DNA of 64,000 nucleotides from Ganoderma boninense (lineage: Eukaryota; Basidiomycota; Agaricomycetes; Polyporales; Polyporaceae). The stretch covers positions 3,560,089 to 3,624,088 of the forward strand of contig CM035308.1 in assembly GCA_002900995.3 (NCBI GenBank), written 5' to 3'. Made by a program: the position numbers and the translations under genes. Shown one piece after another: positions 1 to 64,000 of this stretch. Each line of letters starts with the position of its first letter. Position 1 is the first letter of the stretch. A model generated the notes under the pieces. That model did not search any database and was not told where the DNA came from. It saw only the letters and a list, made by a program, of their open reading frames with translations.

Positions 1-389
1 GAGGTATATCATGTACACGTACTCAAAGGGGCTGTCTTGTCCCACCACGGGCATCCGAGAGCCGGAAGGGATCAGGGAGACGTGGTGCCTCTCGCCACAC
101 TTGCGGCGCACAGTCAGCCGCAGGCATGCGTGAGGGCCCCAGTCCTGCCATGGGACCGGCGCTGGTGGTGCGGGCACGACAGATTCCGAGTCAAAACGCA
201 TTCTGTAGACCGCTGCATCGATCTGAGACTGGAGCGTGGAGTAGGGTATGAGCAGGTGGGAGGTGTATTCGTCTCGGAGGTGTGCGCCTCGGATGTGGTA
301 CGTGATGACGATCATGGATTGCAACGGGTCGGCATGGAAGTGGCCTTCTGGTCCTGATAGATCTGAGCCAGTGATATCGGCTGGATCAA
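1..389 (-). pseudogene. F-box family gene, C-terminal piece (third fragment, runs off window)
   Basis: Read on the minus strand, this stretch encodes a peptide containing HADPLQSMIVITYHIRG and, further on, WGPHACLRL and SGSRMPV. It aligns with the C-terminal part of the F-box paralog at 58.0-60.0 kb (RADPSLSMVVLTYKVWG, WGAQTCLRL, FGSRIPV). It is the downstream part of the gene whose other pieces lie at 2772-3678 and 19842-20384. When the 392-2769 element and one TA copy are removed, its reading frame joins the middle piece without a shift, but a TAG codon lies just upstream of the joint, so the gene was probably already dead or died soon after. The gene continues beyond the left edge. F-box proteins recruit targets to SCF ubiquitin ligases; the target here is unknown. 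Confidence 0.75.
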
Positions 390-391
390 TA

Positions 392-485
392 TATTTGACA
401 GTGTTAGTTATAACAAATGCTGTTTTTATATACTCAATGCTTATTGACGGGTGCTCAAATATTTGGTGCGGCGGGCGGTCCCCTG
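392..485 (+). repeat. Foldback element, left arm outer part (terminal inverted repeat)
   Basis: Reverse complement of 2676-2769. Joined with 1682-1954 it makes the complete left arm. Confidence 0.85.
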
Positions 486-1679
486 CATCAGGAATCTGTC
501 CGACCTACTTAATGGCCCTGAAATCACTTATCCAGCCTTGTTCAGTGATCCCCAGTGGATTCCAGGTGATCTGGAAAGTCCTTGATAATTAGGTTCACTT
601 TCTGGCCCAGTGATCGCTCCAGTGAATTCCAGTGGTAACAAGTGATATCCATTTGCAAATACTAATGATACGCCTACGCTACCAGGCCACATCGTACGAG
701 CCGAAGCGCATACTACTCACCCAGAACCAGACCCCTCCATCCTGCACATCCTCGCACTCCCCCGAGACACCCATCTGTCCCAATCCATGCCGCCCGCAGC
801 CATCGGAGTCCCGAGCACCCGCAGTTCAAACAGGTGTGTCTCGGAGTCGTAATGGCTGCACTTACGATTAGACCGATGATTACAACAAGGTAGCACCGGA
901 GCATACCTTTCTCTCGTGAGAGGTCTGTGCACTGGCGGCTGTGGGACTCGCGCTGTGTAAGTAGTCCCACAGCAGGGCGAGTTCTAAATTTGACGTGTCA
1001 GCCGCTACCAGAATGGGATTCTACTCACAGTACGTCTATCTCCATCCAGCCACGATGTCGTGCCCTCAAACGTACAAACGAGCTCGACAAATGAGTACTT
1101 ACTGATGGCCTATCTAGCTGACGATGAGGGAGAACGCAGGTAGCATGCCTTAGACTTCAGACGCATCTGGACATTTGGCGATGTACGCACCTTATCGTGG
1201 AAGCCGCTGCCGCCGGCACACAATCCCTGGTATCAGGCAGAGTGCGAGCGAGGAAACTGAGGGAAAGCGAGACCAGACTGACCATATGACAGCAGGGGCG
1301 AGGAAGAAGGCATCTGTGCCGTGAATTTGAGGAGCCCGAGAAGGCAGCGAGGTGGATAGGATGGGATGATGGAGGAGATATCGAAGGAGGGACCTGATGC
1401 GAGCTGACGCGTCGTTGGAGACCTCATGTGGAAACTGCCGGGGGTGTTTAGGGCAGGGTATGCCGGTCTTGAAGGAGGAAATCGGAGGCCAGCTGTCACA
1501 GGTTGTCGTGTGCCTTACATCGTGTGGTGCATTTTTGATGCCAATCAAGCTGACAGCTGAATGATGGGCACAGTGGATTTCAGACGATTCCAGTGATTAA
1601 GCTGATTCCAGTTGATCTCAGTGCCATCAAGGCGTTCAGTAGATTTAAGTCCAAATAAGTACCAGATGGATTCCTGATG
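486..1679. mobile_element. CATCAGG-ended non-autonomous element inserted in the foldback arm
   Basis: Begins CATCAGGAATC and ends GATTCCTGATG, an 11-bp perfect terminal inverted repeat, flanked by TG at 484-485 and 1680-1681. Its removal restores the continuous foldback arm seen at 2403-2769, which gives direct proof of the boundaries. Subterminal regions carry repeated CCAGTG-type motifs on both sides. The CATCAGG end is shared with the Plavaka element at 5610-13926, so it may be a non-autonomous relative mobilised by Plavaka transposase (inference). No convincing open reading frame. Confidence 0.78.
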
Positions 1680-1681
1680 TG

Positions 1682-1954
1682 GCGAGAACCAGATAAATAT
1701 TCAAGCTCAGGCGTGAATCCAATATTCAGGGTGAGGTTCAAATATTTGAACCGGATAAAAAGGGCATTAATGGGGATTGAACCCACACACACACGGCTTT
1801 GTGAAGGATGTGAGCGATGTTCTGACTGGGCCATAAGGCTGATACATGGGTACAAATTAATATTATTATGTCACGTCTTTTCAGCGCTTGTTCTACCATA
1901 CTTGGTCACCTTCTACTCAACGCCGTCATGTCCAGCATTCCTGGGAAATATTCC
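1682..1954 (+). repeat. Foldback element, left arm inner part
   Basis: Near-perfect reverse complement of about 2403-2675; includes mismatches of the CG versus TG kind. Confidence 0.85.
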
Positions 1955-2402
1955 CTACTATTCCCTGCAGGTAGCTTGTCCAGGTTCTACTGACACAACC
2001 TTTGACCATATTACATCCATGTTCACTGTATATCTAATAATGACAGTAGCTGGTTCTGGCTCAAATTGGTGGCAGGTGCATACTACTAGTACCCCCTGTT
2101 ACCACACATGCCAATGCTGCTCTTTCCCCTCAGTAGAGTTTCAGAGATATGTACCACCTATAGAGTAGCATCTGGTACAATATCTTTCATCTTTGTATGT
2201 ATTTGATGATGCCAATTCCCTTTTTCAAAGGCATTTTAAAATATTCCACTATGCACTGGCACAGTCACTGGCCTGGATTTAAGGTACCTGTACAAGTTGT
2301 ACTAGTAATAACTACTGGATATATTTAGGTCGGAGTCTACAACCTTTTAGTTTAGTTATAACAAAGATTTTATTCGTATTAAATAATGGATGATAGGAGG
2401 AC

Positions 2403-2769
2403 GGAATATTTCCCAGAAATGCTGGACATGACGGCATTGAGTAGAAGGTGACCAAGTATGGTAGGACAAGCGCTGAAAAGACGTGACATAATAATATTAA
2501 TTTGTACCCATGTATCAGCCTTATGGCCCAGTCAGAACATCACTCACATCCTTCACAAAGCCGTGTGTGTGTGGGTTCAATCCCCATTAATGCCCTTTTT
2601 ATCCGGTTCAAATATTTGAACCTCACCCTGAATATTGGATTCACGCCTGAGCTTGAATATTTATCTGGTACTCGCCAGGGGACCGCCCGCCGCACCAAAT
2701 ATTTGAGCACCCGTCAATAAGCATTGAGTATATAAAAACAGCATTTGTTATAACTAACACTGTCAAATA
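2403..2769 (-). repeat. Foldback element, uninterrupted right arm
   Basis: The undisturbed 367-bp arm. It is the empty-site reference that shows where 486-1679 inserted in the opposite arm. Confidence 0.85.
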
Positions 2770-2771
2770 TA

Positions 2772-3678
2772 TTTACCTAACCAATACTGGTGTCTGAGCT
2801 GCACATCATATGGTGAAGGACCACACACTCTCTGTCATGCAGTTGGGGCTCAGGAATGCGTAGCGTACATAGCTTGGAAGTGGACGGGAAAAGACGGTAT
2901 ATGTCGAGACGCCGTGGTGAGCCAGAATCCGGCTTATACATGACGAGCATGTAGTCGCCCCATGGGATAGCGCCCACTTGCTGAGTCCCAACGTACAGTC
3001 GCTGAATAATCGTACAATGAGGGAAATCGAACAGTCAACGTGGGAGAAACCAGGTGGAAGAAAGGGGGGTTGCGTACCATTACCGTCTGTCCGGACCTCC
3101 AGTCGAATACTTCGATGGAGTGATTTACTTCAATGGAGTGATTGCCAGGCTGAACTTCGTTGGGTTCGTCGGACTGTGTGAGTAGCCCCACAATTACATA
3201 GCGTCCGCCAGCGTTTAACGACCGTACGTTGAATTTTCTCGTCGGATTGCTACCAGGTGGGAGAGCAACTTGCACGCAAGGTTCCGTTGCATCTGGATGA
3301 TGAGTCCAAGTGGTTTCCGAGACGCTCAACGACAAGAAATGGACCTCGATAAGCCTGGGTATTGGACAGTACAAAGTCAGCGCAAGCTATTCGCCAAACA
3401 TGTAAGCAGAAGGAGACTGACCACGTGTTCTCCTCCAACCTGACCAGCTCGACAGTGATGAGGAGATCTTGGGCATGATCTATGGCCCAGATCCTGATCC
3501 GTCGCCTCCGGTCCTCGGGCGTCCCGATAGGCATGAGCCAGCGGCGAGACTTGATTCCTGCTTGTGCGGAGCCATGGGTGAAGACTGAAAGAAAGAATTT
3601 GTAGGTGGCAAAATCGCCGTAAACCGCCGATGTGGACCCGTCTCCACGCATCAAACACATCAGCGAAAGCGCAACTTA
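2772..3678 (-). pseudogene. F-box family gene, middle piece (second fragment)
   Basis: The minus strand encodes FLSVFTHGSAQAGIKS, TPEDRRRRIRIWAIDHAQDLL, GRYVIVGLLTQ and FDWRSGQTVMV, and near its end LDIYRLFPSTSKLCTLRI. These match in order FLSLVTHGSAQAGIQS, APEDPRRRFSWWAIDDAQDLL, LCNWRTGQIIS and LDVYSISPSIHPLCTLQL of the F-box paralog at 58.0-60.0 kb. Several introns separate the parts. The upstream end stops abruptly at the 8-bp duplication shared with 19834-19841, where exon 2 continues 16 kb away. The downstream end stops at the foldback element. A TAG lies in frame beside that junction. Confidence 0.8.
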
Positions 3679-3686
3679 CCTGCAAT

Positions 3687-5267
3687 GCAATGCAGGACGC
3701 TACGCAACTGTATAGATGACTGTAAGAATTCGCAGGCTCCGGCGCCATCTGGCAGGGCCTTACAGTGAATGGCAGCATACGACTGTAATCTGTAGGGCCT
3801 TATCGCACACGATACACTACGCTAGCTGCATGCAGTCTGTTCACCGGACACGCTCCACAGTCCTAGGGACCTGCAAGGCGTCCGTCGGATACGGCTATAT
3901 ATTGCATGGTTCTACAATCCTCCACAGGATTCCTGCGCCAAATCCTGATCCCCTAATAATTTCTTCGTAGACGAGACCTAGCACCTGTTATCAGATATAT
4001 CAAGCTCCTAATAAACCGGTTTCCAGTCACCCAGTACTCAATACGGGCAGTCGATACGCCAACAGCTCATGTCTCAGAATCTCTCGCCCGGGCCCTTACC
4101 CCGAGTCCTCAGTGGACCATTGTAGAGCCCCCAATACCCCACCATCAATGCCCCAACGAGTTGTAATCCCATGCCAAACTGCTTGAATCTGCCTCAAATT
4201 GGCAGGAGAACTGATGTTTGGTGTGACGTCATCGTTGTCTCTGAACCGACATTATAGGTGCGGGTTGGCGCGACTTCACCCCAACTTCGCGCCTTGCCCT
4301 CTGTCCACCATCTCCCCTCTGCTTTCCATCTCCTCTCGGTCCTCGGTGGACTTGCTGCCCCTAATACCTGCTGAACCCCGCCCACTCGGATCCTAGCAGC
4401 CTCAGGTGTGTACCACATGTCTGCTCGATCGTCAGATATGTAGCTCCGTTAGACATCGAGGTGAGTTTTCGAATTATATTTCTAGTTCTATGCAATTTTG
4501 GATCGCGGTATAGGATACAGGTGCGTACTCACTGGCGCTGGTGTTTAGGTGGCGTGTAGTCGCCCTTGAGGGGTTCAGGTAGGTCTGCCGAACTTGCACC
4601 AGAGCTCAACGTAAGTGTTTCCAGTCAATTCGCAGCATTAGTGCGTGCAGAGGATCCAAAGGTGCGTCGTCGTCGTACGTTGGTGTCCCAAGGCATTCAA
4701 GTGATGCAAAAGCATTCTCCGGCAATCAGGTACGTTCTGCACAGTCCCATTCATGCATTCAGGCGAGCACCCTGTGAGTTGCCGCGCTTCTCCCCTCTTG
4801 ATTTTGCGGCATTCAGGGAACCTCGTTCCTCAGAAGGTGCGTTGGCAGCCACCCATTTTCACTCCCTGTCAGTGTTTGCCTCTCCACACCCCTCCTCAGG
4901 CTATTGCCGTAGCTCAGCATGTACCGACCCAACATATACTTATCATTGTGTATATACGCTGTAGTCCCTTCGACGAAATATATATTTTTTCTCAGTCACA
5001 ATTATCCTTTCTGTAGGATTGTAGTGGGAATTTCGGACGACGTCCATCATTCTTCATAGGAATCCGTAGGTCCCTACAGTGCTCCAGTGGGCCAATTACA
5101 GGCCCCTACCGTCTCCCACAAGAAATGCTACAGAGCCTTGCAAGGCTCTACAATCTGTCGGTGGTCAAACTGCAACGATCTATAGCCATTCGCGTAGCAT
5201 ACTACAGGAAGTTATAGAGCGCTATGACATTCTATAGGAGTCCGTGAGGTACTTGCGATGCCCTACC
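3687..5267. mobile_element. hAT-like non-autonomous element, left part (right 32 bp at 19802-19833)
   Basis: The F-box gene is interrupted between two copies of CCTGCAAT (3679-3686 and 19834-19841); an 8-bp target duplication is the mark of the hAT superfamily. Collapsing the two copies recreates an exon end with a standard CAG|GTAAGT donor, which supports the boundaries. The ends show only weak inverted similarity (a TGCAG core about 4 bp inside each end), so the superfamily call is tentative. The body is rich in short CTGTAG / CTACAG motifs in both orientations and has no open reading frame I can support. The copia element at 5268-19796 landed 32 bp from its right end. Confidence 0.6.
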
Positions 5268-5351
5268 TATGAGAGCGTGTAGTCGGGCGGCTGTAACGGA
5301 CGGACAAAAGGCCTCAGACGGTGCGCTCGGGGAACGAGTGCAAGACTGATA
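5268..5351 (-). repeat. Copia 3' LTR, distal fragment cut off by the nested insertion
   Basis: Matches 19326-19409 of the intact LTR with one difference. Together with 14174-14560 it totals 471 bp, equal to the other LTR. The TA at 5350-5351 is the target duplication of the inserted element. Confidence 0.9.
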
Positions 5352-5609
5352 CATCAGGAAACCTGGGATAGCGCTGAGAGCACTGAGGGCCACTGAGGCA
5401 GTACCCCCAGTAGCGCTCAGTGGCGGTCAGTACAGGGGCCGTCAGTAGTGGCTGTGTAAGCACACTCGAGCAACGAGACCGCGACCTTCTCTTGCTCTCT
5501 TGCCTCCACCTCCTATCTCTGCTGGATGCTATGTGATTGCAATGCTTGGACGACCAATACGGGAGCTAATCCAAACCGCAAAACGTTCATGGGGCCCCTC
5601 CAACAGGTA

Positions 5610-5638
5610 CATCAGGAAAAACCCCAACTTCTAAATAG
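5610..5638 (+). repeat. Plavaka left terminal inverted repeat
   Basis: Pairs with 13898-13926 over about 29 bp with a few mismatches and one extra C in the right copy's C run. Confidence 0.85.
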
Positions 5639-6260
5639 TGATATAGAGTCCTTTTTACTTCTATTCAGCACATATTAGCAGAGTGGACTAATTAGGACTA
5701 AAAAGTTTCCCCCCCTTTGAAAGTAGTAGGAACAATCACTTATTGAAGACAAGTAGCTAGAAATAGCCAAGTACAGCGCTTTCTTGCATTGAAAGTAGCA
5801 CCAAATAAACTCTTTTAACATCCAGCTCTAGCCATTCTGCTCACTATTGCACAGCAAGACACTCCAAGTTTACACACATTTTCACCCATATTGAGGCTAT
5901 AAGTAGCAATTATCAAAGATTTATAGCATTCAGACTCATTACATTGGGCTGTAGTATAATGTGTACTATGTACGTGGTATACGGAAGCAAAGCAACTACT
6001 GGAATACTAGAATGCAGGTATATCAAACACCGCCATCACTTATAGAGAACACACTGCCACCATAGCGACTGTGACAGCGGCTAGCACAAGGCATAGCCAC
6101 CACCACGCTGAGGTAACCACAAATTGTACCTGCTGGAACCCCGTGGCATGTGAGAAAGACATGATGCACATGGAAGATATCGAAAAGGGGGCTAAGCGTG
6201 GAGAAGACAGACCGCTGCTAAAGGCGATGCAGCTGGCTGCAAGAGAAGGCTGGCGCTGGA
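5639..6260. other. Plavaka left subterminal non-coding region
   Basis: AT-richer than its surroundings, with AAGTAG / GTAGCA-like short motifs repeated on both strands, as expected for transposase-binding subterminal DNA. No gene seen. Confidence 0.4.
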
Positions 6261-6809
6261 GGAGGATGACGCGCATCCTATCTCTCAGTCCAGCTATGCT
6301 TCGTCTCTTCCGGACTGGGTGTCGCAGCCGGGCGAAAAAAGGAGACGCGCGTGGAGGGTGACAGCCACCGGAGGTGGGTTGATGGGCTGAGCGTTAGACG
6401 TGATCACCGCGCGAAACGACAAAAGAAGTGCAAGAGTAGGCGTGCGCCAGGCGACGAAGGGATTATGAACATGAAGGGAGACGGCAGAGGCAGGATGGGG
6501 CTGGGTGAGAGAGAAGATCGCCGTGCGAGACAACACAGCAGCCACGAGAAGGCTAGCGCTGAGGGAGGATGACGCGCATCCTATCTCTCAGTCCAGCTAT
6601 GCTTGGACCCTTCCGGAACACGTAATGCGGCCAGGTGCGGGAAAGGAGATACATGCGAAGGGAGACGGCGGAGGCAGGTCGATAGGGCCGGGCGTGGGAG
6701 AAGACCGCCGCACGGGAAGATCGCCACGCGAGACAACGCAGTGGCTGAGAGAGAAGGCTAGCGCTGGGAGGAGGATGACGCGCATCCTATCTCTCAGTCC
6801 AGCTATGCT
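6261..6809. repeat. Dispersed tandem repeat, three copies, inside Plavaka
   Basis: A 40-bp core starting GGAGGATGACGCGCATCC occurs at 6261-6300, 6564-6603 and 6770-6809. Flanking parts also recur (AGAAGATCGCC, GAGACAAC, GAAGGCTAGCGCT), so the true unit is about 200-300 bp and copies have diverged. It lies just past the stop of the DUF6532 gene. Function unknown; it could be part of that gene's 3' region or of the element's end structure. Confidence 0.75.
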
Positions 6810-6921
6810 GGGGCCGGGCACGAGACATCGGTATAGAACAGATAGGGGGAGTGAGGAGGTTGGGAATGTCCGAATTGTACAGTCGTTGGCGGGGGTAGCC
6901 GTGGTGCATCCGGGAGGCAGT

Positions 6922-9900
6922 TCACTCCTCATCCGCGGAGAAGTCAGCGAAGGCGTCATCGTCGAAGTCTGCGACGCCAGGTGCAGCTCCCCTGCACAAC
7001 ATTAAGCACAGCCGTTATGGAGAATGACAGAAACTTACGTGAGACGCTGATAAAGCCCACTCATGAGAGTGTGGTACTTGTTCGGTTGCTTGCTCTTCAT
7101 CTTCGAGAGGAACGAGATGCAGTGCTTGAAGACTGGGGCATATATGTTGGCCTCGAACTTTCCTGCGCGGTACTTAGTTGGACGATAGTCATCCAGGGAG
7201 GCGTAAACCTAAAGAGAAATCAGCAATGCGCAAATAGGCCTACAAGGATGACGTACAGCCGTTGCCACCAGCGCAAGCATGGACGCAGGAATCTCCTTCT
7301 CAAGGGGCCTCTCAAGAAGGCTGGATTCAAAACAGTCCATGACCTTGTAGCCGAAGCTCCGTGGATTATCGTAGAATGCGGCGCGAAGGACAGATTCGAA
7401 GATGGGTAAAGTGAAAGCGAGCTTGCCTTGGGATTGCACGCTGAGTGCCTAAACAATGACAGTTAGTCAGTTGCTGGCTCTACGCTGTTTGGAGAGGAGG
7501 ATAGTGGCTCGGATGACACCGTTAGGTCTGAATCAGCGGACACGGCAGGACTGAACAGCAAGAGCAGAAGATCATCGCTGTCCGCTGACATGCCCGCAAT
7601 CCGCATGCAGAGCTCCTCGTCCGCGCCAAGCCCCGCGGCCTGAAACATGCGCGCGTAGGACTCGAATGCGTCCGGCACGTCCTTTCTCATGCCGGCGATG
7701 TGCTTCGCGGTTGGCACGAAGCCGTCCTCAAACGCCGCAGGCGAGCACAAGCTGTCCTCCACTACCCATTCGAATACCATGGCGACGAGGGACTACAGAA
7801 GAAAGCGTACCTTGTAGTCATGCGGATATATGAAAGCCAAGTTCCTCTGCAGCCACTCGATCTTCTCCGAACACCCAGGCTGCAGACCGTAGACTCCAGC
7901 GACAGCTCCATCCGTGATCTTCTTGACAAGCCCCCGCAAAGAGAACGCACGCTGCGCGGGCTACAGCGAAGTCAGATAAGAGGCGTGATGCCGTGATTCG
8001 CACAATAGGACTTACAAGGGATGCAAACTTCCTCCAGTAATCCTCCTGGTTGTCGTCCTTGAGTCGCTTGGCCATGTCGCGGTAACCCACGTCTTGCGCG
8101 CACCGTATGAGCGCGCTCCAAGCTTGATCCTGTAAGTCCTTAATGCCGTCGGGAAATGCACACTTGAGAAGTACATTCTTCTTCACCACGAAGATTGCAA
8201 GACGTGCGATGCGACGGACACGTGGGGCTTGCTCTCCAAGGTTCGGGCGCCCCTTCTTGTCGCATCGCAGGTTGATATTGGTGTCCTGGTCGTCAATTTC
8301 CTCGTCATCCTCGTCGTCGCTGTCGGTCTACAGAGGAGGGCTCAGCAATGTATTGAGGATAAGTCGAAGTAATGCGACTCACATGCAGATCAGCCCGACG
8401 ATCAGCCCGACGCTTCTTCGGAGGCATAGCAGCCTCATCATCAATATCGGCCCCCTTCTCACTGTTCGCCCGCTTGATGAACCTCAACAAGAGCTTGAGG
8501 GAGACGAATAACACCAGAACTCACCTCGTCATGCTTGCGCTTTGAACTGGAGCTCACGCGCCGGTCATCCGACACGTGCAACTTGGGGTCAGCCAGCCTG
8601 TTCGCCTTCGAAGAACAAGTCGTAAATAGAACGTTTGGCCAGAGCTCCTACACACGCACCTTTTGAGCTGCTACCTTCAGCTTCTCCTTCAATCCCTCCT
8701 TCTCCTTCCCCTTGTTTGTGTTTGCCTTCGCCCTTGCCTTCGCCCTCTCCCTCTCCTTCTCCTTTTCCTTCTGCCGAGCGCGAGCTCTTTCGTCCTCGCT
8801 ATCGATTTCGTCCGGCCGTCCTTCTCCACTGCGACCCTTCGCAGCCGTCTTCTCCTTCCTCTTTGCGAGTTGTCGGTCGCCGCGGCGATTCTCGTCGGCG
8901 TCTTCGACGTCGGAGGTGGGCTTCGTCTTTTTCCTCGCAGAGGGCCGGAGCTGTGAGGCGTGGCATGAGGAGAGCGTGAAATGGAAAAGGAATTGAACAT
9001 TGCACACCGGCAGGGACTTCTCGCTCCCGTTGTCTGAATCCGAGTCGCACCTCGTGCGCTTCGACGCGTGCGGCTTCAGGTGGCGGGGACTGGCGTCTGA
9101 CTGGGGGGCATCGTTGAGGTCTTCGGGGTCGTCGCCGCCGGCCCAGTACAAGGCCTGTGAGGGAGGGGAGGGCATCAGGAGACATAGAGAGGGGGATTGG
9201 CAGGAGGGACAGCGGAGTGGTGCGAAAGGGATCATGATGGTGGGTGGAGAGAAGACGGCCGGCGCTCACCTCAGCGTCGAATGAGATAGCGCCCTCCTCG
9301 TCCTGGTCGTCTTCCTCCTCTTCGTCTTCCTCGGACGGCTCCCTGGACGACGCCTCGTCTTCATCCTCATCGCTCTTGTTCCTCGCTCGACTCCTCTTTG
9401 CTTTCTTGATGCTGCTGCGTGACTCCACCTCTGACGCCTTCGATTCCCTGCTCGCGGACTTCGGCTTATCCTCCCTGATGGTCCTTCCCCGGCTGGCTGG
9501 TGAGGCAGCCTTCGGTAAGTCGTCCGTGTCGTCGTCTGAAGTGTTGAGCTGAAGAGACTGGGGCGCGGGATAGTCGTCGGCGGCAGCCACGACTTTTTTC
9601 GAGCCGTTCGTTGGGGTTTTCTTCGGGCCTTTCTTCGGGGGGACTTTGTCTGGGACCCAGGTATGAACGGTATGATTGCATTGCATTGTCAGCGTAAACT
9701 ACTCACCTTTTTTATCAGCTTTCGAGCTTTTGGGTATAAGCTCCTCCCATTCTGAGGGGAATCAGCAACATCAGTGATTGACGAAGGGATGACGTACTTC
9801 TATGTGCGCGCAACTTCGTGGACCGGGGAGCTGTGGTTGTACGTAAATTCGTGCTGCTTCTGCAGTCAGGTATCGATACTCACCAAGTGTTTCCTCTTCA

Positions 9901-10001
9901 GCGTCGTCGAGATCCTGTCCCGAACGCTCGGAGGTCTGCTCAGACTCAGCGTCGGACTTACCTGAAGCCCGTGTAGCGGGCTTCCGAGACGCAGGCGGCA
10001 T
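6922..10001 (-). CDS. DUF6532-domain protein, probable Plavaka cargo gene
   Basis: Multi-exon minus-strand gene starting with MPPASRKPATRASGKSD. The N-terminal half is disordered, alternating strongly acidic stretches (EEDEEEEDDQDEEG) with basic ones (KEKEKERERAKARAKA), suggesting a nuclear protein. The C-terminal half carries conserved blocks in order: NVLLKCAFPDGIKDLQDQAW, IRCAQDVGYRDMAKRLKDD, NLAFIYPHDYKVRF, GKLAFTLPIFESVLRAAFYD, VYASLDDYRPTKYRAGKF. I recognise this layout as the DUF6532 family, common in Agaricomycete genomes and of unknown function. The last exon ends ADFDDDAFADFSADEE. It is divergent from the Plavaka transposase and lies inside the terminal repeats, so it travels with the element. 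Exon joins were inferred by eye; I did not prove that every exon is intact. Confidence 0.72.
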
Positions 10002-10324
10002 GGAGGAGATTGGTAGGCGACTGGCGGCGCGTAAGATGGGAATGGAAGAAGGTCAAAGAAGGTGGGGTTAGACGTCGAGCTGATGTGTGGAGTGTCGAGT
10101 CTTGGAAGTGAGTGAGCAATCGTCGTGTGGTAAGTGCGCGCTGGCACCTTGGAGAGTGCAGAGCTGATACAAGCGGGACTTAGGTCAGACGGTCGGATGG
10201 GTCAGGCGGAGGCGAGCCCGTGATCTGCTCCACACCAGCTTGCCTCGCGGCACGCGCACGTTTCCTTTGCTCACCCATCCCGTCTACCTATTTTCCTATC
10301 CCCTCATCTCTTACATCTGTTATA
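10002..10324. promoter_or_regulatory. Shared divergent promoter region of DUF6532 gene and Plavaka transposase
   Basis: 323 bp between the two start codons, which point away from each other. No clear TATA box was identified; the call rests only on gene orientation. Confidence 0.45.
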
Positions 10325-13300
10325 ATGACTTCTAAATCTATCAAACGTGCTGCGAAACGCACTCATCTCTGTGCTGGTTGTGATCGCAAGTTCACAGCGT
10401 CCGGGCGGAAACGCCATCTCCGGCAGACCACCCAACCAAAATGTATCGCCGTGCGCGAATCCGAACAAAGCAACCTCCAAACCTCGGAGGACACGGAGAC
10501 CTCATCCACGACAACCCCATCCTCACCTGTGCGTTCCCCCGATCCTGACGATCCCGAACTCCCTCCCCAACCATTCATGGGCGACTTCTACGGTGACTAC
10601 GCTGCGGAGGACTTCGACGACTACGTGGAGTACCATGGAGAAGACGGGTCGGAAGATCTTGAAGATGATCTTGGATCTGGAGACGAGGAGGCGGGGTCGG
10701 GCGATGGGGAGGAAGAGGCGGAAGAGGCGGAGGAAGACGAGGATGATGACGACGAAGATGCAGACAACTTGGAGGAAGAACAAGGGTGGGAGCCTCCTCC
10801 GCCCGATCTTCTCAACGTTGACACCGATGCCGATGCCGATGCCGATCCCGGCGACGATGACCAGCGACGGTCCGCATCTGCTCAGTGACGCGCCCACGAG
10901 CACCTCCGAACGCGGACGTTTGTCGCGCGCTTCCCTGGTCCACATGCTGGTTCCCCCATCACTCAAGAGCGAGAGTCGACGTTCTACGAGCAGTACGACG
11001 CCGCCAATGACTCGGACGACAATGACTACTACCCATTCAAGTCGCGTCTTGACTGGAAGATTGCCAGATGGGCGAAGATGCGAGGTCCTGGATCCACCGC
11101 TGTGTCAGAGCTGCTGGACATTGATGAGGTACGCCTGTCATTCTCTCTCGCCTTCATGAATGCTAATCCTGGTTGGTGCAGCTTGTGGAACTCCTCGGTC
11201 TTTCATTCAAGAACTCCCGGGAACTGAACGCGATCATCGACGACAAGCTCGCATCCGGCCGACCTCGGTTTATTCGAAGAGAGATTGTTGTCGCAGGGGA
11301 GAGCTTCGAGGTGTTTTATCGTGATGTTATCCAGTGCGTCCGGGCCCTGTATGGCGACCCCGAGTTCGCTGGGATCCTGGTCTTTGCGCCTGAACGCCAC
11401 TATGCCGACCCCGATCATACGGTTCGGGTTTACTTTGATATGCACACCGGACGGTGGTGGTGGGACACTCAGGTATGTTATCCTTTGGATCGTCAAGTGT
11501 ATGCTCTAATAGATGAATACCCAATAGAAGGAGCTCGAGAAGCGTAAGCCTGGGGCGACGATCATCCCGATCATCATTTCCTCGGACAAGACCCAGCTCA
11601 CGGTCTTTGGCAGCAAGACCGCCTACCCTGTGTACCTCACCATCGGCAATCTCCCAAAGGACGTGCGTCGAAAGCCCTCTCGTCGCGGGCAAATCTTGCT
11701 CGCATATCTCCCTTCCTCCCGCCTTGAGCACATCACGAACAAGGCTGCTCGCCGTCGTGCTGTCGCCAACGTGTTTCACCACTGCCTCTCTACAATCCTG
11801 AAGCCTCTCATCAAGGCTGGCATATTTGGGATCACAGTGACAAGCGGAGATGGCGTAGTACGACGTGGCCATCCAATCTTCGCTATGTACATAGGTGATT
11901 ATCCTGAACAGCTCCTCGTCACCTGCTGCAAGAATACGACCTGCCCCAAGTGCGACATCGATCCCTCGGATATTGGAGATACAACAGATCCCAATCGACC
12001 TCTTCGCAATCTCAACAATATCCTCGCTGCCCTTGCCAAGGTCGGAAGCCCTCCAGCGGAGTTTCGCCGTGCGTGCCATGAGGCAGGAATCAAGCCTGTG
12101 GTTCACCCTTTCTGGGTGAAGCTCCCCTTCGTTCACATCTTCCGTTCAATCACACCAGACATTCTTCATCAGTTGTACCAAGGTGTTGTCCGCCATATGG
12201 TGTCTTGGTTGAAAGCAGCCTTCAGCCCAGAAGAACTCGACGCTCGTTGTCGTCGACTTCCTCCGAACCAGCAGCTACGTGCATTCCCAAAGGGAATTAC
12301 AACTCTGCAGAAGGTTACCGGCAAGGAGCATGCAGATATTTGCCGATTTCTTCTTGGGTTAGTAGTGGGACTTCCTCTCCGCTCTGGCCTATCTCCCACC
12401 CGCCTTGTACGTGCTGTTCGTGCAATTCTTGACTTTCTGTACCTGGCACAATATCCAGCCCACACCTCTTCTACTCTCAAGCTTCTTCACAATGCCCTGC
12501 GCCGCTTTCATCAAAACAAGGCTATCTTTGTTGACCTTGATATTCGGGACAACTGGCATATTCCAAAGCTCCATTCCCTCGACCACTACCTCATTTCCAT
12601 CAAGATGTTTGGGACAACAGACAATTATGACACCCAGTATACGGAACGGCTTCATATCGACTTTGCCAAAGACGCCTATCGTGCAACTAACCACAGAGAT
12701 GAATTTCCACAAATGACACTTTGGCTTGAACGTCGTGAAAAGGTCCTTCGCCATGAGGCATACATTCAGTGGCGGCTCCACCGCAGAGCTTCTCGCAATG
12801 CTTATTCAAGTACCACTGGGCCTCAATCTTCCACACCTTCCCTTCTTCCATCTTCATCTGGTCTCCCATCCCTTCCACCTTCTACAAAGCCTGCAACACA
12901 AATGAAGTTGTCCAAGTGGCCAAGCGTAAAGGCTGTTCGACTTCTACATATTGCTAGTCTCTATGGCGCCAACCAGTTTCAGGACGCATTAGCACGCTTT
13001 GTCATCAAATACCGGGATTCTATGCTTACAGACACTCAAATCAAGCATGCAGCACAACACCTTATCTTTCGATTCAGTTCTGTGCCTGTTTGGCACAAGA
13101 TCAAGCTCAGTCTTGAAGATGCACAGCACCTCGGTGTTATGGAAGCAATACATGATACAGTTCATGCTCGTCCAAAACGCCAAAATCAACGAGGTCAAAC
13201 TGTTCCTGCCCGCTTTGATACAGTTCTTGTCAACACTGGGACTGGAGGTTTTTCAGGAGTAGAAGGTGTGCCTAATCTATTGCTTATTTACACTCAGTTT

Positions 13301-13688
13301 ACTAAATGATGCTAATGGCTCATTATTAGGATATCGTGTTGGTCGTATACGGCTCATATTCAAAATCCCAGAGCGGGCACATAAAGAGTTGTTTCCAGAT
13401 GTGATTATACCAGGACATCTAGCATATGTTGAGTGGTTTAGTCCTTTTACACAGCCAGATAGCATTCATGGCATGTATAAAATTTCTCCAAGTTATATAG
13501 GCAACCAAGATCGGACTCCTCGTGTTGATATCATTGAAGTGAAGTCAATCCGACGTAGTTGCCATCTTATTCCTGTATGTAATGCTACTATTTCTCGTGA
13601 TTGGACTAGTAGTACAGTTTTAGATATTAGTAAGAACTTTTATGTAAACAACTTTAGTGACTTACATATGTATATGACTTTATGCTAG
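10325..13688 (+). pseudogene. Plavaka transposase with one premature stop
   Basis: Exons as read: 10325-11128, 11182-11472, 11528-13265, 13330-13688. The N terminus has a C2H2 finger (CAGCDRKFTASGRKRHL), then a long acidic linker, then the Plavaka core: ERESTFYEQYD, YYPFKSRLDWKIARWAK, LVELLGLSFKNSRELNAI, VFAPERHYAD, RWWWDTQ, IIPIIISSDKTQLT, AYPVYLTIGNLPKDVRRK, ASGDGV-like TSGDGVVRRGHPIF, DILHQLYQGVVRHM and YTERLHIDFAKDAYR. These belong to a DDE-type (Tnp2/CACTA-related) transposase of about 900-1000 residues. A TGA at 10886-10888 (codon 188) falls between the acidic linker and the core, in a frame that is otherwise open on both sides with no plausible intron around it; CGA to TGA at a CpG would explain it. 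Confidence 0.8.
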
Positions 13689-13897
13689 TATCTGGTGGGC
13701 AATGCATACTTTTTTCTTAGTAGTGAAATTGGGCTGCAACAATAAATACTTATACTAGCTCTTGGCAAACCTGCTCTTCCAAAATGTACAAATGAGGGCC
13801 AAAAAAGTCTAATCTCAACCTTTTAATGCTAATACAATTTAGCAATACAAAAAAGCAACTAGTAGTATGAACTGTATGCTAATTATTACCTTAAGAG

Positions 13898-13926
13898 CTA
13901 ATTAGAATTGGGGGTTTTTCCTGATG
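13898..13926 (-). repeat. Plavaka right terminal inverted repeat
   Basis: Inverted copy of 5610-5638. The 200 bp between the transposase stop and this repeat is AT-rich and non-coding. Confidence 0.85.
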
Positions 13927-14173
13927 TATGCAATGCCAGAAGTCGCATGGACCGGTTTTCGAGATACACGTTGCGTCCGTATAAGATGGTGACAATATTG
14001 GTGAGTAAATGCTTTTCAAAGTATTGTATTGGGTACATATGCATACCGTAAAGGTGTTGTCTTGCGTCGTTATGCTTTGGAAAGTGAAGGACACATGTTT
14101 TAATCGGGCATGGGTCCCCCAGGCGCCCGTCAGTACTCTCAGCGCCTCAGCGTTTTGCAGAAGTTCTGATGTA

Positions 14174-14560
14174 TATACCTGTAATGGACGGACAAAAGGC
14201 TAGCTAATTGTCAGTACGTACAGTAAGGACACAAAGTGAATAGTGTTGCTCACCCTCAGACGGTGCGCTCGGGGAACGAGTGCAAGACTGAGGGTGCGCG
14301 CTTTCGGAGGCATCAAGTATAAGTGAAAACGGCGAGGAGGGATCTAGACTGACCAATGACAAATACCTAGGATCCCGACATACGAATAGAAACAGAAAAC
14401 AAAGAGACACTGGCAGTAACGCCATCAGGAAAGCTGTCCGAAGGTAAGACCTGCCTACAAAGGACACGGGCGCGTAAAGACATACGAGACGAAATGAAAT
14501 AACGCCGGAAACACGGAAACACGACCTGCGACTACTCACGTGGATTGTCGCGTTCCAACA
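14174..14560 (-). repeat. Copia 3' LTR, proximal fragment
   Basis: Identical by eye to 19410-19796. The rest of this LTR is at 5268-5351, beyond the nested transposons. On the coding strand it starts TGTTGGAACGCG. Confidence 0.92.
14200..14253 (-). other. Intron-like 54-bp segment inside the copia LTR (3' copy)
   Basis: On the minus strand it begins GTGAGC, has TACTGAC as a possible branch site, and ends CTAG. A second tandem copy of the surrounding LTR sequence (5' LTR 19351-19407, also at 5293-5349) lacks exactly this segment. Its counterpart in the 5' LTR is 19436-19489. Confidence 0.6.
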
Positions 14561-14573
14561 CTCCCCCTCAATC
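14561..14573 (-). promoter_or_regulatory. Copia polypurine tract
   Basis: Minus-strand GATTGAGGGGGAG directly before the TGTTGG start of the 3' LTR, and directly after the pol stop codon. Primes plus-strand DNA synthesis in LTR retrotransposons. Confidence 0.8.
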
Positions 14574-17500
14574 CTACTGGAGTCCAAGGGCAGTGGCGAA
14601 ATGCTTGACCTTGGGAGACGGGAGGGCTTTTGTGAGGACGTCGGCGACCTGGTCCTCGGTAGGACAATAGACGAGGTGGATCTTCTTGTCCTCGATGATC
14701 CAGCGGATGAAGTGGAACCGTATGTCGATGTGCTTGGTCCGGGCGTGGTACTGATTGTCGCGAGCGAGAGCGATAGCAGACAGGTTGTCGGAAAGCAAGG
14801 GAGTGGATGAGAGGAGAGGAGCGAAGACTTGCCCGATAAGGGAACGCAGCCACAGCGCCTCCTTGGCGGCGTGGGTAACCGCGACGTACTCGGACTCGGT
14901 CGTCGAGAGCGAGATGAGCTCTTGCTTCTTCGAGCTCCATGACACGGCTCCCCCATCTATGAGGAACGCGTACCCCGAGATCGCCTTCTGGTCCTCGTGC
15001 ATTGATCCGTCTGCGTCCGTGTACCCGACCAGGTCGACCGTCTTCGCGCCGTACGTAAGCTTCAAGAGCTTGGTACCTGCAAGATAACGAAAAACGCGCT
15101 TGACAGCGTCCCAGTGAGCCGGACCAGGGTTCTCGGAGAAGCGGGAGAGGATGGAGACAGCGTAGGTGATGTCGGGATGAGTGCCAAGGGACGCGTACAT
15201 GAGGGATCCGACGGCTTCACGGTACGGGATGTCACACATGCGCGCGATCTCGGCGGTTGTCTGCGGAGACTGGGCAGAGGTAAGTAGGTTGTGCGGATCC
15301 ATCGGTGTGGAGATGGGCTTGAGTTCGTTGAAACCATAGCGGCGGAGGATCGACTCGATGTATGACGTCTGCGACAGGGACAGCGTCCGGGCCGCGCGAT
15401 CGCGTTCAACCGCGAAACCCAAGATCCAGTGGATCTCGCCCTCGTCCGAGATCTCAAAAACCTCACGGAGTTTAGCCTTAACCTCTAGGATCAGGAATCA
15501 GGACCATGCTCGACGCCGCCACAGTCAAATCATCAACATGGCATACGATCACAATGAGATCCGTACCCTCGGCCCGGAAGAAGACGGCCTGGTCGACGTC
15601 GCACTGCGACATGCGCAAGAGCTCCTCGAGCACTCGGCGCAGCTTCTTGTGCCAGTGCCTAGCACTCTGGCGGAGGCCGTAGAGCGGACGCAGGAGGCGG
15701 AGGGCGAGGGACTTGTCGTCGGTGAGCTTCACGCCCGGCGGCAGGGACATGAAGATAACCTCGTTCTCCTCGAACTCCCCATTCAGGTACGCACTCTTCA
15801 CGTCGAGCTGATGAATTTCTAGGTCATTGCGAGCTGCGAAGGCGAGCGTCGTGCGGATGGAGGCGGTTTTTGCGACGGGGGCATAGGTATCGAAAAAATC
15901 GACACCCGGCACCTGCGAGAAACCACGGGCCACAAGACGAGCACGAAGGCGAGTAACATTCCCAGCAGTGTCCTTCTTCGCATGAAAGACCCAACGGCAG
16001 CTGACGACGTTTGCTCCAGGCGGCAGTGCCTCTAGAACCCATGTGCCGTGCGCCTCAAGAGCGCGCAGCTCCTCCAGCATCGCTTCCTCCCAGCGCGGCC
16101 ACTCGGGACGACGGCGTGCCTCCTCCAGGCTACGCGGGTCAAGACCCTCCGTGTCCGCCATCTGCGTGGCCATCGCGGCACCACTGATCTCCTCCTCGAG
16201 CTCGGGTGCAGCCTTCGGCGGATCTCCTTTCAGGGCAGCAGCGCGGACACCTCTGGGCAGCCGACGGTCTGCAGCCTTGCCCTCTAGGATGTCGAGCACC
16301 TTACGGGATGGCACCCGCTTACGAGGCTGGCGGGGTGGCTCTGGCTGAGCAGGCGGCAGATCGACGACTGTTGGTGGTGGTTCGGCAGGTGAAGGAACCG
16401 GTTGCTCGACTGGGGCAGGCTCGGACGGCTCGACGGACGACGACTCGGACTTGTCATCGGCCTCTTGCTCCCCCTCAAGTATTGCATCGTCGTCGACAAC
16501 GATCGGAGGAGGCGCGTCTGCGGAGAACGTGACATTCCGCTCGACCGTCACAGTCCCAGTTGCCCCGCGGTCTGGCCAGAAAACCCGGTGGCCCTTGCTC
16601 TGGTGGTCGTATCCGACTCAGCGCGCAGGTTGCGCACGGACACCGACCTTGCCCGAGGCCGTGTCGTGGACCCAAACCTGGCAGCCCCACTCCGGGATCC
16701 CGCTGACGTCTGGCACTTTGCCCGTGGCGGCCTCGTAAGGCGTGCGACCGCCAAGTGCCTTCGTGGACGTCCTATTCTTCAAGTAGACGGCGTGCATGAC
16801 AGCCTCGCCCCACAAGAAGCGCGGAAGCCCAGACGCGATCAACATCGCGCGGACCTTCTCCATCACGGTGCGGTTGAGGCGCTCGGATACGCCAGCTTCT
16901 CCGTGTGTGTCATGCACGGAGAGCTTCGACTGGATGCCGTGCTCCTCAAGGAACGAGATGAACTCGTCGCTCAAGTACTCGCCACCACGGTCCGTGTTCA
17001 GCGCCTTGACATCGGCATCGTGCTGATTCTTCAACCAGGCGACGAAACCACGGAACGACTCGAAAGCCTCGGATTTCTGGCGAAGAAGGTAGAGCGTGGT
17101 GAAACGGGTGGCATCGTCCGTGAAACTGATGTAGTATTTGCGTCCTCCTAGGCTGATGACGCGCGATGGACCCCAGACGTCCGAGTGGACCTCCTCTCCT
17201 AAAGAGGTCGAGCGCTCTCCCTCGCGCTCCTTTGGCACAGGCCAGCGAGTGGCCTTGGCTCGGACACATGCCTCGCAAGTGAGAGGCTCCTCGGACTCGA
17301 CGATCTTGACACTAGTTACGAAGCCCTTGGCGACGAGCTCTCGTATAGCGCGTGGTGCGATGTGCCCAAGACGGCGATGCAGCTCCATGATCATGAGTTG
17401 CTCGTCTGCGACGGTGACTTGTGCAGACCCTCCCCCGGTACGTTCTCGTTCTACGATGTACAGGCCACGCAACTTCGGGATGCGCCCGACAGTTGCACCG

Positions 17501-19209
17501 TTGTGATCTGTGATCACACACTGACCACTGGCGAATGTGGTAGTGAAACCCGCATCGTCGATTCGACCGACGGAGATGAGGTTGTACCTGAGCTCAGGTG
17601 CATAGAGGACTCGGTGTAGGCGGATGTTGGAGCTGGGAGCGGGGTCGTTAGGGACGGGCAGCAACATGTCCCCAACACCAGTGGCCTGGAAAGGCTGCTG
17701 GTTGGTGGCGGTGAGGTCCTGCGATGGGATCTCTCGGAAGGTGAGGAAGTCCTCCCGATACGGCGACATATGATGAGTCGCGCCAGAGTTGTATAGGTCA
17801 ACCGGTGGGCGGGGCTCGACAGCGGCAGTAGCAGCGAGCGGCTCGAGCGCGGCAGCGGCACTCGGAGCTGAAGGAGCAGGAACATCCTCGCATCCTTCAC
17901 CAAACACCCGGTTCAACCATTCGGCGATGTTCGACAGGCGGTCCAGGAGCGGCACGGGCTCCGGCGCAGGCGCAGGCATGGCATCGGCATCGGTCTCGGA
18001 GGTGGGCAACGACGAGGCCGAGACGGTCTGGAGGTCTGGAAGAGAGTCGACATCTCCCTCCGACGAGTCAGACACGGTTTGCAGTGACGGCATGGAGCCA
18101 TCGGAATCTGACGCTCTTGTCAGATCAGTGTAGTCGGACATGGCACCGTCTGACCACGGATCATCGACGCCCGACGAGGCAGAGTCGGAGTCGGATTCGA
18201 CAGTAGCAGGCAAGAAAGCGGACCACGCTCCGGCGATGTCGTCAAGAGACATGGGAGCGGCAGCGGCAGCGGCATTCACTCGAGGTGCAGGCGGGTCTGG
18301 CTTCGCATTGGAGCCCTTGCCATCAGGCTTGGGACTCGGGCAGACCTCGTACCTGTGGCCCACACCGCCGCACGTCCAGCAGACGCCGACGGGCTTCTGA
18401 GGGCCCCGCTTTTCCTTCCCCTTTCCCTTCCCCTTCTTCAGTTTCTCGCTCGAGAGTACGCTCGCAGCGACGCCAGTGTCCTTCGGCTTCCCCTTCCCCT
18501 TGTCTGCCTGGCGTCGGTCCCACTCCTCGAGGGCGAGGTCCATGAGCGTTTCCGCATCAAGGACAGGCTTCACGCCACTCAAGACGGTAGAGGACGACCC
18601 ACTCGACGCAGCAGCTGGGGACGAGGAGGTCGACAGCGCTTGCATGCGAGCGGTGAGCTTGGCGGTGGCGGAGAGTTGGGAGATGAAGGTGGAGAGCTCG
18701 GAGGGGACAAAGTTGATGATGAGGGAGGCGTACTCAGCGTCACTGATGTCCACATCTGCGTTCAACAGCTCCTCGTAGGCCACACGGATGCGATCGAACT
18801 CGGAACGAAGGTCGGCACCGGACTTGTACCGCATGTTCAAGAACGCCGTGTGGAGGTTGGCTCGGAGGAGGATTGACTTGTCGGTGAACTCCTTGACGAT
18901 CGCGGCCCAGATCGCAGCTGTCGTACCCTTCCGATGGTGCTTGGTAAAGGTAACGTCGGGTAGCTTCTGCGAAAGAAGGTAGAGGGCGAGGTTCTCGGTC
19001 TTCTCCCAGGCAGCAATGGCGGCGATCTCGTCCTTCGTCGGCTTTGTAGCATCGGCGGGGATCGGGCGAGGAGAGCTCCCGTCGAAGTGAGACCAGGCAT
19101 CCTTCTGACGCACAGCGATCGTGAAACGGCACTGGAACGTAAGCCAGTTCTTGCCGGTAGGATCGAGCTTGTCGAGAGCGGCGGAGAAATCAGAGATCGT
19201 AGTCGACAT
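14574..19209 (-). pseudogene. Copia gag-pol polyprotein gene, three lesions
   Basis: A single long frame from MSTTISDFSAALDKLDPTGK. Gag region of about 430 residues with zinc knuckle CWTCGGVGHRYEVC; protease site YNSGATHHM, where the usual catalytic Asp is Asn; integrase with LHRRLGH...CEAC zinc motif and core FTDDATRF / LNTDRGGEYLS; reverse transcriptase CRWVFHAKKD, LDVKSAYLNGEF, CHVDDLTVAA; RNase H YTDADGSMHEDQKAISGY and STTESEYVAV. A TGA at 16618-16620 interrupts the frame where a Trp (RWVGYD) is normal in the family. A tandem 7-bp repeat (ATCAGGA at 15490-15496 and 15497-15503) shifts frame right after the reverse transcriptase active site. The stop codon overlaps the polypurine tract border. 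Not functional as it stands. Confidence 0.9.
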
Positions 19210-19310
19210 AGCGGGTAGATGAGGGTGCGATTGAAACGAGCGGTTGCTGGGATATAAGAGAAGTGGGGAAAAGCTTTTGCGCGATGAGTCTTGCTAGTTA
19301 AGGCCTTCTC

Positions 19311-19325
19311 GCAGGGCTCATAACC
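19311..19325 (-). promoter_or_regulatory. Copia primer binding site (initiator tRNA-Met anticodon half)
   Basis: Directly adjoins the LTR end with no spacer. The plus strand GCAGGGCTCATAACC equals the anticodon stem-loop of initiator tRNA-Met (loop CUCAUAA), so the element is primed from an internal half-tRNA cut in the anticodon loop, as known for Drosophila copia, rather than from a tRNA 3' end. Confidence 0.8.
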
Positions 19326-19796
19326 TATGAGAGCGTGTAGTCGGGCGGCTGTAACGGACGGACAAAAGGCCTCAGACGGTGCGCTCGGGGAATGAGTGCA
19401 AGACTGATATATACCTGTAATGGACGGACAAAAGGCTAGCTAATTGTCAGTACGTACAGTAAGGACACAAAGTGAATAGTGTTGCTCACCCTCAGACGGT
19501 GCGCTCGGGGAACGAGTGCAAGACTGAGGGTGCGCGCTTTCGGAGGCATCAAGTATAAGTGAAAACGGCGAGGAGGGATCTAGACTGACCAATGACAAAT
19601 ACCTAGGATCCCGACATACGAATAGAAACAGAAAACAAAGAGACACTGGCAGTAACGCCATCAGGAAAGCTGTCCGAAGGTAAGACCTGCCTACAAAGGA
19701 CACGGGCGCGTAAAGACATACGAGACGAAATGAAATAACGCCGGAAACACGGAAACACGACCTGCGACTACTCACGTGGATTGTCGCGTTCCAACA
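19326..19796 (-). repeat. Copia 5' LTR, intact, 471 bp
   Basis: Coding strand begins TGTTGGAACGCG at 19796 and ends CTCTCATA at 19326. It contains a tandem duplication: 19351-19407 and 19416-about 19545 share sequence, the second with the extra 54 bp at 19436-19489. It is the empty-site reference for the insertion in the other LTR. Confidence 0.9.
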
Positions 19797-19801
19797 CTAC
19801 C

Positions 19802-19833
19802 AACATTGTAGGCAATTACTAAAGCTGCAGGTC
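19802..19833. mobile_element. hAT-like element, right 32 bp
   Basis: Remainder of the element at 3687-5267 after the copia insertion; followed by the second CCTGCAAT copy at 19834-19841. Confidence 0.55.
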
Positions 19834-19841
19834 CCTGCAAT

Positions 19842-20384
19842 CCCGCTGCCTAGTTTGCTGATGCAGTTCCACTCGAGGTTACGCAGTTGACGGCCGTACT
19901 CCGGATGCGAGTCGAGGGTCTCAGGGTCGAAGACACCGTTTCTAAAGTTAGATGCGTACTGCCGGAGGCGTTCCAGCCGCTCAGAGATAGACACAGTGCT
20001 GGAAGACCCGTCGATCATGCCGTTCTGCGCGAGCTCGATCCTGTACTGGAGGTATATCTCGGAACCGATGAGGTCGGCAAAGTGGCGACAGACCTGAACA
20101 GCGCTCAGCGTTCAGCGGCCAATCACACACACTCGTACAGCAAAGCGAAAGTCACGTACCCTGATGCATCTTGCGATGCCTTGCACATGAAGGTGCGAGA
20201 GCGTAAGAACGAGAAGTTCTGCAGGTAGATCGCAAACTCCGCAACGACGATGAGTCCTCAAATGGGGAGTGCGGCTAGCTTTTATAGGACCCATATTGTA
20301 GGCGGGATGGCGAACGAAAGAAATGCGCGCTACTGGCTGGGACGAGAGGCGGAATGGTTGAGGAGACAGGACGACGGGTGGCAC
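19842..20384 (-). pseudogene. F-box family gene, N-terminal exons (first fragment)
   Basis: Exon 1 carries an F-box core (DLPAELLVLTLSHLHVQGI then ARCIR), an intron with GTACGT donor follows, and exon 2 encodes VCRHFADLIGSEIYLQYRIE, ELAQNGMIDGSSSTVSISER and LRQYASNFRNGVFDPETLD. It matches the paralog at 58.0 kb (LIRSDLYLQYLIELAQTGMI, LRQYSSNCRGGIFNHES). A closer start is possible at the Met of MGPIKASRTPHLR. The gene breaks off at the hAT-like element; the continuation is at 3678-2772. F-box proteins bind Skp1 through this motif and present substrates for ubiquitination. Confidence 0.78.
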
Positions 20385-21105
20385 CAGCGCGCTGACGGCT
20401 TTTTATGCCACTCGGATGTTGCCGTTGGCCTCCAGCGCTTTGGGCATCGTTGAACTTACAACTCTACTGGACAGTGACCAGGTACGCGAACTTTGATAAA
20501 CCAATTCTTACATCGTGTACAAGGTCGAGGTCGTCAAGGCAGAGCCGCAAGACAAGGCAGCTCGAAATATTCCAATCAAGCGCGACCTCGTCTCGGCACA
20601 AGGCCAGGGCGCGCAATGGACAAGCACACACGCCGAGGGCCGCATCTGGCAACACCCGTTTGCCGAGTACACCTGCATCGCACCTCCGATCACCAGCGAG
20701 CCCACTTCCGAATATCGTCAGTGATCAATGTCGCAGGAACTTGTAGCCAACATATAAGTGCGGCAATGAGCAATTAAGCACGTCCCAGAATATGCCAAGG
20801 AACTAAGAGGGGAGAAGGTACCGTTCGCGAATGCGAAGATTTCTCCAAGCTAGCGAGAAGTACGAGGCATGGTCGAAGGACTGGACAGGATCATGCAAGG
20901 CATGTGCCTCCCTCAACTTCAAGCATTGAATCCGACGCTTCAAATATATGTCGACGCTGACCGCATGCATGGCCACGACTCGGATATGATGCCGCTGATT
21001 ACCATCCATTTATGTGTAGTATCAGCGCACCATCATAGCCTCCACAGCCTGAGCGCGGCGGCACGTCCGCTCGCAGCTGGGTCGTGACCGAAGATGTGCG
21101 AACGC
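20385..21105. other. Intergenic, no gene supported
   Basis: Between the F-box exons and the GH43 stop codon. A short open frame (about 20515-20724, plus) has no recognised relative. Confidence 0.4.
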
Positions 21106-22381
21106 TCAGCACGCCTTAGCGACCCCATTCCCGAGACAGACGTTGCTGATCGTCCACATCGCACGCCCGCCCGACGAGTTCTTGCCGTTGATGTCCGAGT
21201 GGAATGCCATGTTCACGTACTTGTTCGCTACGTTGATCGCCGTCGCGCCCCCTGGCCCTGCCGTCCCGTGTTTTCCGCTATGCAAGTCAGAATAGAAAAG
21301 CTGTCGGCACGAAGATACAGGGCAGGAAGAGACTACGAGAGGCGTACGTGATGAGGAACGGCGCGTTGGGCGCGTGGACCTTCTTGAACGGTCCTCTGAC
21401 GTTTCGGGAGACGGCGTACGAGATGTCGTACTTGAGGGTGCTGTACACGTTCGATGAGAAGAATAGGTAGTACCCTGTCCCAGTTGTCCTCCATCAGCAG
21501 ATATTCGCCCAGATATCCGGCAGCATATACACTCACAGCCATCCCAGTAGATCATAGACGGCGCCTCGACGACCCCGCCGTCGATGGGGTCGTTCGTGAT
21601 CAGCGTCGTTGGCTTGCCGAGGAGGGTGTACCCGTCCGCACCGACATGCTGGATCTTGATTGGGGTCGGCTTCCCAATCGAGTTCCCGCCGACCTTCCAC
21701 AGCACATACAGCCCCCCGCCTGGTGCTTCAAAGCCCGACGCGTCGATCGCGCCACCGTGTGCGAGGTCGCAGATGAGTGGGTGGGCGTTCGGGTGGAAGG
21801 GGCCGGCGGCGTGCGAGGCGGTCGCGATGCCGATGCAGTGGTCGTTGCTCGGCCCGCCCTTGCGGTGAGCCGTATCTGCGTTGGATCGGAAGAGGTCAGG
21901 GTCAGCAGGAGAGCTGTGATGGGCAGGGAAGTGGCGCTCACAGTACATGACATAGTGGCCGGGAGTGATCCTACGAACATCGGGGGGCCCAGACCGCACT
22001 GCATGACCATTGACCACCCGCAGACGTGCCGATTGGTCGAGGATGGTCGTTTGTAAGCCAGGGAGTCAGTACTCGGCATGCGGCATGTGTAACTTAGTCG
22101 TCATTGTGAACATACCCAGTAGCCCAGGGACCGACGCCTGTGAGGACGTTCTTGGGAGTAGTCCACTTTTTGAAATCGGTTGACTTGGCCATTGGGACGA
22201 GCCCGGAGCGCGACGATGTTGAGTATGCATACCAGACCCCATCCGAGTTGCGCAGGATGCCGGGATCGGGGAAGTCCCTGTCGATGACCGCGCCATGGCT
22301 TACGGTACGCTTCACGGGAGTCGCAAAGGACAAGGTCGTGAAGACACCCAGGAGGGTAAGGAGGAGTGTGGCGGATAACAT
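21106..22381 (-). pseudogene. Secreted GH43-type glycoside hydrolase, copy A, frameshifted
   Basis: Five exons on the minus strand. Signal peptide MLSATLLLTLLGVFTTLSFA, then HGAVIDRDFPDPGILRNSDG (catalytic base Asp of GH43), STDFKKWTTPKNV, IDASGF (second Asp), VVEAPSMIYWDG (Glu, general acid), YYLFFSSNVYSTLKYDISYA and the C-terminal GPGGATAINVANKYVNMAFH. This is a clan GH-F five-bladed propeller enzyme likely acting on arabinofuranosyl or related side chains of plant polysaccharides outside the cell. At the start of exon 2 the conserved VWAPDV is disrupted: the C run at about 21993-21998 has six C where five keep the frame (copy B has the in-frame form). Either a true +1 frameshift or a sequencing error in a homopolymer. 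Confidence 0.8.
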
Positions 22382-23913
22382 GGCGATGCTTTGCGGGGAG
22401 ACGGATACGAATGGTGTTGGAACCGCCAGCGAGGGATGAGGTGGTAGAGAGCTGAACCAGACACGACAAGATTAAATGTCTCTCTCAGTCCTCCGGCACC
22501 TTTAGCATCATCATTTACCTTGGCGTGGGCAATGGAGGAGCCTCTGGCTTCCTTTACGCGACTGAACGCATACGTGATGGTTGGATGTCGGCAGGAAGTT
22601 GGGTGACGGGAGGATTGCATGCGCATGCTATCGGGGGACGAATGATGATGGGAAGGTCGTGAAGCATTGTATCTGGCACATACCTTCGCGTATAGCCATA
22701 CATTTCGCCATTGAAAGCGACTAGTCTGACGTCATTAGTGCCGCGCTGCATGGAATATGTCTTAAAATTGAAATTTATCGAGTGACGGCAAAGGTTCCAT
22801 CGATCCGTGAAGTGCGCGCGACGCTAGAACCGTGAACTTTGTGTAAGCGCTTGTGATTTAAGATCTAACAACGACAAGAAAAAGGGAAGCCGCACCCAGT
22901 ACATAGGCGTTGTTGGCTTTTGATGGAGACTGTTAGTAGGCTGGAGCCGGAAGATCGCCATGGGATACTGAATCGCGAAGCCTCCAAGCGTGGAGCGTTC
23001 AGGCCGTGCGCCTCAACTAACCTGACCGCAGTCTTGACCCCACCAAAGTGCGCCTGCTCCAACTTGAGACGGACTCTGACGGACTTGCGGACGAGTCGAA
23101 GACCCTTGCAAGGATGCTAAAGGCAATTCTGCTTCGTTTACGGGCGGGAGACACACCTTTGTTTGAGACTAGAAAGCAAGAATACGAGTGGGTTTCTGCC
23201 AAAAGAGACAAGAGTTTGACATCAGCGTCGCCAGGAGGGCAGTTGTATGCGCGGCGCAAGACTGGTTGGTTGGAGGCAAAATTGCAGGCGCCCGTGAGGT
23301 GGCACATCGGACTCGCTTAATTGCTTAATTCGCTGGCCTGGGGCTGGTCTCCTCGTTCGCGCTGACCACATAAGTATCCGAGAGTACAGTACTAGCGCAA
23401 CACACCGTCTCTTTCGAGAAGTTCTAATCATGCAGCTGAACAGCGACGATGTATCGACTCGATACCGATCAGGAGGTGGCTGCAGATGTACATGCAGCGA
23501 CTCTGCCGCGAGCGCCACTCTTCTTTCATGCCCAGGGCCGCCACGGTGCCCCCATCGTCAATCTGATATCAAGAACTCCGAAGAAGGGGAACACACGAGC
23601 TGAGATAAAAGGGTCGAGAGGAAGAGAGCGTCGATGGTACGCTTGTGTTCGAACGCAGCCGGTGGGGCTGACCGAGGGTGGCGAGTGGCGGTATACGCTA
23701 TATGCCATCTCTTGGCCAGTGTCGCCCTCAGGGTGCGCAATATTGTCACATCTTCCCATAAATATCTTCTATTCGTCACGGCACTAAGCCAGTGCACACT
23801 AGCCTTGGGTGCATAAACTCCCGATCGTCGACTCAGCCTGTTCACCTGCACCGCGACCAATGCCTCCATTCACCTCCACGACCGTGGGCCGTCGACGTAT
23901 GATGGAAGGCAGC
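22382..23913. other. Intergenic between the two GH43 copies
   Basis: No recognised gene. A plus-strand frame at about 23048-23320 reads like an amphipathic helix (LKAILLRLRAGDTPLFET) but has no start context or relative I know. Confidence 0.35.
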
Positions 23914-25192
23914 TCAGCACGCCTTCGCAACCCCATTCCCGAGGCAAACATTGCTGATCGTCCACATCGCGCGCCTGCCCGACGCGTCCTTGCCATTGAT
24001 GTCCGAGTGGAACGCGATGTTCACATACTTGTTCAGCACGTTGATCGCCGTCGCGCCCCCCGGCCCCGCCGTGCCGAACTTCCCGCTGCAGCAGCAGAAC
24101 GAACACACACAGCCAGCAGCTCCGTCAGCACTATAACTGAGTACTGAGTGGGGGGGAGGGCGCGCACCTGACGAGGAAGGGCGCGTCGGGCGCGTGGACC
24201 TTCCGGAACGGCCCGACGGCGCTGCGCGACACGGCGTACGAGATGTCGTATCGGAGCGTGTTGTAGCTGTTCGACGAGAAGAACAGGTAGAACCCTGTCC
24301 CGGCGCCCCCCACCCCCGGCGTCAGCCCCACCCCGGCCGCAGTCTACCCAGAAGCATTCAGCACTCACAGCCATCCCAATAAATCATCGACGGCGCCTCG
24401 ACGACCCCGCCGTCGACGGGGTCGTTCGTGATGAGCGTCGCCGGCTTCCCCTCGAGCGCGGCCGCGTCCGCGCCGACGCGCTGGATCCTGATGGGCGTCG
24501 GCCGCCCGACCGAGTTCCCGTCCACCTTCCACAGCACGTACCGCGCGCCGCCCGGGCCCTGGAACCCGGACGCGTCGATCGCGCCGCCGTGCGCGAGGTC
24601 GCAGATGAGCGGGTGCGCGCGGGGGTGGAAGGGCCCCGCGGGGTGCGTGGCCGTCGCGACGCCGATGCAGTGGTCGTTGCGCGGCCCGGTCTTGCGGCGC
24701 GCGGTGTCTGTGTGGGCATGGGGCGAGGTGCGGGGGGAGGGAAGGAGCATGAGCGGGGCGCATGGGACGACCGTGGGGCTGCTCACATTACATGACGTAG
24801 CTCTTTGGGTTGATCTCGCGGACGTCGGGAGCCCAGACGCCGCTGTATGTGGATGGCCGTCACCGCAGTGAGCTGTCAGCGTCGCCGTCTCGCACGAAAT
24901 GCCGATAACGGCGGCGGGAAACCTACCCGGTTGCCCAGGGCCCAACGCTTGTGAGGACGTTCTTGGGCGTGCTCCACTTCTTGAAGTCGGTTGACTTCGC
25001 CATCGGGACGAGGCCGGAGCGCGACGAGGTCGAGTACGCGTACCACACTCCGTCCGAGTTGCGCATGATGCCGGGGTCTGGGAAGTCCCTGTTGATGACT
25101 GCACCGTGGCTGACGGTGCGCTTCACGGGCGTCGCGAACGAAAGAGTGGTGACGAGGCCGAGGAGAGTAAGGAGGGCAGCGGAAAACATCAT
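23914..25192 (-). pseudogene. Secreted GH43-type glycoside hydrolase, copy B, nonsense codon
   Basis: Paralog of the gene at 21106-22381, same strand and exon layout, about 315 residues if read through. Signal peptide MMFSAALLTLLGLVTTLSFA, DRDFPDPGI equivalent NRDFPDPGIMRNSDG, GVWAPDVREINPKSYVM, IDASGFQGPGG, VVEAPSMIYWDG, FYLFFSSNSYNTLRYDISYA, and the same C terminus SNVCLGNGVAKAC. All three GH43 catalytic acids are present. At the end of exon 2 the codon after YVM is TAA (about 24789-24791), where copy A has TAC and splicing gives YVMYYTA; the alternative GT donor would shift the frame. So this copy also seems broken, at a different base. The third exon is unusually GC-rich compared with copy A. 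Confidence 0.78.
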
Positions 25193-27161
25193 AGTGAGGA
25201 ACGAGCAGAGAAGTCAGATAAGGCTTGCCTGTGAGAGAGAGGCTGCGAAAGCTGTCTTGCACTGAGAGGAGAGCGGCAGGCAGCTGAGGATAGTAACATA
25301 AAGCAGAGGGTTAAATATCGCTGTTGAGAGCACCAGAGACCAAGGGTCCGCCGTATTGACACTAGAGCGGTGGATGTATGTGGCTCCAGCTACACGAGCC
25401 CATGCGTGCTGACGCCGTGATCGTCGAAGGCAGCAGGAGGGCTAGATTGTCGAATTCCGTTGGGAAAAGATTGATGGAGGGAAGACAGAAGACCCATACC
25501 ATTGAGCTTGTTTTGGCAGATCTCGTAGCAGACACTCATTCCTCCGACTCATGGCGTCCAAGACCTCGGAAGGCTCACCTGTAATATGTCCAAAAACTGC
25601 AATTTGTCGGGGTCGCAGCATACATTCCATCATTCTGTGTAGCAAGCGATAGGATCCGTAGACGAGGCTAGAAATGCGCTTGTGCAGATGCTTGGACATC
25701 GTAGCTCTGCAATGACAAGCAAAAGCGAAGACATACCTCCCGAGCACCTTCATTCCATATACGGAGCGGTTGGAGTAGGGGGTAGATGACCGTCATTGAA
25801 TGGCGTAAGCTTCGAGCGCGAAGCGAAGGTCGTCTGGCTTGACAGCAGTCTCGGGCCAAGTTCTCTCCGATTTTCAGCCCCGAGTTCGTAGCGGATCACT
25901 TACGACATAGAAGACCATCTAGCTCCAAGACGTTCTAGTGTATGTGAGGTCGTCCCATGCAGCTGGAAGCTGCAACGTTGCATGACTGAGCAGTCCCAGG
26001 TGTCCCAGGTTAGTGGCTAGTTACTTCCGCTTTGAAAGACGATACACCCGCAGTTGAGCAGAAATGGGAATAGATGCGGCAGTTAGAGGGACTCGCGACC
26101 AAGAATTTCAGCGTCGGGAAACGTTGCAAAAGGTGGGGAGAGCGGTGGAGACGATGAGCAGAGCCAGAGGAGAGTTGGTGGACCGTTGCCAGCGAAAAAG
26201 CCGTTCAGCGCCTTTGGCGCGAGCCCCCGGTAACTCAGAAGACCGGCCGAGCCGACCGCCAACTTCCGGACATTATGCCGCGGGCGCCGAGGCAATGCGG
26301 CAATAATGTTCGTTCTTACCCAGTACCCGGCCTGCACTACGTCTAATCCTGCCTTCAAATATTCACGCTCTGCCTATTCCCTGAACTAATAGGTCGCATG
26401 CTGACTTCTTTGGGCTGCAGTTGTCTGCCACTGCTATCCTCCACTGAAGGTCCCGTCGACTTGGATCGCCGTCCTGCATCAACTTCAACTTCAACCGTTT
26501 CAACTTCAGGACACCGCCTCTGGTTCCCCTGGCCCTTCCCCCCGTGGATGCCAACTACGCTAGCAGCATTTCAAAACTGCCAGTTTCGCGGTCGTTCATC
26601 TGCGGTCGGCAGTGGCTTTGTGATAACCCCCTCCAGACATATTCCGACCGGATATCATCCCTGGGCGCCCGCACCCTATGGCCTTCAGCATCCTGAGAAC
26701 GGGCTTGAGTCATGGTCCCCGAGGCCCTAAACGCATTGCCATCGACAACGTTGCGCAGCGACAACGTCCTGACGTGCAAGGTCCGCTTCCCATTTGTGCA
26801 CTACACGGCCGGAGAACTGTTTCGCCCGAAGCTGACAGCCGTAGACGCCGCCCGCCTTCGAGGGGAACCGGGGCTTTCCGCTCCAAGGGGAATTCAGGTT
26901 CCGCTCAAATCTAATCGCGCTCACCAGTCCCCTGTGAGCTGATCGCTGGCCAGCCTGGCTGCTGCACCGATCACCTCCCGCCCCGCCACTGACGTCGTCG
27001 ACTCGCCGTCCCGCCCTCCGCTCTCGTTCGTTTTAACCCGCCCCGTCCTGTATGATATCATGTTTTGCATGTTAAAGATTTGTCATTTGCTTCCCCTACG
27101 TCTTGACGTTCGCATCGCGTGTATTGCGAGTGTTTCCCCAAGCCATCCTCGTCTTCGCACC
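25193..27161. other. Intergenic / left flank of the two-gene transposon
   Basis: No recognised gene. Minus-strand frames at 25442-25859 look weakly coding but unassigned. The left end of the 27-34 kb transposon should lie here or just left, but I could not identify its terminal repeats by eye. Confidence 0.35.
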
Positions 27162-30100
27162 ATGGCACACGCTCAGTCGAGGGCAAGACATCCTGATGAT
27201 CGCAATGAGCTCGACTCCAGATGTGAGTAAGGTGTTGGGACTGTCACAGAACAAGAGCTGACCTTGGAAATCCCTCTAGGGTGGACACCGGGCACAGGTC
27301 ACCAGCGCAGGAAATGGAAGTGCGCTGCGTGTGACACGAGCACCTGGTTCAACTACACCGGTGCACGGCGACACGAACTCACGGCTATTCACCAGACAGC
27401 AGTCTCTCGCAGGTTTCGGATTGCGGCTGAAACCCCATCTAGCAGCACCTCCCCTCCCCAGCCTCCCGGAGTACAACGTGGCGCAGTGGTCGGACCTCTT
27501 CAGGAGCTCCTACACGAGGTATCAGATTCTATCATCAGCTCTCCTTCCTACCCTCTCGAGACCCCCGACGATGCAGGAGACACCGAGATGACTCTCGACT
27601 GGGAGGCATTGTCTTCAGAGCTGAGTGGGGGCATGATCCCTCCATCACGTATGCAGGTTGCGCTTTCCGAGCTCACCACGGACTTGGAACATTGGATGAT
27701 GGGTGGAGAGGAGTCAGATTCGGACATTGAAGGCGTAGAGCGGTCGGATGACGGAGAGGACGAGGCATCTTTCTCGAGTCGTGGCCTTCGAGAACTTGAT
27801 GACACTGGTATGTGAGCCAGCATGTTTGACGTTTCGTGACACTCAGAATGATCCAGATCCTCTAGCTTCTGGTGCGCGCCGTCAACAGCGAGCCCCGGCA
27901 GATCCGGAGTGGTATCCATGGAGTGACAAAGCGGTATTGTTTCGCAGGTGTTGTTGGAGGTTTATTACAACTGATAAACGGCACTATTCAGACGTGTATC
28001 CTCGACATCCTTCGCCACCTTCCTCGCTCGTTATTCTCTGACCACCAGATGGAGATCATTCTGTGGGCTCTGGATCTGTTCGGAGTGGACAATGTTCCCT
28101 CTGTTTTCGTTTTGAAAACAGTCGACAAGATGCTACAAGCACGATGCGGCATTGCCTCTCTTCGTTTCAAGGGGCCGTTGGGACACGTCTACTACTGTAA
28201 TGATCTGGGATCCATCATAGCTCAGGTGCGCTTCTCAGAAACTTTCATACCACACTGTATGGGGACTAACTTAAGGATGCTAGGAACTGGCGAATCCTCG
28301 AGTCCGGCCTCACCTGCGCTTCTACCCAGAGGATGCTGGTCAGCACTTGGAAGAGTGCTGGCAGGCTCGACGTTGGCTGCATGAGTTGTCGCCCGAGCTT
28401 GCGACGCCTATGGTCCGGATCGGGGCTCAGGATTACTACGTGTACGAGCCTGCCAAGTTGCGTCATGATGGAGGAGTAGTCATTCCGACCCGGTGGTTTA
28501 CGCGGGCTGTCGATGGTTCTGATCGGCAGGAGATGTTCGGTGGCGGATGGAGGGCATATCCGATCCGGTTGAGCGATGGCAGTCGAAGCTACATCGTTCA
28601 CGAAGAGGAGACGGTGGAGTTCAGAGCATCACAGCTCTCGCTCTCATTCCCACTCATGGTTGAGACGTTCACCTCAGACAATTTGCCCGACCCTCGGCGA
28701 ATCTATGGTGTGTAATCCATGCTCAGCACGGTTTTCTGGGCTGTTACTCACTACATCACAGGGCGGGTTATTAAGGATGTTCCTGAGGCGCAGCCCTGGA
28801 CCTTTACCGATCCTTCATTCGGCAACCCGTGGCGCGCGCGAGCGAAAACACACCGTGTTGTCAGCTTTCCGATGTGGCTCTATTGTGACGACACATCAGG
28901 GAATATGTCCAAGAAGTGGAACAAGCACAACTCATGGTTATTCACCGCGGCCGGGCTTCCTCGCACTCTCGCGCAGCAGGAGGCAAACGTTCATTTCCTC
29001 ACGACTTCGAATATTGCACCACCGCTTGAAATGCTGCATGGTATTGTGGGGCAGCTCGAGTGTGTGCAGCCTCATTTATTGTCGTACTCAAACCTGACTC
29101 TGTGTTCACTAGGGAGGGCCAAACGGCAGGCTTCTGGGCATGGGACATCGAGTCGCAAGAGATGGTGCTGGTGATCCCGGCAGTCCTCGCTATCTTGGGC
29201 GATAATCCCATGCAAAGCGAGATTGCATGCCACGTCGGGCTCACTGGGAAGTTTTTCTGTCGTGTTTGCAAGGTATTTGGTCGCGAGGCTTCGGGGGATC
29301 GTGGAGATGAAGATGAAGACTCAGAGGCTATACGTGGAGCTTCGCCTACGCCATCGGCTGTTTCAGAGGCTTCTGCAGTGGCGTCGGAGGGTTTGACCGA
29401 GGGCGTGAAGGACACGTCGACGTCGAAAAAGGGGAAGCGTAAGGAGACAATGCAAGGACTTGTTGATCGTGCACGCCGCTTTGTTATGGTGAGTAATAGT
29501 TTGCATTAGATCGTCTGTTTTGTACTAGCACTACATTGACACTCGGATGTTCAGCTGAATGAGGCTCGCACCAAGGACAAGACATTGAAGTCTCTGGAAG
29601 ACATTTTTAAACAAGCGGCGACTGTCGGAGGAATGTCGTCATCGAAGAGGTTGAAGACGCTGCACGGTATCAAAGATATGTTCCAAGACTTCTTCACCAA
29701 CAAGGTTTTTGCATTTGGACGTAAGCTTCGTGGGTCCATTGCAGAGAAGCAGGCTCTCCTAGACGCATTTGTGGCGGCTGAGTTGCCCGAGGAAACCACC
29801 AGCCCCGTATGGCGCATCAAAGGTTCGTGGACTTCGGTGCGACACCTTGAACTTCGTTCAATTTATCCCGTCAGATCTTGACCCCCACCTCGACACTCCA
29901 GTTGAGATCCTCCACGTGGTGCTCCTCGGCTTTATCAAGTACTTTTGGCGCGATGCGGTCAGCGGCCGTGTGCCCAAAAAGAAGCGCGAGCTGCTCAAGA
30001 CACGGCTCACATCTCTGGATGTGTCAGGCCTGGGATTCCCTCGTCTCTCTGGAGAAACACTGGTTACGTATGCGGGCTCTCTTACTGGGCGCGACTTTCG

Positions 30101-31633
30101 AGTGATAGCCCAGGTCGCTCCATTTGTGTTGTATGATCTTGTCCCGGAGAAGTGCTACCAAGCCTGGCTGGCGCTTTCAGCTCTGGTGCCTCTGATATGG
30201 CAGCCTGAGATCCACAACCTTGATCGACATCTGGTGAGTCTTTCAGTACTGTTTGCCAATGTCAATATTCTAATTCTATGTCTTACACACAGAAGAAGCT
30301 CGAGGCCGCAGTCAAGCACTTCCTCGTGTGTACCGCCCGTTGGACTCCTCGGTGGTTCAACAAGCCCAAGTTTCATGTCCTTCTCCATCTCTTGGCGCAC
30401 ATCCCTCGCTTTGGACCAGCGGTGCTCTTTGCTACTGAGGGTTTCGAGTCTTTCAATGCAGTTATTCGCGGCAAGAGCGTCCACAGTAACCGCCAGGCCC
30501 CGTCTCGAGATATAGCGTATGCTTTTGCCCGGGCCAATCGTACTAGGCATCTCCTTTCAGGAGGTGTCTTTATGGACGACAGTACTGCGACTGCCGCACC
30601 GGCAGGCATCTCGGATGAAGCTGCTGGAGGGCAACACTACAACACAAACCCGGCCGCTTGGCGCTCCGCAGCCAAAGTGCCATTATCAATGGTATCGCAT
30701 CCTCGGCTTGGCGGGGTCAACATCACCCGGGGGTTGGTCCCGGACTTGTCCGTATTAGCAAGAACCCCAGCAGGTATGTTTATACTGAGTTTGTGTGCTG
30801 CTCACAAACTGAACTAACTGCGGGCTTCTCACACCTGTTTACGATACAGGTACATGTGTGCTCAAAACTATGGAGCCTGTCCGTATCGAGACGACGCTGT
30901 GCATGGCTCATCTCCGGGAGTCGCCTGCATCACCTGGCGTACTCGTCTGGCCATGCAGCTCTCTGACTTCACAAACCGGTGACAATGTATCTTCAGGTGA
31001 TTGGGTGCTTGTACAGCTTCCGCACGAGAGTCAGCCGGTTGTTGGTCGGGTGGCGGAAATTCTTCAACATAACAGATCTCTCCACAGTCAGTCTAACCTC
31101 GCAGATATCGTACTTCTGGAGCGGTTCAACATCCACAATAGGGCCAATTCATATGGCCTTCCCTCGCTACGCACTGCAGGATGGGTAAACACCACAGGAC
31201 AGGTACGGTTTGCATACACATTCACGCTCATGACGTCTATGACATTGCAGTTCAACTCTAGAATATTATCTGCCCCGTCAATATCCAGCACAACTGCGCC
31301 CAGCACGGGTGTATGGACACGGCTCAAGCCCCAGTCTTCCAAGAGCGCGAGCGGGCAGGAACACGTGCAAGCATTGGACATCGTGAAAAGGCTGACATGC
31401 TCCTCAATACCTTCCAGATGCGGAGCGCCCGGTGGATTCACGAGTTGTATACGCCGCCCGAGCCCATCGATTCAGAGCTGGCCATTTTGGAGGGGGCAAA
31501 GGATGAAATAGTGTTCCAAAAGTCGCAAATACCGACCGTAACCACAGCTTCCGCTCGGCGATCAAGACCAATGGGCCCCGGTGCGGTGGCCGCGCAATCC
31601 ACTCTGTCTCGGAGCACCATCCCTCCATCGTGA
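27162..31633 (+). CDS. Tnp2/CACTA-like transposase, apparently intact, many exons
   Basis: Start MAHAQSRARHPDDRNELDSR. A zinc-finger-like segment (CAACDTSTWFNYTGARRHEL then TAIHQ) is followed by a conserved body: YPWSDKA / LDILRHLPRSLFSDHQMEI, YYVYEPAKLRHDGG, SFPLMVETFTSDNLPDPRRI, FPMWLYCDDTSGNMSKKWNK (DDTSGN), FTAAGLPRTLAQQEANVHFL, GFWAWDIESQEMVLVIPAVL, CHVGLTGKFFCRVCKVFG, DLDPHLDTPVEILHVVLLG, LTGRDFRVIAQVAPFVLYDL, FGPAVLFATEGFESFNAVIR and NIICPVNIQHNCAQHGC. This order is that of a widespread Agaricomycete DDE transposase family I place near Tnp2/CACTA. I checked about ten exon joins; all keep frame with GT-AG introns and no internal stop. It makes the element a candidate for current activity. 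Confidence 0.75.
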
Positions 31634-31888
31634 TAGTGGCTGTTGATTGGTCAGCGATTTATTCGTGGAATGCCTTCATGCCTCTCATGTTTGGATCACG
31701 TTTTCTCGACACACTCACGTTTTTCTCGATCGCGTTTTGTTTATACTCGAATAAAGTTTCGATCGTGTTTTTGCAGTATATAAATGTTCCACTCCCCCGC
31801 CGTACATAAATGCCCAAGTTTCCGCAACCTCTGGGAATCTCTCAACCCACTCTCCTTTGGCATCTTCCTCAGTGATTTTTTGCCACCA

Positions 31889-33716
31889 ATGTCGTTCACG
31901 TACGAGCTTTCTACCCCCATGCAAACCCCAGGCAGCACTCAGGCTCCCACTCGTCTAATGACGAGCACGCCCACCGCCCAGGATCCAGACTCGGAGTTCC
32001 AGCCACCTGATATCTCCCGCGTCCGCCAGTGGTGCGAACGGCTTGCCGATTACTATCGGCTTGAGCCACTACAGCTGGACGACCTGAAGCAGCTCGCCAA
32101 CGTAAGTCGCTCAGACTGTATACACGTCAGAAGTTAGATTCCTACTAATTGCATATTCTTATCCTATGTTATGCTGTTACAGCTCATGGTCAACGTTGAT
32201 GAAGGTCTTATCAAGTCCATTCTGTGGCAGCAGACAACACTCTATCGCATCCTGAACCGGTCTGTTGCCCAGGGCATTGAGTATCAGCGCTTCGAGGCCG
32301 CTCTTGCCAATGTTGAGGAGCTGCTCGGAACATCCTGGAAGCCTAGTAAAGATCAAGAGGTGCGTGAACGTGGTTCGATGTATCTCAGTACTCTTTTGAC
32401 AGTGACATTCGGTCCAGTTGACCATCCGAGTCATCGCTCGTGATATGCTTGTCGCCCATGATCAACGTTCATACACCAATGTTGTGCTCGATGTCAAGGT
32501 ATGTGGTGTATTCTCCTCACAAACCGTGTATCCCCTCGTCTGAATCAAGTGACAATGACAGGACTACTTGAAGCAGAACCAGAATACACTCGGGTTTGAG
32601 AACATCTTCGATCATCCCGCCCGTGAGGAAAGATTGATGACTGTGGTCCGCAAGAAGAGCTCGAATGGTCGTACTACCATGCGCGAGCTTGTGAGTGATT
32701 CCGCACTATGTCTTTGATCCACAGCCTTGCTGCTGACGATTCCGATTCCTGCTATCCTGACAGCTCATCCTCAGCATCGCTGGCAAAGGCAAGAAGTCTC
32801 TCGAAGACACCACTTGGGAGATTGTCAACCGCTTCAAGAAGGGCGGTGCTGGTACGAATCTCAGCCTCAAGTATCAATTTAGGATCTGCATGCTCGTAAG
32901 CTTTCAACATTAGAATTACAAGTCACCGCAGATACTATATCTTCGACTGCCTGTCACAGCGTGCGTGGACATACGAAGATTACTTCCAAGGCAAGCTTCC
33001 TCCGGCCACTCAAGCAATTTCGAGTGGCAAGTCAAGTCCCTCGCTATTCTCCACTCTCGTATGACTGACTTATCAGGTGCCACAGGAGGCTCGGAGCTGG
33101 ATCCCTCGCTAGGGAGTTCTCTCTCCGAATCCTCTGCTCCTGAAGCCACTGCAACTGGTGCAACGCCACTGGCCAAGAAACGAAAGGTCTCTGTTGAAGC
33201 AACCGCCGAAAAGGTCCTTACGGCGACGGTAGGCAAAGTTCCCAAAGGCGAGGACTTCTTCTCGAAGATGGATGCCCGTCTGGATGACCTCATAGCCGAG
33301 TGGGGTCATGACATGTCCACGCAAGTATGGCGCGAGTAAGCAAATATTTGACATTACAATAACTGCCGTGCACTGACTCAGATCTCGCTTCTTTTAGCCA
33401 TCTGACAGACCTTGTTCTTCGTGACCGCCAACTCTTCGGGGTCTGCACCAGCGGCATTCTTCCCTCCATCCCGGTCGTTCCTGCTCATACTGTCACGACG
33501 AATGTGCTATCAACACCTTCTGAGCTGCCAGTCTTTCAAGTTGCAGGCCCGTCCGGTCACGGTACAGGAGACATCTTTTACGAGCCAACCCAGGCCCTCA
33601 CTTCAGCTGATCCAGCTATCACTTCCCCTTCCGCACCCGGGCCTCTCCCTCTCTTTTCTTCGAGTAGTGCTGGTGGGACTGCTCCGAGCCAGCCTCGCAC
33701 GTCCATCTGGGACTAA
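31889..33716 (+). CDS. Second gene of the Tnp2-like transposon, unknown function
   Basis: Starts MSFTYELSTPMQTPGSTQAP, 256 bp after the transposase stop, same strand. Exons encode ISRVRQWCERLADYYRLEPL, LMVNVDEGLIKSILWQQTTL, ALANVEELLGTSWKPSKDQE, IRVIARDMLVAHDQRSYTNV, LGFENIFDHPAREERLMTVV, KGKKSLEDTTWEIVNRFKKG, a Ser-rich linker with AKKRKVS (possible nuclear signal), FFSKMDARLDDLIAEWGHDM and a Pro/Ser-rich tail ending QPRTSIWD. Introns are short and keep frame, including a phase-1 join at SS-ATGGSEL. No named domain recognised. By analogy with two-gene CACTA elements it may be a DNA-binding accessory protein (inference only). Confidence 0.65.
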
Positions 33717-34294
33717 GATGTATATAGCTGCCCGCCACTGTCCCTGTATAGCTCCGTAAACATCGAACTAGACTCCCTGTATGCACACATGCCCAAACTT
33801 CCTAGTTATAAGCCTCAGTGCTCTCTTGTATGGCTCCCACATATATATGCCCTTATGCTCCCGTTATTGTGTCATAGCTGGACAGACCACAAGGAGATGT
33901 TCTGTCGTCAATATGTCCTCCGAGTCGATTTGAAGCGCTCTTGATGTTCAGAAGCGCCCAAACACCCTTGCACGTTCAATGTTCACTTCAGCGCTTCTGC
34001 TCTCACCTTCCTCTTCCTCTCCCCTTGTTAACCCTGTCTACGCCCATTGCTCGCCCATTGCTCAGTCTTTTCTGTCAACCCAATCCTGCAGTTATTGTAT
34101 GGCCACATCATCACATTCGGTGAGTTGCTTTCCGAATCCGAGTACCGTACGTCCCCCTTCGCAGCCGTGCCTCTGCAGCACCGTCGACTTTCATGCCCTC
34201 CATGTTAGCCTCGACGGCCGAGGACTGTGATACTTGGCATGTCGCTTAGTTTGTCCTCTGCACAGCGGCGCAGGGCCTCCATATACCTGCAAAG
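33717..34294. other. Right flank of the transposon, non-coding
   Basis: Pyrimidine-rich, no gene; expected to contain the right end of the element. Confidence 0.35.
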
Positions 34295-34830
34295 TTGTGG
34301 GCTGGATCCGCAGTTGCTGTAGCGACACTCAAGAACGTCACGGAGGAGGCCCCCGAAGTGGTGCTGGTGTTTGTGACGATGGCGAGGGGTGAGGGCTTTC
34401 GCAGGGGTCAGGATTCAACACGAAGGAGGGTATGTGGCATATTCGAGAGGATTTGCACTAGGTATGTTCAGTTACTCGTATTCATCTGCGGGGACGGAAG
34501 CGTGGTTCTTGAACTGGGTCAGTCGCTGATCCCCGTGGACTTCATTGCCCGCGCAACGACGTGCAACCCGATCGCAAACCGCATCCTCATCTCTATCTTC
34601 TTCGTGCACACGCAGGTGCTCGCATTCGGCATGACAGAGGAGGTCCGCAAGGAGCTAGGGCCGACCGCATCTGACCCACTCGCTAAGTTCAAGATCTTCG
34701 AGGGGAACTGGCCAAGCAACAGCATCATCTTCCCGCTCCTGATGCCGGGCACACTGGGTGCGCTCATCGTGCTCTACGAGCACAAGATCTTCATATCGGG
34801 TGTTCTCTGGGGCGTAAACTCGTTCGGTAT
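34295..34830 (+). pseudogene. Glucose-6-phosphate isomerase gene fragment
   Basis: Two separated stretches match the C-terminal half of glucose-6-phosphate isomerase: AVATLKNVTEEAPEVVLVFV near the start (the segment normally leading into ASKTFTT) and, after a gap with no matching sequence, GQSLIPVDFIA, FAFGM-like LAFGMTEEVRKELGP, FEGNWPSNSIIFPLLMPGTL and GALIVLYEHKIF with GVLWGVNSFG. The N-terminal half, the middle, and the true C terminus (Asp-Gln-Trp-Gly and beyond) are absent. A genome has a functional copy elsewhere; this is a broken, probably transposon-carried or duplicated piece. It lies directly right of the two-gene transposon. Confidence 0.72.
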
Positions 34831-35727
34831 GTGCAGCTCTTAGCCTATCTGGTCTGGAACCACAACAAAGCCGCAGTCATTTCCAGACCAAATCCGAAGT
34901 GCAAGAAAGAGGAGTTTTGTGTACTCCTACAAAGTGTGCAAGATGGGTCGCGGTCGCTGTTCTGCGTTGGGAATGGGATCAACATGTGAGTCCTTCGGCT
35001 TTCTGCTATCTACCCCTCCCTTTCCAATAGCCAGGACACAGTGTTATTTTTTGTATCTGGATAACATATAATTCCTTGGACAGCAAACACTCGAAGATGG
35101 ACATTGGTGTGTCGGACTCCATCTGCGATTCAAGGTTGTTTGAACGCGCAGGGTGCCCCCGGGTTCGCAGGTCAGTCTGAACTTCTTGCTTGTTTCGGTG
35201 TGCGATGTGCTGTAGAGCTGTGATGTATCGTTGTATATGTCTCGCTGTAGTTTCTGCCTGAATATATGTTTAAACATTCTGAACAAAACGTCGAGTCAGT
35301 ACCAGGACCCGGGTGTATGAGGGATACCTCGTTATCAGGTCCGACATCTCCCGTTCCTGTCATGTGCGGTGGCTCTCTGGTCAGCTCACAGCAAAATGCG
35401 CAGTTCGCTCATTTCAAAACGACTGGCCTTTGGCCGCGAGCCGATTCATACCAAGCGCATCCAAAGTGAAATTCGTTTCGCTCGCTGCTAACCAGCGTCT
35501 ACGCTACCTTCCAGCGAAACGAATCTCAGCCCGTGTAATCGCCGCCTACTGTGCCTCTGGGAGAGGACGCGTCATGATCCAGGACCAGCCATGCAGATCT
35601 GCAAATCTGTTCCCTCTGTGCAGAGGCATATAGACCTATCTCGGAGACATGGCACTCGTCTCTCCGTTTCTCGTCTTCCCCATCACCTCATCTCCTCGCT
35701 TTCGCCGCACCAGGAATCCTACGCACC
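34831..35727. other. Intergenic, no gene supported
   Basis: Short frames only. The last 90 bp are the C/T-rich leader expected upstream of the dehydrogenase start. Confidence 0.4.
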
Positions 35728-37194
35728 ATGAAGACGGAGAGCGGCACCTGGCCCGTTTTCGTACAGTCCTTCCCACCTAAACCCGAGTTCAGCGTCGAAC
35801 AGATTCCTGACCAATCGGGTCGGGTGGTCCTCGTCACTGGTACACTCGCCCTCTTTAGCTTCTACCGCCAGCTCATCCTCTATCAGGTGGAAACACGGGC
35901 ATCGGATACGAAACCACCAAGGTCAGCCGTTGGTTCCCTCTCTCACAGCCTAGTGTTCTACAGCTCACGTCCGTGCAGCAACTGCTCAAACACAACGCCA
36001 AAGTATACCTCGCCGCCCGCAGTCAAGAGAAGGCTGTAGCAGCAATCGCCAGGCTGAAGGAGGAGACCGGGCGGGAGGCCATATTCCTCCGGCTCGACCT
36101 CGCGAGCCTCGCGTCGGTCAAAGCGGCGTCGCAGGAGTGCCTCAGCAAGGAGCTAGCGCTGCACGTCCTCTTCTGCAACGCGTACGCACCCCCGTTCCAG
36201 CTATTATGAGTTCGTGGACGCCGCGTCTGCTAACTTGCACGGTCACTTGCGCTTCGCCATTTGGATTATGCAGCGGCGTGATGTGGCCGCCCATCTCCCA
36301 GCTGACCGCGGACGGCTACGACCTGCAGTTCGGGACGAACGTCCTCGGCCACTTCTACTTCACCGAGCTCCTCATGCCCGCGCTCCTCGCTGGGTCCAAG
36401 ACCTCGTCTGACGGCCGCGCGCGCGTCATCACGACCTCGTCGAGCGGCGCGTACCTCGGCGCGCTCAACTACAGCACGTTCAAGGACACCCCGGAGCGGA
36501 AGAAGCTCTCGACGGAGGCGCTGTACTATCAGACCAAGCTGGTATGTGCCCCCTCCCCCCCTCTCCTCCCTCCACGAATGCCAGGCTAGTGGGCTGTCGA
36601 GGAGCTCACGCGTGTATCGTCCGTGCCGCAGGCGAATTGCGTCGTCGCGAGGGAAGTCGCGAAGCGGTACGGCGAGCAGGGTATCCTCTCCATCTCCGTC
36701 AACCCCGGTGAGTGCATCCCTGTACATCTTCACCTCAGCCGCGGCCCGCTCGTGGGACCTCATTCACGCCCGCGAACTCGCTTGCAGGAAACATCCAGAC
36801 CGACCTCCAGCGCCACGTGCCCAGAGTCGTGCGGGCGATCATGGTATGATGTCTCTGGCCACAAGTCGCACGCGTGCATCATCATCTTACTCTTCGCCCC
36901 CGCCTGCCAGAACGCTACGCTGCTCAAGCCAGTGCAGTACGGCGCGCTCACGCAGCTCTTCGCGGGGACCATGCCCGACGCTCTCAACTACAACGGCGAG
37001 GTGCGTGCCGCGTGGATGCTCCGTCAGATACAGATACGTCGATGCCTACGCGCGCTGACTGCGCTGGACTGCAGTTCCTCATCCCGTGGGCGCGCCTCGG
37101 TAAGCCGCACCCGGATGTCCTCAATGACGTCGTTGGAGAGAAGATGTGGGAGTGGCTCGCGGGAGAGGTGCGCGCGTTCGAGGCGCGCGAGTAA
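35728..37194 (+). CDS. Short-chain dehydrogenase/reductase (retinol-dehydrogenase-like)
   Basis: About 310 residues over eight exons starting [20 protein letters not shown]. Spliced, the nucleotide-binding motif is [13 protein letters not shown], followed by [26 protein letters not shown], the FCNAGVM turn, [20 protein letters not shown], the catalytic Ser block [11 protein letters not shown], and Tyr-x-x-x-Lys as YYQTK, then SISVNPG. This is the classical SDR fold using NAD(P)(H); the clade with N-terminal WPVFVQ and a QTDLQRHV region is common in fungi, with unknown substrates (retinol-dehydrogenase / WWOX-like naming). Introns are short and keep frame. Paralog on the other strand at 55939-57330 with the same exon plan. 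Confidence 0.88.
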
Positions 37195-37478
37195 GCGGCC
37201 ATGACCCGGAGCGGGACGCATATACCCAGTCGTTTCTATCGTGCTCCAGCTTTCATTATCTGTAAATATAAATATGCCGTCCATTGCGCTTTAAGATCGC
37301 AAGGTACATCTACCCCAGTCCCATCGCTGACGCGAGAGGCTCGTGGAGTGCGGGAGGACGGCGACTTGTGGTTTGTAGAGAGTGTATCGAGAATAGCTTC
37401 TGAGCATCGATCCCTGTCTACGCGATCATTGTTCTCCGACGGCGCGAGGTATTGGCTATCGGCCAAGTGTTCAAACGT

Positions 37479-38770
37479 TCACAGGGGGATCATCTTGACA
37501 CCGCGCTTCTCCGCACGCAGCCGGACCCCAGCCGCAAGAGCAGCGACCAACAGCCACACGACCCACCTCCACGGCCTCCTATGCGTGCCAACCCGGGGAG
37601 GCAGGGACGGGGCGAGCGCCATCATGGGCTTGAGAGACTAGAGCGCGGGTACAAAGACTTGAGTCCAGCCCGATCAGACCGAAAACAGGAACATACCTTG
37701 TACGGGGGATATCTACAGCTGAAGCCAACCTTGTCTACCCTGAGGATGGCTATGAGTCGCTGACGGAGGATAAAGGTCCGAATATACTGAGACTGACCAG
37801 CCGGGGTTGTCTATGCTCGCTCGCTTGTGGGTGAATTGGTCGAACATGTCTTTGCCGGTGAAATACCCATCTAAAATAAGGGTCAGTCCCAGAGTAGTCT
37901 TCAAGGATGTGCGACAGTGGGACTCACATCCGCTTGCACCGGTGCCGCCCATTGGAAGACCGTTCGCTGGTTTGAGAAGGTCATGAGCATCCAGGAATGG
38001 AATGAACCCGGATGAGCTGAGCAGAGAGGACGAACCTCCGACTATGATCATCGTCTCGTTGGCGACGCATGAGGCACTCCGGGTGTTGCTGAACTGGGAA
38101 ATTGCATCAGCGGCTCGTGATGGGCATCCGGGTGACCATGGCATCGAACCTTTCCCTTGGAACGCCTTGTCCTTTGAGAAGACGTGTACCACAAGGGGGT
38201 CGTCCCTAATTCAGGATACGGGTAAGCGCCATGTACTGAACGACGAGAGAATCATTTACCTCTCATTTATGAACTCGATGGCCTGGTCGACATCCTCCAC
38301 AGGAATTATCAGTAATACGGGCCCAAATATCTCTCTGGATGCGATGCAAGGACCATGAGAGGCGCGCGGATAAGGCGGTAAGGGACAGTGCGTACTCGCT
38401 CATGAGGGAGTCGTCTGCCGGAACATCCTTGACAAGGGTTGGACTGACATATTTCCTCGACACATCAGCCTCCCCCCCGAAGACAACCGTCCCTCGCGTG
38501 TGGTCAGTGAGGTTCTTGATACGCCGGGTATAGGCTTCGCTCACTATGCGACCAAGCGAGTCTGAATTTTCGGGTCCATCTGGGAAGAAAGAGCAGTGAT
38601 AACTACATAAAGTCAGCCAGACATCCGGCGAAAATTGGCTGAAACAACTCACATCTACAAAAGCATCCTCGATGTTCAACGGCACGAGAATGTATTCTGG
38701 AGCTACACAAAGCTGAAAACAACCGAACAGTGAGAAGGGGCGGAGCGCAACGTGCTCACAGTTGAATACC
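37479..38770 (-). pseudogene. Class 3 aldehyde dehydrogenase, C-terminal half with membrane anchor
   Basis: Spliced exons give GAGQ-LCVAPEYILVPL (the Cys is the catalytic one), FFPDGPENSDSLGRIVSEAY, GTVVFGGEADVSRKYVSPTL, DVPADDSLMSE, EIFGPVLLIIPVEDVDQAIE, HVFSKDKAFQ, NTRSASCVANETMII, GLPMGGTGASGYGYFTGK, FDQFTHKRASIDNPGW and RYPPYK, and a last exon with a hydrophobic segment WRWVVWLLVAALAAGVRL, which fits the C-terminal anchor of fatty-aldehyde dehydrogenases (ALDH3A2-like, ER or peroxisome membrane). The first ~230 residues, with the NAD site, are not recognisable upstream; a weak match (VREPFVGLILGDPFGH, about 39370-39460, minus) may be a decayed N-terminal exon. Hence pseudogene or badly truncated. 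Confidence 0.72.
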
Positions 38771-41136
38771 TGTCCCGCCCCGAGGCATCTACCTCCGCGC
38801 GGCGAGCTTCAACAGGCATTTGACGCCTGGCAAATTTCACGACATTAGGTTGGGAGGGAAGGCCGGCTTTTTCGCGAATAAACTGAGACCATTTTACGAC
38901 CTTTCTATTGAGCGCTGTACCGGGCGGTTTGGGCGCGGCATACCCTGGCCTCGCGTTTGCTTTACTTGGCTTCAGGGCTGGATAGGTGTTCATGGAAGAG
39001 GAACTGATGATTTAAGCTGACTACTGCGAACTACTGCCATTTATATATGAATGTTGACAATGCATGTACAAAGCGAAGCCCACTGCGCCCCGACATCTTT
39101 CCACTCTACGACCACCACCGCATGCTGGTACTCACCAAACCGGCACCCGCCTTCCTCCCTTCCTTGCCATAATCATGAGAAAAAGAAACGACTCACGAGC
39201 CGCCTGTGTGTCGCTAAACAACACTTACTTGAGTGACCGAAGCAATTAGTCAGGAACCAATGTCGAAGCAATGGCTGACGTTACCTTGGTTACAGCGCAC
39301 TTGACAAGGCAGGCTATGCACACACGAAGGAAAGGAGAAACGGAGAAGATACACACCTGAAGTATCAAGTGTCCGAAGGGGTCTCCCAGGATGAGCCCGA
39401 CGAATGGCTCCCGGACGCCGTGAAGTGGCCTTCCGATCCAGCCCGAAACCAGCAGAAGGATACCAAGCTCCTTGAAGCCCAACAGAATCCTTAGCAAGAC
39501 ATCCACAGAAGTGCAACCACACAGATACGCCGGTACCGTGCCGGAGCCAAGCCAGAACAGAGATCGCAGAAAAGACACAGAGGGAGCCGCGCGGGGGGGA
39601 GGTCAGAACGAAAAGTTCGAAGTCAACTCTGTTTGTCTCTGTTTGCTCCTTCCGATGAACGTCCAATAGGCGCCCCCAAATACAGCCGGTGCTTGCGCGC
39701 CTCTGTTCGGTCGGTAATTTCAACATCTAACGTGGGCAATATCGCATTTTCCGACCTCTAGGGCGCGTAGTGTAGCAGCTCGTAGGCTTGGAGGTAAAGG
39801 TATCGACACGCTTCAGCAAAAGTGCATCCGGCTGGCAGCCCACTTACCTATGGCAACCGGACTCACCAGGCTAGCCAGATTCACCAGTACAGGTGACGTG
39901 CCGGACCTATGCATGTCCACGATCTCCCAACCATATAAGATTCACCAGCGCGGGCGACCTCAACCAGGCTGGTGATCTCTGGTGAGTCTGGCGATCGTGG
40001 ACCTGCACAACCTTTGCCGCTAGTCCAAATTTCATTTTGGGATGCTATAATTGTTGGATTTCCGGGGTCCTGGGGGTTCTCGCGCGATAGATAGGCTGCA
40101 CTGCAAAATACATTTCCAGGCAGCGCGAGCCACTGATACAGTACATTGGATGTAAGCCACAAAGGAACAGTCATGGGGTTGTAATACGAGGGATTGGAGG
40201 GAAAATAGAGGAAAGGATGGAACTAACATACCTACGCTGCCAGAGAAGCAGGATCACGACGACCATTTTAACACCACAAGGATGACGCACCTTGCTAGTC
40301 TCAGATCCAAGGGCATGAAATTCATACCTTGGGGACCACTAGAGGGAGAGGCGCGGAAGAGCAGAAGTCCGACAAGGGGCGAATTTATGCTGAAAGGCAA
40401 CGGGGAACTGTCGGAATGAACCTAGCGACCCCCGTTAATGTGCCGGAGGATCTCGGGGGGGGGGTCGTAGCGGTGTCATGCTGCCTTGACACCAGCGTGC
40501 AACAAGCGGGAAGGGCGGTGTGCGATGGGGAGTAACCTGAGCCTAGGGTTGACAGCGATGCTCAATAGAGATCGAAATAATATGTCGGAGTTTGAATGGC
40601 AGGTTAACAGGAGCGCTAGATGGTTTCTTCAGAACCAGAGAGCGAAATGGTGTCGGTCATCACGTGATAATCACGTGAGAGGTATGGAATCTGAACCTTA
40701 AGGGATGATCAGTCCCAGGAAGAAATTTTCTTCTCCTTCAAACGTCCTGACGGGCTCACGCTGACTCTGTACTCTGTCTAGTGTTCCCGCGCAGGCTCTG
40801 ACGCGAAATTAATAATAATAATTAATAATAATAATAATCTTCTCCTTCAAACACCCGAGTGAGTGCATCGACACGCATGTCACGGTACATGGACACAGCC
40901 TAGTGAGCCTCTAGCGCTCCGCAGAGCTGCTTCCGACGGGCAGCTTAAAAGTTGACGTTGCTGCCCCAACTCGGCGCCCTGAAATCAACGATTCCTAACA
41001 CTCCTGCTGTCCCCTCCCCAACATCAAATACATACTCGTAGTATGCACATCTCTCTGCGTAAGGTGTATTCATGGGCTCCGTTCTGACCATGTTTCTCGC
41101 CTACAGCCTGAGTGCTAGTGCAAGGCTTCGACGCTC
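38771..41136. other. Intergenic; possible ALDH N-terminal remains; AAT microsatellite
   Basis: No intact gene. About 39280-39690 (minus) has frames weakly like the N-terminal region of class 3 aldehyde dehydrogenase. 39860-40000 has several CACCAG / CTGGTG motifs in both orientations. CTTCTCCTTCAAAC occurs at about 40728-40741 and again at about 40841-40854. Confidence 0.4.
40808..40839. repeat. AAT-type microsatellite
   Basis: Runs of TAA/AAT interrupted once, ending about 40839. Confidence 0.7.
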
Positions 41137-41705
41137 ATGGCGATCAACATCAACATCGACGGCGGTCTCACTACAGCAGCACAGAGCTGCACACCTACAC
41201 CCACTCAGATGAGCGGTGGCAACTCCGCCTTGTATTTCAGGCTTGCTTCCGCATTCGGTGTGTATATGTTCAACCATAGTACATTGTTGTCACTTATACA
41301 TTTACAACACTGTGCGCCCTTTAATGCTGACCCGCCCATTTAATAGCCCTGATTATCTTCATTGGGGTGATGTCAAGCCTTGTCACTCTGATCCGCGCAA
41401 TCAAGGCCATGCACATCGACGTAGTGAAGGCCTTGACGAAACCGATCAGAAGCCCATCTCCCACCACGAACTCTGGGTCAAACGACCATGGAGAGCCAGC
41501 AACGCCTGGTGTGGAAACGCCAACCTCAGACAATCTCGACACCGACTCTGCCAACGTGGTCGAAGGACAAACACTGTTGAGATCGGTCCTGGACGTTGCG
41601 TCCACGTGTGTCGAGAAGGCCTTTGCGGCTACTATCACGATGCTCACGGGCGTACCGGCAGATACGGGTACAGAGGCAGGGACTGGGAGTGAATTGCCTA
41701 TATAG
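41137..41705 (+). CDS. Small predicted single-pass membrane protein, unknown
   Basis: Two exons, 41137-41257 and 41347-41705, give 159 residues. The intron has GTGTGT donor and TAATAG acceptor, and the join falls inside a hydrophobic segment that is complete only after splicing (FRLASAFALIIFIGVMSSLV), which supports the model. Before it is a Thr/Ser-rich N terminus; after it is a basic stretch (TLIRAIKAMHIDVVKALTKP), then a Ser/Thr/Pro-rich region and an amphipathic helix LLRSVLDVASTCVEKAFAAT. No family recognised. Could be a membrane-tethered regulatory peptide, but there is no functional clue nearby. Confidence 0.5.
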
Positions 41706-44358
41706 GTTCGTCGCTTGCTTCTTGACTATGTTACACGGCTCAACCCGCATTATGCACACAGAACAAGGGAGCACTCACGATTGTCGGACTTTACGATATT
41801 TGAGCTTTGTTCCAGGCTTACTTGTATCTCTCGTCGTCGTGTGATGCGCCGAGGTCCATGAGCCATGGCAGATATCCAAGGACAAGCATTGCACAATATA
41901 TTCGAAGGAAAACTAAAATAAAGCTTCTAGCATGTGTCTGAATTGCTGGTGTATAAACGACAATGCGCACCTTGGAATTGTGCCGTACTTCATTTCCCGT
42001 GCACCCGTCGTACATGTCGTCATTCAGATGGCAGTGGGCACCGGTAGGATCGAAGCATGTACGGGACTTGAGACCTCGAGTTGAACAGGATCCCGCCGAC
42101 ATGGGAGACTGGAGAGGACTCGGAGAAACTTGGCTAGATTCAGACTTCATGCGCAGGGAGCGACCAGCTCAGGAAGAAAATAGAGGGATAAAGATAAACG
42201 TCAAGTGGTGTCTCAGACAACGAGCGCAGGCAGAGCGTAGCATGGCCCGAGCGTGGGTCCAGTGGGGCCCCTGCCCAAGGTAGATTGGATCCCCGACGAA
42301 ATGTCCGCCGACCACATTCAAGCGCTGACCGGCAGTGAAAACGCCGTTGGATTATAGGGGATTATGCCGAATGCCCAGTGGCGCCCATCGAGCATCCCCC
42401 ACGATCCAGTATATATCTCAATTCTTAGACTGTTTTTAAGCGCCTACGGATGATACAGAATCCTGGTGGAACCGGCTAACGCAGCATTCGGTATCATCCA
42501 CAATAATCCGCCCCGCCAGCTTATGCGTGCCCTTACTGTAGCATCCCATTCGTCCACTGATTACAGCGTTCAAATCGAATACCAGGGATACGCTCCTTAT
42601 ATTGCTTTCCGGAACAGTAATATACATCGTAACGCAAGAACAAGACATAAGTAATTAATTAGCACGCCGTAGCACCAAGGACGCTGCGATCCTGGGATGT
42701 GCGTGGCCACAGTGCCTCGGATGATGCCCTTCAATCCCGGTGAGATCGCAGGCACAAGACGACTTGTCGAGACAGTCTCTAGATGGCAGATGCATATCGA
42801 TGAATCGGCGAGGGCTCGGACCATTCAATATGGATGGACTACGTACATGTACCCGACTCAAAATCTGCTTGAGGACGATCTCCGTTGCGCGTTGCGCGGC
42901 AGTGCGCTGGCGGGGGCTGTCGCTGGCCAAAGCAAGGGCGTTGTCGAGCTGACTGACTAGCAGGAACTGAATATTGAATGATGAGCTGTGCCGAGCCACA
43001 GAGCTAGGCTCAGCTAGCAACAGACACGGTAGAAGACTCTGAAGAAGAAGGGGACTTACATTGACGGCATCGCACCCGGCTGAAGCCCACCAACATGACA
43101 AACCCATGGTGCAGTCACAGATCAGGGATCGAGGGACGTACGTTATGTATGTCTTCCAAACTGTCTGACAAGGAGATGAAGACGGCGAGCACACTAGGGC
43201 ATACAAGAGGAGAGCTGGTAGACTGCGCGCGCTGACCAGATTGCCACGAACAAGACAAGAGCCTAGAGGACACCCAGTGCGTAGCGCAGCAAGAGCGAGA
43301 AATTCCTGAGAGTCTCCCAGATACAGTATACAGAGGTGCCAGGAGTACACTAAGAGGGAGGGAGCACCTTGGCGGCGAGAGGAGAAGAGGAAGGGCGTGT
43401 CGCGGTGCCAGTGGTGGTGGACTTGGGCGAAGTTTTCACGCGGTGCATCGACGACCACGCGAAGCGCCTTAGGCATCACGCAACCGGAGTGCACGGACCT
43501 GCACGAGCTCGAAGAGAGAGCGAGCAGGAGATGTTTGACATCATTCTTCAGAATCCCGTATAATCCGCCAGTGGGCGGCTGGAGCGACGACACAACATCA
43601 TGGTTGCTGATCTAAGTCTCCATCGGCGCCAATACCTCGCTCTAATCCTCAGGCATTCGCCACGATCCGCTGGACTGCCAGCTTTATCCGGCACCATCCG
43701 CTATAATCCGACGGCGTTTTCACTGGGAGCGCTGACCACGAAGCACCGACAACAACGTGTCCAGTTATCTGATGTCCTGACAAACTTGCAATTGAATGGT
43801 ACAGGCGCAATCGGAATATGGTTTACCTCACGTCGCTGGTCATCATGGCTAGCTTTGATGAGTGAGGAGCACAGCGGCCGCTTCACCTGGAGACATTCAA
43901 CTTGGGCTGGGAGAGTATACAATGAGGCAGGTTGGCAGGACTCGCTGGTCAGCGTTTATGGGGCGGTCTAGATGGAGGTGGTTGTGGTAGGAACTCGTGG
44001 TCATGGCCTTTGAAGCCGCAAACGGACGCACGTCGCGCGCGGCAATGATGGTACCGGACTACCGCAAGACGCGGCCGCGGTGTTATGTTACACTATATAA
44101 ACAATCCTTAACATATCCAAAAAAAGGTCCGACAGGTGCATACATGCATGGATACGATGCAGTACATAAGTAAAGGATCGACATAACGGCAGCGAACGCG
44201 AATATGTTACCTTAATGCATATTATATCCTAGTCGTCCTGAGCACCGCATAATGACGCGTGGACTGGGAGCTGGAGAATAAAGACGAGAATCAGAGGAAC
44301 CGAGCTAGAAGCTGTGACGTAGACGGGGACGGGATCATGGCTCGTGGTCACGGCGCCA
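41706..44358. other. No recognised gene; one long unexplained minus-strand frame
   Basis: A 312-codon minus-strand frame (42655-43593) starts MSSLQPPTGGLYGILKNDVK. It is open but its composition (many Cys, Ser, Leu) and lack of conserved blocks suggest it may be a chance frame through introns and exons of a multi-exon gene. Nothing else supportable was found. Confidence 0.3.
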
Positions 44359-45787
44359 TCACGCAGACGACCTCGCGGCCGGGTTAGGACGGGTAGGGGC
44401 GACGTTGGGCGGGCCAGCGTGAGCAAGGCGTTGAGCCGACGAGGACGAGGAGGGGCCCGGAGATGGGACTGGGGCTCCCGGGGTCCGGAGGAGCGCGTTG
44501 AACGCAACCCCAGCGGCACACCGGCTACGCAGGTGGCCTTCCAGATCCTCGCTGAGATCTCTGTCGAGCCAGTCACCGGCAGGGTCGGATCACGCCATGG
44601 TGGTGCGAACGTAGCTGAGCGCCTTGCCTGGGACCTGCGAGTACTGGTAGTGGGCCGCGTTAGGAATGCGGAGGCAAAGGGGAGAGGACGTTGGACGTGC
44701 CTTGTCGTACACTTCCCAGCGGGCAGAGGCCCATCCCTGAGCGTGCGCCCCGTGCGCCTTCACAACCGTGCATGCGGCGGCGAACACGCGCTCGAGGTAG
44801 CCTGCGTTCCAGTCGTAGTACTCGCGCGCGCCCGCATGAATGAACTCGAGGCCCTCTACGGCGGTGCCCCACTTTGGTGATCCGGGTTCGGGCATGGTCG
44901 GAGCCTCGCTGAGAACCTGTCGAAGCCGTACCATGCAGGGCGACGACACAAGCTTCTGGCTGGGGCGAATAGCGTAGCGGCGGTGTCGGGCACGAAAGAA
45001 GGTCACAACAAGCTTCATGGCGTTCTCGCGGTCCGATGTCAGGTCCCTCGCGGACAGTGGGATCTGACCCCCGAGGAAGACGCGGCTCAGCACGACGTTG
45101 CATGTTCCCCAGATCCACGTCGGAAGAACGAGCTTCGCGTCGCGCAGAGCGATGGAGTCGCAGACGTACCGATCTTGCAGTGCGGGAGGCGCAGTGCGGC
45201 CGAGATCGTACCGCGCTCCATGGCGGTAGCTGTAGGGGAGGAGGGTACACGGGAACTTTGTACGAGCCCGCAGTTCCCGCTTCAGGCTGGCCACCAGGAG
45301 GACGGGATGAGGGAGGGAGAAGGACGGAGCGTGCAGGAGAGCAAGACTCACAAGCGCCAGTACCCAACCGGTCCTCCGTGAATCTGCCAGGCCCTCCACT
45401 CTACATCCCGCTCACTGTACTCGTTGCAGTAGTAGCTGTGACCAGGGCGCTCGATACTGGACAGTGGAGAGCAAGTGTCAGTAAACTCGCCTAGAACATG
45501 ACAAGTCGCGACGCCCACATACAGTCGAGCGTTGAACGGGACGTCGTCGAGGTCTCTCGGCCCCAAGAGATACATCCGAACAGCTCGATCCTTGTGGATC
45601 TTAGAGAAGTAGAATTTGAGACATTCCCGAAGGAGGAGGGTGGGTCGAGGGGCCTACCGTGACATTGGTCGGGAGATTAGTGATCCAGCCGTAGGGAGCA
45701 TCCGAGTCCCGCCGGAGATCGCGAGGGGCGGGCGCCGTGGACGTCGGGGGCGCCCTGGAGACAGCTTCTGGAGAAATACGACATGGT
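44359..45787 (-). pseudogene. XPA C-terminal-like domain protein, copy 1, broken
   Basis: Paralog of the genes at 46607-48058 and 60876-62248. Exons carry APYGWITNLPTNVT, IHKDRAVRMYLLGPRDLDDV, YCNEYSERDVEWRAWQIHGG (the XPA-like block), RARTKFPCTLLPYSYRHGAR, LPTWIWGTCNVVL, VLSEAPTMPEPGSPKW, YYDWNAGYLERVFAAACTVV, WASARWEVYDK, then last exon YSQVPGKALSYVRTTMA. There a TGA (44590-44592) stands where copy 2 has Trp (TWSDPAAAWL), and the frame continues open as SDPAGDWLDRD to a stop at 44359. The donor before the last exon reads GCACGT, not GT. The start is unclear: the first Met of MSYFSRS is out of frame with APYGW. Probably a dying copy. Confidence 0.65.
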
Positions 45788-46606
45788 CAACGTCGAATCC
45801 ACGCGAGGGCGGACCAACGATGAGGAGCAGTAAGGACAACAGCAGAGGCAGGAGGCGCAGCGGCAGGAGGGCGAGTGAGAGTTCGTCGAGCACCGCCACG
45901 AACGGGAACTGACGATGATCGAAACTCAGACAAGCGCCTACTTACCGCCATCCATCTACAGCACCGTTATCAGGGCGTTTCCAACTGTTTCCTGGATGGA
46001 GGATGCGTCGACGAGGTCTGGGAGAACCGTGGGACGCTGTTCAAGGTATTAGGTGGCCCGTGCGCTCTCGTCCTTGCCAATTTATGCCCTTCAGAGCGCC
46101 TACCGGAGACCCAAGCGGAGCTCAAAATCCCCCAGTTTGATCCCGCGGCCGCAGCACATACATACTACACCCTCATCATACACCGCGATTCGACCTACCT
46201 GAACAGAGACGATGCACACGGCCCGACATCCCCTTGTCTCGGAATTCCAGCAAGACAACGACAGTCTTCCGAGGTGACTGATGCTGACATACGCTGCGGG
46301 ACAGGTTTCTTGCCAGCTTTACAGGGTTCGCAAGATGGCGATGACTCCTTCGCATTGTTGGCAATCTGGTCGATACACAAGATGGCCGGCGCTGGACTAA
46401 GGCTGTCGTGCGAACATGAAACCAATCCCATTGCGACATCGCGTCCTTGGAACGGCCTGCAGTGATCTCATCTATGTACTTACCCCGCCTTGATCCCGCC
46501 GGAACCCCCCTGGCCTCGACAGATTCATCATTACATAAATTGCCCCGCAAAGATGTGCCGTTACTGTTACGAGATCTGTACACTCCGCGATCCCATACTT
46601 AGACTC
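45788..46606. other. Intergenic between XPA-like copies 1 and 2
   Basis: Open frames here are not conserved with anything I recognise. Confidence 0.4.
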
Positions 46607-48058
46607 TTACGTTACCGAGCACTGCGAGCCCGGAGAGGCCTGAGAGGACGTCGGAGACAAGAGGAAACTATGATGGTTCGCCCGGCGGAGTCCCACAGGC
46701 CGCCTGCGTCGCAGGTCGTCCCGCACCGCGCCCACAGGGCTCTGGCCACTGACGTCTAGCCATGCCGCCGCAGGGTCAGACCACGTTTCCGCGACGGGAT
46801 CGTAGCGTATCCCGCATCCCAACGATCCGGAGTACTAGACGACACGATAGAGGGTCAGCGAAGCACGCGCGCTGTGAGCAGCGGTCCGGGGAGAAACACT
46901 CACCGCATCGTATACCTCGTACAGGACACAGGTCCGCACGGTCTGTTCGTATGTGTGTCCGTGCGCGACGAACACGTTCCGCAACGCCATCAGCACGCGC
47001 TCTGCATAGCCTTCGCTCCACTCGTAGTGTCCGTGCCCATGCCCGCATCGGCGACCCGGAGCATCGAAGAACTCCAGGTCGTCGATGCGCGCCCCCCACG
47101 CGCAGCGCGGAGGCAGCTTCGGCGCCTCCTTCAAAACGTTCTGGAGACACATAATCCACGGCGACGAAACGCGAATAGTCTGGTCGCGAGCGGGGTAGCC
47201 TCGCGCAAAGCGGACAGCGCGCTGCATGGCCGCTTTGCGCGAGTCGCTCAGCACCGACTGGCCTCCAGTGACTGTGACCTCATGTTGGGCATCGCGCGAC
47301 GCCGTCCTGTCCAGGGCGGCGTTGCACGCCGACCATATCCAGGTGGGGAGGCTTGCCTTTACTTGTTGCAGCTTCCGCGAGCGTCCGACGTACGGGTCGT
47401 ACGCGGGCGGGTCCGGAGGCGGGCTGGGGAGGGTGAGGTCGTACTTACGGCCGGGCTGGTAGCTGAGCGGGATGGGGAACGAGGTTGCATCGCCGTGCTG
47501 GGTGAGATGGCGGTCGTAGAGGCGCTTCAGCCTACGTATGGAGAAGAAGCAGGGGTAAAGAACGGGGGACGGAGACAGCCGAAGAAGGTACTCACCACTT
47601 CCAGAGACCGCACGGCCCGCCGTACCGGTCCCACGCCAAACCCTCTACACTCCTCTCGTGGTAGAGACGGATAGGATGACCATCGACAGACCTGAGCAGC
47701 GAAGTAGGTAAGCGGGTTTTCCTACATGCGTGCCTCAAATACTCACACTCCGCTCCTATAAGCAATCTTGTGGAGATCATTGGGCTTGAGACGGTAGTGA
47801 CTGACGGCCTCAGCTCTAGGAATCTGCGAGAAGTGAATCAGTGGAGGCCGGCGGGGGGATGAATCACATGGGAATGCATCGAAGACTCAGAGTACTCACC
47901 AATTGGTGCTGCGGCAAGTCGCAGTCGATCCACCCCGCGGGCACGTCGATCTCAAGCTTCCTGCTTCGAGCCCCCCCGTGCGCATGTGAGTTGGCATGCT
48001 TGTGTTTGCCTTGAGCGGTCCAGCTTCGACGGCGGTGGACGACGGTCCGGTGGGACAT
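46607..48058 (-). CDS. XPA C-terminal-like domain protein, copy 2
   Basis: Start MSHRTVVHRRRSWTAQGKHK, His/Arg-rich, then DVPAGWIDCDLPQHQL joined to IPRAEAVSHYRLKPNDLHKI and IRLYHERSVEGLAWDRYGGP. This order (short acidic/Trp lead, x-K/R-x-E-A-x-x-x-Y-x-L-x-x-x-D-L, then Y-x-x-x-x-V-x-x-x-A-W-x-R-x-G-G-P) resembles the DNA-binding C-terminal domain of the nucleotide-excision-repair protein XPA, but without its zinc finger. The rest is family-specific: LPTWIWSACNAALD, VLKEAPKLPPRCAWGA, YEWSEGYAERVLMALRNVFV, YEVYDA, and last exon TWSDPAAAWLDVSG. Introns keep frame, including YDA joined to YSGSLG. Function unknown; nucleic-acid binding is a guess from the fold. Confidence 0.7.
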
Positions 48059-50883
48059 GGTGGGAGGAAGGAAGGGCTTGGAGGAACCGGTGGGAGAAAA
48101 ACGGCGCTTTTATATGCGCGCCGGGGCAGTCTAAGGTCCTTGGCTCGAACATACCAAATTCTCAGGATACCGGCTTCCAGACAGCGCTGATGTCGCGATT
48201 GACGCGTCATTAATGAAACGCGTCTGTGGCACTCAGCGCGCGCGCACCGAGCGAGCGTCCCTGCGCCGCGCTCGACCAGCGGCAGTGCCAACGGGACTCG
48301 CGGAAGACGTATGTTGATAACCGAGACGGACGTGATCGCCGTTAGCGGAAGCGCAGAGACCGCGGACTTGTTGTGTAGGTATGGCGCCCTACAAGACTTG
48401 GAGCGTTTCGAGCATCCAGCGACTCAGATTTCCTGTATTCTATGGCACAAAGATCGCCAGTAGGCCGTCAGCAACAGGGAGGCACAGATACCCAGTATGG
48501 CCCTTATCATGTGCGAGGGATCGAGCAAGGTCCGCGCGGCCGCCATCGCCTCCGGGGCGACGAGGAGAGTTGTGATACCAGATACAAGGTCGACGCAAGA
48601 GTGAGGGTGAGCTTCTGCCGTGTGCCAATGGCTTGGCAGGCACAAGAGCACTCGTGGCGCGAGGTCGATGAGCTAGGGAATGGTACGTCCTGTAACGCGT
48701 GAGCACAATGTTGGTGATAGTTTCGACATTTTGTAGCGCATACAGCATACTTGGAATCGAAAACTGGGCCTGGATTTTGGAAAGGAGGAGCGAGCTCACC
48801 AGCCTGGTCATGATGATACTTGCGTGGTTTCAAACCGTTGGCCGTCTGGTCGGAGACCCCCAAGCCCGAGACCGAGACTGGCCCATCGAACCCATTCCTC
48901 CTGTAGAAACGAAGGGAGCTGCGCGGGGTCTCGCCACGATCGCAATCGGTGAGTGGTGAGAAGACAAGAGCAATCTGAGCAACGACGGTTCGACAAAACG
49001 AACTTGCCGCAATGTCCCCATTTTGGTAAGTGTAGCGCCCGCCAGGCACCCAATCGGAGCAATCTGCCGAGTGCTTGCCGGCACAGCACTTGCTTCTCTA
49101 CCACCATGAGCTGTCCGTTTCCGGCCCTGTGCATTACAACGCCTGCTAACGAGCTTTGCATATATCATCCTCACAGAGCATTTCAACTGGTCACGTTGTC
49201 TTGCTGAAATGCTGCCAGTGGTGTTTCCATTGACGTGAAGTGACGCCTCAACAAGTTGAAGGCTCGGGGTGATGGATGGGCGGGCATTTGTGATTGTTCA
49301 GTCGTCACCTCGCTCACAAAACGCGTCCGTAGCACTCGGTGCCGGGAAACCTTGTGCCTAGACCGTCTGATCGTAACAGCAGCCGAATCATACGACACTC
49401 CGAGTCACTGCCACGCACGACTCGGACGCATCGTGGGCAAAACAGCAATCACAGCATTCTAGGAACTTATACACAAAGCCATGCATACATCTACGCCCTG
49501 CGCTTGAGCTCCGGGTCCATAGCCTCCCTCATAGCGCCTCCATCAGAAGACGGCCCCTCAGCTGAGAACGTCCCCTTCAAGTTCTGCTGCGCGATCGCAC
49601 CCACCCTCCTGCCCTCGCTCATCCTCGCCTCCACCCACTCCGGGATCGCCGCCTCGCGCCCCCCGTGCGCATCCCCAAAGACTGTCGGCAGTCCCCATTG
49701 AACGTTGACCGAGGCCACTAGTATTGGTGGCCTGCGCGCTAGGCATCCGCTGCCCTCCCACCGACATGCTGCCGCGCCCCACCATCACCCCATCTCGACC
49801 GCCCCCCGCCGCACGGGCTCGCGCGCGAGCGAAGGTTCCGCGGTGGACATGAGTGGGCGCATGCGCGTCTGCGACGACGGGGACGTCGCACGCTGCCTCG
49901 GCCCGTTCGCCAACGCCAGCGCGTGCGCACCGTCGCCATCTCCATCTCCCAATGGACGTGTGGGTGGAAGTCAGGGCGTTACCCCACCTGGGGCCGTGCC
50001 CCGGGTGGCGCGCATGATCATAACCTTGCGGAGGAAGGAGCGGTCGCTCTCGCGGCGCATGTCACGCGGGTCCGCGTCCAGTGTGACGAGGATCTCTGGC
50101 TGTCGGCGAAGCATTTGGCGGCGTCCTCGGGCAGGGCGCGCTACACACTCTCGTATTGGAGGTGGACGGTCCCGCCGAGATGCCAGCCCGGGAGGAGAGG
50201 CTTGCTTCGCGCGAGGAGAGCGTAGTGGGGATCGCACGGTTGTGGAGGGTGAGGAGGAGCGTGATGCGAGGCCGCCGGGCCCGTTGCAGATGACTGAGAT
50301 ACAGGACGACGACCCAGTGGCTGTTGCTGCTGACGGTCTGTGGAAGAACGCCCAGCGACGTCCAAGACCGGCGTCGAGCCTTGTCAAATGTTCTGCACAC
50401 TGGTCACTCACGTCGTTGATTTGCCTGTGCCTGTCTGGTCGAGTTACGCGGCTGGAACCTAAGCGGTGATTTGTGCTGAGCCTGTTGGTTCAAACATCGG
50501 CAAATTCAATTTGTCGTCGTAGATGAGATCCGATCGGTGGTTGTAGGAGGTCGTGGACAGTTTGTAGGTCCGACAAGTCAGTTTGATGCGGACGCTGAGA
50601 CAAATTAGTCTGATATGGGCAAGTACGCAGTGGTTTATTTTTATTTGAAATTTCGGTCGCATGATTGCCGGCCAGGCATATCGCATGGGAATTTCCGAAG
50701 TCAAGAACGCCGTTCAAGGTACTAAATTTCCATTTTTCGGACCATCCAGGTTTCATCCAGGTTACACAAAGCATCACACAGCAAGCGTGGACGACGACCA
50801 CGATCAGACCAGAACTACGACTATCGTACATCGCACCGTACGACTGCAACTCTCAGACTCAGCGCCGTATCAAAGTCAGGCCT
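48059..50883. other. Region with weak, unassigned coding signals
   Basis: Minus-strand frames at 48424-48811 include a hydrophobic stretch (MIRAILGICASLLLTAYW) and may be exons of a membrane protein. At 49491-49945 minus frames (for example VNVQWGLPTVFGDAHGG and PEWVEARMSEGRRVGAIAQQ) read like a real C-terminal exon before a stop at 49491; upstream exons may reach 50411 (ESDRSFLRKVMIMRAT). I recognise no family, and exon joins are not certain, so I do not call a gene. Confidence 0.3.
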
Positions 50884-51481
50884 TCAAGAGATAGTGACGC
50901 GCTTCGGGGCCTGCGCCTCGGTCTGGCGCGGGTACGTCACAGTGAGCACCCCATTCTCCATCGCAGCCTTGATCTCCTCGGGCTAATGGATCGACGACAA
51001 GTTCAAGTCAGCCACTCTCCACGCGCGCGCGCTCGCAACGCCGGCTTACCTTGACGCCCTCGGGGACGGGGAGCGAGCGCGAGAAGCGGCCGAAACGGCG
51101 CTCGCGCACGACATAGCCGTTCTCGTCGCGGTCGGACTCGAACTTGGACTCGCCCGAGACGGTGAGGACGTTGTTGTGCACGTCGATGCTCACGTTGTCC
51201 TTGTTCACCCCCGGGAGCTCGAACGCCGCGGTGACGAGGTTCTTGTCTTTGTCCTCGTGGACGTCGACCCTGAGAACGAGCGTCAGCTTGGAACCGCAGC
51301 ACTGAGAAAATAACAATAACAGACGTCCGTACCTGGGGATGAGAGAGCGAGACGCGGTGTTGGCGGACTGCCGCTGGACTTGGGTGTTGGCCCCGGCGGT
51401 GCGACGGGCGAAGGCCTCGTCAAAGAGGCGGTCGAACTCGGAGAAGAAGGGCTCGTTGTTGAAGACAGTGAAGAGAGACAT
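50884..51481 (-). CDS. Small heat shock protein (HSP20 / alpha-crystallin family), copy 1
   Basis: About 150 residues, three exons. N terminus MSLFTVFNNEPFFSEFDRLF, DEAFARRTAG; alpha-crystallin domain from VDVHEDKDKNLVTAAFELPG, NKDNVSIDVHNNVLTVSGES, YVVRERRFGRFSRSLPVPEG to the last exon MENGVLTVTYPRQ (the G-V-L signature), and a C-terminal PKRVTIS tail with the I/V-x-I/V-like motif that docks oligomers. Typical cytosolic holdase that keeps unfolded proteins soluble. It diverges from copy 2 at 52213 across about 730 bp, so the two may share heat-shock elements. Confidence 0.92.
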
Positions 51482-52212
51482 AGTGGTGGGAGGTATCAGA
51501 GGTGAAGCTAGAGGAGTAGATGTGGTCGACTGGTCGGTGAGTGTCAGGTTGGCAGTGGGGAAACGGGGATGACCTGCTCGCTTTTATGTCCATGGGGCCC
51601 TGGAAAGGCGCCCATGTATGGAAAGTTTCGAGACATATGGCCACGGTATCCGGAAAGTACCAGTACACACGCGGAGCCACGGTCCCGCAAGGGTCCAGGT
51701 CTCATGAGAGCGAGAAAGATCGAGAACAAGCGCCTCGCGCGGGCGTTGAGTTGCAAAAGAGGAAGTGGACCAAACAGATGTCAACTTCGCTAATTGCATG
51801 CTGTGCTGGATTGTGGCGCGGGCGCTCCTCGTTGCGCTCCTCTTTCTTTAACCTCTCGACTGCGGAATCTGGATCCATGCTCTCCGAAATATGGCTGTGG
51901 AGACGACATTTCAGGCTGGATAAGGACGTGGGGCCCGCATAAACTGGCTCAACATTGCTGTAAGTTGTCCCGACTGACGTCTGTCGCTGACCAACCGAGA
52001 GTTCTAGACATTTCTGCGTTTGTTCCGCCGCGCTGCTGCCGTCAGAGCAAGGTCATCGACTCTAGCCCCTATGACTTCATGGCCTTCGTCACTGCATGAT
52101 GCATATTCCTTGCATGGGCCACGCATGTTTGCCGTCCGAGGCTCCGACCGCGGCCGCGGCGGGATATATACCTCAATACCCCTGCAGCAGTCTCGTCCCC
52201 AGAACATCCACC
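51482..52212. promoter_or_regulatory. Shared divergent HSP20 promoter with a heat-shock-element candidate
   Basis: At 52001-52015 gTTCtaGAcatTTCt is three alternating nTTCn/nGAAn units with one mismatch. ATATATA at 52164-52170 is a good TATA box about 45 bp upstream of the copy 2 start. On the other side, ATAAAAG (minus strand, about 51580-51586) is a TATA-like box for copy 1. Heat-shock factor control is the expected regulation. Confidence 0.55.
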
Positions 52213-53130
52213 ATGTCCATGACCACCTTCTTCAACGAGCCCTTCTACACCCTCTCCGACTTCGACCGGCTCTTCGACGAGGCGTTCAACGCCCGCACGT
52301 CGGTCTCCCCCCGCGCCCAGGTGGAAAACGTCGCCACCAGGCCCATGCGCCCCCGGTACGTCTCCTCCCCCCTCCTTCCCCCCCTCTCTAGCCATGTCGA
52401 GTCTGAATCTCCCACATTCGTTCGGGGGTGCTGACGCGGACGCGGCCAGGATGGACCTGCACGAGGACAAGGACCAGAACATGATGACGGCGCAGTTCGA
52501 GCTGCCGGGCCTCACCAAGCAGGACGTCAACATCGACCTGCGCGACAACGTGCTCACCATCTCGGGCGAGTGCGCCATGGAGGCCGACCGCGACGAGCAC
52601 GGCTACTCCGTCCGCGAGCGCCGCTTCGGCAAGTTCGCCCGCTCCCTCCCCGTCCCCCAGGGCATCAAGGTGCGTGTCCCGTTCCCCGTTCCCCGTTCAC
52701 TCGACTCCCACCGGCGGCGCATCAGCAACTTTATCACTTCCTGGGGAGACCCTGGACTTCCTTGACGTCCTGGGTAGGCGTCTCAGGCCGCCCCAGACCC
52801 CGGCAGGCTCTAAGCCAGCCTCGCAAGCAGCTGGCTTAGAGCCTCGTGCTTCTGAAAGCTCCCGATGCCGCTTCTCCAGGCAGTCAGGGTCGTTAAGGAG
52901 CGCTGAGGTGTGAAGATGCTGATGGGGCCCCCGCCCGCCCCCCATGCGTGCGAAGAGACCCGCATCGGTCTCTTCGCACGCAGGACAGCTGTTGCGTTCG
53001 TGCTGGTGCTGACGCGAGCGTGCGTTCGCAGGCGGATGAAGTCAAGGCGAACATGAACCACGGCGTGCTCACCGTCACGTTCCCCCGCTCGACGCCCGAG
53101 CAGGCGCCGAAGAAGATCACCATCGCTTGA
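52213..53130 (+). CDS. Small heat shock protein (HSP20 / alpha-crystallin family), copy 2
   Basis: Exons 52213-52355, 52450-52669 and 53032-53130 give 153 residues. MSMTTFFNEPFYTLSDFDRL, FDEAFNARTS, then the alpha-crystallin domain MDLHEDKDQNMMTAQFELPG, TKQDVNIDLRDNVLTISGEC, YSVRERRFGKFARSLPVPQG, MNHGVLTVTFPRS, and the tail APKKITIA. The same intron positions as copy 1 show a duplication, now divergent. The second intron is 362 bp, about five times longer than the matching intron in copy 1, and contains two strong hairpins. Cytosolic chaperone, expected to be heat-induced. Confidence 0.92.
52805..52844. repeat. Perfect inverted repeat (14-bp arms) in the HSP20 copy 2 intron
   Basis: AGGCTCTAAGCCAG at 52805-52818 pairs with CTGGCTTAGAGCCT at 52831-52844 across a 12-base loop. 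Confidence 0.85.
52945..52983. repeat. Perfect inverted repeat (16-bp arms) in the HSP20 copy 2 intron
   Basis: TGCGTGCGAAGAGACC pairs with GGTCTCTTCGCACGCA over a 6-base loop; coordinates good to 1 base. Confidence 0.82.
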
Positions 53131-54626
53131 GCTCCGCCAGAGTTCACACTCGGGCTCGGGCGTCCTCGTGGAGAGGCGTTGTAAGATATGAATGCGATTG
53201 TGTTGCTGCATTTGTGTAGGGTTTAGTGCTACGCGCAGTGTGCACCGATGTACTGCCTGTGGACCTTGGGAGAATTGCGCAAAGTATATGTGTCAAGCTT
53301 GGTCGCGTGCTTTCCGAGTCGCGTGCTCAGCCGTGCCGTAATGTCCGAATATCTGGGGACGGAGTGCCTGATCGTCTCGAAGAACGCATTCCTCGCCCTA
53401 AGTCGTGAGCACGCAATCCTTGTACACGCAAGTGCGTGGAGATCGATTCGTGCCGACTGGGTTCACTCAGGGAGGGTGGATATATGCGCCGCCGTGGATG
53501 ATGACAGTGCTGTCGTTGTCCGTACTTCCGCCGCGGGTGTTGAGGAATTATTGAGTGGGTGAGCTTCGACCGGCACACGATGGCCCTCTGAGATAAATCA
53601 GATCGCTTAAGCGCGGCCCAAAACTTGGGGGAGGGTTTGAAATTCAGCCAGATTGATACTGCCACTGCGTACGGCGATCGAAACGAGAAGCATCCACGGA
53701 CGAGGAATGTCGAAGAACCTCGAAGAACGTGGTCGAAGAGTCGAGGGCGCGCCGTACCGTTTTTATTGAATATGCGGATGTGTGTGTGCGCGCGTGAGAG
53801 CGGAACGTCATGTTCGACTAAGCACCCGAGCCGACTCGGAGGAGCCATTGCACAGCTAGATGCTGGTGTTGGGGCGGAAGAATCCCCTAGCCCCACTCTA
53901 GGTCCGCGGCCTTGGTCAAGCAGTCGGCGTTTCACGTTTCACTGGCAGCTGCCCGCATCCCATGAATGGCTGGAGTTATCAGAAGGGACGTTGGGCGTTA
54001 GTCGGGGACAGCGCATCGGGGCGGGGGGGGGCAACAGTTGGACCGTGGCATCCGCCGTGAGGCCATGCAATCCGAGTGATGATCGATGAGAACTTCGAGG
54101 ACGTTCGAGCTCTTTCTTTGTCAATTCCCACACAGAGTTGAACATGGCACTGAGGACTGCCTCCGCACGCCTTCGCCACTAGTCCTGGTGTGACCTGATT
54201 TCGCGCCCCTCGCAAGGAAGAAAGGAGGCAGAGGTGGGGACGCGCGCGACTCCCGACGGGGGCGCGATGTCACGTTCAGCCTCCGCACAGCCGACATTGT
54301 TCGCTGAAGGCAGCATAGCGCGGAAGAAGCCCTGCGCAGTGGGTCATGCGACACTCACCAGGCATCCTAGATCCCAGCGCGATCGGCACAAGACTCGGAT
54401 TGGGTAACAACGTTACCATAATGGGCCAAGGGACGTGCTCATGTCGCCTGCTGTGCCCTCAAAAGCCAGGCATGAAGCACGGGGGTCCCCCAGTCCCCCA
54501 TCGCATCTCTTCCCTTCTCCTCCACATTCTCTGCTATTGAAAGCTACAGTCGGTCGTTTCAAGTCATCATCAACTGTGAGTGCACGTTATTATAGTAACC
54601 CATATTCCGGCATTGTTTGACCGGAC
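53131..54626. other. Intergenic, no gene supported
   Basis: A 203-codon minus-strand frame (53327-53935) has no conserved features. A run of G (about 54021-54029) and a repeated CCCCCAGT-like stretch are the only notable sequences. Confidence 0.4.
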
Positions 54627-54726
54627 NNNNNNNNNNNNNNNNNNNNNNNNNNNNNNNNNNNNNNNNNNNNNNNNNNNNNNNNNNNNNNNNNNNNNNNNNN
54701 NNNNNNNNNNNNNNNNNNNNNNNNNN
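54627..54726. other. Assembly gap, 100 N
   Basis: Exactly 100 unknown bases, a standard placeholder for a gap of unknown size. The F-box fragment on its right starts at the gap edge. Confidence 0.99.
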
Positions 54727-55012
54727 CACAATAGGTGTTGCGGGAATCGTCGAGGACATCGAGGCGGCCCTGCCTGGAGTCGTCGACCCGGAATGCTCGG
54801 GGATCCCATACGTTGTGTACCGCTTTAAGCTTCCGTTTAGGCCCGCGGAGCAGTTTAGGTATATCAGTGAGGTGGTCATGAGCATGACGGGGTTTACTGT
54901 CGAGGTAAGCACATGTAGTGTCTGCCGCTCGGGCTTTGAGAGGGGGGCTGAACATTATCTGCAGTCGCATGACCCCGACTACGAGAAGACGGAGCAGACG
55001 TGGACGGTTTGA
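54727..55012 (+). pseudogene. F-box family gene, C-terminal piece cut by the assembly gap
   Basis: Encodes IVEDIEAALPGVVDPECSGI, YVVYRFKLPF, SEVVMSMTGFTVE, then after an intron (GTAAGC to CTGCAG) DPDYEKTEQTWTV and stop. It matches the tail of the paralog at 58.0-60.0 kb (VVEDAKEALPGVVDPGCSAI, MTMTGFALL, DESLQSWTV). The upstream part is lost in or beyond the gap, so this is either a partial gene in the assembly or a real fragment. Confidence 0.75.
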
Positions 55013-55082
55013 CGTTTGCGTGGAGTGGGAAGGCGCAAGCAGTGACAACATTCGAAGGGATGTTGCATGACAGATTGACGTC

Positions 55083-55640
55083 GATTCTAGATATCCTGGC
55101 TGTAGACGTCTCGTATTCGTATTCCCAGTTCGTTGTGTACCGAACACAGCGTTGACAAATTGAGGAGACTTACAGGACATGTCGATGCCGCCTGATGACG
55201 CAGACGAGACGCCGTGTCGCATGGAGATTGACTTGTTGCCAGCTCTTCGGCGACGTGACGGGATGTGGATGGCGGCGGCAGCCCGAACTTGCCAGACGAC
55301 ATCAGAGAGACGTTCGACTTCCTCGCGAATGGTGCCCTCGTGTTCCCAAAAAGGAGCAATTTCGGCGGCGAGGTCGGCGGCGTGTTGAGCTGCGACTGAC
55401 TGGTGGCCACGGCCTCTACGGATATGGCCTGCTCTTTCAGCCCCACCATCTCGGCGACCTTCTGTGCGATGATTTTTTGGTTGCTGGCTTCCCGTCCGAC
55501 TCTCGTCTACGTCTGTGGGACCCGGTTCGCAAAATCACGGACCTCGAAGACGTCATGCTCAATCGCGGCCTCCTGCGTAACCGTCTCTTGTATCTTAACC
55601 CCGGCGATCCTGAGCAAGACCTACGCGAATGAAATGTAAG
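55083..55640 (-). pseudogene. Possible decayed gene, coiled or helical protein
   Basis: One minus-strand frame reads like real protein for about 90 codons (LLRIAGVKIQETVTQEAAIE, FEVRDFANRVPQT, then ASNQKIIAQKVAEMVGLKEQ, AISVEAVATSQSQLNTPP), but a TAG sits in the middle after VPQT with no likely intron. No family recognised. Could also be chance. Confidence 0.35.
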
Positions 55641-55938
55641 GAGAGAAGACGCCAGTGCCATCGGCAGCAGCTCGGTAGTGCTCGAGCCCCAGACCATGGG
55701 AGTGGAGGGGAATGCGCCCTTTCCCTGTACTATATGCACATTGAACAGTATACGGGAGACGGATATGGTTAGTACAAGTCCGTTGCTGCCACCACAGACG
55801 GCGCTATCCAATGAGCACGCACTTTCGGGAAGCAGGTTCGAGTTGCTCTACAACGTTTACGCAACTGGACATATTCATGAACGTTGACCACGTCAAACGG
55901 ATCCAAGGTATGGAAATAAGACCCACCTGAATGGAGTA

Positions 55939-57330
55939 CTACGGGACGGGGCTCGATGCCTCAAAGGCCTGGACCTCACCCTCAAGCCAATTCCACAACT
56001 TAGCCCCCACTGCATCGTCATACACCTCCGGATGACACCTCCCCACCCGCGCCCACGGAATCATGAACTGAGCGCACGGTCATCACAATCCAGGCAGCTT
56101 CGCACGGCCAGGGAAGACGCACCTCGCCGTTATAGTTGAGTGCTTCCGGCATCGTGCCCGCAAACAGCTGCGTGAGCGCGCCAAACGGAGTGGGGTAAAG
56201 TAGAAACGCTTCCTAACCAGGATAGCACCGCATTAGCTTTAGCTCTGAATAACCCGGGGAGGCGCACTGGGCCCTTACCAGCGCAATCTTGATGAACACG
56301 GAGGTGTGGCGAGTGAGGTTGGTTTTGAAGTTGCCTACGTCGAACGGGTCAACGGCGAAGTTGAATATGTGTGGTATGGAGTTGACATACCTGGATTCAC
56401 GGAGATAGAAGTAATACCTCGGTCCGCGTACCTCTTCGCAATCTGACGTGCCACAATGGCGTTTCCCTGCGCCGTTCAATGTCAGCTGTCCACCTGTCGG
56501 TGAGAAGGACAGGAGCGGTACGTACGTGTTTACTCTGGTAGTACAGCTGCGTCGTGCCAAGCGCCCTCCTTGCAGGACCCTCTCGGAATGTGTCGTATTC
56601 GAGCGTTTGCAGATATGCGCCACTGGACGAGGTGGTGATCACTCTCGCGTGATGGTCAGGGGACGTCTGCACCCCGGCGAATAGCGCAGGCATGAGGAGC
56701 TGAGAGAGGTAATAGTGCCCGACGACGTTCGTGCCCCATTGGAGGTCGTACCCGTCTTGTGAGAGCTGTTCGATGGGTGTCCACATCACACCGCTGTGCC
56801 GCGAGCCATAAGCCTCTTATCATGTTCTACAAGTGGCCCGTAACGGGACTCACGCATTGCAAAAGAGGATATGGAGCTCCCGTTCTTTACTGAGGAACTC
56901 CTTGGCCGCGTTCCTGACCGACCGCAAGCTAGCGAGGTCGAGCTCCAGAAATAGGGGCTCTTTACCGGTTTCTTCTCTCAAGGATGCGATGGCGTTATCC
57001 GCGTTTTTACGACTCCGTGCCGCAAGGTACACCTTCGCGTTGTGTTGCAATAGTACCTGTGATCGATCAAGGCGAATGCGCGGGACAAGGGGATATGTAG
57101 AACCCACCTTGACTGTTTCATAGCCACTCCCACTGTTCCCACCTGTTACAAGAAAGAAGAAATGAGCGAGCGAGGCTCGCTCTAAGTGGTCCAGTCGACA
57201 TACCGGTCACGATGACGGTTCGTCCAGACAGATCTGGGATCTGGTCGACGTGGAATGTGGGCGAGGGCGGCCACAACTGTACAAAGACAGGCCAGGTGGT
57301 CTGTTTCCAATGGGAGAAGGCGGAACCCAT
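55939..57330 (-). CDS. Short-chain dehydrogenase/reductase, paralog of the 35.7-kb gene
   Basis: Start [20 protein letters not shown]; exons give the nucleotide-binding motif [101 protein letters not shown], catalytic YYQSK, SISVNPG, then [20 protein letters not shown] and the C terminus [32 protein letters not shown]. Same exon plan as the gene at 35728-37194, about half the residues identical by eye. The glycine motif has Ser in place of the usual Ile (GSG for GIG), which could affect cofactor binding. Otherwise intact. Substrate unknown. Confidence 0.87.
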
Positions 57331-58021
57331 GGTTCAGAGCCAGATCAAAGATCCTGGGAGAGGACAGGATAAGAGAGCGAAGGAGCGATAGGGGAGTCCA
57401 GGACTAGTAACCCCTGCTCCCCCAAGATCGGAGACTCAAATAAGAACGAATAAGGGAAGGGATGCAACTTCTTCGGCTCTTCCTTCCCTATACTGGCTAG
57501 TACAGTCGCCAATTTGCTGGGCATGACAAGCGTTGCCATCGAGTATGTGAGCTTGACTAGTAGTGGTGGTGGTAGTGGTCAGAGAGTGAAACGGCGCTGT
57601 CGCTCGAAGTTTACAAAGCCCAAGCTCCGACAGTCTGGGATTCAAATGTCATTACTTCTGTATCTTAGTCTTCATACTCCGCCCCACCTGTCACAAGCAC
57701 CAGCGCCCGAGGAACCTCGCAAATCGATCACCCTTCTCCCGCAGCCTTCTTCCAATACTGTTGTTAGATACATGCTACATACACCGCAATACTCTAGTCG
57801 CGAAACCATTGCCACCTAGTCCAATTCGAGCCGGGTAAGTATGCCACCCATTATTCAGTCTCCACTGAGTAAGTTATGGCTCACTCACCGACTTGATCTT
57901 CCTCCTTTCAGATGTAAATCTCTTTCTAGGCACACTTGGTAGAGCATGAGGCCATTTCTGTTGTTTGAAAACTTGTCTAACTCTTTCAATCCCCTTCAGC
58001 TCGGCCGTCGCATCCCCGCAA
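57331..58021. other. Intergenic between divergent genes
   Basis: Separates the minus-strand dehydrogenase from the plus-strand F-box gene; no coding signal. Confidence 0.5.
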
Positions 58022-59993
58022 ATGCATAATCATGCGATGAATTCTGTCTCTTGCCACTTACATCGTCTCGAGATCGGACATGTACCCTCAGACGTCCTTC
58101 TTCTCATCCTCTCGTTCCTTCATGGACAAGACATCGCCAGGTGCATCAGGGTGAGACCCCAAATCGTGTTTACGTGGCGCGCTTCAAGGAACTGACTGCT
58201 CAATGGTGGCCAGGTCAGCCACGGCTTTGCGGCCCTCATCCGCTCAGATCTCTATCTACAATACCTGATTGAGCTGGCACAGACCGGCATGATTGACGGC
58301 GAATCCAGCGCTCTGCCCGTATCCGAGCGACTGCGCCGTCTTCGCCAGTACTCCTCTAACTGTCGCGGCGGTATTTTCAACCACGAGAGCCTTTTGCACT
58401 ATTCAAGTGACAGTCACCAGTACCAACATCACAGCGCTCTCAAGGGTGCATCCCTCACCAGGCCCTACGACGTCGAGGGTTCGTCGATCTTGTCTAAGCG
58501 TCTGGATCCGCCGTTCAGGTCATTCCTCTCTCTCGTCACCCATGGTTCTGCACAGGCCGGCATTCAGTCTCATCACGACGTGATACCGTTTTATGCCCCG
58601 GAGGACCCCAGGCGCCGCTTCAGTTGGTGGGCCATTGACGATGCTCAAGATCTGCTCGTGATCGCCGAGATGTCCCCACAGGGGACGGAGAACGAGTAAG
58701 TGTTCCATTAGACTCTATAACGTTGTGCACGAGATGCTGCGACGGACATGGAGACATTGTGTAGCCCGCCTTTGGTCGGTTTCTATTCGTTCAGCGGCTC
58801 GAAGACCGCTCCGGGGCCGACGGCTCACCAAGAAGCAGTCCGACCTCGCTTGCAGGTTGGTATCCCAAGCGGTGTCGAGCCTACGGCAGGCATCCATATC
58901 TTCAAAGTATGGGTCGTGCAGGAGCATGTCATTTGGGCAACCTGCGCCATCGGTCGTGAGGCTCGCAGCTACTCATTGGAACTCTGCAACTGGAGAACCG
59001 GACAAATTATATCGGTGCGTGTCCCTTCCTCTTCAACACATGTCCGCCCGTGTTGACTGTTTAATACGCGGTGCAGCGACAAGATCTTGGAACTCAGGAG
59101 GTTTATGTTGCATTGTTGGACAACGCCTACCTACTCGTTACACCCCAATCTCGGTCCAAGAGGTCACTGTATCTCGATGTATACAGTATCTCTCCTTCCA
59201 TCCATCCTCTCTGCACACTGCAGCTGCCAGATGACATTTATCTGTCACCTGGGATTGCCTTTACCTCATCGTGCAGGATAGTCGTGAGCCAAACATGTCC
59301 ACCCTCGCCCGGGGCACACTTCCGCGCCGATCCATCGCTGTCCATGGTGGTCCTCACCTACAAGGTCTGGGGTACGCACGGCGAAATCACCAGCCAGCTT
59401 CTCGTCGCCTGCACCACCATCCTCGCCGGAATCCACGCCGCAGCGGCCCCCGGCATGCCGTCGGAGACGCCATCGACGACTCGGAGCGGCCGACCATGAT
59501 CCCATATGCATGGGAAGCCTGGGGCGCACAGACATGCCTGTGACTGCGGCTGCGCGACGACGACCAAACCCGCTACGTACCCTACCGTATCCCCTTCGGC
59601 TCGAGGATTCCCGTTGCGGTGTACCACCGCGACGACGCGCGCTGGAGCGCGTCGATATACGTGTTCGACATCAACCCGCTCGAGACCGTGCTGGTGGATC
59701 GGACTCGACGACCGCCGTCGTCGAGGACGCGAAGGAAGCCCTGCCGGGCGTCGTCGACCCGGGATGCTCGGCGATTCCGTATGTCGTGTACCGCTTCCCG
59801 CTTCCCTATGCCCCCCCGAACCTCCCGGGCGGGTATCTTGTTTGGTGGGTGGAGATGACCATGACGGGATTTGCGCTGCTGGTGAGCGTTCATCCCCCCC
59901 TTTTGAGCTTTACATGCAGTGGGCACCTAAATCTCGCTGCTGTAGATCGAGGGTGACACTCTTGATGAGTCCCTGCAAAGCTGGACGGTGTGA
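58022..59993 (+). pseudogene. F-box family gene, nearly full length but with several lesions
   Basis: Most complete member here. F-box exon HVPSDVLLLILSFLHGQDI then ARCIR, exon 2 FAALIRSDLYLQYLIELAQT, LRQYSSNCRGGIFNHES, THGSAQAGIQS, APEDPRRRFSWWAIDDAQDL; later GIHIFKVWVVQEHVIWATCA, LELCNWRTGQIIS, LLDNAYLLVTPQSRSKRSLY, LDVYSISPSIHPLCTLQL, ADPSLSMVVLTYKVWG; tail ALPGVVDPGCSAIPYVVYRF to DESLQSWTV. Downstream of about 59430 the frame shifts near a C5 run, then an extra TGACTG (about 59540-59545) puts a TGA after TCL, and another shift lies near 59697. So the last exon is broken in three places, unless the sequence has errors. Likely SCF adaptor when intact. Confidence 0.75.
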
Positions 59994-60875
59994 CGGAGCG
60001 ACGTGTGCTGGAATGACGGACGACTGACAGCCACCATCGGGACCTGGTCCCGAGGCTTCAGGTGGGGGTACTACAAGGATTCCGAGCGGTCCTTCGTCTA
60101 GCCTATCCAGTCGATGTAGGATGGATCGTACCTTGACTAGTCTTGTATTTAATAATACTCTCAAGTTGCTCTGGTATCCCTGGCGCCGATGCTAGTCCGC
60201 GTCGAGTCGGAGCCCTGCTGTGACCTCCGCATGTTAGTTTGTGTGTCCCGTTGCCTTGTCGCGCTCCTTGGCACAATCCTGAAGTTCTCTTATAGCTGAT
60301 AGAAAAATTAAGATCGTCTTGTGGCTGAAGCTGAAGCACAGTATGTGCCGAACCTGATGGCTGCATCGTTCATAGCAGAAGGGCGCTTATGTGAACTTAA
60401 CCGGATCATGTCATGTCTTTGCTTCTTTGCTCTTGACCGCCATCTTCTCCTTTCAAAAAGCTCTACAAGACACGCGCGGACTGAACTATTTACACACATC
60501 AAGATGCATATACGAGGCAAAGTAGCTTGGTATGTCATATCCGCCGTCATTGCAGAACGTATGTTGTTTGACGCAGATCCACAGTCACGCGTCATCCAGG
60601 GCCTTGCGATGTACCTTAGCACGTTTCCGCATCTCGGACACAAGTCACGGACCTTGGAAATTTCAACGTTGAATATAGGTCCTACTCGAGGTCTGCACCA
60701 TAGACCGTGAGCCGTCCTCCCTTGCCCAGTTAAGAAGAAGGGTAGTGATCGGAAAGTGGCGTTCAATACTTATGCTACTAGACGACCTCCCCAGCACAGG
60801 GGTGACCTCTCGCTATCGTCCCGACTCACCCCTCGACCATCATCTCCCTGTCGTATCCAATCCTTCATTCACGAG
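59994..60875. other. Intergenic, no gene supported
   Basis: Frames on both strands overlap and show no conserved blocks. C/T-rich leader just before the next start. Confidence 0.4.
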
Positions 60876-62248
60876 ATGTCTGCCTCTGTAGATCCGTCCC
60901 AATGGAGGGAATCCGAGCTCTATGAGGAAATCACGGTGCGTAGTTGGCTGCACGTTGGTGACGAGATCCCTCAGACCCCTTAATCATGCGCAATTTCACT
61001 GTCCGGTAAAGATCAACAAATCCAAGGCACTCGCCCAATACAAGCTGCGCGAGAAGGACCTCGATGGGCTGGAATTTCATGTGGGCAAGTGCGTCGCGCC
61101 GTCTTTGGTCCACAGCCATACTCCCCCGGGGTTGACCGACCTTCCTTGGCACACCAGGATCCTCAACTACAAGGGATTCAAGGTGGACACGTATCTCTAC
61201 AAGGAGATCGAGGTAGAGCGGCGAGCATGGGGGCGCTACGGTGGTCCAGAGGCATTCGAAGCTGCGTGAGTGTGTCCCCCCCCTCCCCCTCCCCTTGTGC
61301 CAATACGCCCCTCCCCAACTGCCAACCCGCAGGCTCCAGAAGAAATACGAGGAGCACCAGCAGAAGCCCCGCCCGCGCAAGCAGTTCCAGCAGCCCTCCC
61401 AGTACGCGCGCGGTGCGCTCAAGCGCAAGCTCGGCGCCCGCAAGGCTCCGCGCACCGACCCCTACATCAAACGCTCGCGCGCGCTCTGGCAGGTCCGCGA
61501 CGCCATGCCCCGCTGGCTCTGGGACGCCTGCAACGGGGCACTGGACGTGCACAACACGCCCCCCCCCCCGGGCGAGTCGGACGTTGGTGCCGGCGCATCG
61601 AAGAAGGGGAAGGGAAAGGGAAAAGCGAAGTTCAAGCCCCTGTTCGACACCGACAAAAAGCGCGAAGCCGCGCTCCGCCTAGCGTTCACCCTACCTCTGG
61701 CGCGAGCGAACACCTACGCAACACGCCCTATTACCGACCCTGATGCCGCGAATGATGCAGGCGCTGCCCAATCGTCTCCTCAATGGCAGCGCTTGCTCGG
61801 CGTATTGAACGAGGCTCCGCGCCTCCCAACCGCCGCTGGGGAGCCCGGCGCAGGGCTGGTGTTGCAGACCGTTGCTGCACCACAGGCGATGAGCCCGACA
61901 TACCTCTACGAATGGGACACGCCGTACCTCGACCGGTTGCACGATGTCCTGGCTGCTGTCGGTCGCGTCCACGGAGGAGGCCTAGAGGGATGGGGCGCAG
62001 CGAAGTGGGCGGTGTACGATGTGGTGCGTCCTTTGCAGCGCGCAATTGTGCCGCGCGTAGATTACTGACGGTCCGCTCGGTGTTCCCAGTTCTCCGAGCG
62101 CATGAGCGGCCTAGAATTCGTCCTCTCCGACGACAAGGGAAACGGGTCCTGGATCGACCGCGCGGCGGGCTGGCTCGCGGAGGGCTACGCGGCGAGCGGG
62201 TTCAGGCGCGACGCGATGCCTCGCGTGCAGGTTCCCAAGTCCTTGTAA
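60876..62248 (+). CDS. XPA C-terminal-like domain protein, copy 3
   Basis: Clean five-exon model: 60876-60935, 61012-61088, 61116-61265, 61333-62023, 62090-62248; 378 residues. MSASVDPSQWRESELYEEIT, then INKSKALAQYKLREKDLDGL, YKGFKVDTYLYKEIEVERRA, WGRYGGPEAFEAALQKKYEE: these resemble the XPA C-terminal DNA-binding domain (K-x-E/S-A-x-x-x-Y-x-L-x-x-x-D-L, then L-Y-L-x-x-x-V-x-x-x-x-x-x-W-G), with the zinc finger absent. A basic linker follows (KRKLGARKAP), then the family-specific half: MPRWLWDACNGALDV, KKGKGKGKAKFKPLF, VLNEAPRLP, YEWDTPYLDRLHDVLAAVGR, GWGAAKWAVYDV, and last exon SWIDRAAGWLAEGYAASGF. Likely nucleic-acid binding by fold; role unknown. The third exon's 27-bp intron at 61089-61115 is very short, so that join may be at another site. 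Confidence 0.72.
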
Positions 62249-63349
62249 TCTCTGTCGGTGAGCTAGCACTGTGTATATTATATATGCTGCCTGTTTCGCA
62301 CCCGTACATGTGCTGAATTCATCTCTCGACCCATTTGTAGCTCGGAACGGTCATCTCATCTGCTGGTTGAGCTGGTTCTGACTCTCGTTCGACCAACTGG
62401 ACGCCTTATCTGTCTTCGCGATCATCCTTGGAACCACTGTGACTTCTCGTCCAGCCATCGATGCGGGCACGGTCAGTATGCGATCCTGGGGTCCCTCTCC
62501 TGATTCGTTGGTATGGATCCGGACCTTCTCCCTGTGCATGCCTCGTACATAACCCCCTCTTGACGCCTTCCTGGTGAACCGTATGTCTCGTTTCCGCGAT
62601 GAACCTTCTTGCACAGGCCAAGGCGCGTCGCCGAAAATAATGTTGGGCAGGGTCTCTCTTCAATTTCGGAGAAGACGGCGCGAGCAAGTGCACAGCGCCG
62701 ACGTCGAAACGGCGTCCATGCCCGAGACCAGCCTCGAGCGGGCATGAAGCCCGCGCCCGCCGACACGTTGAACTTTCTTGGGCGTCCTGGTGTCTGAAGC
62801 CTGGTGGCATTGAAGAACATCGATGAGCATGTCGGAAACACGAGGACAGTTGCCCTCCGCCACCTGAGAACGCCACGACCACCGAGAAACCCATATCGGT
62901 CACCATTCACAAATCTCCGCGTGCCAGGACTGCGCAGTACACACGCACACGACAAGTTTTAGGCTGCAGTAGATTATACAGTGCGTACGTGTTGGTCATG
63001 AAGCCCGCTGGCCACACGTGTGTATGCAACGATAATGGTTGACAGAACGCGCAGTACGTACGGGGGGTATCGTGGACGTATGAACTTGAACAAGGGGACA
63101 GGAATTATAATGCAGGAAGAGTCTCCGTACGCCATGCCCGCGTAGTACTCGAAAGGAAAGCCAAAACGCGTGCGCCGTAAGATGACGAACACCCGTGTGG
63201 AGCGTACAAGCTCGCTAGAGCGGCAGGTAAGGAGGGTGAAAGTTCGGGCGGGCAAGGCAACACGAGAAGATGAGGATGGGGAGAACGGACTGTGAGCGAT
63301 GTGCGGCGTATATGAATAGATAATCATTACTGTCCATGCTTGACCGACT
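62249..63349. other. Intergenic, no gene supported
   Basis: Minus-strand frames of up to 166 codons (62406-62955) overlap in different phases and look like chance. A GCGGGC...GCCCGC palindrome lies near 62735. Confidence 0.4.
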
Positions 63350-63792
63350 CTAGAGAAGTAGTGACGCGAGGCTGACGACGAATGCGCCCGAAACAATCGA
63401 CGTCACACCGCCGGCGGTCCAATGCCGTGCGCTGTTCGACTCCACAAAGCGAGCGCCAGTCTGGTCGGTGATGGTGGGAGTGACGTTGCGGAGTAGCTGC
63501 GTGGGCAGCATGTTCGGCGTGGAGTAGACCTGGAAGAGAGGTGCGACCGGTGTGCCGTCGAACTGGAAGAGGTGAAGCTTGGGTCCGTCGTCTGGGTCCT
63601 GGAAGATCTCCCAGCTCTGGTACAGCTCCGTGTCATTGTAGCCCTCGATGAAGTTCGACTCCGCCGCGCATGGGTCCTGGATTTGTTGGTAGCCATCACC
63701 AAATGGCGAGAGGGTGATGGAGCCGTTGGTGTTGAATGTGTACTGGCCGTGGTGCCAGTTGAGGACGCCGGTGATGCAGTTCGGCGACGAGC
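63350..63792 (-). CDS. ROT1: ROT1-like ER protein, last exon (partial gene)
   Basis: The minus strand from 63792 encodes GSSPNCITGVLNWHHGQYTF, NTNGSITLSPFGDGYQQIQD, PCAAESNFIEGYNDTELYQS, WEIFQDPDDGPKLHLFQFDG, TPVAPLFQVYSTPNMLPTQL, LRNVT, and a hydrophobic C-terminal tail ending VSGAFVVSLASLLL. These are the conserved blocks of Rot1, an ER-membrane chaperone needed for glycoprotein folding, cell wall beta-1,6-glucan and lysis of autophagic bodies in yeast. The exon starts after a CACACAG acceptor. Earlier exons (signal peptide, first half) are beyond the right edge or not recognisable in 63793-64000. Confidence 0.8.
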
Positions 63793-64000
63793 CTGTGTGC
63801 AAGCGCGTCAGCCGCGGAAACAACGGATTTACGCCCAAAAACCGATTTTGGCATTGGTTATAATTAGCACCCAGGGCTGGCATGGCGCGGACATCAACCA
63901 AGACACCTCCGACGGTGCGCAGCACCCACTCGAAAACCGCCCCCGACGACTTTCGTGCCGCAGAAAAGATTCCCTGGGGGATCATCGGAGGGGGAGACTG

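What the first reader, a model, noticed from the sequence alone, without database searches (positions are those of the whole stretch)
1..20384. Five-layer nested transposon stack splitting one F-box gene, each layer with a readable TSD
F-box gene pieces at 20384-19842, 3678-2772 and 389-1 are colinear with the paralog at 58 kb. Between them: hAT-like element (TSD CCTGCAAT), in it a copia element (TSD CTACC), in its 3' LTR a CATCAG-ended element (TA), in that a Plavaka transposon (TA). A separate insertion (392-2769, TA) carries yet another element (486-1679, TG). Removing each layer regenerates a sensible host sequence: a CAG|GTAAGT donor, a 471-bp LTR equal to its partner, a continuous foldback arm. 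The order of events is therefore fixed.
Basis: partly seen in the sequence, partly recalled or inferred. Interest (0 to 1): 0.85.

Follow-up and report, generated by a model that had tools for sequence, protein, structure and literature searches.

The report
Nested transposons splitting a fungal F-box gene
One F-box gene of a bracket-fungus-like genome has been cut apart by six transposon insertions, four of them stacked inside one another; the stack is real and of an ordinary kind, but two of its boundaries were misread, and its innermost transposon carries a DUF6532 gene of unknown function that in this genome usually travels with this kind of transposon.

Summary
The nested stack is real. 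Each of the six insertions has its target-site duplication (TSD) and an independent uninterrupted copy; support is strong for five, weaker for Plavaka inside the 0.5-kb element. But two boundaries, one transposon class and one proof are wrong. The "hAT element with TSD CCTGCAAT" is a non-autonomous PlavakaB-type element, 3658-19863, ends CATCAG..CTGATG, TSD CA; CCTGCAAT lies inside it in other copies, so the "regenerated CAG|GTAAGT donor" is transposon sequence. The foldback is 369-2792 with TSD TCTGAGC, not 392-2769 with TA. With these corrections the F-box frame closes, and a 94%-identical paralog aligns without a gap at both junctions. Four of six insertions have PlavakaB ends. The order is only partly fixed: copia preceded the element in its LTR, but composite moves are possible elsewhere. 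The innermost Plavaka carries a DUF6532 gene head-to-head with its transposase. In this genome 21 of 25 DUF6532 clusters lie within 10 kb of a Plavaka cluster, each with a divergent partner. DUF6532 may thus be a second Plavaka gene; in the library searched, the one paper naming it does not link the two.

The parts
1..20384 (-). F-box gene interrupted by the insertions; host pieces 1-361(368), 2793(2800)-3657 and 19866-20384; the 3' end lies beyond the window, where the fetched stretch reads N
   Evidence: Pfam F-box-like 7.7e-8 in its first exons; Ganoderma proteins P0001 and P0004 match the pieces colinearly and cross both corrected junctions in single stretches; reading frame closes at the outer junction
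3658..19863 (.). Outer non-autonomous PlavakaB-type element, net 1672 bp, TSD CA (3656-3657 / 19864-19865)
   Evidence: ends and TSD in other copies; coordinates; empty site in paralog L063
5268..19796 (-). copia retrotransposon, net 5707 bp, LTRs 471 bp, TSD CTACC (5263-5267 / 19797-19801)
   Evidence: LTR pair 470/471; gag, integrase and RVT_2 domains in copia order; uninterrupted outer copies L005-L007 at the site
5352..14171 (.). Non-autonomous CATCAG..CTGATG element in the copia LTR, net 501 bp, TSD TA (5350-5351 / 14172-14173)
   Evidence: partner LTR is its empty site; full-length uninterrupted relative L081 of 491 bp with TSD TCG
5610..13926 (+). Autonomous-type PlavakaB transposon, 8317 bp, TSD TA (5608-5609 / 13927-13928)
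   Evidence: 31-nt terminal inverted repeats at 90%; Plavaka Pfam domain; its left 541 bp match only this place in the genome
11173..13306 (+). Plavaka transposase (PF18759, DUF6830), at least two of its exons; an upstream exon probably starts about 10325 (inferred)
   Evidence: Pfam 7e-25 and 1e-69
7038..10012 (-). DUF6532 (PF20149) gene, divergent from the transposase; domain exons about 8282-7995, 7960-7796, 7415-7038; the 5' part is inferred from open frames
   Evidence: Pfam; tblastn with Polyporales homologs
7469..7792 (-). Segment like a MIF4G/MA3 (eIF4G-like) host protein, probably captured, lying in an intron position of the DUF6532 gene
   Evidence: 71% identity over 108 residues to P0019 of Ganoderma sinense
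369..2792 (.). Foldback element with long inverted arms, net 1228 bp, TSD TCTGAGC (362-368 / 2793-2799)
486..1679 (.). Non-autonomous CATCAGG..CCTGATG element inside a foldback arm, 1194 bp, TSD TG (484-485 / 1680-1681)
   Evidence: arm continuous across it and uninterrupted in other foldback copies; 15 further full-length matches among 38; TSDs of 4 other copies

Best explanation
A tandemly duplicated F-box gene was inactivated by two separate lines of insertion. (a) A 1.7-kb non-autonomous PlavakaB-type DNA transposon landed in an exon (TSD CA). A copia retrotransposon integrated in it (TSD CTACC). A 0.5-kb non-autonomous PlavakaB-type element landed in the copia's 3' LTR (TSD TA), and an 8.3-kb autonomous-type PlavakaB element sits in that (TSD TA). 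(b) A 1.2-kb foldback element landed further downstream in the gene (TSD TCTGAGC) and carries another PlavakaB-type element (TSD TG). Shown: structures, TSDs, empty sites. Inferred: the PlavakaB-type elements were cut and pasted by PlavakaB transposases acting in trans on CATCA..TGATG ends, copia by its reverse transcriptase and integrase, the foldback by an unidentified transposase. Also inferred: the DUF6532 protein is a second Plavaka protein, perhaps a DNA-binding or complex-forming partner of the transposase.
For: LTR halves 470/471. Joining the host flanks with one TSD copy closes the frame (..LRNLEWN|CLMRGDG..) and aligns with paralog L063 (93.7% in blastn; 2158 of 2363 columns identical, 90 of them gap columns) with both junctions inside ungapped blocks. 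Ganoderma proteins P0001 and P0004 cross both junctions. Outer family: 7 of 8 other copies with both ends readable have 2-bp TSDs. 486-family: 4 of 4 other copies examined have 2- or 3-bp TSDs. Foldback: 3 exact and 1 six-of-seven 7-bp TSD in the 4 other copies examined. Layer 3: uninterrupted 491-bp relative with TSD TCG. Plavaka transposase in the innermost element. PlavakaB defined in print by CATCA..TGATG ends and 2-3 bp TSDs (PMC12730594, passages seen). DUF6532: 21 of 25 gene clusters within 10 kb of a Plavaka cluster, against at most 2.7% of the genome.
Against: One of the 8 outer-family copies (L005) has no matching 2-bp TSD. Around the Plavaka site the relative L081 aligns poorly (325 of 505 columns identical overall), and the second copy fetched, L080, matches only 229 bases. 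4 of 25 DUF6532 clusters have no Plavaka cluster within 10 kb, and 9 of the 29 strongest Plavaka places have no DUF6532 within 10 kb. The association was tested in one genome only, on capped lists. The outer element could not be tied to one autonomous partner: its left 113 bp or so match a sequence 7 kb from a Plavaka transposase on C13, but no matching right end was found there. Paralog L063 carries one stop in the last segment compared, where the interrupted copy is open.
Confidence: 0.93

Rival explanations
1. The outer element is a hAT transposon with an 8-bp TSD CCTGCAAT that landed at an exon-intron border.
For: CCTGCAAT stands at both ends at 3679-3686 and 19834-19841, and the joined sequence looks like a splice donor.
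Against: Copies at other places carry the same octamer at both ends and the same sequence outside it. The F-box frame and the paralog fit the CA boundary without a gap.
Confidence: 0.01
2. Some layers moved as ready-made composites (outer element already carrying copia, or the 0.5-kb element already carrying Plavaka), so the nesting depth overstates the number of separate events at this gene.
For: Cut-and-paste leaves no donor; the left end of the innermost Plavaka matches one place, and the copia LTR only one other, 86-89% identical, place in the genome.
Against: None of the 8 other outer copies with both ends in the fetched loci carries copia; they measure 1669-1730 bp. The relative L081 is uninterrupted. 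Composites elsewhere were not searched for beyond this.
Confidence: 0.15
3. The join is an assembly artefact.
For: The assembly has 74 contigs; an N run lies at 54627-54726 and the stretch before the window reads N.
Against: Every join is bounded by an exact TSD and family-specific ends, and no N lies in the stack.
Confidence: 0.02
4. The DUF6532-Plavaka link is coincidence of repeat-rich regions rather than a shared element.
For: Transposons cluster; 4 of 25 DUF6532 clusters have no Plavaka cluster within 10 kb.
Against: In the window both genes lie inside one pair of terminal repeats. The divergent orientation holds in 20 of 21 nearest pairs, and the 21st has a divergent partner 3.7 kb away (places).
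Confidence: 0.1

Closest known systems
PlavakaB DNA transposons (CMCT clade; PMC12730594)
   Same: CATCA..TGATG ends, 2-3 bp TSDs, PF18759 transposase in the autonomous copy
   Different: No TET/JBP domain in the frames scanned (not a full search); a DUF6532 gene is carried; three of the four elements are non-autonomous
Ty1/copia LTR retrotransposons
   Same: Two near-identical LTRs, 5-bp TSD, gag then integrase then RVT_2 order
   Different: pol is split over several open frames; LTR reads TG..TA rather than TG..CA; split by a transposon in its 3' LTR
Foldback / long-TIR elements; hAT7 (7-bp TSD hAT, PMC12730594)
   Same: Long inverted arms; 7-bp TSD; one end reads CAGTG
   Different: No transposase seen in the frame scanned; the other end reads CACCAGT; superfamily not assignable
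Nested transposon clusters of plants and fungi (recalled)
   Same: Later elements inside earlier ones, ordered by nesting
   Different: Nothing in kind; here four of six insertions share one end type

Membership tests
PlavakaB | termini CATCA..TGATG | tested here: met
   3658-19863, 5352-14171, 5610-13926, 486-1679
PlavakaB | 2 or 3 bp TSD | tested here: met
   CA, TA, TA, TG in the window; other copies 7 of 8, 4 of 4, and the one of two fetched layer-3 relatives that has both ends
PlavakaB | PF18759 transposase in the autonomous member | tested here: met
   5610-13926; the other three are taken as members by ends and TSD alone
PlavakaB | placement in the PlavakaB branch of the transposase tree | not tested
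   no tree was built
hAT (outer element) | 8-bp TSD | tested here: not met
   CCTGCAAT is internal to other copies
hAT (outer element) | hAT transposase | tested here: inconclusive
   the one open frame scanned, 132 aa, has no Pfam family
Ty1/copia | integrase before reverse transcriptase, two LTRs, 5-bp TSD | tested here: met
hAT7 (foldback element) | 7-bp TSD | tested here: met
   window and 3 of 4 other copies exact, the fourth with 1 mismatch
hAT7 (foldback element) | hAT transposase | not tested
   no autonomous partner was looked for; only one 163-aa frame was scanned, no family
F-box gene | F-box domain and homology along the gene | tested here: met
   PF12937 at 7.7e-8, 32.4 bits over a cut-off of 24.3, in the first exons; colinear pieces; the 3' end could not be read

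The most novel reading that the evidence does not exclude
DUF6532 is the second, cognate protein of a large class of PlavakaB transposons, encoded head-to-head with the transposase. Much of the DUF6532 family in polypore genomes would then be transposon cargo or machinery rather than host genes, and the copy in this window has in addition taken up a fragment of an eIF4G-like host gene.
Probability: 0.72. Interest if true: 0.5.

Novelty: new member of a known kind. Interest (0 to 1): 0.36.

Why it matters
The stack is a clean record of gene loss in an F-box cluster. It also shows how a conserved subterminal repeat can pass for a target-site duplication and even for a splice site. If the DUF6532 link holds in other species, it gives a function class to a domain now listed only as unknown, and makes Plavaka a two-gene transposon that can be tested in yeast.

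Tried and rejected
hAT with TSD CCTGCAAT: rejected. Foldback with TSD TA: rejected. Separate genes instead of one split gene: rejected. My first outer junction was off by one base and gave a broken frame; corrected and used. still used the old foldback boundary, which left a gap of about 50 bases against L063 and so exposed the error. An autonomous partner for the outer element on C13 stays unproven, as no matching right end was found near it. DUF6532 has no relative of known structure by sequence (no match for P0031; one match at E 0.08 with the alignment). Structure prediction of DUF6532 could not be run, so its fold and mechanism are guesses. No Rfam match over the gathering scores and no tRNA in the window. 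Paper searches on nested fungal transposons and F-box expansion gave nothing specific (listings only). Of the 11 papers that hold the word Plavaka I looked into passages of 4 (PMC12730594, PMC9674265, PMC8955403, PMC8290104); the others were seen as listings only.
Full report
Setting. The window is positions 3560089-3624088 of contig C5 of a 55.6-Mb genome in 74 contigs. Its F-box gene has its closest relatives in Ganoderma (P0001, 47% identity) and its DUF6532 gene in Lentinus, Ganoderma, Trametes and Fomes, so it is a polypore or close to one (inference).

The gene. The minus strand from about 20384 to beyond position 1 codes for an F-box protein (Pfam F-box-like, 7.7e-8). Two Ganoderma proteins match the three pieces in order. 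A protein search of the genome with the joined exon gave 45 matching stretches, 27 of them on C5 between 3.525 and 3.687 Mb (two of these are the split gene itself), so the gene belongs to a large local cluster. The best match, L063 at C5:3525849, some 34 kb before the window, is 95% identical in protein and runs through the first junction without a stop.

The outer element. Copies at other places show that octamer at both ends too: CCTGCAAT exactly in 6 of 8, a variant in the other two, L008 and L009. The similarity goes on to CATCAG on the left and CTGATG on the right. A ninth copy, L004, lacked a readable right end in my scan. Of the 8, 7 have a matching 2-bp TSD just outside (AG, AT, TT, GG, AT, TT, TT for L006-L012) and L005 does not. 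In the window the element is 3658-19863 with TSD CA. Taking it out with one CA closes the F-box frame. The joined gene aligns to L063 with 2158 of 2363 columns identical, 90 being gap columns; both junctions lie in ungapped blocks. So the splice donor named in the finding is part of the transposon end.

The foldback element. Arms 375-485 / 2676-2786 and 1680-1959 / 2398-2677 are 95% and 98% complementary. Against L063 the flanks stop at 368 and 2793 with a 7-base overlap. Other copies match up to the base equivalent to 2792. Their TSDs are GAAATGG, AACGAGA, CGGGAGA (exact) and CAAGTGG/CGAGTGG (6 of 7), in the 4 other copies examined; a fifth place, on C4, was not fetched. The element is therefore 369-2792 with TSD TCTGAGC. 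The element in its arm, 486-1679, has 15 further full-length matches among 38 matches in the genome. The 4 other copies examined have TSDs TG, TG, TC and CTA.

The copia and what lies in it. The split LTR equals its partner at 470 of 471 positions, so the insertion is recent (inference). The preserved site is seen in L005-L007, where GCC-CTACC-AAC is uninterrupted. Gag, pre-integrase, integrase and RVT_2 domains lie in copia order on the minus strand, over more than one frame. The LTR has only one other, diverged, place in the genome (C14, 86-89%). The 0.5-kb element in the LTR has a full-length relative, L081, of 491 bp, with TSD TCG and nothing at the Plavaka site; the alignment there is weak, 325 of 505 columns identical overall. 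The second copy fetched, L080, matches only the first 229 bases. This is the weakest of the six empty sites.

The Plavaka. 5610-13926 has 31-nt terminal repeats, a Plavaka transposase on the plus strand and a DUF6532 domain on the minus strand. Its left 541 bp match only this place in the genome. Published PlavakaB elements have CATCA..TGATG ends and 2-3 bp TSDs (PMC12730594; passages seen). That fits four of the six insertions here.

Order of events. Only part of it is fixed. An element present in one LTR alone must have come after the copia integrated, because both LTRs are copied from one template (established knowledge). The copia in the outer element, the Plavaka in the 0.5-kb element, the element in the foldback, and the two branches relative to each other could have other orders, since a transposon can move with a passenger. 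The stepwise order is the simplest reading.

State of the gene. Apart from the insertions, the three segments compared with L063 stay open. Uncorrected differences per site are 0.077 synonymous against 0.024 non-synonymous in 441 bp, 0.124 against 0.064 in 243 bp and 0.08 against 0.03 in 357 bp. A fourth segment with an 18-base gap was not counted. L063 itself has one stop in the last segment compared. The insertion is thus late compared with the duplication (inference).

DUF6532. Genome-wide there are 46 DUF6532 matches and 147 Plavaka matches (where 123 of 148 candidates were scored, so a lower bound). I merged same-strand matches less than 4 kb apart, giving 25 and 72 clusters. 21 of 25 DUF6532 clusters lie within 10 kb of a Plavaka cluster, while at most 2.7% of the genome does. 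Of the 21 nearest pairs 20 are divergent and one convergent; the convergent case has a divergent partner 3.7 kb away on its other side (places). Of the 29 strongest Plavaka places 20 have DUF6532 within 10 kb. In the text library DUF6532 and PF20149 occur in one paper. Its passage lists both DUF6532 and Plavaka among additional domains encoded by two Ganoderma species, without linking them (PMC8955403). A description under another name, or in a paper not held, would have escaped these searches. Its role is therefore a guess: a partner protein of the transposase, as the DNA-binding second protein is in Nuwa/Harbinger elements (PMC12730594 passage) and accessory proteins are in CACTA elements (recalled).

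A captured piece. Within the DUF6532 gene, at an intron position, 7792-7469 is 71% identical over 108 residues to a MIF4G protein of Ganoderma sinense whose relatives of known structure are eIF4G. Reading straight on from the preceding exon meets a stop, so it is probably spliced out (inference). Pfam finds no family in the piece itself. The donor gene in this genome was not sought.

Noticed in passing
7469-7792, minus strand: Fragment like an eIF4G-like (MIF4G) host gene inside the DUF6532 gene of the Plavaka element: a possible gene capture.
   Followed up: partly
34229-34453, plus strand: A second, weaker stretch (44% over 75 residues to the same Ganoderma protein) with a stop in it.
   Followed up: no
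5268-5351 and 19326-19796: Read on the coding strand, the copia LTRs run TG..TA instead of TG..CA, although the TSD is clear.
   Followed up: no
21109-22017 and 24361-25104, minus strand: Two glycosyl hydrolase 43 frames; the stretch at 20971-21653 is also present beside paralog L063 at 93% identity, so the duplicated unit seems larger than the F-box gene.
   Followed up: partly
54627-54726: A 100-base N run (probably a scaffold gap) with an F-box protein 3' end just beyond it at 54737-54901.
   Followed up: no
L063, 2567-2924: The closest uninterrupted paralog has one in-frame stop in this segment where the interrupted copy is open.
   Followed up: no
63353-63985, minus strand: Rot1 ER chaperone gene, an ordinary conserved fungal gene.
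   Followed up: no
L001: The 3' end of the F-box gene lies beyond the window, where the fetched stretch reads N.
   Followed up: no
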